Assembly: GCF_018143015.1 (NCBI RefSeq)
Contig: NC_054747.1
Coordinates: 34,663,733 to 34,727,732, forward strand
DNA from: Lytechinus variegatus
Lineage: Eukaryota > Echinodermata > Echinoidea > Temnopleuroida > Toxopneustidae
DNA length: 64,000 nt
Reading direction: 5' to 3'
The position numbers and the translations under genes are program-made. The notes beneath the pieces were generated by a model. That model was not told the origin of the DNA and did not search any database. It saw nothing but the letters and a program-made list of their open reading frames with translations. Below are positions 1 through 64,000 of the stretch, piece by piece. Every line of letters begins with the position of its first letter. Positions within the stretch are counted from its first letter, which is position 1.

Positions 1-120
1 CGTAGGGGGGGCTCCCACAGCCTCTCCCGCTCGATCGCTTCGGTATCTCACGCTGTCAAAAATATTGTGCCCCCTTCGGGATTTTGCCCCCCCAAAACTG
101 CAAGTGTTCCGGCGCGCCTG

Positions 121-546
121 CCATTAACCATTCATCAATCAAATAATGTGCGCACGAAGCGCGAGCTAAATTTTTTGACGTCCTGACCTAAACAATCGAC
201 ATTCTGAGCACTTTTTTCAATCAAGAACAGGAAAGGTATATAACTAAATAATGCGAGCGCGAGCGGAAAAAATGAGAATAAGACCTAAAGGCGGGACACT
301 CGATTCATATTTTGGAAATCATGAATACAATGTGTAATTGGGTATGTTACTATATTGATAACGCGAGCGTGAAACGCGGGCATAAAAGTTTTGATATTCT
401 GATCTGAAACAATTTGAGCGCTAATTCAACTACTTTGTAGAAAAATTGTGAAGTGGATATGAATTGTACGTAATGAATGATGCGAGCGCAAAGCGACAGC
501 TGATATTGACCTATTATTATTTTGACATAGGACCGGGACATTCTAA
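121..546. repeat. Dispersed repeat A, copy 1
   Basis: This block reappears almost unchanged at 1889-2311. It contains CpG-rich motifs such as GCGAGCGCGAGCGG and GCGCACGAAGCGCGAGC. It belongs to the large family found on the other strand at 18200-21380 and in part at 59490-59900. Confidence 0.85.
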
Positions 547-1020
547 CATTAAATAATTTGCACAGTTCCCCAGTAAGATATTGCAATAACTTAGACATGT
601 TAGATGTGATAGTATCATTGTATTACATAATTGTACACGAATATCTAACGGAAGGTCACATTCGATTCTATTTAGTATGCCAATGGTTTGTTTCAACACA
701 TATTATCATCGACTGTGACACGTACGAATTTCGTATATTGCATTTTCTCATGAAAAATTTCAACATCATTGATACAATAATCTTATTGTATTTTCTTCAT
801 AGAAGTTGCATTCTTTGTGTCTATTTACGGTCTATTTGTTTGGAATCACAAATAAACTTTTATTTTTATTTCATATACTTTTTTTTCAAATATCCTGCTG
901 AAAACAGATATAATTAATATGGGTCTATAGGTAGGTATTAGCGCTTTACTGCCATTCTTAAAGACAAGGATTACGTTATAAATACGTTATAAATATCTCA
1001 AGCCTGGACCACTCCTTTAA
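547..1020. other. Non-coding AT-rich stretch
   Basis: Short chance reading frames only; no domain, repeat unit or RNA signature was recognised. Confidence 0.6.
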
Positions 1021-1580
1021 ATGCGAAGTCTACCAAGTATCAAATAGGGACGAAGCGGTGACACTATTGGTCAAACGCTCCCTTGTTCCAGAAGTGAAAA
1101 AAAATAGAGAAAGGGGGAGGGGCGTGGAATAAACAAGAAGATTGCAAAAACCAGAGGTATAAATTGTTTTCTCTATTTTACCGTTATACTACTTTCATGA
1201 CTTTCATACATAAGCGGATCCAAGGGGGGGGGCTCCCTATTTGTGGAGAATTAAAAGGGGGGAAGAAAACAAGGAGGGAAACAGATGATAAAAAAGGAGT
1301 AAGAACATGAGTGAATAAAATAAAATAAGGAGAACAATTGAAAATAAACAAAATATTTAATGTCACATGTATAAAATTTCCGGTCGCCCTTTGCGCTCGC
1401 ATTGCCTGTTAGGTGATTTACCTCTCTTTCTCAACACGGAGCTTAAAATATACAAAATATATTTCAGCTCGAAAACCAAACTTTCATTATTTTGTTTCAT
1501 TTACAAATTGTTTTTTTATGAAAAGTGCTCTGTAAAAATGTCAGCGTTATGGTCTGAATATTAACATTACTGCTCGCTTT
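1021..1580. repeat. Dispersed repeat B, copy 1
   Basis: It is homologous over its length to 3308-3860, and its second half to 19420-19810. It has the CGGATCCAAGGGGGG block followed by a purine-rich stretch and the GCGCTCGCATTGCCTGTTAGG core. Confidence 0.8.
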
Positions 1581-1888
1581 ATGCGTTGTCACTACAAATA
1601 AATTTGTATGTGAAGCAACCGATAAGCATCTCATACAGTAATTACATTTCTATGATCTAAAAAGTGTGCACTCTAAACTGTCACGAACGAAAACTTCATG
1701 TCACATTAACCGTTTTAATCACAATCTTTTTAACGATATATCAATATATGTTTATATACTGATAAGAAATACATGCATAGCAGAGTATAATGGTACTGTT
1801 ACGTGATCCCTCCTTTTTATTACCCTAAATTTTTCTGGTCTAATAAGAAAGGGACCTGTTAAGGACTGTTTTCAGTTAGCCATGAATA

Positions 1889-2311
1889 CCATTAACCATT
1901 CATCAATCAAATAATGTGCGCACGAAGCGCGAGCTAAAATTTTTTGACGTCCTGACCTAAACAATCGAAATTCTAAGCACTTTTTTCAATCAAGAACAGG
2001 AAAGGTATATAACTAAATAATGCGAGCGCGAGCGGAAAAAATGAGAATAAGACCTAAAGGCGGGACACTCGATTCATATTTTGGAAATCATGAATAGATT
2101 GTGTAATTGGGTATGTTACTATATTGATAACGCGAGCGTGTGGGCATAAAAGTTTTGATATTCTGATCTGAAACAATTTGAGCGCTAATTCAACTACTTT
2201 GTAGAAAAATTGTGAAGTGGATATGAATTGTACGTAATGAATGATGCGAGCGCAAAGCGACAGCTGATATTGACCTATTATTATTTTGACATAGGACCGG
2301 GACATTCTAAG
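1889..2311. repeat. Dispersed repeat A, copy 2
   Basis: A direct copy of 121-546, with a short deletion inside the CpG-rich core (GCGAGCGTG followed directly by TGGGCATAA). Homology to the wider family continues to about 2400. Confidence 0.85.
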
Positions 2312-2919
2312 AACATTATGTCGTCATATGAAAAATTATGTCAATCTTCACATTCCTCTTCCCAAGCGCGGGATAATTCTTGTCGATATTCCCTTCTGAA
2401 ATGTAAACAATAATTATTAGGAATTCATGAAAATGCTACAATCTTATCTATTGATGTACTAAACATAATGAGAATGCAAGATTGGTTGATATTATAAAGC
2501 CTGCAAAACTGGACATTTTAACCACATTTGTATTTATAAATAGGATGCTTGCGGGGTTAATATATGTTTTCGCGCGCTGAAATTTTTGATAATCTGTCAT
2601 GAAAAGGGAATTTTAAAGAGTTTGTAATGAAATTACTTTTAAAGGTTTACATTACTCCCCAATACAGTGTTTTGCAGTGTAATATTCCAATCTAAGCAAT
2701 GTTTTCGTCGTAATCTGCGTAATCAGTATAATTCACTCATAACGCATGTGCGTAACATACATAGGCCTAGACATAAAAATGAAATAGTAAAAACAACTAT
2801 TGTATTATATCATTCATACACAATAGGTCGCAGTTGACAATTTTGCAGTCGACAGCGGAAACTCCTTTACACGGTCGCTACATTGATTGCAGGATAGCCG
2901 GACTTTCCGCACTTTGCCA

Positions 2920-3301
2920 CTCTACAACGCATGAATTTCTTTGAAAATGTATTTAAAGTCAATTCACAATGGAGAGCTGGGGGAGCGTTTCATCAAATGA
3001 CTTGTTGGACTTTTTTCCCGACAAATTCTGTTTTATCCGACAGTTACCATATCATTTGTGCTCCTCGACCAATCAAAATCAAGGAAAGTTTTCAGATCTG
3101 ACAACTTGTCAGAAAAACTGTAAATGAAACGGTCTCCCTGACAGCATCGGAATCGCTAGACTCTGGACAAAACCTTGCGATTGTTCGTCTGGTCACTCTG
3201 GTGCAAATCTGCTCTCCCAGTCCATCAACTTTCGATAAAAGCCTCTCAGCTCTCCATTGTGACTTTGATTACATTCTCAAAGGAATCGATGCGTTGTAGA
3301 G
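2920..3301. mobile_element. Foldback (inverted-repeat) element
   Basis: The arms CTCTACAACGCAT...CACAATGGAGAGCTG (2920-2980) and their inverse (3244-3301) enclose a second, inner inverted repeat built on GACAACTTGTCAGA. No coding capacity; it behaves as a MITE-like palindrome. Confidence 0.75.
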
Positions 3302-3307
3302 AGTTAA

Positions 3308-3860
3308 ATGCGAAATCTCTACCAAGTATCGAACAGGAACGGAGCGGCGAAACTATGGGTCGAACGCTCCCTTGTTCCAGAAGTGAAAAAACAGAAGGGG
3401 GCGGGGTAAACAAGACTAAAAAAACAGAGGTATATATTGTGTTTTCTATTTTACCGTTATATTTCTTTCATACATAGGCGGATCCAAGAGGGGCCCGAGG
3501 GGCCCGGGCCCCCTACTGTCGGAGCATTAAAAAAGGGGGGAAAGAAAACAAGGAGTGAATAGAGAGGATAAAATATGAATAGGAACACGGGTGAATAAAA
3601 TAAGGGGAACACTTGAAAAATAAACAAAATCTTTAATTTCACATATATAAAATTTTCGCCTGCTTTGCACTCGCATTGGCTGTTTGGTGATTTACATCTC
3701 TTTCTCAATATGGAGCTTCAAATATTAAAATATACAACACATATTTCAGCTCGAAAATCAAACTTTCATTATCTTGTTTGTTTTACAAATTAATTTTCAA
3801 AAGTGCTCTGTAAAAATGTCAGCGTTGTGGTCTGAATATTAACATTTTCTGCTCGTGCTG
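3308..3860. repeat. Dispersed repeat B, copy 2
   Basis: A direct copy of 1021-1580, starting ATGCGAAATCTCTACC and passing through CGGATCCAAGAGGGGCC. It runs on into the repeat-A-type family up to the insertion at 4019. Confidence 0.8.
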
Positions 3861-4018
3861 CGCGCTCGCAAAATTTGATTTTTCAGGTACATATTATTTT
3901 ATAGTATTCCATAAGGTTCTCAAAATATTCCTATTGGGGTCTGATTGTCAAAACGTATCAGCTAGCGGTGCACGCTGGCATTAATTGCTGAGTTATGTAT
4001 ATCTCAATATTGATTATA

Positions 4019-5010
4019 CAGTACGTATCAAAAAAAGTTTACACTTTGAAAAAGCACTGAGAACTAAAAAATATACAACATGTGGGTAATTTTTTCACAT
4101 ATAATCTTGGGTTTGGGTCTCATCTATTAAATGAAAGTAAAAGTTTTGACAGAATGTTACACTTGAGTGAGCACTGTCCATTTTTGTAAAGCTCGCTGAA
4201 ATCTGTTTGTGCAGAAATACTCGTTTGTACGCTGTCATGGCTGTGTCAAAGGGAAAGGGCGAAATCAAACTTACCCTGCGAAACTTTTCTCAAACATTTC
4301 CCTTGCACTTTTAGTCAAATGAAATAAAACGGATACATTCAAGCATTTTGTAACAATTTTGCCACCCAAATTGAAATTTCAACACTAAGTAAACACAACC
4401 TTTACCCTTTTTGTGCCAGCTGGATCTAAGGATTAACTGAATCTGAAAAAACAAGTTTATACCAGACATCTGGCATTTTTTCACTTCGTTTTTATCATCT
4501 AAAGTATGTTTACTTTTCATCTTTCATTCAATACTTGTTTATCCACACTTTTCCCAAGCTTGACAATGATTAACAAAATGAAAATCAAGCCTTAGCCATT
4601 TTATGTAAATCACAGCACAGTGTAAAGCAAATATCGTCACGATGGCCTCGGTATATGGGGGAGTGGGGTGGGGCGCAATACACTCCTCGAAGTGGTTTGG
4701 GCAAGGAAACAAGTTTTAAAAAGTAAAATATATCTTCAAATCAATCTTACTAGCTAAATTCCACGAGTTCTTCATGATTAAGGTCTACTTTTATTCGCAT
4801 AACTATTTCAAAGTTCTGCGCAAATCATTTTTAATTAACTTTTCAAAAGGAAGTTGTACTCACCCAAGTGGAAATATTTTTTGACAGTTATATCGTCATT
4901 TGCTTAAATGGATCTGTACCAAAGTAAAAATGTGGAAAAATCTTCAGGATATTACAAGTGTATAGTTTTACACGATTTTTTTTAAGTGTAAACTTTTTTG
5001 ATACGCACTG
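4019..5010. mobile_element. Tc1/mariner-like non-autonomous DNA transposon
   Basis: Terminal inverted repeats CAGTACGTATCAAAAAAAGT and its inverse ending GATACGCACTG are flanked by TA on both sides (4017-4018, 5011-5012). The related repeat at 19960-20000 has the uninterrupted sequence, an empty site. No transposase frame is visible in the 992 bp, so it is a non-autonomous copy. Confidence 0.82.
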
Positions 5011-5268
5011 TATGATAAACTACTTAAATTCCCAATTTCATGACAGATTATCAAAAATATGAAATATCTAACTTTCTGGCCATAATTTCAGATTTCACGC
5101 TCTCTTTGGGCTAATTAGATTGATAGATACGATTGTCCTTTTTCAAAATGAAATATCGACAAGTTTCATCTCGCGGATAGGAAGAGGAAGATAGTCATCC
5201 TTTTCATATGATGACACAATGTCCTTAGAATGTCTCGGTCCTATGTCAAAACTCTAATACTAATGAAA

Positions 5269-5467
5269 TTAATCCACAATGTGCTGCACTCAACCCAGGT
5301 GAGGTGAATGGGTACCTGGCAGAAATTTATTCCTTGAAACGCAGCGCGCGTAACAGCTGCACTGCTAAAGCCAGGGTAATTATGCTGCATATACTGTAGA
5401 GCGCTTAGAGACTTCTGACAAAGTAAGTATTAAGCGCTATATAAGCAAGTATAATTATTATTATTAT
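5269..5467 (+). mobile_element. SINE, 5'-truncated copy
   Basis: It ends with AAGCGCTATATAAGCAAG and an ATT-repeat tail, the 3' end type of the tRNA-SINEs at 36681 and elsewhere. The tRNA-like head is missing. TAATGAAA occurs at both ends (5261-5268 and 5468-5475) as a target-site duplication. Confidence 0.78.
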
Positions 5468-5699
5468 TAATGAAAAATATCAGCTCTTTATGTGATCCAT
5501 ATCATGCTCACAATTTTCCTAAAAAGTGCTTGAGATATAGAGCTTAATTTTCAGATCAAAATATCAAATATTTTAAGCCCTCTTTGTTGATTTTCATGAT
5601 AAAAAATGTATTTAGAATGCCCAGATTCTAGGTCTTAATCTGAAACACGCGCATACATTACCATGTACAGTTTTGATGATATCTTTAAACCTGCCAGGA

Positions 5700-7558
5700 A
5701 TGATACTTACACACTACTCCGATGAACAGCCAACAGAGAACCGTCGATAAGGCACATCCTCTCATAAGAGCGAACATGGTGGTAGTATCCCTATTAATTT
5801 GAGTTAATCCGTTTCATTAAATATTTCTTTAAAGGAAGCAACTCCAAACCCATTTGTCATTGAGCCTCCCTAATGAGCTGCATTTGGTATTTCTGCGCGA
5901 TGTTAAAACGAAAGACTTATGAAGCGATATATGGAACAAAGAAACATGAAGTTTTCGTTCGTGACAGTTCCAATTGCACAATTTTTAAATCTTTGAAATT
6001 TGATGACTGAATCGGTTGCTTGTAGATGTAATCATGTTATTAACTTTCCAGAATATCAAGAATGTGTTAATATTTAACTTCCACATTTCGAATGTGCAAA
6101 TAAATCTTTTCACATGCAAGAAGTCACGTTCACAATATGTTTAACCTTTAATCTTTGTGTTTTTCTACTGATAAGCAAATATATGTTACAGTGCTTGATC
6201 TCTTTTTGCTTATTACTCTGAGAATTTCGACAGAAATTCTGCCCATTATGAGTCATGAGCTAATCAGACATGATAAACAGATAAACAGACCTAGGTATAA
6301 AAACAACAAAACGCATAAAATATTGCATAGTATGTAAGCTATGTTAATGTTAATAACTGCATGTAAATCCCTGATATGTGTATATAACCTGTCTGCATTA
6401 TGAAGCGGGGATTGTGATGGGTGTTCTTGCCTTTCAACCTCTGTACAACAACTAGACCTTGTCTGCCATCATGATGACTGAATTGTCAAATTGATACTCG
6501 GTTTCCTCGATTATATTGTGAATATAGAATGATATTTTTTTAAGCGATGTATGCCAATTTAACTATAAGACTATAGACCACCCCATCACAAAACCCCGTT
6601 TTTTCCCTAAAAAATAAATCATGACATTAAAATTGAGTTCTGTGTTCTTTGTGTGTTAACTTTCACACCTAACCGAATTGCCTAAAATATGCCTTGCGAT
6701 GGTTGGCGAAAGGCATTTTTTTTTAATCGTTTTTCAATGGTAACTGACAGTAAATCATACTTACCCTTCGTGTTTGGGTTCGTACATCTTCTGAAATAAC
6801 AGCTGCGATTATTCAAATTCGCGCGGAAATTTTGAACATGCTTGAAATTTCCTGACGAATCGAAAAATCGTTGGTCATCTGTTTGAATTCGCATCTCTTA
6901 TTTAGTCTGCGGCAATCGTTCGTGTGTTTTTTTTTATTTAGACCTTCATCGTGCTTTTGCCAAAGTGGATCGATCTCGAAAGAATTCTTAACGAAGCAAC
7001 ACGATGACACAAACGTACAAGATTACCCGATCTAGGCCCTCGTCTTCGTTTCTAACCGCGCGCCATATCAAACCATTCTCACTGTTCGTTCTTTTTATTG
7101 GATTATATCAACCCTTCGCTCGCCTTTGGCCGCAATTTTCTTAAAGAGAAGAACCGAAAACATCAATATCCTTCGCATGTTATATTTACCCTTTGCTTAC
7201 CGTTCATTGATAAAATTTGACAATAGATACTGATCGCATGATTTTACTATAATTTTTATTTGAATTCGTTGAATTCGCGTGCATTTCGTTCATTTTTCCC
7301 ATTCGTACCCTTTTTCCGCCTACATTCGGTCATGTGTGAGGGGGCCTTTAAACAGTTGAGTAATCATTTTTATTTTACACATCAAATACCCTCAGAATTA
7401 TAGAAGCAATGATTTTAATCAGTCATATCAATCTCTTTTTTAACTAATTTATTAACAGAGGCAAAATGTTGATCTATGTAATATGTGGCAAGGTTTTTTT
7501 TTTATTACTCGATCTTTGACACGTACTTTTCGAACTTTGGAAACGCAATATACAAAGT
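5700..7558. other. Non-coding stretch
   Basis: No gene is supported. It holds ACATGAAGTTTTCGTTCGTG at 5944, part of a 26-base exact inverse of 1676-1701, and a CACATTTCGAATGTG palindrome near 6080 that recurs near 8806. Reading frames are short and of chance type. Confidence 0.6.
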
Positions 7559-8772
7559 GAGTCAGAAAAATCTCCCATCAGCTTGAAGTTGTCTTTTCTG
7601 AGGTATGAATATTCAATCATTGTTTTTATTGATATGTCCTGGTAGAAATATCCTCCCTATATAATTTAGTATCATTTTTCACAAGGATCTTAGAATGCAT
7701 GACTGACTACGAGAAAATCTTCAGAAGGATGTAAAATTTCAGTTGCGACAAGTTGTTGGTGAAGATGAAACAAAGTGTGGGAAAAATAAGCAGAGAGACA
7801 CCTACCCATCATCCCACCCAATCCACAAACACCCTCAAATGACACATTAAGTGTCTCTCTCTCGAGCGCGCGCGCGCGCACACACACATCCACTCACCCT
7901 CTCTCTCTCTCCTACCCACATAACACTTCATAAAAACTTCTTAAACCATGTTAACACTTCATAAAGTATTGCTTTCATTTCGTCATTTTCCCTTATCTTA
8001 TTGGTTATGTCTTTCGTTGATCAGCAATTGCCAACTGCTTCATGATGGTGTGCCTGATATGGAAGCAATTACCCAAGTTAAGCCGTGTGTTAAAATGACA
8101 CTTAAAAAAATTCATAAAAAATTAGGAAATTCGAGGGTTGAATGTTTACTACCAGTGGATAGGATAAATATCTGACATTCCATATCTTACTAGAAAAGGG
8201 CACCTTGAAAATAAAAGTAAAAGTATAGTTCCATAGTGGTGATATATATTTCCAATTTGGAAAAAGGAAGTTCAGTAGGTACCCTCCCTAGAATCAGTGT
8301 TACATTGTCAGTCATATTCATTCATTTTTGTCAATCAGCAATATCAAATTGAAAAATTGAGCAATGGGTTGGCTCGAATGAATATCTATGGCCTGCCAGT
8401 TGTGATTAGGCCCGTGCAACCACAAGTTCGTTTGGGAGATGGTGTCTGTGGGAGAGGTATTGTGTTGTACATGTGTGTGTGCGCGAGTGTGCGAAAGAGT
8501 GTATGCCTGTAAGGATTGGGAGGTGACTTTCTGTCTGCACACGTTTTTACACTGTTTGTTTCATTATTTACCCAGCAATTTTGCGCAACTAAGATTTTAC
8601 CTCCTTCCGGGGATTGTTTCATAATCAGTCATGCATGCAGAAATCCTTATAAAAATGGTAGCAAAATGTGTGGGATGAATAATCCTATCACGAAATACTA
8701 ACAAATATATGATTAACTGTTCATACCACAAACAAGAAAACTTTACATAAATGGGACATTTTTTTCTGACTC
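7559..8772. mobile_element. Large imperfect inverted-repeat element
   Basis: GAGTCAGAAAAA at 7559 is mirrored by TTTTTTCTGACTC ending at 8772. The inner arms, about 7690-7905 and 8440-8640, are inverse copies of each other, which explains the look-alike frames on opposite strands. The arms include a CG/CA-repeat tract (7866-7888). Probably a decayed DNA transposon. Confidence 0.65.
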
Positions 8773-10390
8773 AGAATAACGATGATTTGCAGATTACTAC
8801 ACGCACATTTCGAATGTGCAAATAAACCTTTGTTATATTGAAACAGTCGCGTCAGCCGTCTAATAACAATTGATTATCTAAAACAATATATAATTAGTTT
8901 ATTTACTGATATGGCAAGTCTTGTTGATTCCTCGACATTGACTTGTACATGATCACGTAACTACAAATCCACTCGAAAAATACAAAATTTATTTTCTTTA
9001 AAACGTACAAGTTAATTTTATAGAATATACAAGGTCCCATGAGACAAAATGACCTGAAGAGGTAAATGCATAACATTGGTTTTCCTTAAGTATCATTTAT
9101 AAAAAGATCCATAATTATGATTTTATTTCATTTCCTTTATTTCAAAAGTACAGAAATCCACTTGTATATTGCAAATTCAGAGTACAGCAGTCCAACTATA
9201 CATTGAAATAACACAATCGCATACATTTACTGCATTTGACGAATTGAGCAAGTGTGATTACGTTATTGATGGATAGTTCTGGAAAACTCTAAGTCATTTT
9301 GGCAAACTTAAAGGTAAATGTTAGTTTTGGTAACGATATCAAAATGAGTTCGTACAGAATCCAATGAAATGACCACCAAAGTGTCTGTTTGTATAAATAA
9401 AACGCTTGTGCCAAAGGATTCTGGAAGAAATTGTGTAATTGCTGAGAAATCAGCAAATAATTAAGCACAGGATTTGGGTAGAGCGTCGGGCCCGACGCTC
9501 TAAGCAATAATTATACATTGTCCCACGTGCGATTATCTGTGTTGGGATCTTCGGTGTGAACATTTTTCAGCGTAGATTTCAAGATTTCACAGAGATCAGT
9601 TAATGTAACTGTACCAGATATAGATCCTCGATGATATACTGACAATTAAGCCTTGTTTTACAGACTTTCTCATGAAATCAGTGTTTACTGCAACTACTGG
9701 AATTTCTCTTTAATGGTATTCAAATACTGCATTTGGATACGCGTAGTGCCTTTACACTGGAGTGGTCTCAGCGAGCAGTACACAAAATCGCATGGATCTA
9801 AAATTCCACGTAATATTGGCTGAGTGATCGATATCAAACAACTAATCAAATGACAAGGATCTATCTCAGTGCCATATAATGTCACTATATTCAAATAAGA
9901 ATATACAAAGATCAAACAATACGAATTAGAATACCACATACAATATTGGAAGGTAACATCATAGAGCTATTAGCTCCATGGTAACATGATGAAAATTATA
10001 AGTGTCTAGTTGGGCTGTGTTGCTGCCCTCTACGTTCGTAGCAATTGCTGAAACTACGAACTCTTTAATCCAAAAATCTGAAAGCCGTTGGTAATTGCAT
10101 CTCTGAATAGGAAGTTCACCTCATGACTGAATTGCATAACGGATAAAATCAAAGAATGTCGAGACTACATAATATGTAATTAGACATTGTATTACTAACT
10201 GCATGTAAAGGTATAACAACAAAACGTTGAAAGTTGTATTCAAATCGTGTGTATGTGAACGTCACTTCCTGATTAACCCACATGTGGGCGCACTGTTGGG
10301 GACTGCTTGGAGGTACGATCGATTGAGGAAAGAAATAAATAACGGCATAGGCTTTACCGGTATGAAAGCGAAATTATGGCATTTGATTTT
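8773..10390. other. Non-coding stretch with repeats
   Basis: It contains a perfect 24-bp palindrome at 9479-9502 (TAGAGCGTCGGG and its inverse) and a segment (about 9600-9720) shared with 27140-27260 in a gene 1 intron. No convincing exon was found. Confidence 0.55.
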
Positions 10391-11925
10391 TTATTTATTT
10401 ATTTTATTTATTTCACATCTTTATCCAGAGTATCCTGTTCAGCTTTATACAAACAAATATGCAAAATTACACAATATATACAATTAAAATATTCATTAAA
10501 AATCCCTGGTCTTCCACAGGGCTCTGCATAAATACCAAAAAACATATATTTCATAACATAAAGAAAACATAAGTAAAGAAAATATATATACACATCAGAA
10601 TAAGATTTGGAATGAGAAAGTAAAAGGACGTGGTAAGATAGGAAGAAAGAGATAGAGAGAGAGAAAGGGCCAGAGGTAAACAGAGAGAGAGAGTTCAGGA
10701 GCAAAGGTAATTATGGAATATTTGACCAGTCAGGCATATTCTTAAGAAAAGCATAAGATAGCATAGGATAAAAACCAAATCGAGGAAGTGATCATGCATT
10801 TCTAATAAAACACAATACATGTAGCATGTGCTGTAAGTATGAGAAGTGATGTCATATTCTTATCTGTGATTATATCATTTTAGGAGTAATTTAAAGGAGG
10901 CTGGCCGCTTTTCTAGTCGCGTAGCGTCCGGAAGGTTGTTCCACTTTGTGGCACCTGAATAAAGGAAAGAATTTTGATAAAAAGAGGTGGAACATTTTGG
11001 GAGTCTCAAAATCAGTTTATTTGATCGTCTAGAGTTCCTCATTAGTACGGTGTCTAGAAGTACAATTCTACGTGAAAGTATAGGTGGGCAAGTTCATGAA
11101 TTATTTTAAACATTGTGCAGCAGGCAGATTTCCAAAAGAGTTTGTCCAATGTTGGCCAAGATAATTTATTAAATACTTCATTGGACGGGGTTTCCCAAGT
11201 TAAGTGTGAAATTAAGTATGCTGCCCTTTTATGTAGGCGATTAAGGATATCGTAATTGACATCACTTCTCCCTGTCCACACATTGCAACAATAGAGAATA
11301 TGGGGCACTATATACCCCCAGTAAATCTGTGACAATTGTTCAGCGGAGAAGGTAGATCTCAGTCTCCTCAAAATACCCAACTTTTGCTTAACATCTTTTA
11401 CAACTTTGTTTGTATGACTCCTAAAGTCTAGATATGAGTCAATGATAACACCAAGGCATTTATATTCATTTACACATGCTATGGATTTTCCGTCTATAAT
11501 AATATCTAAGTTTTTATCTTGTAATGTGCAAACTCTTTGACGCGAACCAAGTAGCATTGTCTTAGTCTTATCGACATTGAGAATAAGCTTGTTTCGAATT
11601 AACCATTCATGTGTTCGCTTCATTACTTCATTAAGCTGTGTTTCAATGTCGTGTTTAGATGTGCCTGATACAGATATGGTCGTATCATCGGCATACATGA
11701 ACACAGATCCATTTGGAATACTCTTTGGTAGGTCATTTATAAATAAAACAAACATTAGTGGCCAAGTACCGACCCTTGGGGAAGACCTATATTGATATCT
11801 TTAATTGTCGACTTATTATTTTCTACAGAAACATACTGTTTGCGATGAGCAAGATACGAGTGAAACCATTTAAGACTACTTGCACTACAACCATACTTTG
11901 CTAATTTATCTAAAAAGATTATGAA
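10391..11925 (-). mobile_element. 5'-truncated non-LTR retrotransposon (LINE)
   Basis: A minus-strand reverse-transcriptase remnant is followed by a 3' untranslated stretch and an (AAAT)n-type tail at about 10415-10391. The RT motifs suggest the CR1/Rex/Jockey-like group. Upstream of 11925 the homology stops, a typical 5' truncation. It sits beyond the 3' end of gene 1 and has nothing to do with the receptor genes. Confidence 0.82.
11054..11925 (-). pseudogene. Reverse transcriptase fragment (LINE ORF2), frameshifted
   Basis: The main open stretch (11755-11054) has FINDLPKSIP, the catalytic box MYADDTT near 11698-11678, LNVDKTKTMLLG, YKCLGVIID and RLHKRAAYLI, all typical of LINE reverse transcriptases. 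Upstream (about 11925-11766) a second frame has LKWFHSYLAHRKQYVSV and GLPQGSVLG. The two frames are separated by a one-base loss next to GSVLG, near 11763. Together with the truncation this means the copy is dead. Confidence 0.85.
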
Positions 11926-12989
11926 GTTCACTCATTTGGAAAAAAAATGACTGCTTAGTCCGTCCACAGCAATTTGCATATTGCCATTCACTCCTGATCA
12001 AATTCCATGTTGGCCCAAAGTCAACGGTTGCTGAAACTACAAACATTTTTTTGTCATCACTATTAAATACAGAGCCATTAGCATAATATTTTAAACAAAT
12101 CATCGAATATGTTTGGTTCCATTAAAATGAGAGTAATATTGTGGAGCGCATAATCAATTAAATATACTGTAAAAATTGAAAAATATTGGACAACAAGGAT
12201 AATCAAAACCAATTTCCTTCTCTTCACTTAACCCTAAAAGGACTGGGCTATTTGGGATGTATTGACGAGTGGGGGGAGGGGGATGATGGTCCCATTCTGA
12301 TCTCGTCCGCCGTTCTCGCGATTGCGTCGAAATTGGCCACAAACATTCTTTACCACAAGCAAGTAAAATCTCCTTTTTTTATTATGAATAAGATTCAATT
12401 ATAAATTTTCATTTTTCCCCCAAATGTCATCTTTGTAATCTTATTCAAAGGTTTTCACAAAGAAAAATTGCGAAAGCAAAATTAATTGTCCTTATATATT
12501 TATCTTTTATAATGAAGACGGACAGTCAACCTGCCCGAAATGTCGAGTCTCTTTACTGCTTCTGCTCATCATCTCTACTCGCCGACTCAAGCCAGCACCT
12601 CCTTATCCATCCTACTACTCAAGCCGTTTCAACTCATCAATCTCTTCTGGTTTACAGTCTTTTTCAGGACAACATTCAAGAACGATTACTCTACTCTCAA
12701 ATTTCCATTTTCTCGCCTAGTGTACCGTAAACCACATCAGCGATTACATTTCTTTGTTTTAAGAATTTCTTATATATTTCTGTCGTCTATAAGGTCAGCC
12801 ATTATGACTGATTAAACTAGACGTAAAATGTTTCCTAGGTAATTGGTTATATACCAGCTTGGCGTTTACCAGCAAAATGCTGTCCTGTCGAGTTCATACG
12901 GGAGTTACCATAAACAGAAACAGAAAAAAGATTGAATGTTTAAAACTTTCCCCCATCTTAGTTGTTGATGCAGCAGGCATGCTGGCTCT
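11926..12989. other. 3' flank of gene 1
   Basis: Presumed 3' UTR and flank. A minus-strand AATAAA at 12383-12378 is one possible polyadenylation signal. 12770-12865 is an inverse copy of 27055-27135. Plus-strand frames here show no recognisable domain. Confidence 0.45.
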
Positions 12990-13252
12990 TTACTCAGCTA
13001 AAGATTGTGTTTTATTCAACTGTTGTACAAGATTGCCATCAGCCATTGTGAGCATTGTGTATAAAGTCGTCAAGAACTCTTCAACTAAGTCTTCACTATT
13101 GGACTTGTCTTTTGGCTTTTCTGTGAAATTCTCGACAAAAATGATTTTGTCTTGGATTATATCCATGTTGACGAGTTTATCGCGTATCACTTCCTTTGTG
13201 GTCTGATCTGGTATCTTGTCCCGATGCGTCACAATAACCATTGGATAGGTGG
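12990..13252 (-). CDS. Gene 1 exon 11: THRD motif and C-terminus
   Basis: The terminal exon starts after acceptor GTTGCAG in phase 1 and ends at a stop at 12990. It begins with a beta strand and the G4-type motif MVIVTHRDK, followed by DKIIFVENFTEKP, which resembles the KNY/ENY segment near the end of IFI44 GTPases. A last helix has LYTMLTMADGNLV. The protein ends soon after, lacking the basic tail seen in gene 2. Confidence 0.87.
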
Positions 13253-16200
13253 CTGCAACGAAATTTGAAAATCAAGTCAATATTAGGCTGTACGAACACC
13301 TCTTGAGCTATTGTGCTCAAGGTAGTGAACCCCACCACAAAATAACACACCTTGACGCCTAATGCTGAAAGTATACAACACTAAGAGTACGCCTTTATAT
13401 TCACCGAGCCCCGAAAATAGCAAATAAGGCCGTTTGCGAGAGGAGATGTGTATTTTAATACAGGAAACCATTATTGGCAAACGATATACGGCCCTCAAAT
13501 ATCAATGCGCGTGCCTACGATACCGCGGGAATTCTCTCCGGACACACCTCCAGCATAAGGTGTGTGATTGGCTAATGGTCGGCTCCGTCACGCTGCGTCC
13601 TTGTTGACAGCTAGGCAACGGTAACGAGCCACACGCTGTACGCCCAAGCATGCCAAGGGAGTCAATGAAATGAGTTGAAAAAATTCAGGGACGTGCGCAT
13701 GCAGTACGCGACAGAATACGAAACACATTTTAATTCTCGACTCAGCACTGAAGATGCAAGACGACAATTTTTTGTCCGATATCAAGCCGGTCTCGGATCA
13801 AATAGTACAGGCCTAACTTTAGTAGGCTAGTACATAAACAATTCAAGTATAGCTTATCCCTCGTCAAGGGATATCAGGACATAGTGGATCCCGGGAAATT
13901 AATTTTCAGAACTTTACAACGCCTCACCGAATTACGAAACCCCTGGAGCACCGTTAACTAACGTTAGAGCATGGAGGTAGAATGGTTATAGGTATCGCAA
14001 TTTCGCCACGATATTAAAAAGGTAATACCCGATATAAAATAAGGGCGTAGGCTGGTTTGAGCATGGGGGAGGTGCACATCCTCGGCACATCATTTCGGGG
14101 AGGTGGAACTGAAGTGTGAAATATCAGCTGTTTAAACCAGAAAGGGTAAACATTTCGTTTTGCTTGCCAGTGTCGGAATTCCTCTGCCTTGGTGGGAGGA
14201 TGCACGTGCACAGTGCGCCCACAGCCTACACCCTTGCGTTAGAAATGATGCATTATGGGTTAACATGGATAAGGTATAGGTAAAAGGGACAAGTGAGATT
14301 TAGACTGTTGTTGCAACGGTCAACGCCATTGCTTTAAAACCATATAAATAGTCGAAAAACAAAATAAAAAATAAATTAAAAAAATTAAAAAATGTAAAAA
14401 ATAGGAATCCTTACCGAACTCGGTCCTCACCGCTTTGGATAGTTTAATGAGAAATTTGGTGACGGCCTCAACATCGGTTTGTACATCACTTGGACTGATG
14501 GGAAGAGAATGGATTGTTAATTTTTAGTTAAAAATTGACAATGCAGGGAAACTTAGAAATGTATTTCGAAGGCCATGTCGCTCAAGGCCAAAACAGTTTG
14601 TATCAAACAGTAATGTTAAAATGAGCCCAAAGCAAGTTTGTGTGATGCTGATGATTACAACATTCTGCATCACTACCAAGTTTTGAAATTATTAAGAAAT
14701 GTTTTTCGAAGACACCATACAAAAATAAAATACTACCATTATTACACGATTAAGATCACCGTTTCAATACGGTTGCGAATCATGAAAGTGGGGTCTCAAT
14801 ATTATCTGATGCGTGACTATTTCACCAAAATGAGGAATGGAAGAATTTCTACGCTTTAATTCTTTATTCATTTCGTGATAAGTATAATCAATTCATCAGA
14901 GTAAATTATAATACAAAACCTGTATTAAGTTTTGCCAGTGTGAAGTTATTCCGTTACGAACTTTGAAATCAATTCTATGTAAAAAAAATCTAGTGAATAA
15001 AAGTGTCTATCATAAACCATATGTTGCGCAAAGGATGAAAACTTTATAATTTAGGAACCTGGCAAAATATTTTTTCTTCAATAAAAACAAATATTAAATT
15101 TATCCTTAACTATGAAATCGAACAATTCAGGATGCAATACTCGTATAGCCTTCTAACATGAAATTGTTTGATTTTTAGGAAGTGTCCAAATGAGTTCTTT
15201 GTTAAAGAAAGACCTATATACCCGAGAGTGCGTTCGATCTCAATGTTATACGATAACTTTAAGGACAGAGATTTAGAATAGTTCATATTTTTAATCATTT
15301 ACCAAAGTTCAGGACATGATTTTTTTTATTGAAAAATAATTACTCACCGAATAACAAATATAAGGAGAGATATCACTTGCTCTTCTGATGACAGATCAAT
15401 GACAAAACGTCAAGAGGATAACAGGAAGGGGAGAAATCGGAGATTAAATAATGATAATAATGAAAATAATTGTAATATCAGTCCGACCTCTCTTCTCCGG
15501 ACACGTTGGGACCAGCAGCAATCCGGAAGGGATTTATCTGTATCTGGGAGACCTAATATTAAATGCACGCAGCTATGTTGCCGGATGCCTCCCCAGGCCA
15601 CCGTCGGTAGCTACACTGTTGAAGTGGGCGCACGGTACAGAAATATTCACTGCAGAGTTGGTGCAAATTATAGGCAGTGTTTTTATGGAAATGCAATCGA
15701 TCGATGGCCAAAATTCTTGGATAATTTACCCGCTATAATGACTGAGGTATACTTTGAGCATACCTCGAAAGAAAGAGAATGACTCGATGAAACCAAGTTT
15801 TAAAATTAGATCATCGCGGCGGGTGTCGCAGCTTCGCAATGTCAGCCATTGTTACACTGACTGTGGGCTCAAACATGATAGATGACGCTGTCCACATTGA
15901 GGCCCAAAGTTAGCCAGCAAGACGTGTGTTGCTTTTCCCGCGAAACAAACAGAGAAACGTGATGAAATAGTTGCGCTGCACCCTGATTTACTGGAAATTA
16001 TAATTCCTAAAGTTCTTTTGGTGATTTTGGTGAGATATTTTCATGAAAAAATATGTATGGTGTAGGGTTACTATGTTGGGAAATATATGCAATCAAAGTG
16101 AGTTTATGTATAGGATTGAATTTAGATTGAGATCTCATTTCCTCACGTACCGGTACTAGATTGAATTAAAAAAAAAATCTCGGCAAGTGTGCATCCGGAT

Positions 16201-19200
16201 AATAGAGAGATCCGGATAAGGGGAGGCCGGATAAGAGAGGTCGGACTGATAATATTCACAATAATAATGATAATAATATTATTGATAATGATAATGATAA
16301 TAACATTAATGATAACTCTTATGTATCCAGGAAAACCACTTCAGTTACATGTTCTTCCAGTGGGCTATGCGTATTAAACATTACGACTTATGATTTTTTC
16401 CTTTTTCACTCTGTTAATAAACTACCATTACCCATTCTGCTTTATTTGATCTGCAATGTGTACGTAGGATTGGTGTTATGCTAATTTATTCACAAATGAT
16501 AGATTTTTTTATAATTTATGCATATATTCTTCATTTCACACAAGAAAACAGACGGCTAAATATGCATGGTTAGTTTGAGTACATGATAATTCGTGAATGT
16601 TTAAGATATATTTTTATATATACATCAAATTAAAGGTAAAGTAGAAATCATAATTTACGTTTACAAATAAATTGAAATTTTCTAAACTATCTTTTAAATT
16701 TGAGTAGGTCTACACTGTTATACCATAGATATCTGATATATATCATAATTAAAAGTAGTCTTACTTATATTTGTCATTATCTTCTTAGTCTTATTAATAT
16801 TTAAGTCACGCATTCCTTTGTTGTCTTGTATGTGTATTTTATCCGTGATTTCATAGAAGGTTGGTTCCAATGTGACTCCACCCGCAGATGATCCTGCGAC
16901 GACCTCTATCTCTTTGCTATACACACCTTCAAAAAAAAATAAAAGAACTTGTCATGTTACGAAGCATTTGTTTAACATCAATATTATTATCATTGGTTGT
17001 TTCATTATTATCACTTATCGTATTTATAAGCATCATTATTATCATCGTAATTGGTGTTATTTTGAATGATATTGCTGATAATTTTCTGGTTATTTTATAT
17101 GCTCTAAGACATACATCGTACATAATCTTAGCGCTACAGATCTATTATCAGTCATTCCCACCAACAATGTATGCACATCCTCCACTCTCTGTAGAGTATT
17201 CCAGTCATTTGCTATTGAGGTGCACACAGTACTGGACATTGGCAAAATTTAGGGGGGGGGGGACCACCGGGGACATCCCGATAGCCCGCGGGTCCGATAG
17301 TCCGCGGGTCCGATAGACCGCGGGTCCGATAGTCCGCGGGTCCGATAGACCGCGGGTCCGTTAGACCGCGGGTCCGATAGACCGCGGGTCCGATAGTCCG
17401 CAGTGCGTGTAAAATTATGATCAGATATTTCAAATGTCATCGAGAGGTCCAAAGGAGAAATGATACAAGACCATGGGGTTCTATCAGGTGCGGATCCATG
17501 GGGGGCGAGGAGGAACTGTGTCACCCACCCCCCCCCCCCCCCCAGCTCAAAAAAGAGGGGGGAGGGGAAAAGGAAAGAATAAAAAGAGAGAGGAAGATGG
17601 GAAAAGAAGATAATAGAAAAGAGAGTAAGAGGTGGAAAGGAAAGACAAAGAAAATGGGAGAAGAACAGGGGGAAAGAAGAGAAAAAAAGAGAAGAGGGAA
17701 AAGGAAGAGAAGAAAAGAAAGGAGAAAGGAAAACGAGGAAAAAGAAGAAGAAAAAAAAGAAGGAAGAGAAGAATATTTAAATAGAGAGGAAGACTGGAAG
17801 AAAGATAAGAAAAAAAGAGAGATAGAGGAAGAGGGGAAAAGAAGACAATAAAGAAGGGGAGAGTGGAAGGGGGAGGGAGAGGGAGAGAAGAAAAAAAATT
17901 AAAAGAGAAAAAAGGGGAAAAGAAAGAAAAAGATAGAGGGATAATTAATGGGGGAAAGAGAAAAAAAGAGGAAGAGGGAAAAGAAAGAAAAGAAAAGAAA
18001 GGAAAAGGGGGAAAAGAAGAAGAAAAAATAGGAAGAGACTAATATTAAAAAGAGAGAAAGATGGGAAGAAAAATAAGAAAAGGAGAGATGGAAGTGAATG
18101 TCGAATGTCCCATTGGGGGATTTGAAATCTCGCCTTTTTAGGTTGGAATATAAAAAATGTTCAGTTTAATGGTTGAAATATGTATCGTCTTAATGGCTAA
18201 CTTTTCGACCAGGCCATAATATTTAACATTTCTGCTCGCGCTTCGCGCTCGTGGTAATTATCTAGTTACATACGCGTCCTGTTCAGGTTCACAAACATTG
18301 CCCAGAATGTTAAATTTTCAGGACAATATACATGAAATTTAATTTTTAGCTTGCATATGGCTTATGAGATTATAACACATTTATGTTGCTTATAAAGTAA
18401 ATTTAGGAAATGACTGTTAGGACATGGGCGTTTGCCCCCCCCCCCCCCCCAACAAAAAAAGAGAGAATCAAGGCTAAGAAAAAATAGAGAGAAAAGGAAA
18501 GGGATTAGGATGAAATATACTATTATTTTTCAAACATTATGTCAAAATCTATACTATCACAACCTTGTATTTTTGTAATAAAAGTGTCAACATATTTGCT
18601 TGCTCGCTTCGCTCACTGCCAACTTCTTATTAATTTTATGCGATACGCCATATCGAGCCCCCTCGAAATTGTTGGCTCATTACGGCATTTGGACAAATCA
18701 ACTCTGAGCGGCCGATCGGGGAAAATATGGTGAAAAAAATGGCCCCTCCTCCTATTGGCGGAAGCTGGGTTGGCCCCTGACTTAGGCTTTCAAGATAAAA
18801 TACAGGAAATTTCTATTAAAAAAAATCAGATCGCGCTTCGCGTTCTCATTATTTATTTAGGCCTTGTGAGATACCTCAATGTGTTTTTCAAGAATAAAAT
18901 CTCAGATTTTCTTTAACGTCTACCCCCCCCCCCCCGCATTTCATTTATTTTTTAAATATCTTGGTGCCCTCGGCCGCCCTGCATCCATGCTGAATAAATA
19001 CGCCACTGATGAGGATAATTAGTCGAGATTGCATATTCCCTAGAGGTTATCATTTATAATATTGAAGGGTATATTAAAACAACAGTACAGAAACTATAGC
19101 TCCCGTTCACAATATTCTAGTAGGGCCTACTCTGGTGAGAAGTTAAACCAAATTGAAACCCCCCAAAATCACTCGTGCTTCGCGCTCCCATTGATATTAC

Positions 19201-22200
19201 ATCATGGGCGGAAATCCCAGGGGGACAGGGGGGACGTGTCCCACCTACTCAAAATAGTAGGGGGACACAATATCAAATGTCCCCCTACTATTTTGGTCTT
19301 TTATAATCGTAGAAATACATTATTCTAAATCGAAATAAAACATGTGTTTTGGACGAGATGACCTTACTTTGGCGATGACAACCTTTTTTTTCCTTGTCAT
19401 ATTTTCCGGCCCGTTGTCCCCATAGTCGGATCCAGGGGGCCGAGCTCCCCCCCCTCTGGCGGAGCAAAAAAAGGAAAGAAAAATGGGAAAAAGGAGGAAA
19501 AAGAGAGGAGAAAAGGAAGAGAAGAACGACGAAGGCACAACAAAAGATGAGGGGAAGACTTGGAAAATAAAAAAAATCTTTCGTGCAACTATATAAAACT
19601 TTCGCTCGCGCTCGCATTGCCTATTAGGTGATTTACATATCTTGTTCAATATGGAGTTCGAATATCAAGTTTGGAAATCAATATACAACACATATTTCAC
19701 CTCGGAAATCGAACTTTCATTATTTTGTGTAATTTACAAGTTGGTTTTTAAAAAGTGCTCTGTAAAAATGTCAATTTTATGGTTTGAATGTTAACATTGC
19801 TGCTTGCGCTACGCGCTCCAAATTTTGATTTATCAGGTACCTATATTTTCGTGTATTCCATAAAGTTTTCAAAAGATCCCTTTTCTTGTCTGATTGTTAA
19901 GACGCATCAGCTAGCGCGCTGCACGCTCGGATTTTGATTGGCGAGTTATATAAATATTTTAATATTGTTTATACAACAAACTACTTAAAATCCCCTTTTC
20001 ATGACAGTTTATCAAAAAATATAGCTAGCGACTTGCGCTCGCATTAATAGTTAAAAATATATCAACTGATGCATCCTGTTCATAATCACAAAAGTAAAAA
20101 GTCCAGTTTTTATGCCATGATATCATCAGATTTCGTGCCCTCATTAGGCATTAATAAATATGATATCAATTTAATAATTAAATTGTCCCTTTGTTTCATC
20201 TCGCGCTTAGCAAGATGAATAGGAAGATAGTCATCATTTTCATATGATGGCATGTCGTAAGGATGTCCCGGTCCTATGTCAAAACTCAAAGTAATAATAA
20301 TATCAGCTCTTTTTCAAGTGCGATCCATATCCACCTTACAATTTTTCTACAAAGTGCTAGAAATATAAAGCTGAAAATGATTCTTTTTTCAGATCGGACT
20401 ATCAAAGTTTCATGATTTTCATGATTAAAGTTGTATTTAGAATGCCTAGATTCTAGGTCTAAATATGAAACACGCTCGCGCATGTTTATTCAGATGCCCA
20501 ACTTGTTCTCTAATTGAAATCATTATCTAGTTTCAGATCACAATGTCAAAAATTTTCTGCTCGCGCTTTGTGCTCGCATTATTAATGTAGGAAGACCCCA
20601 TATTACTAATCCTTTTGATGATTTACAAAACATGAACAGAGTGGCCCACTTTTAGGTCTAAATCTCGATTTTTTCTTCTGCTCGCGCTTCGCGCTCGCAT
20701 CAATCGTTAAATTACATAGCTATCCTGTTCACCATTTCAAAAACTGATTGAAATTTTCCATTCTTTCTTTAAAAAAGTTCAAAAATGTTCAGCTCGCGCT
20801 TCGCGCTCGCATTTTTTGATTGTTTAAATATGTGACGCCTTCATGGCTAAGTGCAAGCAGTCCTTAACAGGTACCTTTTTAACAGGTACCAGTTCAAAAC
20901 GTATATTTTTTTTTTTTGCTCGCGATTTTCGCTCGCATTATTAATACTCATATTTTTTAGGATTTACAAATCATGAATAGACTGTCTCGTTCTTATATAG
21001 GACTAAATATAGAAATTTTCCACTCGCGCTTCCCGCTTCCTTTAATTGTTTACCTCATATACTTCTTCTGCTTGAGTTAAAAAAAGTGCTTAGAATTTCC
21101 TTTCTTTGGGTGAAAATTTCAAAAAGATTCAGCTCGCGCTTCGCGCTCGCATTATTTGATTGTTAAATGCTACTTTAACAGGTACCTTTTTTCATCAGTT
21201 CATTACCCCTCGCGCTTTGCGTTCGTATTAATTATCAAGTTGCATACATGTCTTTTTCAGGATAACAAACATTGCCCAGAATCAGTTCAAATTTTAGGAA
21301 AAAATACATAAAATTTCCCAAAAAATTAGCTCGCGCTTCGGGCTCGCATTATATAATGAGGATTATGATATTATGTATTAGTTTATAAGAATAAAGCCAA
21401 GAAGTGACTAATGAGGACTACCTCTTCAAAAAAAACAAACAAAAATTATCTTCGAGCTGCCGATCGGGGAAAATCTGGCTGAAACAAATTTGCGCCCCAC
21501 CCCCCCTATTGGCGAAGGCTGGAACCGCCCCTGTGTCCCCCTACCTTTTGGTATTTATGTATTCATGGATTTTTTTTCAAGAACACATTAAAAAGTGGTC
21601 TTTATTTTTGTTTAATGTGATTATAAGATAATTCAAGTTAGCCTGGCCGGGAGGGAGTGGGCGCCATTTTTCGAAAAGTACACATGGGCGCCAAACATCA
21701 GGTCAAATTTGCTCCCCCTCCCTCCCCACGAAATCCTGGATCCGCGCCTGGGTTCTAAAACAATAACCCAATTAGGGCAATCACCCCCTGACAACTACTT
21801 CAGGGAAAATATTATCCACATATTTTGTACCGCCGGGGACTGTTACCCCTCCGCCCGGAAATTTACTCTCCAGACAATTACCCCAGATAATTATGAAAAT
21901 AATAATTGTGAAAATGCCTTAACGTGACGACATGGCGTGGTACTTTATCTTACCATGTCTTAATTAATCATTGGCGGCCGAAGGCAAAACATTTAAGGGG
22001 ATCCACTTGAAACTTTGGGATGGACACAGGTAAAAAATTGACAAGCAAATCAACCAAACTTTTAGGAGGGACCACCAAAATATTTTGACAAGGAAAAAAA
22101 AGAAGGTTATCAACCAAAATTGGGGGGGGGGAACATATTTTAGGGTGGTCTACCTCAATTTAGGGGGGACGTAGAAAAGAAATTGACGACCAAAAAAAGG

Positions 22201-25200
22201 TTCTCAACTAAAAATTTAGGGGGACCGTCATCCCACCTCAAAGTTAGGGGGGAAAGCCCCCCCCCCCCCCCCGCTTCCGCCGCCTAAGTAATTAGTAAGC
22301 TCATTATTTCGACATGGCGTTATATTCTATCTTGTCAAGTCGATATGTCCACATGGCGAGATATGAAGTGTACAAGTCCCGGCAAGAATCCCGATATATC
22401 GCCATGTTGACATGTAACATATTTAAGTCGACTTGGCAAGATACAATATCACGTCATGTTAACATATAACTTTTTATAAGTGGACTGACTTGGCAGGATA
22501 ACGTATCTCGCCATGCGGACATAAGCTTATTTAGTCGACATGGCAAGATAAAGTATCTCGCCATTTCGTCAAGTCGATGGCATTTTAGAGGCTCCGTATG
22601 GCGTCTAGAGGCTATATTTCCGGGGGGGGGGGGGGGGTAACAGTCCCGGCGATAAAAATATGGGGATAATACTTGAAGTAGATGTCAGGGGGCGATTGTC
22701 CTGTGGGTCATCGTTTTAGAACCCCATGGACTCGTATCATTGACCTTTTGACCTCTTGATGACATGGATTTCACTATATTGTCCTGATAATAATTTTACA
22801 CACACCGCGGACTATCGGACCCGCGGTCTATCGGGCCCGCGGTCTATCGGATCCGCGGTCTATCGGGCTGTAACCGGACCACCAAAGGTTATGGATCAAA
22901 ATATTATAGGGAGGTCCACCTGAATTAAGGGGGGGGGTGCAGGAAACAAAATTGACAGGCAAAAAAAGGTTATCAACAAAAAAATAGGGGAGGGATCGTC
23001 CCCCCACCTCAAATTTAGTGGGGGGAGGGGGTCAGGTCCCCCGTCCTCCCCCCCCCCCGTTTCCGCCTCGTAGCACTGGATAGGCAACAATGACTTTCAC
23101 TGGATACCCATTTTGCACCTGGGTCCAGAGTAGCAAAGTGTGGATTAGACAACAATGGGATTCGACCACGCAACCCTCAGTAGCCAAGACCAAGAACCAC
23201 TACACCCATGTTCATCATCGTTGGTGTCATATTACCGTCTCGTTCTTATTCTTATCATCACCAGGAGTAGTATCATCATCGTGTCCTTAATTACTATTTC
23301 TATCATTACAAACCTGATCGTCGACATCCTCATTTCCCTTATTCTATGGCTGTTATCATTGTTTTTTTTCTGTAACTGCTTGTGTTGCCTCTGGTGTTAT
23401 TATGATAGTTATTTTCCACAGGTCTGGAATGTAATATATGGCTGGAAAAAAAGTAACAAAAGCTCACCAGAGAACGCATATTTTAAGGACCGGATAAAGG
23501 AAGATTTCCCTGCACCTGTAAGACCAACGATTGCCATTCGTATCGGCGCATTTGGATATGCAATACCCTCCGCAAGAACCTTGTCCGTTAGCGATCCATG
23601 GCTGTACTTCCGTATTTCACTTCGAAGACCTCCAATGTAGAATTGATGCAAAATTTGATAAGGAGAATGATAATAATGAAATGGTAGTAACGATAGTATT
23701 GGTAATGATGATCAATGGCGTTCATGAAATGCGCCTACCTAACATCAAATTGAATAAATGATTAATTAAAATTCAATTCTCTATTCTTGATAAATTATTA
23801 GTAACTTCATCAAATTGTACACTTATATATAAAACAATCATAGGAAAAGGATTGCAACAAAAAGTTAACTCTTGATTAATTAAGTTAATAAATATCTAGT
23901 TAATAAATTAACTAGATATCTTCGCAATCCCTATCTTGAATCTATCTATGAATATAAAATGGGGTTGTTCACACAATTTTTCATATGGAAGCATGTGGGA
24001 CGGGGTCAATAAATGGGTACAAAAACGTCAAAAATGAGCATTCTGATGTGTGTTTTCCAGGTGACATGACATTTGCTCGGTCGACCAAGATATAGGGTTA
24101 AGGCTACAATATGGTTGTATGCTAAGTTTAGGGTTAGATTTCGTGGCCCCTGTACTATTTTTTTAACGAAGCAATTGAGCAAACAACCAAGCTTTTGCCA
24201 CATGGGAATTTTATCTTATGGTGAAAATGAAGGACGTGTTGCACACGACAGTGCTGTTGAAATTTTGATAACTTTTCAAGTGTTCATTATTTGTTATTAT
24301 GTTGCTGAATACAATATGGAAACACTAGTGTTAAATTTGAATTGCACATCAAGTAAGATTCCATGCACGTCCCCCCTTCCCCCGTCATAAAATACACGTT
24401 TTCGAATCAATCTTACTTTGTACTTCGTTTGAACATGTTGAAGGTACTCTGTAAACCGGGGGTTGATATGCTGGTCCTGCTCCATCTAGATTGGGAATGA
24501 AAATAGCAAGTGATATTTCTGAAAACTTGCTTTTTCTAATGCGACTTCAACTCATGTCCTTTCAATGACAATAATTAAAGAGAAAAATTTCGTATTCGTG
24601 TTTCCTGATACTGTTTCATCGACGCAATTAACACGTATTCATCTAGTAAATTTTGACTAATATTTCATGTCATAGAATTTAATTCTGGTTTTGTTTCCAT
24701 TTTCAACACAATGCATACAATAATCAAGACGAAAACAAACAGAAAAAATCTGACCGAGATGTTGTCATCGTTACGTTATAGCATACAAGTTCTAGATAGG
24801 CCTTATAAAAAACTTGAATGCAGAAAAATAGAAATGAGTACGTTTGATATGATATTCAAACAGGAACTGGGGCATGATGGGGGGGGGGCACCATTTTTGC
24901 ATTTTCAAGTATTGAACAGGAATTAAGTGTGGAAGAACAGACCGCCGGAAAAAATCGAAAATAGAATTTTAGGTCACGTAACTCTTATTATTAAATCGAG
25001 GGAAAAGGGTGTCGTCACTTTCAGGTAATTTTTCCTCTATCAAAATACACTTGCCCTGCCACTCCAAAACGAAGAGGGATCTTTGTGACGTATATTTTTT
25101 TACGAAAAATGCAGAGTTACATTGAACATGTTGAACATGCTTTAAACCATACTTCTAATTAAATAGGTACTCAAATGATAAAATGTTTCTCTCCTGTACA

Positions 25201-28200
25201 TTTGTTGATCACTCCACTGAAAATACATCTGAAGTTGTTTTAAAACGATGATATTAAAAATGGTTCTCAAATATTTTCGAAATTACAAATAGGAAGTGCC
25301 AATAATTACCTTGTGATAAGCAGGGTATGCCAAAACGTCTGTGATAGAACCATGTGAATATAACTCCTAGTATGACTATCGCAAATATTATGAGAACTAT
25401 ATATCCCCAGTGTAACCCTGAAATAGATAAATATATAGAAAAACAAGATGAAAAGTCGTGATTTGGAAAAAAAAAACAATCGTCTGATTAAAGTCAAATG
25501 AACATGATGAAGGGGTTGTTCTGTTCAATCAGGTCGCGTCGTGTGTGGTGGACGCGTAACATAGGCCTAACCTTTCGTGAAAATGTTGACCCTTTTCATG
25601 AGACGTAACCTTTCGTATATTTGATGAAGAATATTATATCTACCACGTCTACAGAATGTTAGACCAAGAGGACTGTTTAACATAAGTTATTGAACAGCGC
25701 TGGTCTCCATATTAACTGTCGGAACTATTGTCAGGCCACAGTATCGTTAAAAAATAATAAATATCATCTAAAAAATAAGAAAATGGGCTAGTGCCTCGAG
25801 CTCGCTTTATCAGTCTGTGCCTTAATTTGTGTTTTTTGTTAATGTATAGAGCTCATATAAATGAAAATAAATATTTGAAAACATGGTTCCAGCCCTCTTT
25901 TTCAAAAACCTGGATCCACCTAATGATTAAAATGATAAAAATTATGTTAATAAATTACGTGTTATTGATAAAATCTACATAGCAAAAACTGAATTCGAAA
26001 AATGAAAGAATGCGTCACTAATTGAATGAATCAAATAAAATCCCTGAAAGAAATGCATTAGCTTTTAGGAAAGTACCTTTAGTACCAAAAGACGCCGTCA
26101 TGGAAGAGACCCCATTCACCGCTTCTCCTCTAGCTTCGCATTTATATTGGTGATCGAACTCTGACCTGGGTATCTGTCAATTAAAGATAAATATCACTTG
26201 TGTTAATAATCTAAAAATGAATTCAAACAGAACGAAATAAAATCATCACCCAAGTGTTTTATTTGTCTAAATAAAACAAGTGGAGTGCCTCTGGCAGTGT
26301 CGGCTGCATTAATTAATACGCGAGTCAATGGCGCAGCAGTGCTGACTTTGAAAACGACTATAGAATGATCATTCACAAAAAAACATTCATATGAAGATAA
26401 AATACTATGTTCACTGATCCTAAATGACATTTGACCTTGATCGTGTGACCAAAACATTGTGCAAGTTGATCAGTGATACCTGATTACCCTTATGTCTACA
26501 TTTCATGAACCAGATCTATAAACTTTTGAAGGTATGATGGCCATTCAACAAATACCCCCAACACGGCCTAAGTTCATTTACCTTCGTCATGTGACCTGAA
26601 ACTCACGCAGGACGTTCACTGATGCTTTTCATGAACTAGATCCATATACTTTCAGAGTTATTATAACTTAACCTTGGTTAAGATTTCGTTTTGATCCACC
26701 AATATAATCTAGGCTCAATGACCTTAAATGACCTTTGACCTTGGTCATGTGACCTGAAACCCAGGCAATGTGTTCAGTAATAGTTCATTATTCTTATCCA
26801 AGTTTGGACCTGGTTTCAGGAACCAGGTCCATAAACGTTCAGTTATGATGGAAATTAAGAAATATCCCCAACATGTCCAAAGTTCATTGACCTTAAATGA
26901 CCTTTTACTTTGATCATATGACCTAAAACTCAAGAGGGATCTTCAGTAATACTTGATCATCCTAATGATCTTTGACCTTGGTCATGTGACATTACACTTA
27001 GTTTTTGTTTATGGTAACTACCCTAAAAAGTCGGAAGGACAGCATTTTTCTGGTAAACGCCTTGTATAACCAATTACCTAACAAACATTTTACGTCTAGG
27101 TTATATCACTCATAGTGGCTGACCTTATAAGTTTACATTAATGTACCAGATCTAGGTGACAATTAATCTTGATTTAAAAGACTTTCTCATTAAATATATT
27201 TTTTTACTGCAACTACTTTCTTTTACCTTTTGATAATGAAGCAGCCACATGAATACTGAATTTAATTGGCCATTTGATTGCACTGCAAATTCATTGAAGG
27301 GTCTGACTTTCCCTTTGTGAGAGCTTGAAATAACAGGTTTACGGCGGATTGTTCAGATGAAAAGTAAAGTACAAGAACATGATGACTGAATATTACCATT
27401 CATCAAATTGTCTTTAAAAGGATCTAGTCATTTTGGTAATGTTAGTATAAGTTTAAATATTCATTGTGAATTTTTTGTACTTAAAAACAATGAAAAATGT
27501 GTTCTCCAAATTAACCTTCGAACACATTTCGTTTAAACCTCGAATGATTTCTTTTTGTAGTTCAGAATTGCAATGTAATGGAACAGTCAATTTTCCCCTG
27601 CGGTAGCCGTACGGCGACTCGATAACAGACGTTTTAAGATTCAGCTTTATATGGGTGGTTTGAATAAAATTAGATATTTTGGACTCGCCGTACGGCGGCC
27701 GTAGGGGGGAATGTGACAGCAGCATAAACTGTTTTATCAAATAACTTAACCTGTAATGTAGATGAAACGGTGTAGAGCCCACTCCGTTCTTCTACGAGCG
27801 GGGGAGGGATTTCCCGCAGTTTGCCATCAATCTTGATCCAAGTCAGGTTTGCTGCGGGTCGAACTTGATGGAGCTCACAAACTAAGTTCACATGTTCAGG
27901 TGGATCCTTGTTGATGAAGTAGGTGCAGTGTCCTGGCGTTGTCACATGACATAACTTGATGACTGGTTCCATGGGCTTTGCCAAAGCTTGCAGAGGTTAT
28001 TAAAAACAGTTTGATATTATAAAGTTCTGGCAAACCTAAGAATTAATTTTAATTTGAGTCAGGTAAAACGGGATAGGCCGATATACAATGTCATAACACA
28101 CACGAGTGAAAATCTGAGTTAAAAAAAACGGGGATAAAAAGTTTCATTAAAAATGCCAAATCTTTAAGGTTCGACGGAAAATCAGAGAAAGTTGTTTTAG

Positions 28201-31200
28201 GTCTATGTGATCAGGCACTTCACTCTAAAAATGAAATGTTATATCGACAATTGAAAGGTTGGAAGATGACCAAACCTTATATGTCTAAGTATTGCATTTA
28301 CCACTTAAAATTTTTCGATCAAATACTTGAAATTCTGGAGTCAACTTTATGCAAGGTTGGAGGAGTGACATTTTTTTAAATGTTGTCACTTCTCCAACCT
28401 TTCAAATGGTGATTTAAAATTAAATAAGTGTTTTGCGTCATTTGGAAATAATATGAATAAACAAATATAAACTCGAAATATTATTACAATTATTATTATG
28501 AGTGTTCTAATTAAAACTTACCTATAACATTCAAATTCGTGTAGCCCCTCTCATCTTTATGATTATCGAGTTCTACTTGGCAAGAATATGTGGTCTCGTC
28601 TAGCAAAGACACATTACGTATTGTCAGGCGGTAGTCGTTCTCAGACTTGGTGATATTGAACCTGTCGATTCCTACACCTTCTACATTTCCCTTGTACTCG
28701 CGGGCTACGAGTTTTGCGTCGTCGTCTGTGGCTCCTGTTGAATTATGCCTCCACCACCAGACGATAGTTGGATTTCCCGTGAAATTGCATGGTAAGGACA
28801 CATTTCCCCCTTTCACTGCTGTTACTGATTGCTCCGTGAACACTTTAAATGCTGAAGAAGGAGAAAGTAAATTTTTGTTCCTTAATTAAGATTTCAACTG
28901 TTTCTTTAAAAAGGCCTTCATAGATGCATATGGTTTACTGGTTTTGTAAGAAAGAAACAAATAAGCAAAAAAAAAATGATTGAAGGTATTGTCCTTGCAT
29001 CTACTACTAGTGCTTTACGAAAGACATTCTTTGTTGTCTAATGATCCAAATAAAAGCCAAGATTGCGAAGTACGGCGATACGCCTGAACGTTATCTCCAT
29101 GACTTTCCTCGGTGTTTAAAACATTAAAAATTAATCTCTCATTCTTTTGATAGATTTTCATCACACATTCACCAACATACTATCATCAGAGTGAATTTCC
29201 GCTTGAAATATTTTGCTTCATATATATATAACATGCAACCATTCCTCAAGCATCGGATGGAATGAAACGGATATTTAAGGATAAGTTTTCTTTATTACAA
29301 ATTTAATTTGTACTCTGCATTGATGCGTCTAAATAAAGTTCGATCAATTTATATTTACTTTAAGTGTCAATAATGATGATCACTCTCTCTAGAAAAAATA
29401 TTTAATTTTTTTATTTAATTCTTTATTTTATTTCCAGACAAAAGACAATAAGAATATATACAAGAGGAATAAATAACCACCGACTAGTGCCTGAGGATGA
29501 CTAAACGAAAAACTAGTTTCTGTTATGAAGCTCTCCTCACTAGTCGGGGTCTACAAATATACAAAAATAAAATCAGATAAAATGGCAAAATATGTTTAGA
29601 TGCATTACTCATTAAAACAAAGAACTTAGTAATAGAGAGTGTAAATTACATCTTTAATGAACATATAGAACGGGCGATATAAATTATATCTCTGGTCATC
29701 GAACATCAGATGATGTTCATCTATTAACTCAAAACAACCCATATGTGTTTTGTGTTCCTCTTTGAATGATAATTGCGGTCTTCATTTGTGATCAAACGAA
29801 AGCATGACTATAGGAAATGATCCACAATTAGTACAAATATGCCTGGATAGATGTGAATGATTTAAAACGCTTGACAAGGTAAAAAATAGTTTCCTTTAAA
29901 AGCTCGTTCAAAAAAGTTCAAAATGTCGTCTTTATTCACCCTATTCGTAATTTTTTTTCGTTCATAACTACGATTAAAAAATCTGAATTCCATTTTAAAC
30001 AAATAATATTATTATAGAGTGCATGTGAACACATGCTAACATATTGGTTACAAACAAATACTGTACATAAAGCCTTCATTTCGATTATGTTATAATATAA
30101 CTTACTTAAACTTAATGTGGTGTACTAGATTGTACACTGTATACTGTTTCTAACAAAGTTCAAAGGTCAGCTTTTCAAGAATACATGATTTATTCTTGTG
30201 ATTTATAATCTACATAATCAAGTAACTCATAATTTTTTCATTAACTTTGATACCTTAATTACCTCACTGTTGTCATGGGCCACAGAGTCATGCTCTATTA
30301 AATTATGTGAAGGGTACAAAACCTACTTTTTCCAAATTTTGGGTTTTAATATACATGCACAGAACCCACTTTGTTGTAAGGTTTTAGTCTCTTCACAGTT
30401 TTTCCTCGCTAATTTTAGGGAAAATTTTACCCTTCCGATTTTTTTCTTTGCAAATGAATGTTACATAAATGTGTCTAGATGAAAATTTGGTTGAGCACAT
30501 TAATTGGCATGAGATCACAATCCTGTAATGCAATGATCAGAAGAGAAGTGCAGCGTCGACGGTGGTAGTGTGAAACCTTGAAGGTGTTGGTGCTGAAGAA
30601 AGGTATGAACTTGTTCAACAGAGATTGAAGCTAGACAGTTGATATGTAAATGTCAGTCACTCACAAAACGTTTACAGAGGGGATAGCATTTCACTATAAT
30701 TCAAAACAAAAACTGATGAAACAAAACCCTTACAACCAAGTGGGTTTCGTGCATGTACATTAAAACTTGGAAAGTGGGTTTTGAACCCTTGGCTTCGATG
30801 GACCAGAACTATGTGACCCGTTACAATTGTGACTCAAGCAAGGTGCCATATTAAATATGATTAGATACGAACTTAATGTAGAATAGAAATAAAAAATATA
30901 TATATATTATGCATTTTTGATAAAGCTGACCTTTGAATTTCGGTTACCCTTTTTTGAAACACCCTGTATAATTTGGATTCACCTTGTAAAGAAATCCTTA
31001 CTTAATCTGATAGTAACTTGTCACAACCGGGTCCCTTAAAGCTTCTGCTTCAATGAAAACAATCATGTTTTAGAAAAAAAATCGTTCATTTTTTAAATCA
31101 TTTTGTTTATTCTATATATTTCGGATACCGTCAGGGGCGGATCCAGAATTTTCTATCAAGGGAAAGGGCACATTTCCCGATTGAAATTTGACAGATACGG

Positions 31201-33434
31201 AGCCCTCCCCCTCCCCCCCCCCAAAAAAAGAGACTTTACCTAAAATTCAATGTCATTTCTTCCGCGGAAAATTTGACAAGAAAAACAAGTCTTCACCTTG
31301 ATTTAAGGTAATTTCGTCTACGTGGAGAATTCGAAAAGCAAGGAAAAATGGACCTCACTTTCAAACGGGGGTGGGGATACGCTTGGATAAAAACGAAATT
31401 TCTACATTTAAAAAAAATAGATGTGCCCCCCCCCTGGATCCGCCACTAGATTTTTTGCTAACTTTTGTAAACTATTTCTCTTCCTACCCTAAATTTCCCT
31501 TACATATGCTTTTCACAACTTTGGTGTTTACAAGCACGAGGCAAGCTTTAATGGGAATTCCCCTAAAGACATGGATTTACATGCCTTTCGCCAAAACATT
31601 TTGCGAGTTTAAATTTATCATGAATTATCTATAATACAACTTATTGTGTTACATTATTAACAAGTACAATTATAATCCAGGAATGGAATAGTTACGGGAA
31701 ATTGTTATTTAGGTATACTGTAGGCCTATATCGATCTTGTCGATTTTCGAGTAGTCGAAATAGAATTGAAGGTACTAACTTCTGTACAGTTCCAACGCAT
31801 TAGGGCCAAATAGGCGTTTTCGGGGGGGATGTCTTTACACGAGTCCAATTTTAATTAATCGTAATTTTTTTTACCTGATTTCTAATTATAAATGCGATTC
31901 AAACGAGGAATAACACATATTTGGCAATTTTCACTTACCTAAAGTTGGGCAATTTCATGACCAATGTGTTTAGGCAAAAAGTCTCAGTAAACCTTAATCT
32001 TCTTTACAAACCCATCAATATATATAAGGGTCTAAAGGTGCAGCCTATAATATCTTGTGTACTGATGGACCTATTGCTCGCTGAATTGAAATATCATTTC
32101 TCTTTATTTAAGTTAGTCTTTGCTTTGAGACACACTTTTAAATCAGTCTCAATGAGGGCCTGTGCTTGCAGACTAATGCGACCCATCGTTGCCTAATAGA
32201 ATTGGATATTGGTTAAAATATTGACCAACCCATTTCAAGAGCAGGGGAGACCGCGGACAATAAAATTGTAGCAACATTTTCCAAACTTGACAGTCTTGTC
32301 AACTCCATTAAATAAAACGAAATCATACATATCTAGGCTTGACGTTTGAATTGGTTTTGGTTAGGTTTAGCGATTAATAGAAGCTATTATCATTCCAAAA
32401 TAAGAAGTCAAGTGTACTGAGTTTTACAATCGCCCCACAGCTATAACACGATTATGGGTAATTGTAACATTATCTTTATCTCTATCCACGCTTTTATTTT
32501 GCATTTCAGTGTGGTTGCTAAAGGGGGTAGATCCACAATTATATTTAAAAATAATGTATATAAACAAATGAAAACAGGTATATTTCTTTTACACCCAGTT
32601 TATGTTCACATGCATAGGGTAGTACATCATGCTAATTTAGTTTCTCATAAGAATATAGCTGGGAGATTAAAAAAAAACCCTGATTTCTTTCGGAAAGGTC
32701 CAAAGAGGATGTCACCCCTTTTGCAACCAGAAAAACTCTTTGTAATTTATATCATATTATATGCATAATGTGTATTATGACTGTAGACTAGCTTAGCCAG
32801 GGTAATATAGGAGCGCCTTGGGCGCCAACCAAGGTGGATTCATGCACTATACAAACCCTATTGTATTGTTATTATTATATCATATTATATTTACGTACGG
32901 ATATATTGTATTTTTTAAGTTCTAATATATGTCATGTATTGATATATCGTAATCAATGCCCAACATAGGAGTATTAGGCATCTTCACTACCTGTTTGCAT
33001 AATGAATTTTTTTACTCTGTACAGATTCATGTAATTCAATCTTCGGTACGAACTTGTTTTCATTATAATAAATTTCATATCATTTATTATTATAATAATG
33101 TATGAAAAGATATCGAAACTGCTTATTTCTCATTTCTCAAGAAAAAGGTACAAAAAATCGTGAAAACAAAAGCATATCTTCTCATCCCGACGAGGCTACT
33201 CTGTAATGTGCTTTTAATATTCATCATGAGGAAAAGGGGCAGATAATATTAATAGAGATTCCTTTATCCATCATCATGAGAAGAATGAGAGAAAAAAAAT
33301 CAATACTCACACGATGAAACTACAAAACAATGCAGAAAGACAATGAAGATGAAACACATTTTCCTGAGATTAAACGTGAACATTGTTGTAGCCTTGGATG
33401 ACAAGAATGGCCGTGACGGAAATACGGCCGCCAT
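12990..33434 (-). CDS. Gene 1: Ig-Ig-transmembrane receptor with IFI44-like GTPase domain (11 exons)
   Basis: Exons are 33434-33311, 28851-28522, 27986-27751, 26173-26077, 25417-25310, 24470-24417, 23629-23468, 16926-16765, 15384-15348, 14494-14415 and 13252-12990. All have GT donors and AG acceptors. Their summed length is 1653 nt, giving 550 codons plus stop with every phase matching. Domains by residue: signal peptide (about 1-41), V-type Ig (42-151), C-type Ig (about 152-262), transmembrane helix (about 268-288), juxtamembrane segment with PPVY (about 299-316), and GTPase (317-550). The GTPase shows Walker A GLTGAGKS at 352-359, a switch-I type GGVT near 386-389, DNKG at 405-408, THRD at 472-475 and a later VENFTE motif. 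The G domain most resembles IFI44-type GTPases. An Ig receptor with this cytoplasmic tail is an inferred cell-surface sensor coupled to a GTPase; ligand and role are unknown. Gene 2 is its tandem paralogue. UTRs and promoter were not called. Confidence 0.85.
14041..14235. mobile_element. MITE, GGGCGTAGGCTGG family, copy 1
   Basis: The ends AAGGGCGTAGGCTGG and AGCCTACACCCTT are inverted repeats. It is homologous to 43648-43898, including TTTTGCTTGCCAGTGTCGGA. It lies in the last intron of gene 1. Confidence 0.75.
14415..14494 (-). CDS. Gene 1 exon 10: amphipathic helix exon
   Basis: An 80-nt exon, phase 2 to phase 1, has acceptor CCCATCAG and donor GTAAGG. It encodes DVEAVTKFLIKLSKAVRTEF, a predicted helix matching NALEKFLPDFVKATRKEF in gene 2. 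Confidence 0.82.
15348..15384 (-). CDS. Gene 1 exon 9: short beta-strand exon (37 nt)
   Basis: A 37-nt exon enters in phase 1 and leaves in phase 2, exactly as its 55-nt counterpart in gene 2. It encodes VISLLIFVI, matching FPILVF in gene 2. Acceptor GTCATCAG and donor GTGAGT are both good. It is 18 nt (6 codons) shorter than in gene 2. Confidence 0.75.
15478..16249. mobile_element. Pogo/Tigger-like non-autonomous DNA transposon
   Basis: Termini TCAGTCCGACCTCTCTTCTC and the inverse of the same (ending GAGAGGTCGGACTGA) are flanked by TA at 15476-15477 and 16250-16251. The TIR style (CAGT...CTCTCTTATCCGG) recalls Tigger/pogo elements. No transposase. It lies in the gene 1 intron just upstream of exon 9. 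Confidence 0.72.
16765..16926 (-). CDS. Gene 1 exon 8: switch I / DxxG exon
   Basis: A 162-nt exon, phase 1 on both sides (acceptor TTTGAAG, donor GTAAGA). It encodes SSAGGVTLEPTFYEI, a likely switch-I threonine in GGVT, and then IQDNKGMRDL, the DxxG (G3) motif. Gene 2 has IGGVTVIPKVFAI and VDNRGLKDL at the same places. The preceding intron is about 6.5 kb and full of repeats. Confidence 0.85.
17275..17485. repeat. 16-bp tandem array and flank, copy 1
   Basis: About eight units of GTCCGATAGWCCGCGG occupy 17275-17402, followed by a unique flank ending GGGGTTCTATCAG. The same array and flank lie inverted at 22719-22869. Confidence 0.85.
17548..18090. repeat. Purine-rich low-complexity tract
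   Basis: Over 500 bases of almost only G and A on the plus strand follow a C-rich run. It produces a spurious lysine/glutamate-rich reading frame. It lies in the large intron of gene 1. Confidence 0.88.
18200..21380. repeat. CpG-core dispersed repeat cluster
   Basis: The core GCTCGCGCTTCGCGCTCGC, or close variants, recurs many times, near 18235, 20553, 20680, 20790, 20917, 21022, 21131, 21208 and 21328, spaced mostly about 105-125 bp apart. Between cores lie AT-rich segments with GTTCAnnATnACAAA-like text. Segments 19420-20470 match 3480-4018 plus 5013-5700. It sits wholly in the gene 1 intron between the P-loop and DNKG exons. Confidence 0.8.
19249..19291. repeat. Perfect-stem hairpin
   Basis: AAAATAGTAGGGGGACA and its inverse are separated by about 10 bases. 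Part of a G/C-run-rich repeat. Confidence 0.8.
21750..22724. mobile_element. Inverted-repeat element with GTCGACATGGCGAGATA motifs
   Basis: Arms 21750-21870 and 22618-22724 are inverse copies (GGGTTCTAAAAC..., CAGTCCCGGCG...). Inside, 21930-22590 carries many alternating forms of AAGTCGACATGGCAAGATA and its inverse. No coding capacity. Confidence 0.75.
22719..22869. repeat. 16-bp tandem array and flank, copy 2 (inverted)
   Basis: Four units of CCGCGGWCTATCGGAC type at 22806-22869 plus the flank GAACCCCATGGA form the inverse of 17275-17485. Confidence 0.82.
22890..23060. repeat. G/C-run repeat, second copy
   Basis: It matches 22060-22290 (AAAAAAAGGTTATCAAC, CCCACCTCAAA, CCGTTTCCGCC). Long homopolymer G and C runs. 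Confidence 0.7.
23085..23185 (-). mobile_element. tRNA-SINE fragment
   Basis: Read on the minus strand it has TCGAATCCCATTGTTG and CACACTTTGCTACTCT, matching 36735-36800 of the SINE at 36681. Only about 100 bp remain. Confidence 0.6.
23468..23629 (-). CDS. Gene 1 exon 7: P-loop (Walker A) exon
   Basis: A 162-nt exon, phase 1 on both sides, carries the Walker A motif GLTGAGKSS at 23525-23499, preceded by a beta strand (IRMAIV) and followed by helix FIRSLKYAF. The donor GTGAGC is clear. The acceptor ATTGGAG has a modest pyrimidine tract, so the 5' border is less certain than the motif. The segment LRSEIRKY before the P-loop resembles the lead-in of IFI44-type GTPases. Confidence 0.8.
24417..24470 (-). 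CDS. Gene 1 exon 6: juxtamembrane exon with PPVY motif
   Basis: A 54-nt symmetrical phase-1 exon lies between acceptor GGACCAG and donor GTAAGA. It adds 18 residues including QPPVYRVP. PPVY fits the PPxY motif known to bind WW domains; that function is inferred. Because the exon is symmetrical, including or skipping it keeps the frame. I found no equivalent in gene 2. The weak pyrimidine tract before the acceptor lowers confidence. Confidence 0.55.
25310..25417 (-). CDS. Gene 1 exon 5: transmembrane helix
   Basis: This 108-nt exon, phase 1 on both sides, has acceptor TATTTCAG and donor GTAATT. It encodes an uninterrupted hydrophobic run (YIVLIIFAIVILGVIFTW) followed by the basic stop-transfer HRR. 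It separates the Ig ectodomain from the GTPase part, which is therefore cytoplasmic. Confidence 0.85.
26077..26173 (-). CDS. Gene 1 exon 4: end of C-type Ig domain
   Basis: A 97-nt exon, phase 0 to phase 1, supplies the F/G strands: YKCEARGEAVNGVSSM. The paralogous exon of gene 2 has FVCKATGESVNGTSTL. The acceptor is TTGACAG and the donor GTACTT. The phase-0 intron inside the Ig domain is shared by both genes. Confidence 0.83.
26425..27000. repeat. Four tandem ~150-bp units with TGACCTTTGACCT motifs
   Basis: Units start near 26425, 26577, 26722 and 26893, each with TGACCTT(G/T)GTCATGTGACC followed by a region ending in ATATCCCCAAC-like text. The second full motif holds a perfect TGACCTTTGACCT at 26729-26741. 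It lies in the intron between gene 1 exons 3 and 4. Confidence 0.75.
27751..27986 (-). CDS. Gene 1 exon 3: first part of C-type Ig domain
   Basis: This 236-nt exon starts in phase 1 and ends in phase 0 at donor GTTAAG. It carries the B-strand cysteine in NLVCEL and the C-strand tryptophan in NLTWIK. The F-strand cysteine lies in the next exon. An extra pair of cysteines seven residues apart (CHVTTPGHC) before the B strand is also found in gene 2, so it is probably a conserved disulfide. The start is set by the match to gene 2 (ALA-x-P-x-EPV). Confidence 0.83.
28354..28402. repeat. Hairpin
   Basis: AAGGTTGGAGGAGTGACA and a near-perfect inverse flank a short AT loop. It lies in a gene 1 intron. 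Confidence 0.7.
28522..28851 (-). CDS. Gene 1 exon 2: V-type Ig domain
   Basis: The acceptor TTCTTCAG and donor GTAAGT bound a 330-nt exon with phase 1 on both sides, the classic symmetrical Ig exon. It has the B-strand cysteine in SLPCNF, a tryptophan-rich C strand (VWWWRHN), a hydrophobic YRLTI strand, and the F-strand pattern LDETTYSCQV. Several N-glycosylation sequons (NVS, NFT, NST, NIT, NVS) point to an extracellular domain. The spacing fits a V-set or V-like fold. Confidence 0.88.
30160..30937. mobile_element. Foldback element
   Basis: GTTCAAAGGTCAGCTTT at 30160 mirrors AAAGCTGACCTTTGAA ending at 30937. The inner arms 30279-30400 and 30715-30825 are inverse copies (TAATATACATGCAC, CCCACTTTGTTGTAAGG). 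It lies in the first intron of gene 1. Confidence 0.72.
31132..31447. mobile_element. MITE, CAGGGGCGGATCCAG family, copy 1
   Basis: Ends AGGGGCGGATCCAG and CTGGATCCGCCACT are inverted. The interior has CAAAATTTGACA-like text and C-runs. A second copy is at 58966-59240, and single ends occur near 1212, 3478, 17488, 19430 and 21738. Confidence 0.75.
33311..33434 (-). CDS. Gene 1 exon 1: start codon and signal peptide
   Basis: A 124-nt reading frame begins at ATG 33434 and ends at donor GTGAGT in phase 1. It joins in frame to the first Ig exon. The end is strongly hydrophobic (MCFIFIVFLHCFVVSS), as expected for a signal peptide of a type I membrane protein. Three in-frame ATGs occur (residues 1, 18 and 26). 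The last gives the most compact signal peptide and the first the longest N-terminus, so the true start is uncertain. It was found by searching upstream for a hydrophobic phase-1 exon; the ORF is too short to stand out alone. Confidence 0.75.
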
Positions 33435-34179
33435 AATTCTTCAAAATGATAATGCTGATAAAAAAACATTAGATGGCTGCCAATCAAATCCTGCTGTTTG
33501 ATGATTATAGATACATCTCCGAATCCGTTGATACAATGTTAATGCTGCATATTAACATAACTGACGTATAACACGTCGTCATGGGGAACTATCACCAAAT
33601 TAAGAGGGTGCAGAGGACGTCTGATCAGAAATAAGAGGTTATATCCTACGGTTTCTGTCTGGAGCCTTTAGTTGCCATAATGGTTTACGGAGTAACTCCA
33701 GCATCTCGTTACAGTAGACATGGTAGCTATAGGAAGATCGGGAGCAATAGAGAATGATCATGAGAACGATGCAATACATGTACTTGGTGATGTTTAGTGA
33801 AAATATGGGTTGAATACGAGCAAACTGGGGTCAAATGTTGCGTGGAATTCCCCGCCTTGGTAGTCTTATACCCAGAACGTGGTATCATTTTCGGCGTAGG
33901 CTTACTAATGTCTCGATATTATTATCATATCTATCTATGCAGCTATGGGATAAAGAGGTATTCAGGATGAAAATTATATCTAAGTAAATAGGAAAGAATT
34001 CAGCAAGCAAAATTCTGAAAATTCTATCAAAATCCGATAGCAAATATTTAAGTTATGGTATTTTGAATTTTAGCGATATTTGTAAAACAATTATATGCAC
34101 GTATTTATTGGAGGGCTGATGATAAAAATAGTGAAATATTATATGATCTGTATGGTGCATATATCCACCGTCCTACATG

Positions 34180-34412
34180 TAGGTGATCAAGGGGCTCCTA
34201 TCCCCGGCTAAGCTGGTCTACCGATTCCGGTGCACACAGTTTTTTTGAGGAATCACTTCCTGCCGGTACCCATTTACCTAAGCTGGTTTGAGTGCATGCA
34301 GCTCAATGTGGGTAAATTTCTTGCTGTAGGAAAACACCCATGGCGTGAAATCGAATCCATGTCCTTCAGATTAAAAGACGAGAGTCTTAACCACTAGACC
34401 ACGACGATCCCT
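34180..34412 (-). mobile_element. tRNA-derived SINE
   Basis: On the minus strand there is an A box TGGTCTAGTGG (34401-34391), an anticodon-arm-like CTTTTAA, and a B box GGATTCGATTT (34358-34348). The tRNA-like head is followed by SINE body. The acceptor arm does not pair, so it is not a tRNA gene. Confidence 0.8.
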
Positions 34413-34861
34413 CTCATGTCCATCACTTTTTATTTTCTTATTACGTGAATCACTACTTCATATTTTCATACATATGGTTATGGTTATAATAAATCGTAGC
34501 AATGAATATCTAGTGCATCGATTTAGTTGTCGGTTGATTTTGTTTTTAATTCTTTGAGGAAAAAAGGGGAGTTAACTAAATTTTACATAATAAATGCATT
34601 AGAACAAGCGAGGAATATCACATTATCAGTTTGCTTATTGAGTTTGCATGATGACACGCCTAGAACTGTTTCCGAAATTATGCAAATCTTTAAAATATCA
34701 TTATTATCTTTGTTTATTCTTTGTCAGATTTTGATTAAATATCAGTGTTATTTGCCCGCGATTTTCTTAATCAGGAGGGAAAACAGCACTTTATATGTAG
34801 CTGATAGAGGAAAATTATTTATCTTCAAGTCAGAGGTTACAAAACAATTAAATGGTTTCCT

Positions 34862-35960
34862 ATAGAGCAGAAACGCCGTATTGCCTATAAATGGGCCTCC
34901 AAATTGGCACATTTTCCCATAAATTGACAAAATACGGAAAAGGGGTGGGTGATTAACCCGGGGGGGGGGGCCACTTACATTGACGAGTGGATACCATGCG
35001 CGACCATAAAAAAACGTAAAAAGGATGTCCTTTTCACGATAGGGCACGTTACGTACGTAACGTGATAAGGGTGTCAAAAACATAAAAATAATGAAAAAGG
35101 GTATCTATTTTGCTAGGAAAATTACGTGTTTAGGGTCGAATTTGCGGGGATGATAAAACAAAATTAAAATGTTTTATAAAGGTTGTCTTTTTTGCCCCAA
35201 CACTACGTGTTTAGAGTCCTATTTGCGCGAGGTGTAGAAGGTGGGGTCGTACTAAACCAAATAAGGTAAAGCCGACAACCAAATGACCCGTAACAATAAA
35301 ACATTCCTGTACTTGTTTAGGGGTTCATTTCAGGAATATTTGCCAAGAGTATCGTTTTGTTTCCAATACTTGTTAAGGGTAGGGTTTCACACGCCAATAC
35401 TTGTTAAGGGGTGCATTTTCAGAATATGGAAATTGTGTGTTTAGGGTGCTTTTCGAGACCCCATGGTCGCGCATGGTATCCACTCGTGAATGGAAGGCCC
35501 CCCCCCCCCCGAGTGATTAATCATCCCCCTGATAGATTTAGGCTTCGATTTGTCATTATACTTCTTCATATGAAGCGGGAAGAAGAAAGGTTACTCCGTT
35601 TCAAAGTTGATTTAAGACAATAAAAGTGGCTAACGCTTTTTTGTCTCAATGAGGGCTCCGAATTTATAGAGTTCTCCATATATCATGTATATTGGCAAAA
35701 TATGGAAAAGGGGTATGTGACTTTGGCAAACCCCTGAGGGGTTGACCGTATTAGGCTTTGCTGTCACGGTGGCAGCACTTCTTTGCATTTAGCTGATCCC
35801 CCAGTGCTTACAAAACAAAAGTGGTTTACTGCAAATGGGAAACGCCTTTTGCCTCAATATGAGTCTAAAAAAATTGCGAATTTTTCAAGAAATTGGCGAA
35901 ATACAAAAAGGGGTTGGTGACGTCGGCAGCCCCCCGAGGGGTAGGATTTGTTGTGCCATC
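34862..35960. repeat. Degenerate direct repeats around a foldback
   Basis: Three related ~110-130-bp units (34862-34965, 35627-35760, 35830-35960) share TTTTGTCTCAATGAGGGCTCC and ATTGGCAAAATATGGAAAAG-like text. A foldback lies between the first two. Confidence 0.65.
34951..35522. mobile_element. Foldback with 50-bp G/C-run arms
   Basis: GAGTGGATACCATGCGCGACC near 34983-35004 mirrors GGTCGCGCATGGTATCCACTC near 35465-35485; the arms extend through G-run and C-run ends. The interior has repeated CACGTGTTTAGGGT-like segments and a perfect 20-bp palindrome at 35045-35064. Confidence 0.78.
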
Positions 35961-36680
35961 ACTTCTTTTTAGGTACTGATAGCGAAAAGCCTGCTCTTTT
36001 GTCTCCAAATTGTGATTTCATGACAATAAAAGTTGCTTTTCTCTGTAGCAAAAACACCATCTCGTCACATTAGGGGCTCCAAAAAGCAAGATATTTGCAC
36101 CTTTGACAGGCTCTTGTGGGACGATGATTTAAGGTACAAGTTAAGACATTTACTGTCATGAAGCATATCAATATTCTCGGTAATATACACCCTTACGTGT
36201 CGAATGATGACATTTTGCAATAGTTGTTGATGTTAATGGTAAAAAATAAAGATATTAATGCACATGCAAATATGTTACCTGAAACGTGGAAATTGGCATA
36301 AACTCTCACATTTTTCGAAAAATATTAACCGGACCGTCCAGAAAACGATTGCAATCGATTTCTAATGTCTAAATCATAGTGACATGCGTATTCATTTAAT
36401 ATTTTCCATTTGTCTGTGAAAAGTGTAAAAATATTAAGGATAAGGCACATCAATTAAGTTTGGCAGCCATCTTGGATTTATGCAAATTAGATGCTTTTCC
36501 CCTATTCAGATAGTTTGGGACTTTTAGTATGTTGCATAGGGACTTCACAGAAATACACTGTGGTGAAAAAAACAAAATTATGTTGCAATTCGTTCCAAGT
36601 TTGGTCAAATTTTGTGCTAGAACGACTGGGCTAATGCCCTCCGATATAATGCACCGATGTGATTATGTCATTAAATTAAC

Positions 36681-37035
36681 AAGCGTCGTGGTGTAGCGGT
36701 TCTGACTCTTGCCTTGTAATCAGAGGGTCGTGTATTCGAATCCCACCATGGCGTAACGTCCTTTGGCAAGGCGTCGATCCACAATTTGCTACTCTCCACC
36801 AAGATGTTGAATGGGTACTTGGTCGGATGTGAAGGTCTATAAATGTAGTATGCCTTGCTATTGAGTCTTGGAACTCTTTTGGAATGCTCCCAAGGGAGTG
36901 GAGAAGGTGCATACATTGTACGCGGGCATACCAGGATCCGATGACCGGGGAAATAACATATCTTTAAGCGCTTTAGAGACGTTGTTCCGATGTAATTAGC
37001 GATATATAAAAGCGGAATATTGTTATTATTATCAC
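36681..37035 (+). mobile_element. tRNA-derived SINE (full length)
   Basis: A box TGGTGTAGCGG (36689-36699), anticodon-loop-like CTTGTAA, B box GTATTCGAATCC (36732-36743), a body, then TTTAAGCGCTTTAGAGACG, TATATAAAAGCGGAATATT and a TTATTATT tail. It is the most complete SINE in the window. Confidence 0.85.
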
Positions 37036-37309
37036 ATTAGATAATAATGATGGTAATAGTGATGTCTTATTGAGCGCACAAACCGTCCAGAGACGCTCAT
37101 GGCGCTAGCGCAGTAAGAGTTCCTTTGGATATACCTAAATACATATAACAACTCCAATTATAAATGTAAACGAATTAAAACAAGAAGAGAGAGATCTTAA
37201 GTTACTGAGGTACAGATTTGCCCCACCCATCTACATCCTGGTGGGGTCTGGTGCCCTCTGCTCTGCTTGTATTTCATAATTAAGATGTATAAGATATTGT
37301 AAAATATGT

Positions 37310-37386
37310 CGTATAGACATTTAACCACATCTGCACATGTTGTTGTTTTTTGTTAAGTTAAGTATCTCTTCTTGTTTCTATTCTTA

Positions 37387-37418
<32 letters not shown>

Positions 37419-37560
37419 CTCTCCCGATTAACCCCTTTTCAGTATGTTTAGGTCAGCCCACCACTCTCTGACTCGGACTCCACTTTCTATCTTATTTTAC
37501 ACCTCGTCTCACTATCACACACACACACACCCTCATACAGACTCACATGCCCAAAACGCT
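37310..37560. repeat. Pyrimidine/CA-rich direct repeat, copy 1
   Basis: CTCTCCCGATTAACCCCTTTT and TTTAGGTCAGCCCAC are shared with 38505-38765, each with a (CT)n tract before and a (CA)n tract after. A local duplication about 1.2 kb apart. Confidence 0.8.
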
Positions 37561-37754
37561 TTCACCCACCAAAATAACTAGGTCTTACCACTAGCATAAC
37601 TAGCGTTCGACAGGAGGTGGAGGAGGTCTGATGGCCGAGTATTACCGTTTGACCTTTATTTTCTTTTCAGATCCTCTTTCATTTTTTCCCCGGGAAAGTG
37701 CTTCCAGAAGTGACAGTGCTAATTGATTACTCCTCTTGTAAGATAGTTAATAGA

Positions 37755-38134
37755 ATTTGAAGTTTTTTTTTTATTTGTGACATCATATACGAGCAGCTGT
37801 CTCATATGTTATGTAATATTAAACCCATAAAGTTCACTTTTTAAAAATGGTTGAAAATAATTTAGTTTTTTTCATAACTAGTAGTGAAATAATTTAGTAA
37901 TATATTAAAGTTAAAACATAACCCATTGTCAAATTTAGGAGAAAATGACATTATCACGGATTTTTTTTTTAATTCATGATACATGTGAAGCTGCTCATAT
38001 GTGACGTCATAAATAAAAATGTTCCAATAACTTTCAACTTTTGATGGATTTTCCTCTAAACTTCACCGATATGTTATTATTTATTTTTGCAATTTTTATA
38101 ATATACTATTTGTTAGTGTGAACTTCCCCTTTAA
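37755..38134. mobile_element. Palindromic MITE (TGACGTCA family), partial
   Basis: It shares GTGACATCATATACGAGCAGCTG, TGACGTCATAAAT, TTTTCCTC-AAACTTCACC and a final GTGAACTTCCCCTTT with the copies at 50825 and 57185. The left terminus is missing. Confidence 0.7.
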
Positions 38135-38504
38135 TTCGGAAGTCCCAAATGTGATGACCAAGCTTTGTCTTCTTGTTATTCCTTTTTTCTCGCTTTTCAG
38201 AATAATAATCAAACCGAGATGATTTTGACTTATTTGAGCATTGTAATTTTTTTTATTTGGGGAGAATATTGTGATATCAGTTCTCTGTTTTGTTGGGTTT
38301 TTTTTTACACATTTTGCTATCATGTTCTTTCAAATTATGAGTGTATTTTCCGTTCTGAAAGATCCGCCGAATTGTAAATCTGAGGATGATTTACCTCCAA
38401 TGATTTTGAATGCATTTGCTTTAAATAATGAAAATACGTTGAGGATGTAGGCCTATAGTCTTAATAAGAAAATATAGTATTTTAATCAACATGTATACGG
38501 TATT

Positions 38505-38765
38505 GTTAAACACATTTGCACATGTTCGTTTGTTAATAAATCTTCGTCTCTCCTCTTGATTCGCTTCGTACATACACACACTCCCCCCCCCCCTCGTTCT
38601 CTCTCTATCTTTCTCTCCCGATTAACCCCTTTTCCGTAAGTTTAGGTCAGCCCACACTCGATAACTCCATTTTCTATCTCAATTACACCAGTCTCGGTAT
38701 CTCTCTCAAACACGCGCGCACACCCCTACTCCCAAACACACAGACACACACAAACCCTTACCCAC
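38505..38765. repeat. Pyrimidine/CA-rich direct repeat, copy 2
   Basis: The second copy of 37310-37560, followed by CA-rich microsatellites to about 38800. Confidence 0.8.
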
Positions 38766-38799
38766 CCTCACACACACACACACGCACGTACACACACTC

Positions 38800-41242
38800 A
38801 AAGTCAAGGTGGGTGAAATCGAATAGATCAAAACTGATTTTCGGAAGTAGGTTACATAAATTTATTTAAGAGTAAATGCATCGTGCGATATTTGCAAGAG
38901 TGTCATAAATAATGACACAAAATGTGATGGTGATGAAAATTGTGGGTAGTTGCAATCGCACTACTTTCATCACCTAGATACCCATACGTTCATTTTCAAA
39001 TCGTCATCATCATCAATATCGTCTATTTTGCAACAAATAAAATGCTCGTATCTCGAATCGTAGATTAATCATAACACATGAGACCATAACACATTATGTA
39101 CGCACGCTATCTAGCATATCAATACAATTAAAACCATTAATTTATTAATTGCGCATGCAATATAAAAACTAAAAACGAATATATACATACATACATGTAC
39201 ATATTATATATATGTATACATATATATCTATAGATGACCCAAGCTTGAGAAGTGAGACTTTAGGTCATGCGAATTATCAACAATTTTATTTATAATCTTT
39301 ACTCAATTTGATTTCAAAATTTATATCGTTTCATAGAGATTTAATTACTATACTTGTAAGAAACAATGCTTTCGTCATCATCCTCCAGCCTACGATATCT
39401 ATTTCATGAATATCCATATCCATTGTGACATAAATTATATGCGCATTGCCGGAGCGCTTTCCGCTTTCACCACCGAGCAACCAACGTTTGCATTTTGCAA
39501 TTTTTGCCACTTTCCTAAAGAACGAGATAGGATACGGTCATACTTTCACAATAGTCTGTAATTACAGGTATGTCTTCTTCATTCATATCATTATTTTTTA
39601 ATCGAATTAACGTTAATTATTTATTATTCATTAATTTATTATTCATTAATTTATTTGTTCATTCATTAATCCGTCATTATGAAACATATTCAACTTGGTG
39701 ATAATTCATTGATATGCAAAACAAACTTGGATGTTGTATCTCCTTATATTTTTCAGACGCTTCTGACGAAGTCTCAATTAAAAAACGAAAGCTAAAGCAA
39801 ATCACGGTGTCCTGCGTCATCTGTTGAGTTGGCCTCGCCTCATCTCATTTTATGTATATAATTAATGAGGTTTAAATTTTTCATTGGTTTTAAATGTAAT
39901 AATATACCTAAAGACTGCCATACCTCATAATAGCTGATGGTTTATCTTGCACATGTTTAGATATACGGGACCGTTAAAATGATATGAAAAATAACAAGAT
40001 TTGGGAACATTATCGTCAAAAGTCGATTTGAAAGCCCTATCATTTTCACTCCATCGTCATAGCGACATAAAGTTATTATACCAGCTAGGGCGATTCAGAA
40101 TAAATGACAAGACACCTATATTGTCACTATGATGACACGTAACCCTTTTGAAGTTGAGTTGTCAGGTCGACTTACAGAGTATAAAAAGAGGAATTATCAT
40201 CCTGATATCAAGTCGGAGTTATTAAAATAATTAATTAATAACACAATTACTAAAATATAACTAAATAAAAAACGAAATCTATAGAGGTGTGACAAGAATC
40301 GTTAAAATGGAGGTATGCATTCTTTTCATTTTTGTTTTTAGATGTCGATATTTTTTATAGCAGCTGTTGTAACCAAATGTGGATTAAATTACTCAATTTC
40401 TTCTTTTTTATTCAAACTTAATGATAAAGGAAACTATCTTTATTATTGTAGTTATAGCATAAAACTATGTGCCTGTTGATTATTTATATAATAAAGTCAG
40501 TGGTGAAATTGATTTTTTCTGAGAAAAATACATTTTCTAATCGTATAAACAAGACATATGAAAATCTACAAGTAACTTCACAAAATGAAAATAAAGAGTT
40601 TTCCGAATGGAATGTCGTCCCATATATCCAAAGCCGTGCATTGCGATGTGGGGTTTATTTTCTTCTTAGTTGTTTTTTAAACAAATACCTTTAGAGAAAA
40701 TCTACCATCTCATAAACATCAAGTAAAAAAAATTGTACATAAAATAAATTGATGTGGCGTTTTCAGCTAATGGTAGCTGTTGCAATAATCACTTCAAAGT
40801 TCAAGCACGATATCACCAATTTCAAACGTTCACATATACACGGAAAATAAAGAGTTGTGGGAATTTACACGTGGGATGCCCTAAAAAAGTTTTTTTTAAG
40901 TAACACGAAATATGGAGTTGGGTAGACTGATAGAACCTTGATATTATTTTCAGCTAAATCAAACTAGTCAATCACCCAATATTTTACTAGGTAACAATGT
41001 TAAACGCATCATGACCAAACTGATACAAAATCACATACATGTATACAACATGGATGATTCCACGTCTATTTCTACAACAAAAGTGAGTGAAAAAATGTTA
41101 CAAAACTTGTTGATATTACATAAAGTTGTTTTTAAGTTACACATATTTACTTTGTGCAGCACTGATGACATTTTTCTTGCGATTAATGATATATCCTTAT
41201 ATGTAACCGACTTAGCACGTGTTCCGGTCATGCCTAAATAGA
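38800..41242. other. Intergenic AT-rich DNA
   Basis: It holds short microsatellites (39180-39235 TA/CA type; 39595-39665 ATTCATTAATTT type). No exon or RNA was recognised. Confidence 0.6.
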
Positions 41243-41556
41243 GTGCACCGAAGTGATGACGTCACAATTTTTTTTGCATTTCAGAATTTTTTATATCACA
41301 TTTTGTAGAGCATGATGTAATACCTTCACTGCCCAAATTTGGTGCGAATCAGTCCATGGGGGCCTGAGATATGACCTCATGAATACATAATTAGCCCCAT
41401 TGAAGTCAATGTATTCATGAGGTCTTATCTCAGGCACCCATTGACCGATTCGCAATTATAAATTTTGGTATTGGGGGCGGGGGGTCATCATGCTCTATTA
41501 AAATATGGTATCATAAATGCTGAAATGCAAAATTAAGGACGTCACTCTTCGGTATA
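41243..41556. mobile_element. Palindromic MITE
   Basis: The two halves are inverse copies: GTGCACCGAAGTGATGACGTC at the left, GACGTCACTCTTCGGTAT at the right, and a centre where GACCTCATGAATACAT meets ATGTATTCATGAGGTC. No coding capacity. Confidence 0.82.
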
Positions 41557-42129
41557 AGCGAACAAACATTTATATACACCAATATGAGAAGAATGCCGTG
41601 CATAGATACAAGCATATATTTACATGGAAAATATATATGTATATTTACTACATTAAAAGCTATACTAATTATTCATTATTAAATTTAACGTATGTTTAAA
41701 TGCATCCTCACAATAGCTCCACAAATAATAAAAAAAAACATCTAATCCACATATTTTAAGAAAAAATGAACGCCACCACCACCACACTTTTAAAGTTAAT
41801 AATTGAATCCAATTTTTTGTTTAATTCCACGTTGTTTTCTTTTACATCTCGTTTCCTTGGTAAACGAATTAAGAACTGCGGGATCATGTAGGAAAGTAGA
41901 AATACAACGGGAAATCCATACACGTGTGTTTTACATCCTTTCAAGGGATTTAACGCCGTCCTCCGCAATTCGCTGCCACGGGGAAAGTGCCATTTACTAA
42001 ATTCTATAAACTGTTGTGGTTTTGGTGATACGAATCTGAGACGCATTTTAGTGTTAATTGGATGTATTTCACAATTTTAAATGAAAAGGTCTGATACCCA
42101 CCAAATACAAAATGCACTTTTTTATTATT

Positions 42130-42640
42130 AAAGGTCAAGTCCATCCCACAAAGATGTCGATTTTAATAAAATAAGAGTTTTGAAATTCTAAAGTTTCTCA
42201 AAACATTATGCACAACTCAGTGATATGCAAATTAGAGAGTCGATGATGTCTATCACTCATTATTTTTTGTTTTAGATTTTTGAATTATACACTAGTTCAA
42301 TTTTTACAGAATTGGCAATGATGTAAAACTTGACTGAACCACAAATTGTTAAACAGTGTTAATTCCACTTGTTCAGGGTGGAATAAAATTCGATTTCACA
42401 TGACAAGCGGGAGAACATAAGAATATTTCATACAATAACATAAAAAAATAGTTAGTGGGTACCGTCATCAGTCCCCTCATTTGCATACCAACAGGATGTG
42501 CATATAGATTTAGCGAAATTTTAAAATGTCATAACTTTCTTATTTTACATCAGATTTTGATGAAATTTTCAATATTATGCTTTTTGAATTTTTCTCTTTT
42601 TAATCAGCTCAACTTCCTGTTGGGGTAGACTTATCCTTTA
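42130..42640. mobile_element. Palindromic MITE (AAAGGTCAAGTCCATCCC family), copy 1
   Basis: The left end AAAGGTCAAGTCCATCCC mirrors GGGGTAGACTTATCCTTT at the right. Inside are TATGCAAATTAGAGAGTCGATG and CTCATTTGCATACC. A partial copy lies at 49715-50092. Confidence 0.78.
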
Positions 42641-43647
42641 ACAAAAATCTCCGGCATGCATAGAAGGGGTTGAAAATTCAGATGCAGTCTTATGTGTAGC
42701 ACCTTGATATGCAATCATTTACATGTATTTTGTGCATGTTGTAAGAAGAGTGGTTAAAAGATGTCGATTTAAACAGATAAAAAATATACAGAAAAGGGAT
42801 AATAGAAATCGTGAAAAAGTGCCTTGAAGCTGTAACCACACCGATACCTAGTTATTTGATGATACCACACACACTTATACACACATTCTACACCCTAACA
42901 CATAGGCTCTATACATGATAACCATAATATACACAATTCTCCATTCAATATGTTCATTGGTTAGGCATACAACACAAAGGTTTATATTTGGCCTCTAAAA
43001 TGCCCAATTAAGATAATTTTTGCATGCGCATTTCGAACAGTCCATTTGAACTCTTAGCCTTAATATACATTCTTCAACATGATTATTCATAGAAAGACAA
43101 AATATAATATTTGTGGTCCATTCAAATAACATATACGATAACATTTCATTCGTCTATCGAAAATCTTTTTTCTATACATGAATGGGGGACCGATAGCCTT
43201 TAGGCTAAAACTACATTTTATCATATATGCGTTACAAAATATTAATATTGGTATAAAATATCAATGTAATAATGCATCAGTATAGGCATTTAATAAGTAG
43301 TTGAATAACAATAATGATGAATATAATAAAAATGGTTATCAATGGAAATCATACCAAAAACATAAATAATAATCGAATCGATAATAATTCAATGTATATT
43401 TATGAATTTATACATGATGACATCCAAGGTTTCATCATCTAATTATTTTCTTCACGGCCGTACTCAGCGCAGGGGCAGTTGCCCCAAAGAATTTTTGTGA
43501 AAACATAGTTTCGTTTCACCAAATCTTAGTGTCACTATAAAAATGCAACGCACCCTTCGCTCCCTCGAACTTTCAGAATATGTTAATGCGTATCTTAACC
43601 CTCAGGTAAAAAAAATAAATAAATAGTACAGTCATGCATCTAAAAGC
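42641..43647. other. Intergenic stretch downstream of gene 2
   Basis: AT-rich sequence with no supported gene. Frames are short and lack recognisable domains. Confidence 0.6.
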
Positions 43648-43898
43648 AAGGGCGTAGGCTGGTTTGAGCACGGGGAGTTGCACTTCCTCGGAAGGAGGAA
43701 CTAAAGTTTGGAAAATAAGCTGCTGAAAGCATAAGAATTGAATTGAATTTATTAGAACGTCACTGGAAATTGCCAATATTTTTTCAAAACCAGAAGTATA
43801 AGAAAGGATACGAATCTCGTTTTGCTTGCCAGTGTCGGAACTCCTCAGCCTCATTATAAGGGTACACGTGCACCCAGTGCGGCCCAGCCTACGCCCTT
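43648..43898. mobile_element. MITE, GGGCGTAGGCTGG family, copy 2
   Basis: Ends AAGGGCGTAGGCTGG and CCAGCCTACGCCCTT are inverted. Compared with 14041-14235 it carries an extra ~60-bp piece near 43735-43795. It lies just past the stop codon of gene 2, so it may be part of the 3' UTR. Confidence 0.78.
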
Positions 43899-44165
43899 GA
43901 GACGTAACAAAATAAAGCGATCTCATTATATTCATCTCTTCGAAGGGATGTAAGAGGTCCAAGATCTCGTCTTCCGATAACTTCCCAAGATCGTTATCTC
44001 CGTTATCTCGACATCCCAGTGACACTTTCAAGGATCCTTAGCACCCCTTTATAAAGAGGATAATTTTCACTCTATCGAAAAACGACATTTCTTTCCTCCA
44101 GGCATGTCACCATAAGGGACCGTTCAGGTTTGCGGATAGAACGCACTGTGTACGACACTTGGTAC

Positions 44166-44491
44166 TTATTTCCTCTTGAGGAAACCAAACAACCCCTTTT
44201 GCCTAGAAGCGTCATCCGAGTCCATCTGCACGACGTTTGATGCGCCATTGCCTTTGGCCTTGTTATTGTCTCTTATCACCAGATTCTCATCGGCACACTG
44301 CAGCATTGTCTTCAGCATGCGCAGGAACTCCAAACGCCGTTCGAAGCAAGGTTCGTTAGGGTCCTCCGTGAAGTTTTCCACGAAGTAAATCTTCTGGTCC
44401 AAGGCACCCATGCCGGTGGCCTGGGCTTTGATGGTGTCCTGTCTATCGCCAACGTTGCGTGCATGGGTGAACACAATTGCTGGGTGAGAAC
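44166..44491 (-). CDS. Gene 2 terminal exon: THAR motif, VENFTE and basic tail
   Basis: The last exon starts after acceptor AATATTAG in phase 1 and ends with a stop at 44166. It has AIVFTHARN in the G4 position, KIYFVENFTEDP, then LKTMLQCADENLV. An extra tail of about 30 residues rich in N, D, Q and K ends in GLFGFLKRK. The shared KIxFVENFTExP and MLxxADxNLV blocks fix the homology with gene 1. Confidence 0.87.
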
Positions 44492-47400
44492 CTAATATTA
44501 AACAAACGAGCAAACCTAAAAATTATGATAAACCCGGATTCATAAGAAATTGAAATACTTTTGCAGTTATAGAATAGCATTTAAATCATTATTCCCTGAT
44601 CTGACCGACTTCCTTTGGGGACTGCAGCATGGTGCCGTCCACTTCCTAAAGCTCTTGTGAGCAATGAGCTTATCGGGCCTGTCCCTTAAACTATTGGTGA
44701 ACGGAGCAGCATGCAGGAGGGCACCAGCCCATTAGGATTTAGCTGGAATTCCAGTGAGTGATAAAAATGGCGTACTCATTTTTAATTGTGTATTTGAAGG
44801 TCTATTTGTAGAATCTGTTCATATTTGTAGTTGTCAGTCCACCATTAATTACCATTTATTTCATCTTGATGTTTCAATTTGCTTTGGAAGAATACGGGAA
44901 TTTTGAGATTGTTCGTGAGTGGGCCTCATCCTGAAGGCCTGTGTTTAATAAGATATTGGTGTACCTCGAATTCAAATTGCCAACTCAAATAATTCTTGAT
45001 TGTCTCGTGAGCTCGTGTCAGCAGGGCCGTAACACAGCTTTGCATGTAATCACCCTCGGTAGCTCTCTATCATTTGCGGTGGATGACGATTCTATCGGGG
45101 GGTTATTTGGATTATGATTGGACGGGGGTGTGAGGCTCGGGGCTTGAAAGCCTTACCCATTTCTTATGCAGGGTTCCCACAGAAATTTGAAAAGAATTCC
45201 ATGACTTTTCCATGACTGAATTGCTGCTTTTCATGACTTGCCTCCTGGCACGGTTTCCAAAATCAGACACAGCAGAGTATGATAAATAGGATGAGAGAAC
45301 TTTGCAATTCACGGCAAAACGGAAAGCTGCCATAGCCATGAGGTAAATGCAATTCCATGACTTTTCCATGACTTTTCACAAATTTTCCAAGTTCCATGAA
45401 TTTTCCCTGACTTTCCAGGACAATTTTTTCCAGGATTTCCCATGACCGTGGGAACCCTGTTATGGTTATTTGACCATGAACAGGTACCTATGTCTAAGGA
45501 TTTTTCTCAAATACAGACCCATGTCTAAGGGTTTTCTTTAAAATATAAACCCATTTTCCAGATTAATTCTTTGAACTTGGTCAGGCCGTAAATTCCCGGA
45601 AAATCCCGGGATAGATCCCCGCATCGCGGCTGCATCCGTTGATATCCATGCAACCCAAATAGGCCTATATGAAAATGCAAAAAAAATGCATGTGCTTGCA
45701 TGCACTATGTATGTACGGTACTGTATACGGTCGACTAAGTGTGCCAGATACGCATAGAGTGACGTACCCCGGTGCCCATTGCTATCGTACTAAGATGTGG
45801 AAATACTGCAGGTAGAATCTACTCATTCCAGGGTCCCGGCTACTCGTACTCTCAACTGTGACTAACAAAGACATTTCCGGGGCTTTTTCAGGAGATTCTT
45901 AGAATTTTTTTCAGAAACGGACCTCATGATAATTCAGTTGAAAATATGAACAATGAAGAAATGACTAAGGATTTCTTGCAATAGCAAGACCCATGTTTAA
46001 GATTTTTTTTCAGAAAACGACCGACTGGAGCGGCACATCCCCGTATGGCGATATATAGAGGCGAGTCCCCCCCCCCCTCCGATTCTATATCGTGACTTTT
46101 TTGTTGTTGTTGAAAGATCGCCAGGATCACCATGGTGCCGCGACTAGTTAAAATGGTAAGATCATGGTAAGATTGGGCATACATGTAGATAAGACACGTT
46201 TAAGAGAGAAAATAAGTAAAACATTCATTACCAAATTCCTTACGAGTCGCCTTCACAAAGTCCGGTAGAAACTTTTCTAGTGCGTTGACAGGTTGTCTTG
46301 CGCTGCAGAGTAAGAGAACATTATCAGGACAGAAATTACAATATTTGGCAAGACACAACCAACATGACCAATAGAAATAGGAATTACATATCTCTTTATA
46401 AAAATGATCGTTTATCAAGTTAGAAAATAAAGATGAAGATGATTATGATATAACCAAGACTAATTGTAATAATTACAGTAATGGTAACAATAATCTATAA
46501 TTAATAAGTATAATAGCAAGTATATAGAATAGAAAACATAATTAGCGTTATATTTATTGTAATTATTGATATTATTATATTATTAGTGAAAATTATAAAT
46601 AATACAAATGATAACAATAAAACTACAATATGGAAATACAATACGTGACATTAATTGTAATGAATATTCTTTTTAATGCTACAGTACAAGTTTTTTCTTT
46701 GACATTTTAAGTCCAAGATAGTACTTACTCAAAGACCAGGATCGGAAAATCGACTGTTCCATCCAAGAGTTTACTTTTTCCTTCTAAAGAAGAAAGAAAC
46801 GGCAAAAAATACGCAAAAAAGTCCAAGAAAGTCAGATGTGAAAGAGCAAAGAGGTTAGTTTAACTTTACACTAGTTATATGCCCACCATGGGTCGTTCTG
46901 CCAAACCCCATCTCAAATTACCCTGACGCTGCCCTTTTCATAGCTCTCTTTTTTAAGTTGATTTTATTTTGGCTCTATGACTTACAAATTATATTTAATC
47001 ACAGATGCAATAATTGTCCTACAAGCTCTGTTTCCTTTTAAAACCCCATTTCTCATGTTTTATTCATCATAATGGAATCACACCATTGTTTGTTTTTAGA
47101 TATATGTATATCTCAGATTTATTGCTAATTTGCTTCAGTTTTATGTACAATTTTCGGGGTTGTATTGTTTTATTGCAACATTTAACTGTTCATTGTACAC
47201 ATAAAAAATAGAATCGCTTGGAATGAAAATCATTGATATCATTAATGCAGTCCTTGGGGTCGTGGTTGGTCAAGCAAATCATATAAAGAAATGATAATCG
47301 AGAAAGATCGGTTATTTTTAAATTGATAAAATTTGTAATGAATTTTGTGTTTAAAGATTCATCAAATAAAGTGAAATTCAGAACTGATTTCAACCTATTT

Positions 47401-50400
47401 TTTGCAATTTAACCCCACACACCATTTTTTGTGAGAATTGGGTAGAAGGCAGGGACAGCCCTCCCCCTCCAGCCAAATGATATAAATAACTCAAGGTAAG
47501 GTATATACGAGTAAGCATTTAGATTACTCACGCATTTGGTTCATGATGTCAGTAATGCATGAAACATCGAGATCTTTCAACCCTCTGTTATCGACCACAG
47601 ATATATGATCGGTGATTGCAAAAACCTTTGGGATGACGGTGACTCCTCCTATGGAGTGGGACTGGGCCACCTCCACCGCGATGAAATCTCCTAATAAAGA
47701 ACGGAAGAACCAAACTAAAATATCTACACTGTAAAAAAATGAAGTGCTAAATAAGCACTTACAGTGTGATATCTATACTGTAAAAGTGAAGTGCTACAGT
47801 GTTTGTATAGTGACTGCACTACGAGTGCTAATTTGTTTTGTTCAAATTTAAACTAGAAAATGAGTACTCGTAGTGCAGTCACTTTTCAATCAGTGAAAGT
47901 GCTAAATTAACATTCATTTTTTTACAGTGTAAAGATAAACCCATTGGCCCGTATTCTGAACTCGGGTTTAAATTAAACCCTGGTTTAAAGTTGTGATTTA
48001 ACTATGGAGAGCCAATTGGAGCACAAATCCCCTTACACTGTGAAAAATGAAGTGCTAATTTAGCACTTACAGTGTTTGTATAGTGACTGCACTACGAGTG
48101 CTGATTTTCTAGTTCAAGTTTAAACTAGGAAATGAGCACTCGTAGTGCAGTCACTTTTCAGGCACTGAAAGTGCTAAATTAGCATTCTATTTTTTTTTCA
48201 GTGTAAAGATAAACCCATTGGCCCGTATTCTGAACTCGGCTTTAAATTGCACCCTTGTTTGAAGTTGTGGTTTAATTATGGAGAGCCAATGGGAGCACAA
48301 ATCCCCTTACAGTACAAATCCAATTTATTAAGTCATATATGGCACCTAAATTGTTCGCAATTGTCTGGGAATGATAACTGAAGTATTTTTCATCGTTATG
48401 AAACAAAATAGTAAAAATAAGAAATATACATTAAAACAGAATTTTTGACATTTTTGTCTTCCCATAATTTTAGCACAGAGTTAGACCGTGGAGTAAGTTA
48501 AACCTAACTTCAGAATACGGGCCATCAAATGTAGACAAGGGTTTCGTGTTCATTTGATTGGAATATTGGACCCGGTAACATAAACATTTGCTATCCATGT
48601 CAATGTAATATAGGCCAATCAGGGCAATAGTTGCATTGTATATTGATAAAAACACCAATATCAACCAATTAGAATCGATATAAACCCCTCAAAAGAGTTC
48701 TGCAACTCAAGTTTGAGTGCTAATAAATTTCTTAATGTGCCATCATCAGATGTAAAAGTTGTATAATTGGAAAGTATGATTATTCCTCTTTACGATCATG
48801 TGTCTTTTGTAATGCTTGTGTTATCAGGAAATACGCAGAAATGATAAATATGCAGTATTGTAAAAAATGAAATGTTGCAAAATGCGTCGTTTTCAATAGC
48901 GAATTTCCAATTGTTTCGAGGATGGACCGAGTGCATTCACTGTCACCTGCATGGTAGAAATTTTATAGAAATGGAGACTCTTGTTAGAAATCAATGTATT
49001 TTGCAACATTTCACTTCTCACTTTTCTCAATGTTCAGGGTGATTGAATATTCCATGATTACGTAATCACAGCAAATGGCATGTAAAGAGGAATAATTCAG
49101 CTTTGCAATGATACCAGTTTCATCTTTTATACTTCATTAATCAAAAAGATATCATCCCCAAAACTGAGTTGCAAATTTTTTTTTGAGGGGTTTATAAACC
49201 TATAGCTCATTAAAAGCCTCCATGTCACGTGGTCCATATCAGACACTTTGATTGGTGGAGCTTCCACAAGAAGGGGAAAATTGATCAATTAGAGAAATTG
49301 TTTCAGCTCTGTTATCTCACAAAATGAATTTCAAAATAAATTTTTAAATAATGAAAATCATGGAATGGATTTTTTTTATGATCACCAAGCGTAATTTTGA
49401 TCTGTTTTTTTTTTATACCTTTTAGAGAATAGGTGAGAGATCTCACAAGAGATGACTTCCCGGCATGCGTCACTCCGAATACTCCTAATCGGGTCACCTT
49501 GGGCCAACTTCGGTCTTCTTTTTTCTCCAAGTTGGAAAATTCTCCGGGTTTTGTAACCCCGTAGTTTCTCGGCCAGTTCGTTGAAGTCACCTACGGGAAG
49601 CAAAAGTAAACTGCGCGTTAAACCCATTTTGGACATAGCACAGTGAGACAAAGTGTGACCACATAGTAGACTATGTAAATGTCTAATTCACACTGTCAAT
49701 ATTCTTCGATTTAAGTGTGAAGACAATTTTCATATTTCTCCTCATTGTCCTGTTAAAAAAGGAGTTTTATTTTGCCCTGAACATGTGGAATAACCACTGT
49801 TTAACAACACGTAATGATTCAGTCAAGTTGGTCTTTACTGTCAAATCTATAAAAATTGAAATATTGTATAGTTCAAACAATAAAAAACAAAATAAATAGT
49901 GAGTGAGGGACATCATCAATTCTCTCACTGAGTTGTGCTTACAACTACTTTGTGAAAAAAGCGAAACATTGAAATGTCATAACTTTCTTATTTTACATCC
50001 CATTTTGATAAAATCTTCACCATTATGCTTGTCTGATATTTCTATATTGATTCAAATCAACATTTTTCTGAGGTGGACTTTACCGTTAACAGTGTGAAGG
50101 TGCTTTGCAATATGACTGATTTTCACACTGCGAATACAGTGTGGCACATTGGGCTCTTTCCAGCAGTGATTGCTATACAAATTATAATCACTTACAATTT
50201 TGATCTCTGAAATGAATAGCATGCCTTTCAAATATTTACACAACACCTCAGCATGGTTGTGAAACGAAGGCTCAAATACACTTTCATGTTTTATAATAAT
50301 TGTACTATTAGCGAGATTTGATTACACCACCGTGATGGATAGATATGACTAGATTTCCATGGCCTATGAATTGCTGTCGATGAAAAAAAAATATTTATTA

Positions 50401-53400
50401 TTTTTTTGTTATTATTTATTATTTTCATGTATTATTTTATATTTATTATTTTTTAAGATTATTTTATTATTTATTGTTTTTGGGGATTATTTATCATTGA
50501 TTATTTTTCTATTATTCAAAAAGTTATTTATTAGTGATCAAATAATTTCTTAAATCGTATGATCAAACCAGACGTTTTTGATATAATGATATTTGTGCTA
50601 TTTCAAATACGCTTTTTTATTCATTAGGGTGTAACAAGTGGTGTTAATTGCATATCACCCCTTTCAGATAGTAACGAGTATTATTATGGGTATTTGTATC
50701 AATACGATCTTCCTTTCTTACCCTGAAATGGGGCTAAGGGCTCGATCTGGTCTACGTCTGTCTCCGTCTGCTGATTCTTTCGTTCTGTATTGTGACGTCA
50801 TAAACAAAGTGATTTTTCATATAAATGGGGAAGTTCGCACCAGCAAATAGTATATCGTAAAAATAGCAGAAAATATAATGAAAAAATATTGCCGAAGGTT
50901 TGAGAAAAATCAATAAAATACTGAAAAAGTTATTAGAATTTTGATTATTTTATTTGTGACGTCATATGCGAGCAGCATTCCTACAAAGCGAATGGTAAAA
51001 AATCAACGAAATGTCAATTATCAGAAAATACCGTACCTTTTTATATCTATAGACAAACAATTTCACGCCCGATCAATCATCAAGAAAAGAAAACAAAGAT
51101 AGTCATTAGGGTCCATTGAAAAATGAAATTCATGTGTTTTATATTGCATAACATATGTTGCAGCTGCTCGTTAATGACGTCACAAATCCAAGATTTAAGA
51201 TTCCAATAACTTCCTTAATCTTTAATGGGTTTTCCTCAAACTTTCACCAATATTTAGTATTATTTTTTAAATCTTTTTTACAACAGTTTCTTCGACAGGA
51301 TAACCTTCCCCTTCAGCTACTCCCTTTTTTTACATTGCCTCAGCTCTCTATTTTTTACATATGATTTGTTGCATTACCCCCACCACATCACATAGCCTCC
51401 ATTCACAGAATTCGTAATTTCTTCAAAGTTAAGTTATTTTATTCACACCTATCATCCATCACATTCCACATGTTTAGTTTCACTCTTTGGGGTTGTTTTT
51501 TATTCCCTATCGCGCCAATTACAATTCTTAAACATGAAAGAACTTTTGAATAATTTTCTTTGACGAGGAGGGGAGAGGTGGATAATGAGCATTTGAAAGG
51601 GTCAACAAACGATCGCTTTAGGTAGCATTTGATTTTCGGCTCTTGTTCATTGCTAAAATACAAAAATATTCTGCACATGCGCAGAATGACAAACCTTGAA
51701 TATAACATAATTTCATGCCTCGAAAATGGGCTTCACGGACAGTGCCTCTCCAATCGTAATCTTCATAGTATACCGCCTTTATTCAATAAACTAAACAAAA
51801 TGGTGTAAACAATGGGAAAATTTGTATTGTCGTGTTTCTTCCAAAAAAGTTTAGATCTTCCTATGTTTTATTTCACTTACTTTTCCATAATAGATAGGCG
51901 ATGCTCAATGCGAAAATGACGATTAGGAGAATCAGAAATATTGCGATAACCGCTTTCGCTCCGCCAGAGAGGCCCTTTTCTGTTGATTAAAATTTTTTTT
52001 AAAGAAGAAAAAAAGAAACGAGAAGAAAAATAAAAAATAAAAACAAAATGAGACATTTGATTATGATATTAAACTTGTGCAGAAAATGAATGTTGAAATA
52101 AAAACCTTCATATTTCTGACTTAATGCATTTTAGCGCGGGCGTTCCACAGGAATGTTTATGAGCACCTCATCTGCGCATGGAGGTTGGCGGTGTGATCGA
52201 CTACTGTATCCCTCATCAGAATTTTACGTCTTGTGTAAAGTGTAATATTCGCGTCAAAGGTAGTTTGTCATATCTCGAGAAAAAATAATGTTAGATATAA
52301 ATGATCACAGATTATTGTAGGCATATAATGATAAAGATTGATTTCGAATTTTCTGAAGTATTGAGGCAGCTGGACGTATTAATCTACATCACCTTCTGTG
52401 TCAAATGGCATTCATTAACCTATTCAATCTACATCAAAATATCTAATATTTTGATCATGGTTTGCTCTCTCGCAATTATGTACAGCGCTGTGTTAACGAT
52501 TTTCATTCGTGGGGGATGCTGCCGATGGACAATACAGTAAGAACCCCTTATTAAAATTTCGGGGATGCTTCCCAAGGGCCATGATTATTTATACGCCCAT
52601 TGCCACCTAGATATCATTTACATATACGCCAATATCATGATTTTTTTTCTTATACTGGCGCGATATAACATCTACTCATTAATCTGCAGATATGCCGCCG
52701 TCAGAACGGAGAAATATCAAAATCCCAATTTTTTGTCCAGTTTTTCTTCTTTGAAAAAGTTATAGCATGTATGGTACTGAGGTTTATTCAAAATCTTGGT
52801 TCTCGGTACGGTGGTCAAAACTTTAAATAAAAACAATGGAGCTTAATTTACTCACTTTCTGGATACTTTACCGTTACCAGTAATGTTGATGTTCCGTTTA
52901 CACTCTCACCAGTGGCTTTACAAACAAAGTTCTCTCCAATCTCGTTTCGAAATACCTGCAAGTTTTTTTTAAGAGAAAGCAGAGGTAAAGGTGAGTAAAA
53001 TGTGAATTAGCCGTGACATCAGTCATTTAAATTTTGATCAATATATAAATATAAATATTAAGGGCACCCTCTTTCACCTCAAAAGAGGAGTTATTTTTCT
53101 TTCCCCTTTCATTTGTTTTCAATTATCCCCCCCAAAAAAAAAAAAAAAATGAGTCGAAAATTGTCTGTTGTGAGTGTTGTCAGCCCAGGCCACCGTTGAC
53201 GTCTTGTGAAACTGGGCCGTGATATTCTTTTGTCATCTTTTATTTCTTTGTCTTTAGCCATAACCCATGTTGATGCAAATACACAAAATGCAACCATATT
53301 CAATAGTAATCATTGAAGAAAGTTGTATTATCAAAACTTATGAATGTCAGTTTCAACAAATATTTGAACTGAGGGCACAGGTGTAGTGAAAGGATCTTTT

Positions 53401-54859
53401 ACAGGTTTGTATACCATGGCTGCATGTCGTAGATTCTAATAATTGAAGTTTCTCCTAATTTGAATCAATTTCATTCAGTGGGAAAGTGAACAAGTTCCTG
53501 AAACCTTGGTACAAAATTAGTGATCGCCAGACGAAGGAACTGGTGCAAGATGTTTACTGGTCAAGGTGGTCTGGTATGAATTATTTAACATGTTCATTGT
53601 AGAAATTATACAAATCCCACCAGTATTCATTCATTCATTTATTTCATTTCAACACGGTAAACGAACTTCAGCCAATGGCTGTTCTTCTGAACGTCCGTGT
53701 GTACATATTAAAATAACATTACATGTATCAATGTTACAAAGAAAAACAAACAAAACAAGTTTACATCACTCTGGCGTCCAATCTAAATATGCTGAAACTA
53801 GTTACTACATTTAAATCCAACTGTGTGATGTAATAAGTGCAATGGCTTATCTTCATAACATCAAATCATAAACTACTGTACATAGTACAGACTGATACGA
53901 CTCAAAATTCATTGAACTTTGCTAAAAGTCAAATTATCTGGACTATCATTTTCTTTCATGGCTCCTTGCATGGTCATAAATGCGATTATATTAAGGTATA
54001 TTTCATATTGTAACATAGTGGTTTAAAAGGAGCCAGATTGAGAAGCTTCGCGGGCCGTAAATTGTGAACCTCTGGCACATGGGCCTATTTCATGAGAAAG
54101 ATACTTCAGTAGTTCATCAGATTTGATTACTTAAAATTGCTTGACTACGCTTCCAGTACGTATCTAATTAGTATATCTCTCTATTTGCCTCATGTAGGGG
54201 TCTTGAACTGCCCCCAAAATTGAATATGGCACAAGACGTTTCTTCTTTCAAGGCGGAAAGCTATGGAACAAGTTAGTATCGCACATCCTACCTGAAACTT
54301 GTCAAGATAATTAACTTCGGACGACATTAGTTCAACATCTATTAAAATTCCCCCTTACTGCATGCTACCCCACCCCCGCAATCCCCAAACCCACTTTTTT
54401 GTTTTTGTTGTATTCGTAATTTGTAGTCGTAAGTTATTTTGTATAGGACTGATTGCATTTTTTAAACGTGTACACTGGACCCCTCAGAAGAACAGTCTGT
54501 GGCTGAAGAGGGTCATCAAACCAACGAGTGGAGAATAAATGAAACAAATATATTTCTCACCGTAAACACTGAAACAACGCTAAAAAGTCCATTTTCATCG
54601 GGGCCTAAAGGAGTTTCCACCGATGCTCTCTTCTCCCCATCCTGAGCCATCCATGACAGTGTAACGGCTGGTTTCACCTCGTCGACCTTGCATCTGAGCT
54701 CAAAACTTTCTTTGACTACTCCTTCTACTTCATATACGCACTTACCGGGCTCGGTTGGCTTGCAGTCCGGGACGACTGGCTCGAGGGGTACTGCTAAGGC
54801 TGTTATAATGCAAGTAACATTAAGATAGATGATGATGGTGATACTACTACTACTACTAC

Positions 54860-54919
<60 letters not shown>

Positions 54920-56382
54920 CAGTACTACTACTACTACTGATAATAGTAATAATAATAATAGTAATACTACTACTACTAGTACTAGTACTACTACTGATAA
55001 TAACAACTACGATAACGATAATAATGATATTAATAATTCAGTTCATGTTTTAGTGTAGTAGTGATAATAATAATGATAATTTATAATATCAATAATAATA
55101 GATACAGTAATGATAATAAACATGATTTTTATAATGCTGACAATACTCTTAATCGGCATAACTATACTATAAAAAAAATATAACAGAAGCAAGAAGTAAA
55201 ACGTATAGAACGGTCACAGTTTTTTACCATAAACAATAGTGTGATGGGATTCTAAGTTTCCCAATAAATAGCGAAAAGGGCAATTGAGAGCGTTCGATTA
55301 ATAACTATCACTTGCAATCATAGAACATAGACCGTTTATGAAGATCTTACGTAAGTGCTATTTTTGTATTTAAATGCCAACCAACGTAAGAATGCTAGAT
55401 TGCTTTAGGAGGAAAATAATATGATTTACGATTGAATTTGACAGTGATTTAATTGATAACCCTTAGGGCCTACTAATATAAGTAATAGTTTGGTTCTATG
55501 GTGTTAAACCAAGGGTTGAAGATTGTCATTCGATTAGCGTGGGCAATTTAGAGCGGAGCATTGTCGCCGGAGCAAAAGATTGTCATTCGATTAGCGTGGG
55601 GAATTTAGAGCGGAGCATTGTCGCCGGAGCAAAAGATTGTCATTCGATTAGCGTGGGCAATTTAGAGCGGAGCATTGTCGCCGGAGCAAAAGATTGTCAT
55701 TCGATTAGCGTGGGCAATTTAGAGCGGAGCATTGTCGCCGGAGCAAAAGATTGTCATTCGATTAGCGTGGGCAATTTAGAGCGGAGCATTGTCGCCGGAG
55801 CAAAAGATTGTCATTCGATTAGCGTGGGCAATTTAGAGCGGAGCATTGTCGCCGGAGCAAAAGATTGTCATTCGATTAGCGTGGGCAATTTAGAGCGGAG
55901 CATTGTCGCCGGAGCAAAAGATTGTCATTCGATTAGCGTGGGCAATTTAGAGTGAAGCAATTGTCGCCGGACCGCTCTAAATTCCCCACGCTAATCGAAT
56001 GACAATCTTCAACCCTTGGTTTAACACCATGATACCCCCTAAACTTACATCTTAGACAAAATTTAACCTGGAGCAATTGCCGCAGGAGCAATTGTCGCGG
56101 GAGCAAATGTTGTGTCACCAATCGTGTATGCACCATGCAGATAGCCATGATCATTCATGGCACAGATTCGAACAACAGATTATCATTCCAAAGGTTGCCC
56201 AAACAGGAAATAGACTCGATCGACAGAATATCACGTTATTAGGCCAACATTGCTTTCAAAAAGTCAGGTTTCGATGAATTAATTTCAATTGAGATATACT
56301 ATAGATATTTTTGACAGATTAGTCGTTTTATTCAGCATTGAATTTAATAAAATTTCGATAATACTGCCGATGATATCTATAT

Positions 56383-56444
<62 letters not shown>

Positions 56445-56999
56445 CATTACATTTCGCGTGTTGGACACACATAAGACACACAAGAGGTAATGCATTGCAG
56501 TTACAATAGAGTTTTTTTCCAAGTATTCTACAATTTTTTCGACGCAAACTTCATGTCTTCGTCATATATATATATAGGAGTATGGAGAACATTAAGCATA
56601 AACTGTGACCCGTTGAAACTCTACCACACTCATTTCTGTTTTTAATGAAATTATCAGACGTTACGTCTCAATCAAACCTACCTATGACAGTTAGATTTGT
56701 GAAACTTTCTCCTGTCGAATCGTCTTCTAAAACCGGTTTGCATGAATACATCTCTTCATCTTCGACCCGGATATCCGATATGACCATCGAATAATCCGCG
56801 GTCATGTTGAACCGCGGTTCCTCATCATTGAACACCTTTCCTTGAAAATACTGCACGGGAACTTTGGGTTCAGCGTCGGGTGCAGTCCGGTTATGCTTGT
56901 ACCAGTAGACGGCTGTCGGTTTACCCTCGAACCGGCAGGGAAGGGTTATGCTTCTGCCCCTGTAAGCTGTTGCGGTTGGGTTCGTGGTGACTACAAGGG
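44166..56999 (-). CDS. Gene 2: paralogous Ig-Ig-TM-GTPase receptor (5' end missing)
   Basis: Exons: 56999-56682, 54799-54561, 52955-52856, 51979-51881, (candidate microexon 50206-50196), 49590-49419, 47690-47532, 46783-46729, 46302-46232 and 44491-44166. Order, domain content and intron phases follow gene 1: V-type Ig, split C-type Ig, transmembrane helix, P-loop GVTHAGKS, GGVT, DNRG, THAR, VENFTE. The first Ig exon starts in phase 1, so a signal-peptide exon is expected upstream, but none was found up to 64000. The phase at the transmembrane to P-loop junction is broken unless the 11-nt microexon is used (see findings). The G4 aspartate of gene 1 (THRD) is not conserved here (THARN). It has a longer lysine-rich C-terminus ending GLFGFLKRK. 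Proposed role as for gene 1: a membrane Ig receptor with an IFI44-like GTPase tail. Confidence 0.8.
45169..45459. mobile_element. MITE with CAGGGTTCCCAC termini
   Basis: CAGGGTTCCCAC and GTGGGAACCCTG bound 291 bp rich in CCATGACTTTTCCATGAC. TTATG flanks both ends directly. Elements of this look are widespread in animals and are often placed with hAT-like MITEs (recalled, not searched). It lies in the last intron of gene 2. Confidence 0.82.
46232..46302 (-). CDS. Gene 2 exon: amphipathic helix exon
   Basis: A 71-nt exon, phase 2 to phase 1 (acceptor CTCTGCAG, donor GTAATG). It encodes NALEKFLPDFVKATRKEF. Confidence 0.8.
46729..46783 (-). CDS. Gene 2 exon: short beta-strand exon
   Basis: A 55-nt exon, phase 1 to phase 2 (acceptor TTCTTTAG, donor GTAAGT). 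It encodes LLDGTVDFPILVF, and the following strand and phase match exon 9 of gene 1. Confidence 0.78.
47532..47690 (-). CDS. Gene 2 exon: switch I / DxxG exon
   Basis: A 159-nt exon, phase 1 on both sides (acceptor TTATTAG, donor GTGAGT). It has SIGGVTVIPKVFAI and then VVDNRGLKDLD. It is the counterpart of 16926-16765. Confidence 0.86.
47726..47930. mobile_element. ACACTGTAAAA MITE, copy 1
   Basis: Ends ACACTGTAAAAAAATGAAGTG and TTTTTTTACAGTGT are inverted. Inside, GTGACTGCACTACGAGTGC mirrors CACTCGTAGTGCAGTCAC. It sits 40 bp beyond the DNRG exon of gene 2. Confidence 0.82.
48035..48204. mobile_element. ACACTGTAAAA MITE, copy 2
   Basis: A shorter copy of the element at 47726-47930. The ~100 bp after each copy (ATAAACCCATTGGCCCGTAT...) are also duplicated, so a block of about 270 bp was copied in tandem. 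A degenerate third copy is at about 63740-63882. Confidence 0.82.
48220..48523. mobile_element. Inverted-repeat element, GGCCCGTATTCTGAA termini
   Basis: GGCCCGTATTCTGAAC at 48220 mirrors TTCAGAATACGGGCC ending at 48523. A further left end occurs at 47947 because of the local duplication. Confidence 0.7.
48679..49196. mobile_element. Inverted-repeat element, TATAAACCCCTCAAAA termini
   Basis: TATAAACCCCTCAAAA at 48679 mirrors TTTTGAGGGGTTTATA near 49196. The inner arms also pair (GATTATTCCTCTTTAC with GTAAAGAGGAATAATT). Intron of gene 2. Confidence 0.72.
49419..49590 (-). CDS. Gene 2 exon: P-loop (Walker A) exon
   Basis: A 172-nt exon with acceptor TTCCCGTAG and donor GTATAA. The P-loop frame, open from 49590, has RLGVFGVTHAGKSSLVRSL, with Walker A at 49476-49453, and ends in phase 1 like gene 1. 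Its length is 3n+1, so it cannot take the phase-1 input from the transmembrane exon directly. A second open frame across the same exon reads FNELAEKLRGYKTR at its start, which resembles the lead-in of IFI44-like GTPases and of gene 1. Confidence 0.75.
49715..50092. mobile_element. Palindromic MITE (AAAGGTCAAGTCCATCCC family), partial copy
   Basis: It has AATAGTGAGTGAGGGACATC, ATGTCATAACTTTCTTATTT and AGGTGGACTTTACCG as in the copy at 42130-42640. The left end is lost. Confidence 0.65.
50196..50206 (-). CDS. Candidate 11-nt microexon of gene 2
   Basis: AGATCAAAATT sits between a good acceptor (TATTCATTTCAG) and a good donor (GTAAGTG). It enters in phase 1 and leaves in phase 0, exactly what is needed to join the transmembrane exon to the P-loop frame of the next exon, and would encode KIKI. 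This is inferred from splice signals and phase only. The alternative is a 1-nt frameshift in the P-loop exon. Confidence 0.35.
50825..51312. mobile_element. Palindromic MITE (TGACGTCA family)
   Basis: GGGGAAGTTCGCACC at the left mirrors GGATAACCTTCCCC at the right. Two inverted GTGACGTCATATGCGAGCAGC-type blocks lie inside (50956 and 51175). Intron of gene 2. Confidence 0.75.
51881..51979 (-). CDS. Gene 2 exon: transmembrane helix
   Basis: A 99-nt exon, phase 1 on both sides (acceptor ATCAACAG, donor GTAAGT). It encodes AVIAIFLILLIVIFALSIAY flanked by glycine/lysine residues, a single membrane span. Confidence 0.86.
52856..52955 (-). CDS. Gene 2 exon: end of C-type Ig domain
   Basis: A 100-nt exon, phase 0 to phase 1 (acceptor CTTGCAG, donor GTGAGT). 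It encodes GENFVCKATGESVNGTSTLL, giving the F-strand cysteine. It corresponds to 26173-26077 in gene 1. Confidence 0.85.
53624..54548. mobile_element. Two LINE 3' ends in opposite orientation
   Basis: 53624-53760 (minus) and about 54216-54548 (plus) share GTACAC-GGAC-TCAGAAGAACAG-TGGCTGAAG-type text next to an ATAAATGAA tail. The plus copy also encodes GGKLWNKLVSHILPE, like the C-terminus of LINE reverse transcriptases. Both are short 5'-truncated remnants in a gene 2 intron. Confidence 0.6.
54561..54799 (-). CDS. Gene 2 exon: first part of C-type Ig domain
   Basis: A 239-nt exon, phase 1 to phase 0, with donor GTGAGA. It contains the extra cysteine pair CKPTEPGKC, the B-strand cysteine in ELRCKV and the tryptophan in TLSWMA, as in gene 1. 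The acceptor lies only about 40 nt from a long (GTA)n tract. Confidence 0.85.
54841..54990. repeat. (GTA)n/(CTA)n microsatellite, self-complementary
   Basis: ACT repeats turn into AGT repeats and back, giving a foldback microsatellite. It explains poly-leucine and poly-valine frames on both strands. Confidence 0.92.
55498..56030. mobile_element. Foldback element carrying a 57-bp minisatellite
   Basis: The arms 55498-55556 and 55972-56030 are 59-bp inverse copies with a single mismatch (outer end ATGGTGTTAAACCAAGG). Between them the 57-bp unit, starting GATTGTCATTCGATTAGCG, runs from 55521 for seven full copies and a partial eighth. Intron of gene 2. Confidence 0.9.
56371..56440. repeat. (TA)n microsatellite
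   Basis: Alternating TA for about 65 bp, next to the first Ig exon of gene 2. Confidence 0.9.
56682..56999 (-). CDS. Gene 2 exon: V-type Ig domain
   Basis: A 318-nt exon, phase 1 on both sides, has acceptor TTTTTGCAG and donor GTAGGT. It has the B-strand cysteine in TLPCRF, the C strand VYWYKHN, and the F strand VEDEEMYSCKP. Sequons NRT, NMT and NLT mark it as extracellular. It aligns with the first Ig exon of gene 1 over its whole length. Confidence 0.87.
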
Positions 57000-57184
57000 C
57001 TGCAAAAAGTCGGGGTGAAGGAGGGTTATCATTGGTGATTTTTTTTCTAGGCCTACGACATTTCCCATTTAGTTCCCCCCCCATTCCAAAATGATTATAA
57101 ACAAATTATTTTCTTTCATTTTTGTCTAAGAAATTGATAGGAAAGTCAGTATTCCCTTTTTCTTTATCTTGTATGTGGGAGCTT

Positions 57185-57683
57185 AAAGGGGAAGTTCACC
57201 CTGACAAAAAGTTTATTGTAAAAATAGCAGAAAAAATAATAAAAAATATTGCCGAAGGTTTGAGAAAAATTCATCAAATAATTAAAAAGTTATTAGAATT
57301 TCAATTATTTGATTTGTGACGTCATATGCGAGCAGCATTCCTACATTGCGAATAGTAAAAAATAAATGAAAAGTCATTTTCTCAGGAAATTGAAATTGGT
57401 TTTCACTGTACCTTTTGTATATCAATATACAAATCACTTCACACCCGATCATGAATAGAAAACAAAATTGAGTCATCAGGAGCCACTCAAAATTTGAAAT
57501 TCATGCATTTTATATTACATAACACACGGGGCAGCTGCTCGTTTATGACGTCACAAATCCAAAATTTTGAACTCTCATAACTTTCTTACTCTTTAACGGA
57601 TTTTCCTCAAACCTTCACCAATATTTTTTACAATTTTTTCTGCTATTTTTACAACAAAGTTTTCTTCAGGGTGAAGTTCGACG
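57185..57683. mobile_element. Palindromic MITE (TGACGTCA family), complete
   Basis: AAAGGGGAAGTTCACCCTGA mirrors TTCAGGGTGAAGTTCGACGTT. Inner text TGTAAAAATAGCAGAAAAAA mirrors TTTTTTCTGCTATTTTTACA. TGACGTCA occurs at 57317 and 57546. It lies just upstream of the first visible exon of gene 2. Confidence 0.82.
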
Positions 57684-58009
57684 TTAAGTCCTAACCACAT
57701 GGGATTGGGGGACAGCATGGGATTTTCGAATTCTCCTGGAAAACATGAATTTGTAAACGAAAAAAGGGTTTTACAAAAGACAGCAAATATAAATAAACCA
57801 AATAAAATCCAATGAGATTATGTCATGTATCAACGGAATTTCCATTTCAAAGTGTTAACATTTTAGTTTTGTTTAAAAATCGTGGACCTTAGTTTATCAT
57901 CTATTGTCCATCACTGTCTCTTTGTAAAGTCAACAAAAGCAAAAAAATACTGAACTATGCAGGAAATACTTGCACATAATGATATAATATGTATCATAGA
58001 CTGATATAT

Positions 58010-58610
58010 TAGATAGCCAAGACATATAGCCAAGCGCGATTGGTCAATTGCGCGTCACGTGATATGATCGAAATCCGTGTATTTTCCCAGCCGGTCCACC
58101 TTCGATGAATATATTGACCAACCGGTCCGTGAATATACTTTTCTACGTGTATGGCGCCCTCTTGTGGATTAGATGTTACCAACTAAACGGAAATGAAATA
58201 TGTGAGACTAAAGTATCTGAACTGGACTCTAACTTAGATCTAGGGCTAGGCCTAAAACAAACTTGATTTGATTAGAAAAGGGCCGTTCACTGCATTAGAG
58301 TAGTAGTAGACTAAAGTTACATCTAGATCTATACCAGTTCTATCAATCACTGTGACTATCGTAAACAACAGGCTGCACGCATCGTTAGGCCATTTTTATC
58401 TACATCATTAAAGGCTATCTAATATAACAGATATTGACTAATGGGATGTGTAAAAAAATTCTTTGGACCGCCTTAATGATTAATATTTTCCCTCGTGATC
58501 ATATTTTCCCTCAGCGCTGCGCGCTTCGGGAAAATATAACCCCTCGTGAAAATATAAATCCGGCGGTCCAAAGAATGTTTATATTACACACCCCATTAGT
58601 CAATATCTGT
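58010..58610. mobile_element. Nested foldback
   Basis: The inner palindrome runs 58427-58610 (ACAGATATTGACTAATGGG / CCCATTAGTCAATATCTGT, with GGACCGCC / GGCGGTCC inside). An outer pair TATATTAGATAGCC (58010) / GGCTATCTAATATA (58411) overlaps it. Confidence 0.75.
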
Positions 58611-58965
58611 ATAATATTTGCCCACTGGATATTTATAACAGGTTTCGGAAATTGCGATATTTCCGTTCTTGTTCTGTTTGTACCAAAGTTCATTCTGCGG
58701 TAAAAGCATGTACATAGAAAAGATAGGATGGTGTTTTTTTTTCTTGCATGAACATTCATAATAATGATTAGGCTTGCATCCATGCATAACCCTTAATGCC
58801 CAGTATAAACTCTGTTTAACATTGAATGCTGATGTTATCACATGAACCTTACAGTAGTTGTTTAACAGTTTTAAAAGCAATGCTGAAGTTATTGAGGATT
58901 AAATACTAACAAATAAACTTGGTTGAATTAGATTTTAAACAACTGTTTAAACAACTACTGTAGAA

Positions 58966-59240
58966 AGGGGCGGATCCGGGATTTTCCAAAAGGTAGGCAC
59001 ATTCTCCAGATGAAAATTTGACATACAGAAAAATAGAATAAAAAAGGTTTTAACCGACAATCAAAGGTCATAGTGTCCGCAGAAAAATTGAAAAGCAAAC
59101 CAAAAAATTCCTCACTTTCAAAAGGGGGTAAACTTTGGTACATACAGCATATTTATACATTACAAATTTTGATAATAGCTCTCTAAGGGGGGGGGGGGCA
59201 CGGAAGGACGTACCCCCCCCCCCCCCCCGATCTGCCACTG
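58966..59240. mobile_element. MITE, CAGGGGCGGATCCAG family, copy 2
   Basis: AGGGGCGGATCCGGG at the left and GATCTGCCACT at the right, with G and C runs near the right end. Homologous to 31132-31447. Confidence 0.72.
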
Positions 59241-59489
59241 ACTGTAAGGTACATGCTTAGTGGTTATGATGAAAAACCTTTTCCTTCAAATTGTGAATGT
59301 TATAAGTAGATCCTATTTGTTTAGAACCATATTTTCTTAGTGATTTTGATTATCTTTAATTCATATAAAAACATGAGTCTATAATTATGTTATGATTATC
59401 AGTGGCATATTATGGGTCATGTCATGGGGGTACGGGCAAGGCATTAAGTGCACCTGGGATACGCACTCAAAAGCAAGGAATACTGACCT

Positions 59490-60650
59490 AATAAAGAAAT
59501 CTTTAAGGACAATGCTATTAAACGGATATGTATCTCAATGATCAAATAACGCGAGCGCGAAGCGCGAGTTGAAAATTTTGGAAATTTAGATCTAAGAGGG
59601 GCAATCTGAGTATATTTTGTAGGTATTCATTAAGACCATAAGTATTTCACCAACGAAATGTTGAAAAATGAAAAATGTTAATATTCAGACCAGAATAAAA
59701 GACATTTTAAGGACTATTTTAGGAATTCGAACCGACATATATCATGTATATCACAAATCGACTACTGCGAACGTTAGTACAGGCTGGAAATGTTATATAT
59801 ATTCAGACCTTAAAAGGGGGCAATCAGTTTAAGAAGTCGTGAAAAGGAAGCAGTGTGTCACTACATGAAATTATTTTTTTAAGTGCGAGGAAATATATTT
59901 GATGTATATTGACAAAAAACGAAATTTTATTCAAGCTTGCATACACCATTTAATTCAAACAAAAGAATCGGCTAACCCGCTATTCACATGTGTATTATAG
60001 CGCTTTATACAGTAGTAGACAACATTGACATAATAGAGTGAAGACAAACAGAAAAAAGTATCATACGTTCAGATATCCATTGCCCCCCCCCCCTTCTCCC
60101 CCATCATCTTTCTCTCTCTCTTTCTCTCTCACTCCCTCTCTCTTTATTTTTGTCTCTGTCCCCCTCTTGCTCCACAAATACATTTCGACAGCCCCACCCC
60201 GCGCCAATGTGACATTATCAAAACCCTCCAACCCACGCAAGCAGACAATGTCACGTTCTTTGTTGAGCTTTGTGGTGCATTGTGCACATTATGCTTTTGA
60301 ATGTTCCCATGAACAAACATCAAGTTATTCTTCCGATTAACTAGCATTCTATTAGCTGACATTGGTATTGGAAAAGAAGAGATTTCTTAATTATGGCGAT
60401 CCACGTCAGCCAAATATAAATCACAGTGGCTATAGTTCACATACATTATAGGACAAATACAGCTTACCAATAGGTGTTTATCATTATCAATATCGACAAA
60501 TATTTCTTAAAAAAAAAGTAGTTCATTGTTGAAATTGATACGATCGAGATAAATGCCTTTTAATACATTAACAAGAATTATATAAAGTGTCGCATTGATA
60601 CGTTGCCTAATTATTTCATAATGTTTAAGTGGTGATGGTAGTTATACCGA
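59490..60650. other. Repeat-A remnant and simple sequence
   Basis: 59535-59570 has AACGCGAGCGCGAAGCGCGAG, the CpG core of the dispersed family. 60080-60170 is a C/T-rich tract. No gene was seen. Confidence 0.6.
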
Positions 60651-60655
60651 GTGAG

Positions 60656-60908
60656 TAATAATAATAAATAATAATAATAACGTTTTTATTTACCCAGGGT
60701 AGCCACTTCAGTTAGGAAACTGCTCTACCAGCGGGCCCTGCATAACATAACATGTTATTATTACCCTTCTCCAATCTAAAAGCTGAGCGCCAAGCAAGAA
60801 GGCAGAAGGTCCCATTTTTATAAGTCTTTGGTATGACTCGGCCGAGGATCGAACCCACGACCTCCCGTTCATGAGGCGGACGCTCTACCACTGAGCCACC
60901 ATGCCCGG
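60656..60908 (-). mobile_element. tRNA-derived SINE (Met-like head)
   Basis: On the minus strand: A box TGGCTCAGTGG (60898-60888), an anticodon loop CTCATGA (CAT), B box GGTTCGATCC (60855-60846), body, and a tail of ATTATTATTATT. The anticodon stem pairs at four of five positions but there is no acceptor stem, so it is a SINE, not a tRNA. Confidence 0.87.
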
Positions 60909-60920
60909 TAATAAATAACT

Positions 60921-63718
60921 TGACACCTTACAAATCCCCATTTTAAGGAAAAATATGTCATAAATACTAAATCACTATATATGTCTGGAAAGAGTATCTT
61001 CTCCCGAATAATTTGATACCATATTTATGTTGTAAGTCACCCTTGGATGATCAGTAGGTAATTATTACAGTGATGTAAATTTGGACTTGCGCGGCAAAGT
61101 AAGGCAACACTGCGATGAATGAATCCAGATGTCACTCTTATGTCAAGATCTACGAGTTAGCAAACATATTTGCCAATCCATCTTAATGAAATTAACTTAA
61201 GAATTGATATGAAAATGTGTTTATTAAAAATAAAATATACATCACTGAAAAGGTGTGTAGAAATTGATTTTAATGCAACCCATGTTTATTGACATATATA
61301 CACAACAAAAAAAGTAAGTCCCCCCCCTAAACAAACATCAATAATTTCCGAACCAATGCGAGTTTTTAGTATATTTTTACATGAGCGTGTAGGTAATTTT
61401 ATAAGCTACCCCCTGAGTAAATGTTGTGGACTTATTTTGCGTCATGCTTCAGTGAGCACCGTCAGAAGGCAAAAATGTCACTTTTCAAAAGTCACAAGCC
61501 CAATATCATGACTTTGATTCCATTTTACTGGAACTAATTCCACATTCTTATCATGAAAAAAAGTCAGAAGGCTTGTAAAAGGTACTTTCTAAAGTGCGAT
61601 ACAACTTTTTTGGCCAAATTTCACGGTTGAATAAACACAAGTCCAAATTTTCAATAATTGGATTTTTTACACATTTGTATCAGTAAGAAAGAAAGAATAT
61701 GATGACAGTTATTTTTGTGAAGAGTATCTTCAACAATATTCATCGGTTCACGGTTCAATGAACATTTATTAAAAACAAAAAATACGATTTTCAAATATCA
61801 TAGGCAAGTATTGTTTCATTTTGGTAACTGAAAATGATCTTTTCTCAACTTTTTCGTTATGTTCACGACCATTTAATATGCTTCAATGATTCAAAGGCGT
61901 TTAATTAAACATTCACGCTTGAATGAATGTGATGCTCTCTTTTTTACGTTATTGGAAAAAAATGCAATTCGTAACTATGGATATCTGTTAAAAACCTCCT
62001 TGCATAGTTCGTTTGATTTGATTTTTATGAAAATCCCGATGTTTAATGATCAATGAGCACACAATATTCGAAAATTATGCAAATGAGAAGAAATTTCAAG
62101 GCCTTGGCCCCACTCTGTGCCGTTTTGAATGGTTTTTTTTGGTGTGCGCGCATTTTGGATAGTGTTACTCTGAAGCCATGTGCGAAGTTTCATGAAATAA
62201 CTGTTGGCAGAAGTAACAAAAACCGTCCATCATGGACGGTTTTTGTGAAACAAACCCTCGTTTCAGATTTGTGAAAATTTTGACTTCTTCTCTCATAGAC
62301 TTGTGTACATTATGGGTGCATATGTTTAAGAATAAGTAACCCCTCATTCAATATGGTGGAACTTTTTTTCAATGCTGTCTTTAGCAATGTCATTTGGCAG
62401 TAATGTTTATCAACCTATGGGCAGAATTCTGTGCAAAAATGAAATCGATATGTTTATTCACGGATGAGTGAGCACGCATCAAAGCGGGAAAATTGGTATT
62501 TTCAATGTCACAGACTCATTTTAAAGGGTAATAAAGTGAATGTTGAGGGCAAATTCGGTTTCAAATGTTTTTGTTTTATCATTCATCGTTTCTATCACCA
62601 CACACTTTCCGAACTTAACACATTTTCATGGTTGAGCGAGCACATTCGAAAACTTAGGAATGAACACTTTTTATACGGCATAAATGTATTTTTCGTAACA
62701 ATTTCTCATGATCAGTTTAATTTATGGGCAAATTAGTAGTGGACCCAGAATTTTAAAATGGGGGAGGGGCCTATAATCGGGGGAGCCACCAGCATTTTCA
62801 AATTTTAACATGATCTAACAAGTTGTAAATGATACTACCATAACCCCCTATGATGATACGTCACAATACAGGGGCCGCGGAACGGTTTTCAAAGTGGGGG
62901 GGCAGTAGCGTACCGTGACCCGGAGGAGACAAAGCATTGGGGGGCACTGCATTGTCTGTGAACAATGCTGTGCCCCCCCCCCCAATGCTTTGTCTCCTCC
63001 GGGTCACGGTCCGCCACGGGGGGAGAGCTGGGCCAAAAGTGGGAGGGTGGGTGATGACCATGCAAAAAATCACCATCGTATGGTAATTTTTTACATTTTG
63101 TACATGCTTTTGAAAAAAATGGGGGGGGGGGGGGGGGCGGGGGCTGAACCCCCTCCCACCGCTTCCGCTGCCCCTGCAATACAATGTGCTCACTCAACCA
63201 TGAACATACGATATCAAAATTGTGTGTGGAGTGGCTAAATGATAGACAGTAAACCAGTTTAACACCATAAAATTCAACTAAAAAAAAACTTTTGTCCAAC
63301 ATTGTATTTGCACAATCTGAAACACGACTCTTGTGACTTTAAAAGATCGTCATTTTTAATTCAATCTTTGATTAATCATGCATGACTCAACTGATCAATC
63401 TCATATTTGCCCAGGAGTTGTCTAATGAGTGTAGAAAACCACTTACGAAATATCATATCTCAAAATAATTCCGTTCAAAAGTTACAACAATTTGATTTAG
63501 GGGGGACTTACTTTTTTTGTTGTGTATAGATTAATTCTTTGCAGTCATGCCGTAATTTGGCGCAATTAAAAATTTACATCACTGCAAAGAGTACCTCCTG
63601 GTCATTCAAGCTTTAACACGTACCACATAAATATGGTACCAGATCATTATTGGGAACATACCCTTTCAGGAAATATGTAATAATTCTTTTCCTTATATTA
63701 GGGATACGTGAGGTGTCA
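60921..63718. mobile_element. 2.8-kb inverted-repeat transposon with nested insertion
   Basis: TGACACCTTACAAATCCCC at the left mirrors GGGATACGTGAGGTGTCA at the right. The arms run about 170 bp (shared ATACCATATTTATGT and CAGTGATGTAAATTT). Inside, 61301-63524 is bounded by CACAACAAAAAAAGTAAGTC and its inverse with TA at both sides. No transposase frame was recognised. Confidence 0.75.
62911..63010. repeat. Long near-perfect hairpin
   Basis: CCGTGACCCGGAGGAGACAA... and its inverse ...TTGTCTCCTCCGGGTCACGG form arms of about 40 bp around a short loop (CTGCATTGTCTGTGAACAATGC). Confidence 0.85.
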
Positions 63719-63869
63719 TGTTTTTTGTGTGTTTTTTTTTACTCACACGGTAAAAGTAGTACACTTAATAGTGACTACACCTCGGAGTGTTGATTTAGGA
63801 ATTCAAATTTGAACCAGAAAAAGAAAGTTCCGAAGTGCAAGTTCTGTAAGTGATAAATTAGCTCTTCAT

Positions 63870-64000
63870 TTTTAGAGTGTAGTAGTAGTAGTAGTAGAAG
63901 TCGCAGCAGCATCATCATCATCAGCAGCAGCAGCAGTAGTAGTAGTAGTAGTAGTAGAAGTAGTAGTAGTAGTGGTAGTGGTGGTAGTAGGTTTAGTATA
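63870..64000. repeat. (GTA)n / (AGC)n microsatellite
   Basis: AGT, GCA and CAT trinucleotide runs continue to the window end. Confidence 0.9.

Follow-up and report, generated by a model that had tools for sequence, protein, structure and literature searches.

The window analyzed here, a stretch of 64,000 nucleotides from the echinoderm Lytechinus variegatus, raises the question of whether immunoglobulin (Ig) ectodomains, a membrane helix and an IFI44-type GTPase can be parts of one gene, and what a protein of this kind might do. The mitochondrial genetic code agrees with an echinoderm host.

Exon structure of genes A and B

Two genes were read in the window, gene A (33383 to 12990) and gene B (56999 to 44166), both on the minus strand with GT-AG splice sites. 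All exon types that the initial annotation had claimed for both genes, namely a V-type Ig domain, a split second Ig domain, a transmembrane (TM) helix and exons with GTPase motifs, are present. The exons of gene A are as follows.

33311..33383, minus strand: exon 1, start and signal-peptide-like segment MFTFNLRKMCFIFIVFLHCFVVSS, ends in phase 1
28522..28851, minus strand: exon 2, V-set Ig, phase 1 to 1 (Pfam V-set 5.2e-14, Ig_3 1.9e-16)
27751..27986, minus strand: exon 3, opening portion of second Ig, phase 1 to 0 (second Ig stretch in Pfam)
26077..26173, minus strand: exon 4, remainder of second Ig, phase 0 to 1
25310..25417, minus strand: exon 5, TM helix, phase 1 to 1
23468..23629, minus strand: P-loop exon, Walker A GLTGAGKSS, phase 1 to 1, with a weak acceptor
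16765..16926, minus strand: switch exon, GGVT and DNKG, phase 1 to 1
15348..15384, minus strand: exon 8b, beta-4 strand EQVISLLIFVI, phase 1 to 2
14415..14494, minus strand: exon 9, helix, phase 2 to 1
12990..13252, minus strand: last exon, THRD (G4) and VENFTE, stop

The corresponding exons of gene B are the following.

56682..56999, minus strand: exon 2, V-set Ig, phase 1 to 1 (Pfam V-set 5e-13)
54561..54799, minus strand: exon 3, opening portion of second Ig, phase 1 to 0 (C2-set_2 8.4e-7 over the second Ig)
52856..52955, minus strand: exon 4, remainder of second Ig, phase 0 to 1
51881..51979, minus strand: exon 5, TM helix, phase 1 to 1
49419..49590, minus strand: P-loop exon, Walker A GVTHAGKSS, phase 0 to 1
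47532..47690, minus strand: switch exon, GGVT and DNRG, phase 1 to 1
46729..46783, minus strand: exon 8b, beta-4 strand GKSKLLDGTVDFPILVF, phase 1 to 2
46232..46302, minus strand: exon 9, helix, phase 2 to 1
44166..44491, minus strand: last exon, degenerate G4 motif THAR, then VENFTE and the basic tail GLFGFLKRK before the stop

Signal peptides and TM segments were judged by eye and hydropathy. The TM exon is clear in both genes and a signal-like exon was identified in A only; a search for a signal-peptide exon in B gave nothing convincing. The start of gene A at 33383 and its weak P-loop acceptor are plausible, and other choices exist for each. An alternative ATG lies upstream at 33434 in the same open frame as 33383. 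Because the P-loop exon of B starts in phase 0, one further linker exon (phase 1 to 0) is implied between TM and P-loop, and a search for it gave nothing convincing. A linker candidate in gene A (24485-24417) received no support from relatives and was rejected.

Exon 8b was located in A and B by its strand pattern and splice signals, and that of the related copy c1a was confirmed by copy E. Comparing A, B, c1a and c1b for similar sequence had yielded no splice candidates for this exon. The phase series proposed earlier (1,1,0,1...1,1,2,1) is reproduced once exon 8b (phase 1 to 2) is added, except that the P-loop exon of B starts in phase 0. Besides exon 8b, start and end phases are identical in seven of eight matched exon pairs, the only mismatch being that P-loop start, phase 1 in A versus phase 0 in B. 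The two genes share 37–38% protein identity across separate exons, with identities by codon position of 0.50/0.61/0.29 over 455 aligned codons, and their V-set and Ig_3 matches in Pfam have E values from 4.5e-12 to 1.9e-16. These E values, the protein and codon-position identities and the recurrence of the exon order at other loci on two chromosomes exceed what chance would give. Each gene probably encodes a type I membrane protein, with a signal peptide, a V-set Ig domain, a second Ig domain, one helix, a short linker and a complete cytoplasmic G domain of the IFI44 type.

Class of the cytoplasmic domain

When joined, the cytoplasmic exons of both genes pass the Pfam MMR_HSR1 cut-off of 21.9 bits (A, 32.6 bits, E 9.5e-8; B, 25.3 bits, E 1.7e-5). 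Without exon 8b the scores are 24.0 bits for A and 19.0 bits for B, and the cut-off is reached by A only. The G1 P-loop, switch Thr, DxxG and beta-4 strand follow in order in both. The previously proposed assignment of the cytoplasmic part as a putative P-loop GTPase is thus supported. The relatives c1a (17.8 bits) and partial D (18.7 bits) fall below the MMR_HSR1 cut-off. The generic AAA_23 model is also passed by A (30.7 bits vs. a cut-off of 27). Profile searches against PDB returned generic P-loop proteins (EngA, EngB, NUG1, ABC proteins and septins), with no finer placement. In Pfam at E up to 1, neither gene has a NACHT domain or the AIG1 domain (PF04548), so that the suggested check against GIMAP came back negative, and TLD/TLDc was found in neither the ectodomain nor the cytoplasmic part.

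The IFI44-type kinship suggested in the initial annotation agrees with a colinear hhalign match of the G domain over 198 columns (probability 96.9, P 1.5e-10), the sole target being one putative IFI44 sequence. For the C-terminal half against the same target, the probability is 41.6 (P 2.7e-4), and none of 60 shuffles scored as high. Kinship of the predicted G domain with IFI44 is supported to the extent that this single target sequence is accurate.

Relatives in the genome and the case for a single gene

Elsewhere on C1 and C8, Ig exons followed by GTPase exons on the same strand were found at another five loci and, more weakly, at two others. The loci read at C1:72.70, C1:72.83, C8:24.31 and C1:68.59 run from V-type Ig through second Ig, TM and P-loop to the GG-motif/DNRG exon; at C1:68.59 the TM position is taken by a TM-like stretch whose splicing is uncertain. 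Match positions give the same exon order at C1:72.755-72.797, and the order is present at the weak loci C8:37.59 and C8:39.84, with E above 1. A V-set Ig and a second Ig domain were also found by Pfam in c1a, c1b and D. A multigene family of Ig-GTPase genes is thus supported: both members of the tandem pair described earlier were confirmed, and predicted relatives on C1 and C8 extend the group beyond a pair. Paralogue dN/dS is 0.30; in two C1 copies it is 0.21 for the Ig exons and 0.32 for the GTPase exons, and the G-domain exons of this pair are under purifying selection. The splice sites of exons 8b and 9 are intact in both C1 copies.

Whether Ig and GTPase exons belong to one gene was assessed by position, phase and exon ends. 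Outside the window, with all rows used, a same-strand Ig match lies upstream within 25 kb of 6 of the 24 GTPase clusters, a number reached in 0 of 10,000 randomisations; none has an Ig match downstream or on the opposite strand within that distance. A stricter test, in which Ig matches were accepted only to an E value of 0.01 and which omitted the three weak GTPase rows C8:37594607, C8:39843690 and C7:41705072, gave 4 of 21 clusters (randomisations as high, 2/10,000). Clustered copies are not independent of one another.

The conserved adjacency could also arise by duplication of a two-gene block, an Ig receptor with a short tail and a distinct GTPase making up each unit. If left unspliced, the TM exons run into a stop codon between 2 and about 20 codons beyond the donor, which would allow short-tailed forms; the neighbouring Ig genes L073 and L074 showed no GTPase exon over the 8-10 kb read on their downstream side, and the remaining GTPase clusters have no nearby Ig match with the B ectodomain query. 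We nevertheless consider two genes per unit quite improbable. A Met upstream in the P-loop frame occurs at one of six Ig-linked loci, compared with 11 of 11 unlinked ones examined, a contrast made without the P-loop exons of the unlinked clusters at C8:0.8-1.8, C8:3.4 and C1:3.15 Mb. The sole linked Met, in copy E, lies four codons before the acceptor, and none of the six has a usable start Met; in gene A there is no Met upstream within the open frame of the P-loop exon, and an upstream Met is likewise absent in B. The end phase 1 of the TM exon directly fits the start phase 1 of the P-loop exon in A, c1a, D and E. Of the last exons examined, 9 of 10 from unlinked GTPases have a CaaX-like C-terminus, against 0 of 5 linked ones, and exon order is kept between copies that are about 33-37% identical. 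The claim of Ig, TM and GTPase in one gene accordingly receives support from genome comparison rather than transcripts (exon order, phases, start Met and positional test), and a single-gene architecture is the supported prediction.

Possible roles and comparison with known systems

The G4 motif reads THRD in A, THAR in B and THAA in c1a and E; its Asp is kept in A and missing in B and the C1 copies. Since B lacks this residue, GTP specificity cannot be assumed for both genes. In c1b, GGHS stands in place of the GGVT of A and B. Replacement of THxD in B and the C1 copies, together with a tail broken by a stop and a frame change in copy E, would fit a decoy or regulatory receptor whose G domain binds nucleotide and is inactive. 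This is improbable in our judgment, as the P-loop Lys-Ser, switch Thr and DxxG are retained in both A and B, A retains THRD, and purifying selection acts on the G-domain exons of the C1 pair.

Adhesion is a common role of Ig superfamily receptors with such a layout. The genes may accordingly serve adhesion or allorecognition at the cell surface, their G domain acting mainly as a nucleotide-regulated clustering scaffold rather than as an immune alarm. The V-Ig family is large and clustered, with 108 matches outside the window at E up to 10, and the missing G4 Asp also agrees with a scaffold. This role is possible but on the unlikely side; the IFI44-type kinship and an echinoderm Ig-NACHT phagocytosis receptor favour defence, by analogy alone.

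The account we favour, and regard as reasonably likely, is a receptor with Ig ectodomain, TM helix and IFI44-type GTPase that would be clustered by ligand and start a membrane response. The Ig pair would bind a microbial or cell-surface ligand. Binding may then cluster the receptor, by analogy with AjNLRC4 (PMC8699970). Clustered G domains might pair in a nucleotide-dependent manner and elicit a local membrane response, whether through the cytoskeleton, uptake or signalling. The TM helix would substitute for the lipid-anchor-like ends seen on unlinked GTPases of the same genome, and the membrane-tethered GTPase could thereby be gated by surface recognition. As lipid-anchor-like and helix-anchored versions occur in one genome, the effect of adding recognition is directly testable.

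Animal Ig ectodomains are coupled to kinases, phosphatases, TIR or ITAM tails. If the favoured account is true, with a GTPase tail of the type of vertebrate interferon-induced soluble proteins, a deuterostome that lacks adaptive immunity would have part of the interferon effector toolkit coupled directly to recognition at the cell surface. The initial annotation knew of no IFI44-type family with an Ig ectodomain; no Ig-GTPase receptor was found described among the open-access PMC papers listed, and PMC13228809 and PMC10210618 gave nothing relevant. The chances seem to us evenly balanced that these genes represent a novel class of receptor. In this echinoderm multigene family, Ig surface recognition would directly gate a covalently attached IFI44-type GTPase, an expanded family of Ig ectodomains having been joined to an expanded family of apparently lipid-anchored GTPases, and one chain would serve as both membrane sensor and effector.

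Several known systems share part of this layout. IFI44 is a soluble protein with an N-terminal TLDc domain. A and B resemble IFI44/IFI44L in the colinear G domain match, with the part after the P-loop matching the putative IFI44 target more weakly, and differ in that Ig domains and a helix occupy the place of TLDc. Ig-TIR and IL-1 receptor type proteins have an Ig ectodomain, one helix and an inner signalling TIR domain; they are alike in layout but carry TIR where A and B carry the GTPase. GIMAP (AIG1) GTPases gain domains, as in the CARD+AIG1+HINT proteins of lancelets (PMC12373286). They are likewise immune-linked, lineage-expanded P-loop GTPases acquiring new domains, but differ by the AIG1 domain, which has no Pfam match in A or B at E up to 1. 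AjNLRC4 of the sea cucumber Apostichopus japonicus has two extracellular Ig-type domains, two helices and an intracellular NACHT NTPase; it reportedly binds bacteria, oligomerises and promotes phagocytosis that depends on actin (PMC8699970). Compared by that description, it differs from A and B in its NACHT domain and two helices, as opposed to an MMR_HSR1-type domain and the one helix found, and resembles them as an echinoderm protein with two outer Ig-type domains, a TM segment and an inner P-loop NTPase.

Predicted gene structure of the tandem pair

Genes A and B, two tandem genes in the window (contig C8, 34663733-34727732, of a searched genome of 869.6 Mb and 33 contigs), were modelled by exon-by-exon reading followed by joining at splice sites. 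These genes and other features of the window are as follows.

33383-12990, minus strand, gene A (exon reading and splice-site joining)
56999-44166, minus strand, gene B (exon reading and splice-site joining)
11054-11800, minus strand, reverse transcriptase fragment (Pfam RVT_1, E 6.8e-10)
55519-55971, 57-bp tandem repeat in a gene B intron (7.9 copies, 98% match)
47795-48311, 274-bp unit (1.9 copies) in the gene B intron between the P-loop and GGVT exons

The Ig, transmembrane and GTPase motif exons that the initial annotation claimed for both genes were all found by splice-site joining and Pfam comparison. Both gene models encode, in order, a V-set Ig domain, a second Ig domain split at phase 0, a transmembrane helix, a P-loop exon, an exon with GGVT and DNKG/DNRG, a helix exon (exon 9), and a last exon with VENFTE and the G4 motif (THRD in A, THAR in B). 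V-set and Ig_3 have strong Pfam matches in A and in B. Two points count against the models: the acceptor of the A P-loop exon is weak, and no signal exon was found for B. The two proteins share 37% identity in the cytoplasmic part and 38% in the ectodomain plus helix. Identity per codon position is 0.50, 0.61 and 0.29 (455 aligned codons), a pattern of protein-level conservation. The RVT_1 fragment downstream of gene A is a retrotransposon remnant. The plus strand across the 57-bp repeat is open for 157 aa. Contig C33 carries mitochondrial COX1, in which AAA encodes both Asn and AGA encodes Ser of RMNNMSFW, matching the echinoderm/flatworm code (table 9) and supporting an echinoderm host.

The GTPase domain

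In both genes the exit phase of the GGVT exon (1) does not fit the entry phase of the following visible exon (2), so an exon is missing between them. Candidates for this small beta-4 exon (exon 8b), each flanked by good splice signals and ending in a strand-like stretch, are listed below.

15384-15348, minus strand, exon 8b candidate of A
46783-46729, minus strand, exon 8b candidate of B

A counterpart was located in c1a, a relative on contig C1. It shares 89% protein identity with that of a second relative, copy E, with splice sites kept, which provides an independent check on the predicted exon. With exon 8b, B reads TVDFPILVFDARQPVNALEKFL..., which lines up with FVFDASS of IFI44. Without exon 8b the MMR_HSR1 scores are 24.0 bits (A) and 19.0 bits (B); including it lifts them to 32.6 and 25.3 bits, respectively. 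Since the Pfam cut-off is 21.9 bits, A lies above it either way and B only with exon 8b.

Pfam classes both tails as P-loop GTPases, as had been proposed for the cytoplasmic part. Against this, A also scores 30.7 bits with the generic AAA_23 model, whose cut-off is 27 bits, and c1a (17.8 bits) and the partial relative D (18.7 bits) fall below that of MMR_HSR1. IIGP matches lie under its cut-off (A, E 0.03; D, E 0.0017), and AIG1, GBP and NACHT gave no Pfam match in A or B at E up to 1. When A, B and c1a were combined in a profile, it aligned with the G domain of a provisional human IFI44 sequence over 198 columns (probability 96.9, P 1.5e-10), IFI44 being the single GTPase family aligned and the others being compared through the Pfam scan only. 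The half past the P-loop alone gave probability 41.6, P 2.7e-4 and score 28.8; the reversed target scored 11.9, and none of 60 shuffles scored above 17.3. As single sequences, A matched more weakly (E 1e-6, 54 residues around the P-loop) and B in short or off-register stretches only. The label IFI44-like is therefore supported as kinship of the G domain, by profile against this one IFI44 sequence; the lack of a TLDc domain speaks against membership of the family. A keeps THRD, but several members, among them B and the C1 copies, have lost G4. Some proteins of the family may therefore bind GTP without discriminating or hydrolysing it.

Linkage of Ig and GTPase exons across the genome

Matches at E up to 10, counted as lower bounds and including the window's own exons, number at least 51 for the B GTPase, at least 33 for the A GTPase and at least 114 for the B ectodomain. 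Besides the window, five loci combine Ig and GTPase matches on one strand and in the expected order (positions in Mb).

C1:72.7006-72.7161, c1a, read (L069+L070)
C1:72.755-72.797, placed by match positions
C1:72.827-72.8366, E, read (L077)
C1:68.583-68.598, c1b, read (L071+L072)
C8:24.306-24.315, D, read (L075)
Near C8:37.59 and C8:39.84, weak additional matches (E above 1 for both halves)

The c1a, D and E loci contain V-Ig, second Ig, transmembrane, P-loop and GG-motif/DNRG exons. The same series is present in c1b with a TM-like segment of tentative splicing and with GGHS replacing GGVT; D and c1b were read as far as the DNRG exon. Between c1a and E, Nei-Gojobori counts over seven exons (without exon 9 and the tail of the last exon) gave dN 0.046, dS 0.222 and a ratio of 0.21 for the Ig exons, and 0.078, 0.242 and 0.32 for the GTPase exons. 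The ratio is 1.69 for the transmembrane exon, which has few sites, and 0.30 overall. The Ig and GTPase halves have both evolved under constraint on the protein. Beyond the G domain, the tail of copy E departs from that of c1a by a stop and a shift of frame (L077 about 9515-9750), so this copy may be decaying or short-tailed.

Unlinked GTPases of this family, those without Ig exons nearby, are expanded, with clusters at C8:0.8-1.8, 3.4, 9.6 and 14.1-14.3, C10:34.0-34.1, C6:10.6-11.0 and C1:3.15 Mb. On C8 and C6 an ORF of unassigned family, with the motif LLHS..GR.S.TDV.DA.Y, lies head-to-head with GTPases.

L014 2294-2681, plus strand, head-to-head ORF
L019 2214-2640, plus strand, head-to-head ORF
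L027 2290-2758, plus strand, head-to-head ORF
L032 2314-2698, plus strand, head-to-head ORF

Those of L014 and L027 are related (E 2e-10), and neither has a Pfam match with E of 1 or below; ORF and GTPase possibly form a conserved divergent gene pair. Two Ig genes with similar ectodomain exons, Y and Z (L073, C8:34.63-34.64 Mb, and L074, C8:34.52-34.529 Mb), adjoin the window. Counting against the joint Ig-GTPase architecture, the 8-10 kb read downstream of these genes showed no GTPase exon, nor was a transmembrane helix of Z found in the stretch read. This type of ectodomain may be joined to different tails.

The positional association was compared with 10,000 circular shifts with random strand, using all listed matches outside the window (47 GTPase, 108 Ig; 24 GTPase clusters). 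Within 25 kb upstream, six of the 24 clusters have an Ig match on their own strand (randomised mean 0.33; no shift reached 6), and none has one downstream or on the opposite strand within that distance. At 15 kb the count is 5/24, again reached by none of the 10,000 shifts. When the distance is widened to 45 kb, Ig matches also appear downstream of two C1 clusters and are taken as the next genes of the array. A smaller row set gave 4/21 clusters, with 2/10,000 shifts as high. Members of an array do not count as independent cases, and such adjacency could also arise if two separate genes duplicated as a block. Three further signs therefore bear on whether Ig and GTPase exons form one gene.

Firstly, the open frame upstream of the P-loop exon contains no Met in A, B, c1a, c1b or D, although copy E has one four codons ahead of the acceptor. 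An upstream Met is present in 11/11 unlinked P-loop exons examined (in L020 and L023 the open stretch is short; L013 and L014 are near copies), a contrast that leaves out the C8:0.8-1.8, C8:3.4 and C1:3.15 clusters. Secondly, in A, c1a, D and E the transmembrane exon exits and the P-loop exon enters in phase 1, whereas the B model fits only with an additional exon. Thirdly, 9/10 unlinked last exons examined, eight of the ten being close copies from C8, end in CaaX-like sequence (KCEIM, KCKIM or CVIL; L025 lacks it), compared with 0/5 linked ones (A, B, c1a, E and L036 at C1:72.797).

Possible membrane anchoring and proposed mechanism

Three unlinked GTPases (L018, L027, L032) start with MGN followed by coiled-coil-like sequence, as in N-myristoylated proteins, the CaaX and myristoylation readings both being made by motif. 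CaaX-like ends and MGN starts suggest that unlinked GTPases are lipid-anchored. Taken together, these features suggest a role at membranes for this GTPase, with the transmembrane helix taking the place of a lipid anchor.

Domains, exon order, family and selection are established at the level of sequence. The predicted topology places Ig outside the cell and the G domain inside. The ectodomain would bind ligand and the receptors would then cluster; the G domains might pair in a nucleotide-dependent manner, followed by a local membrane response. No Ig-GTPase receptor appeared among the papers listed by searches of an open-access library. Ig receptors with enzyme tails are already known. The sea cucumber AjNLRC4 combines two Ig-type domains outside the cell, a helix and a P-loop NTPase inside it, and Vibrio binding, oligomerisation and actin-dependent uptake have been reported for it (PMC8699970). 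AjNLRC4 is the nearest worked example for the mechanism proposed for A and B.
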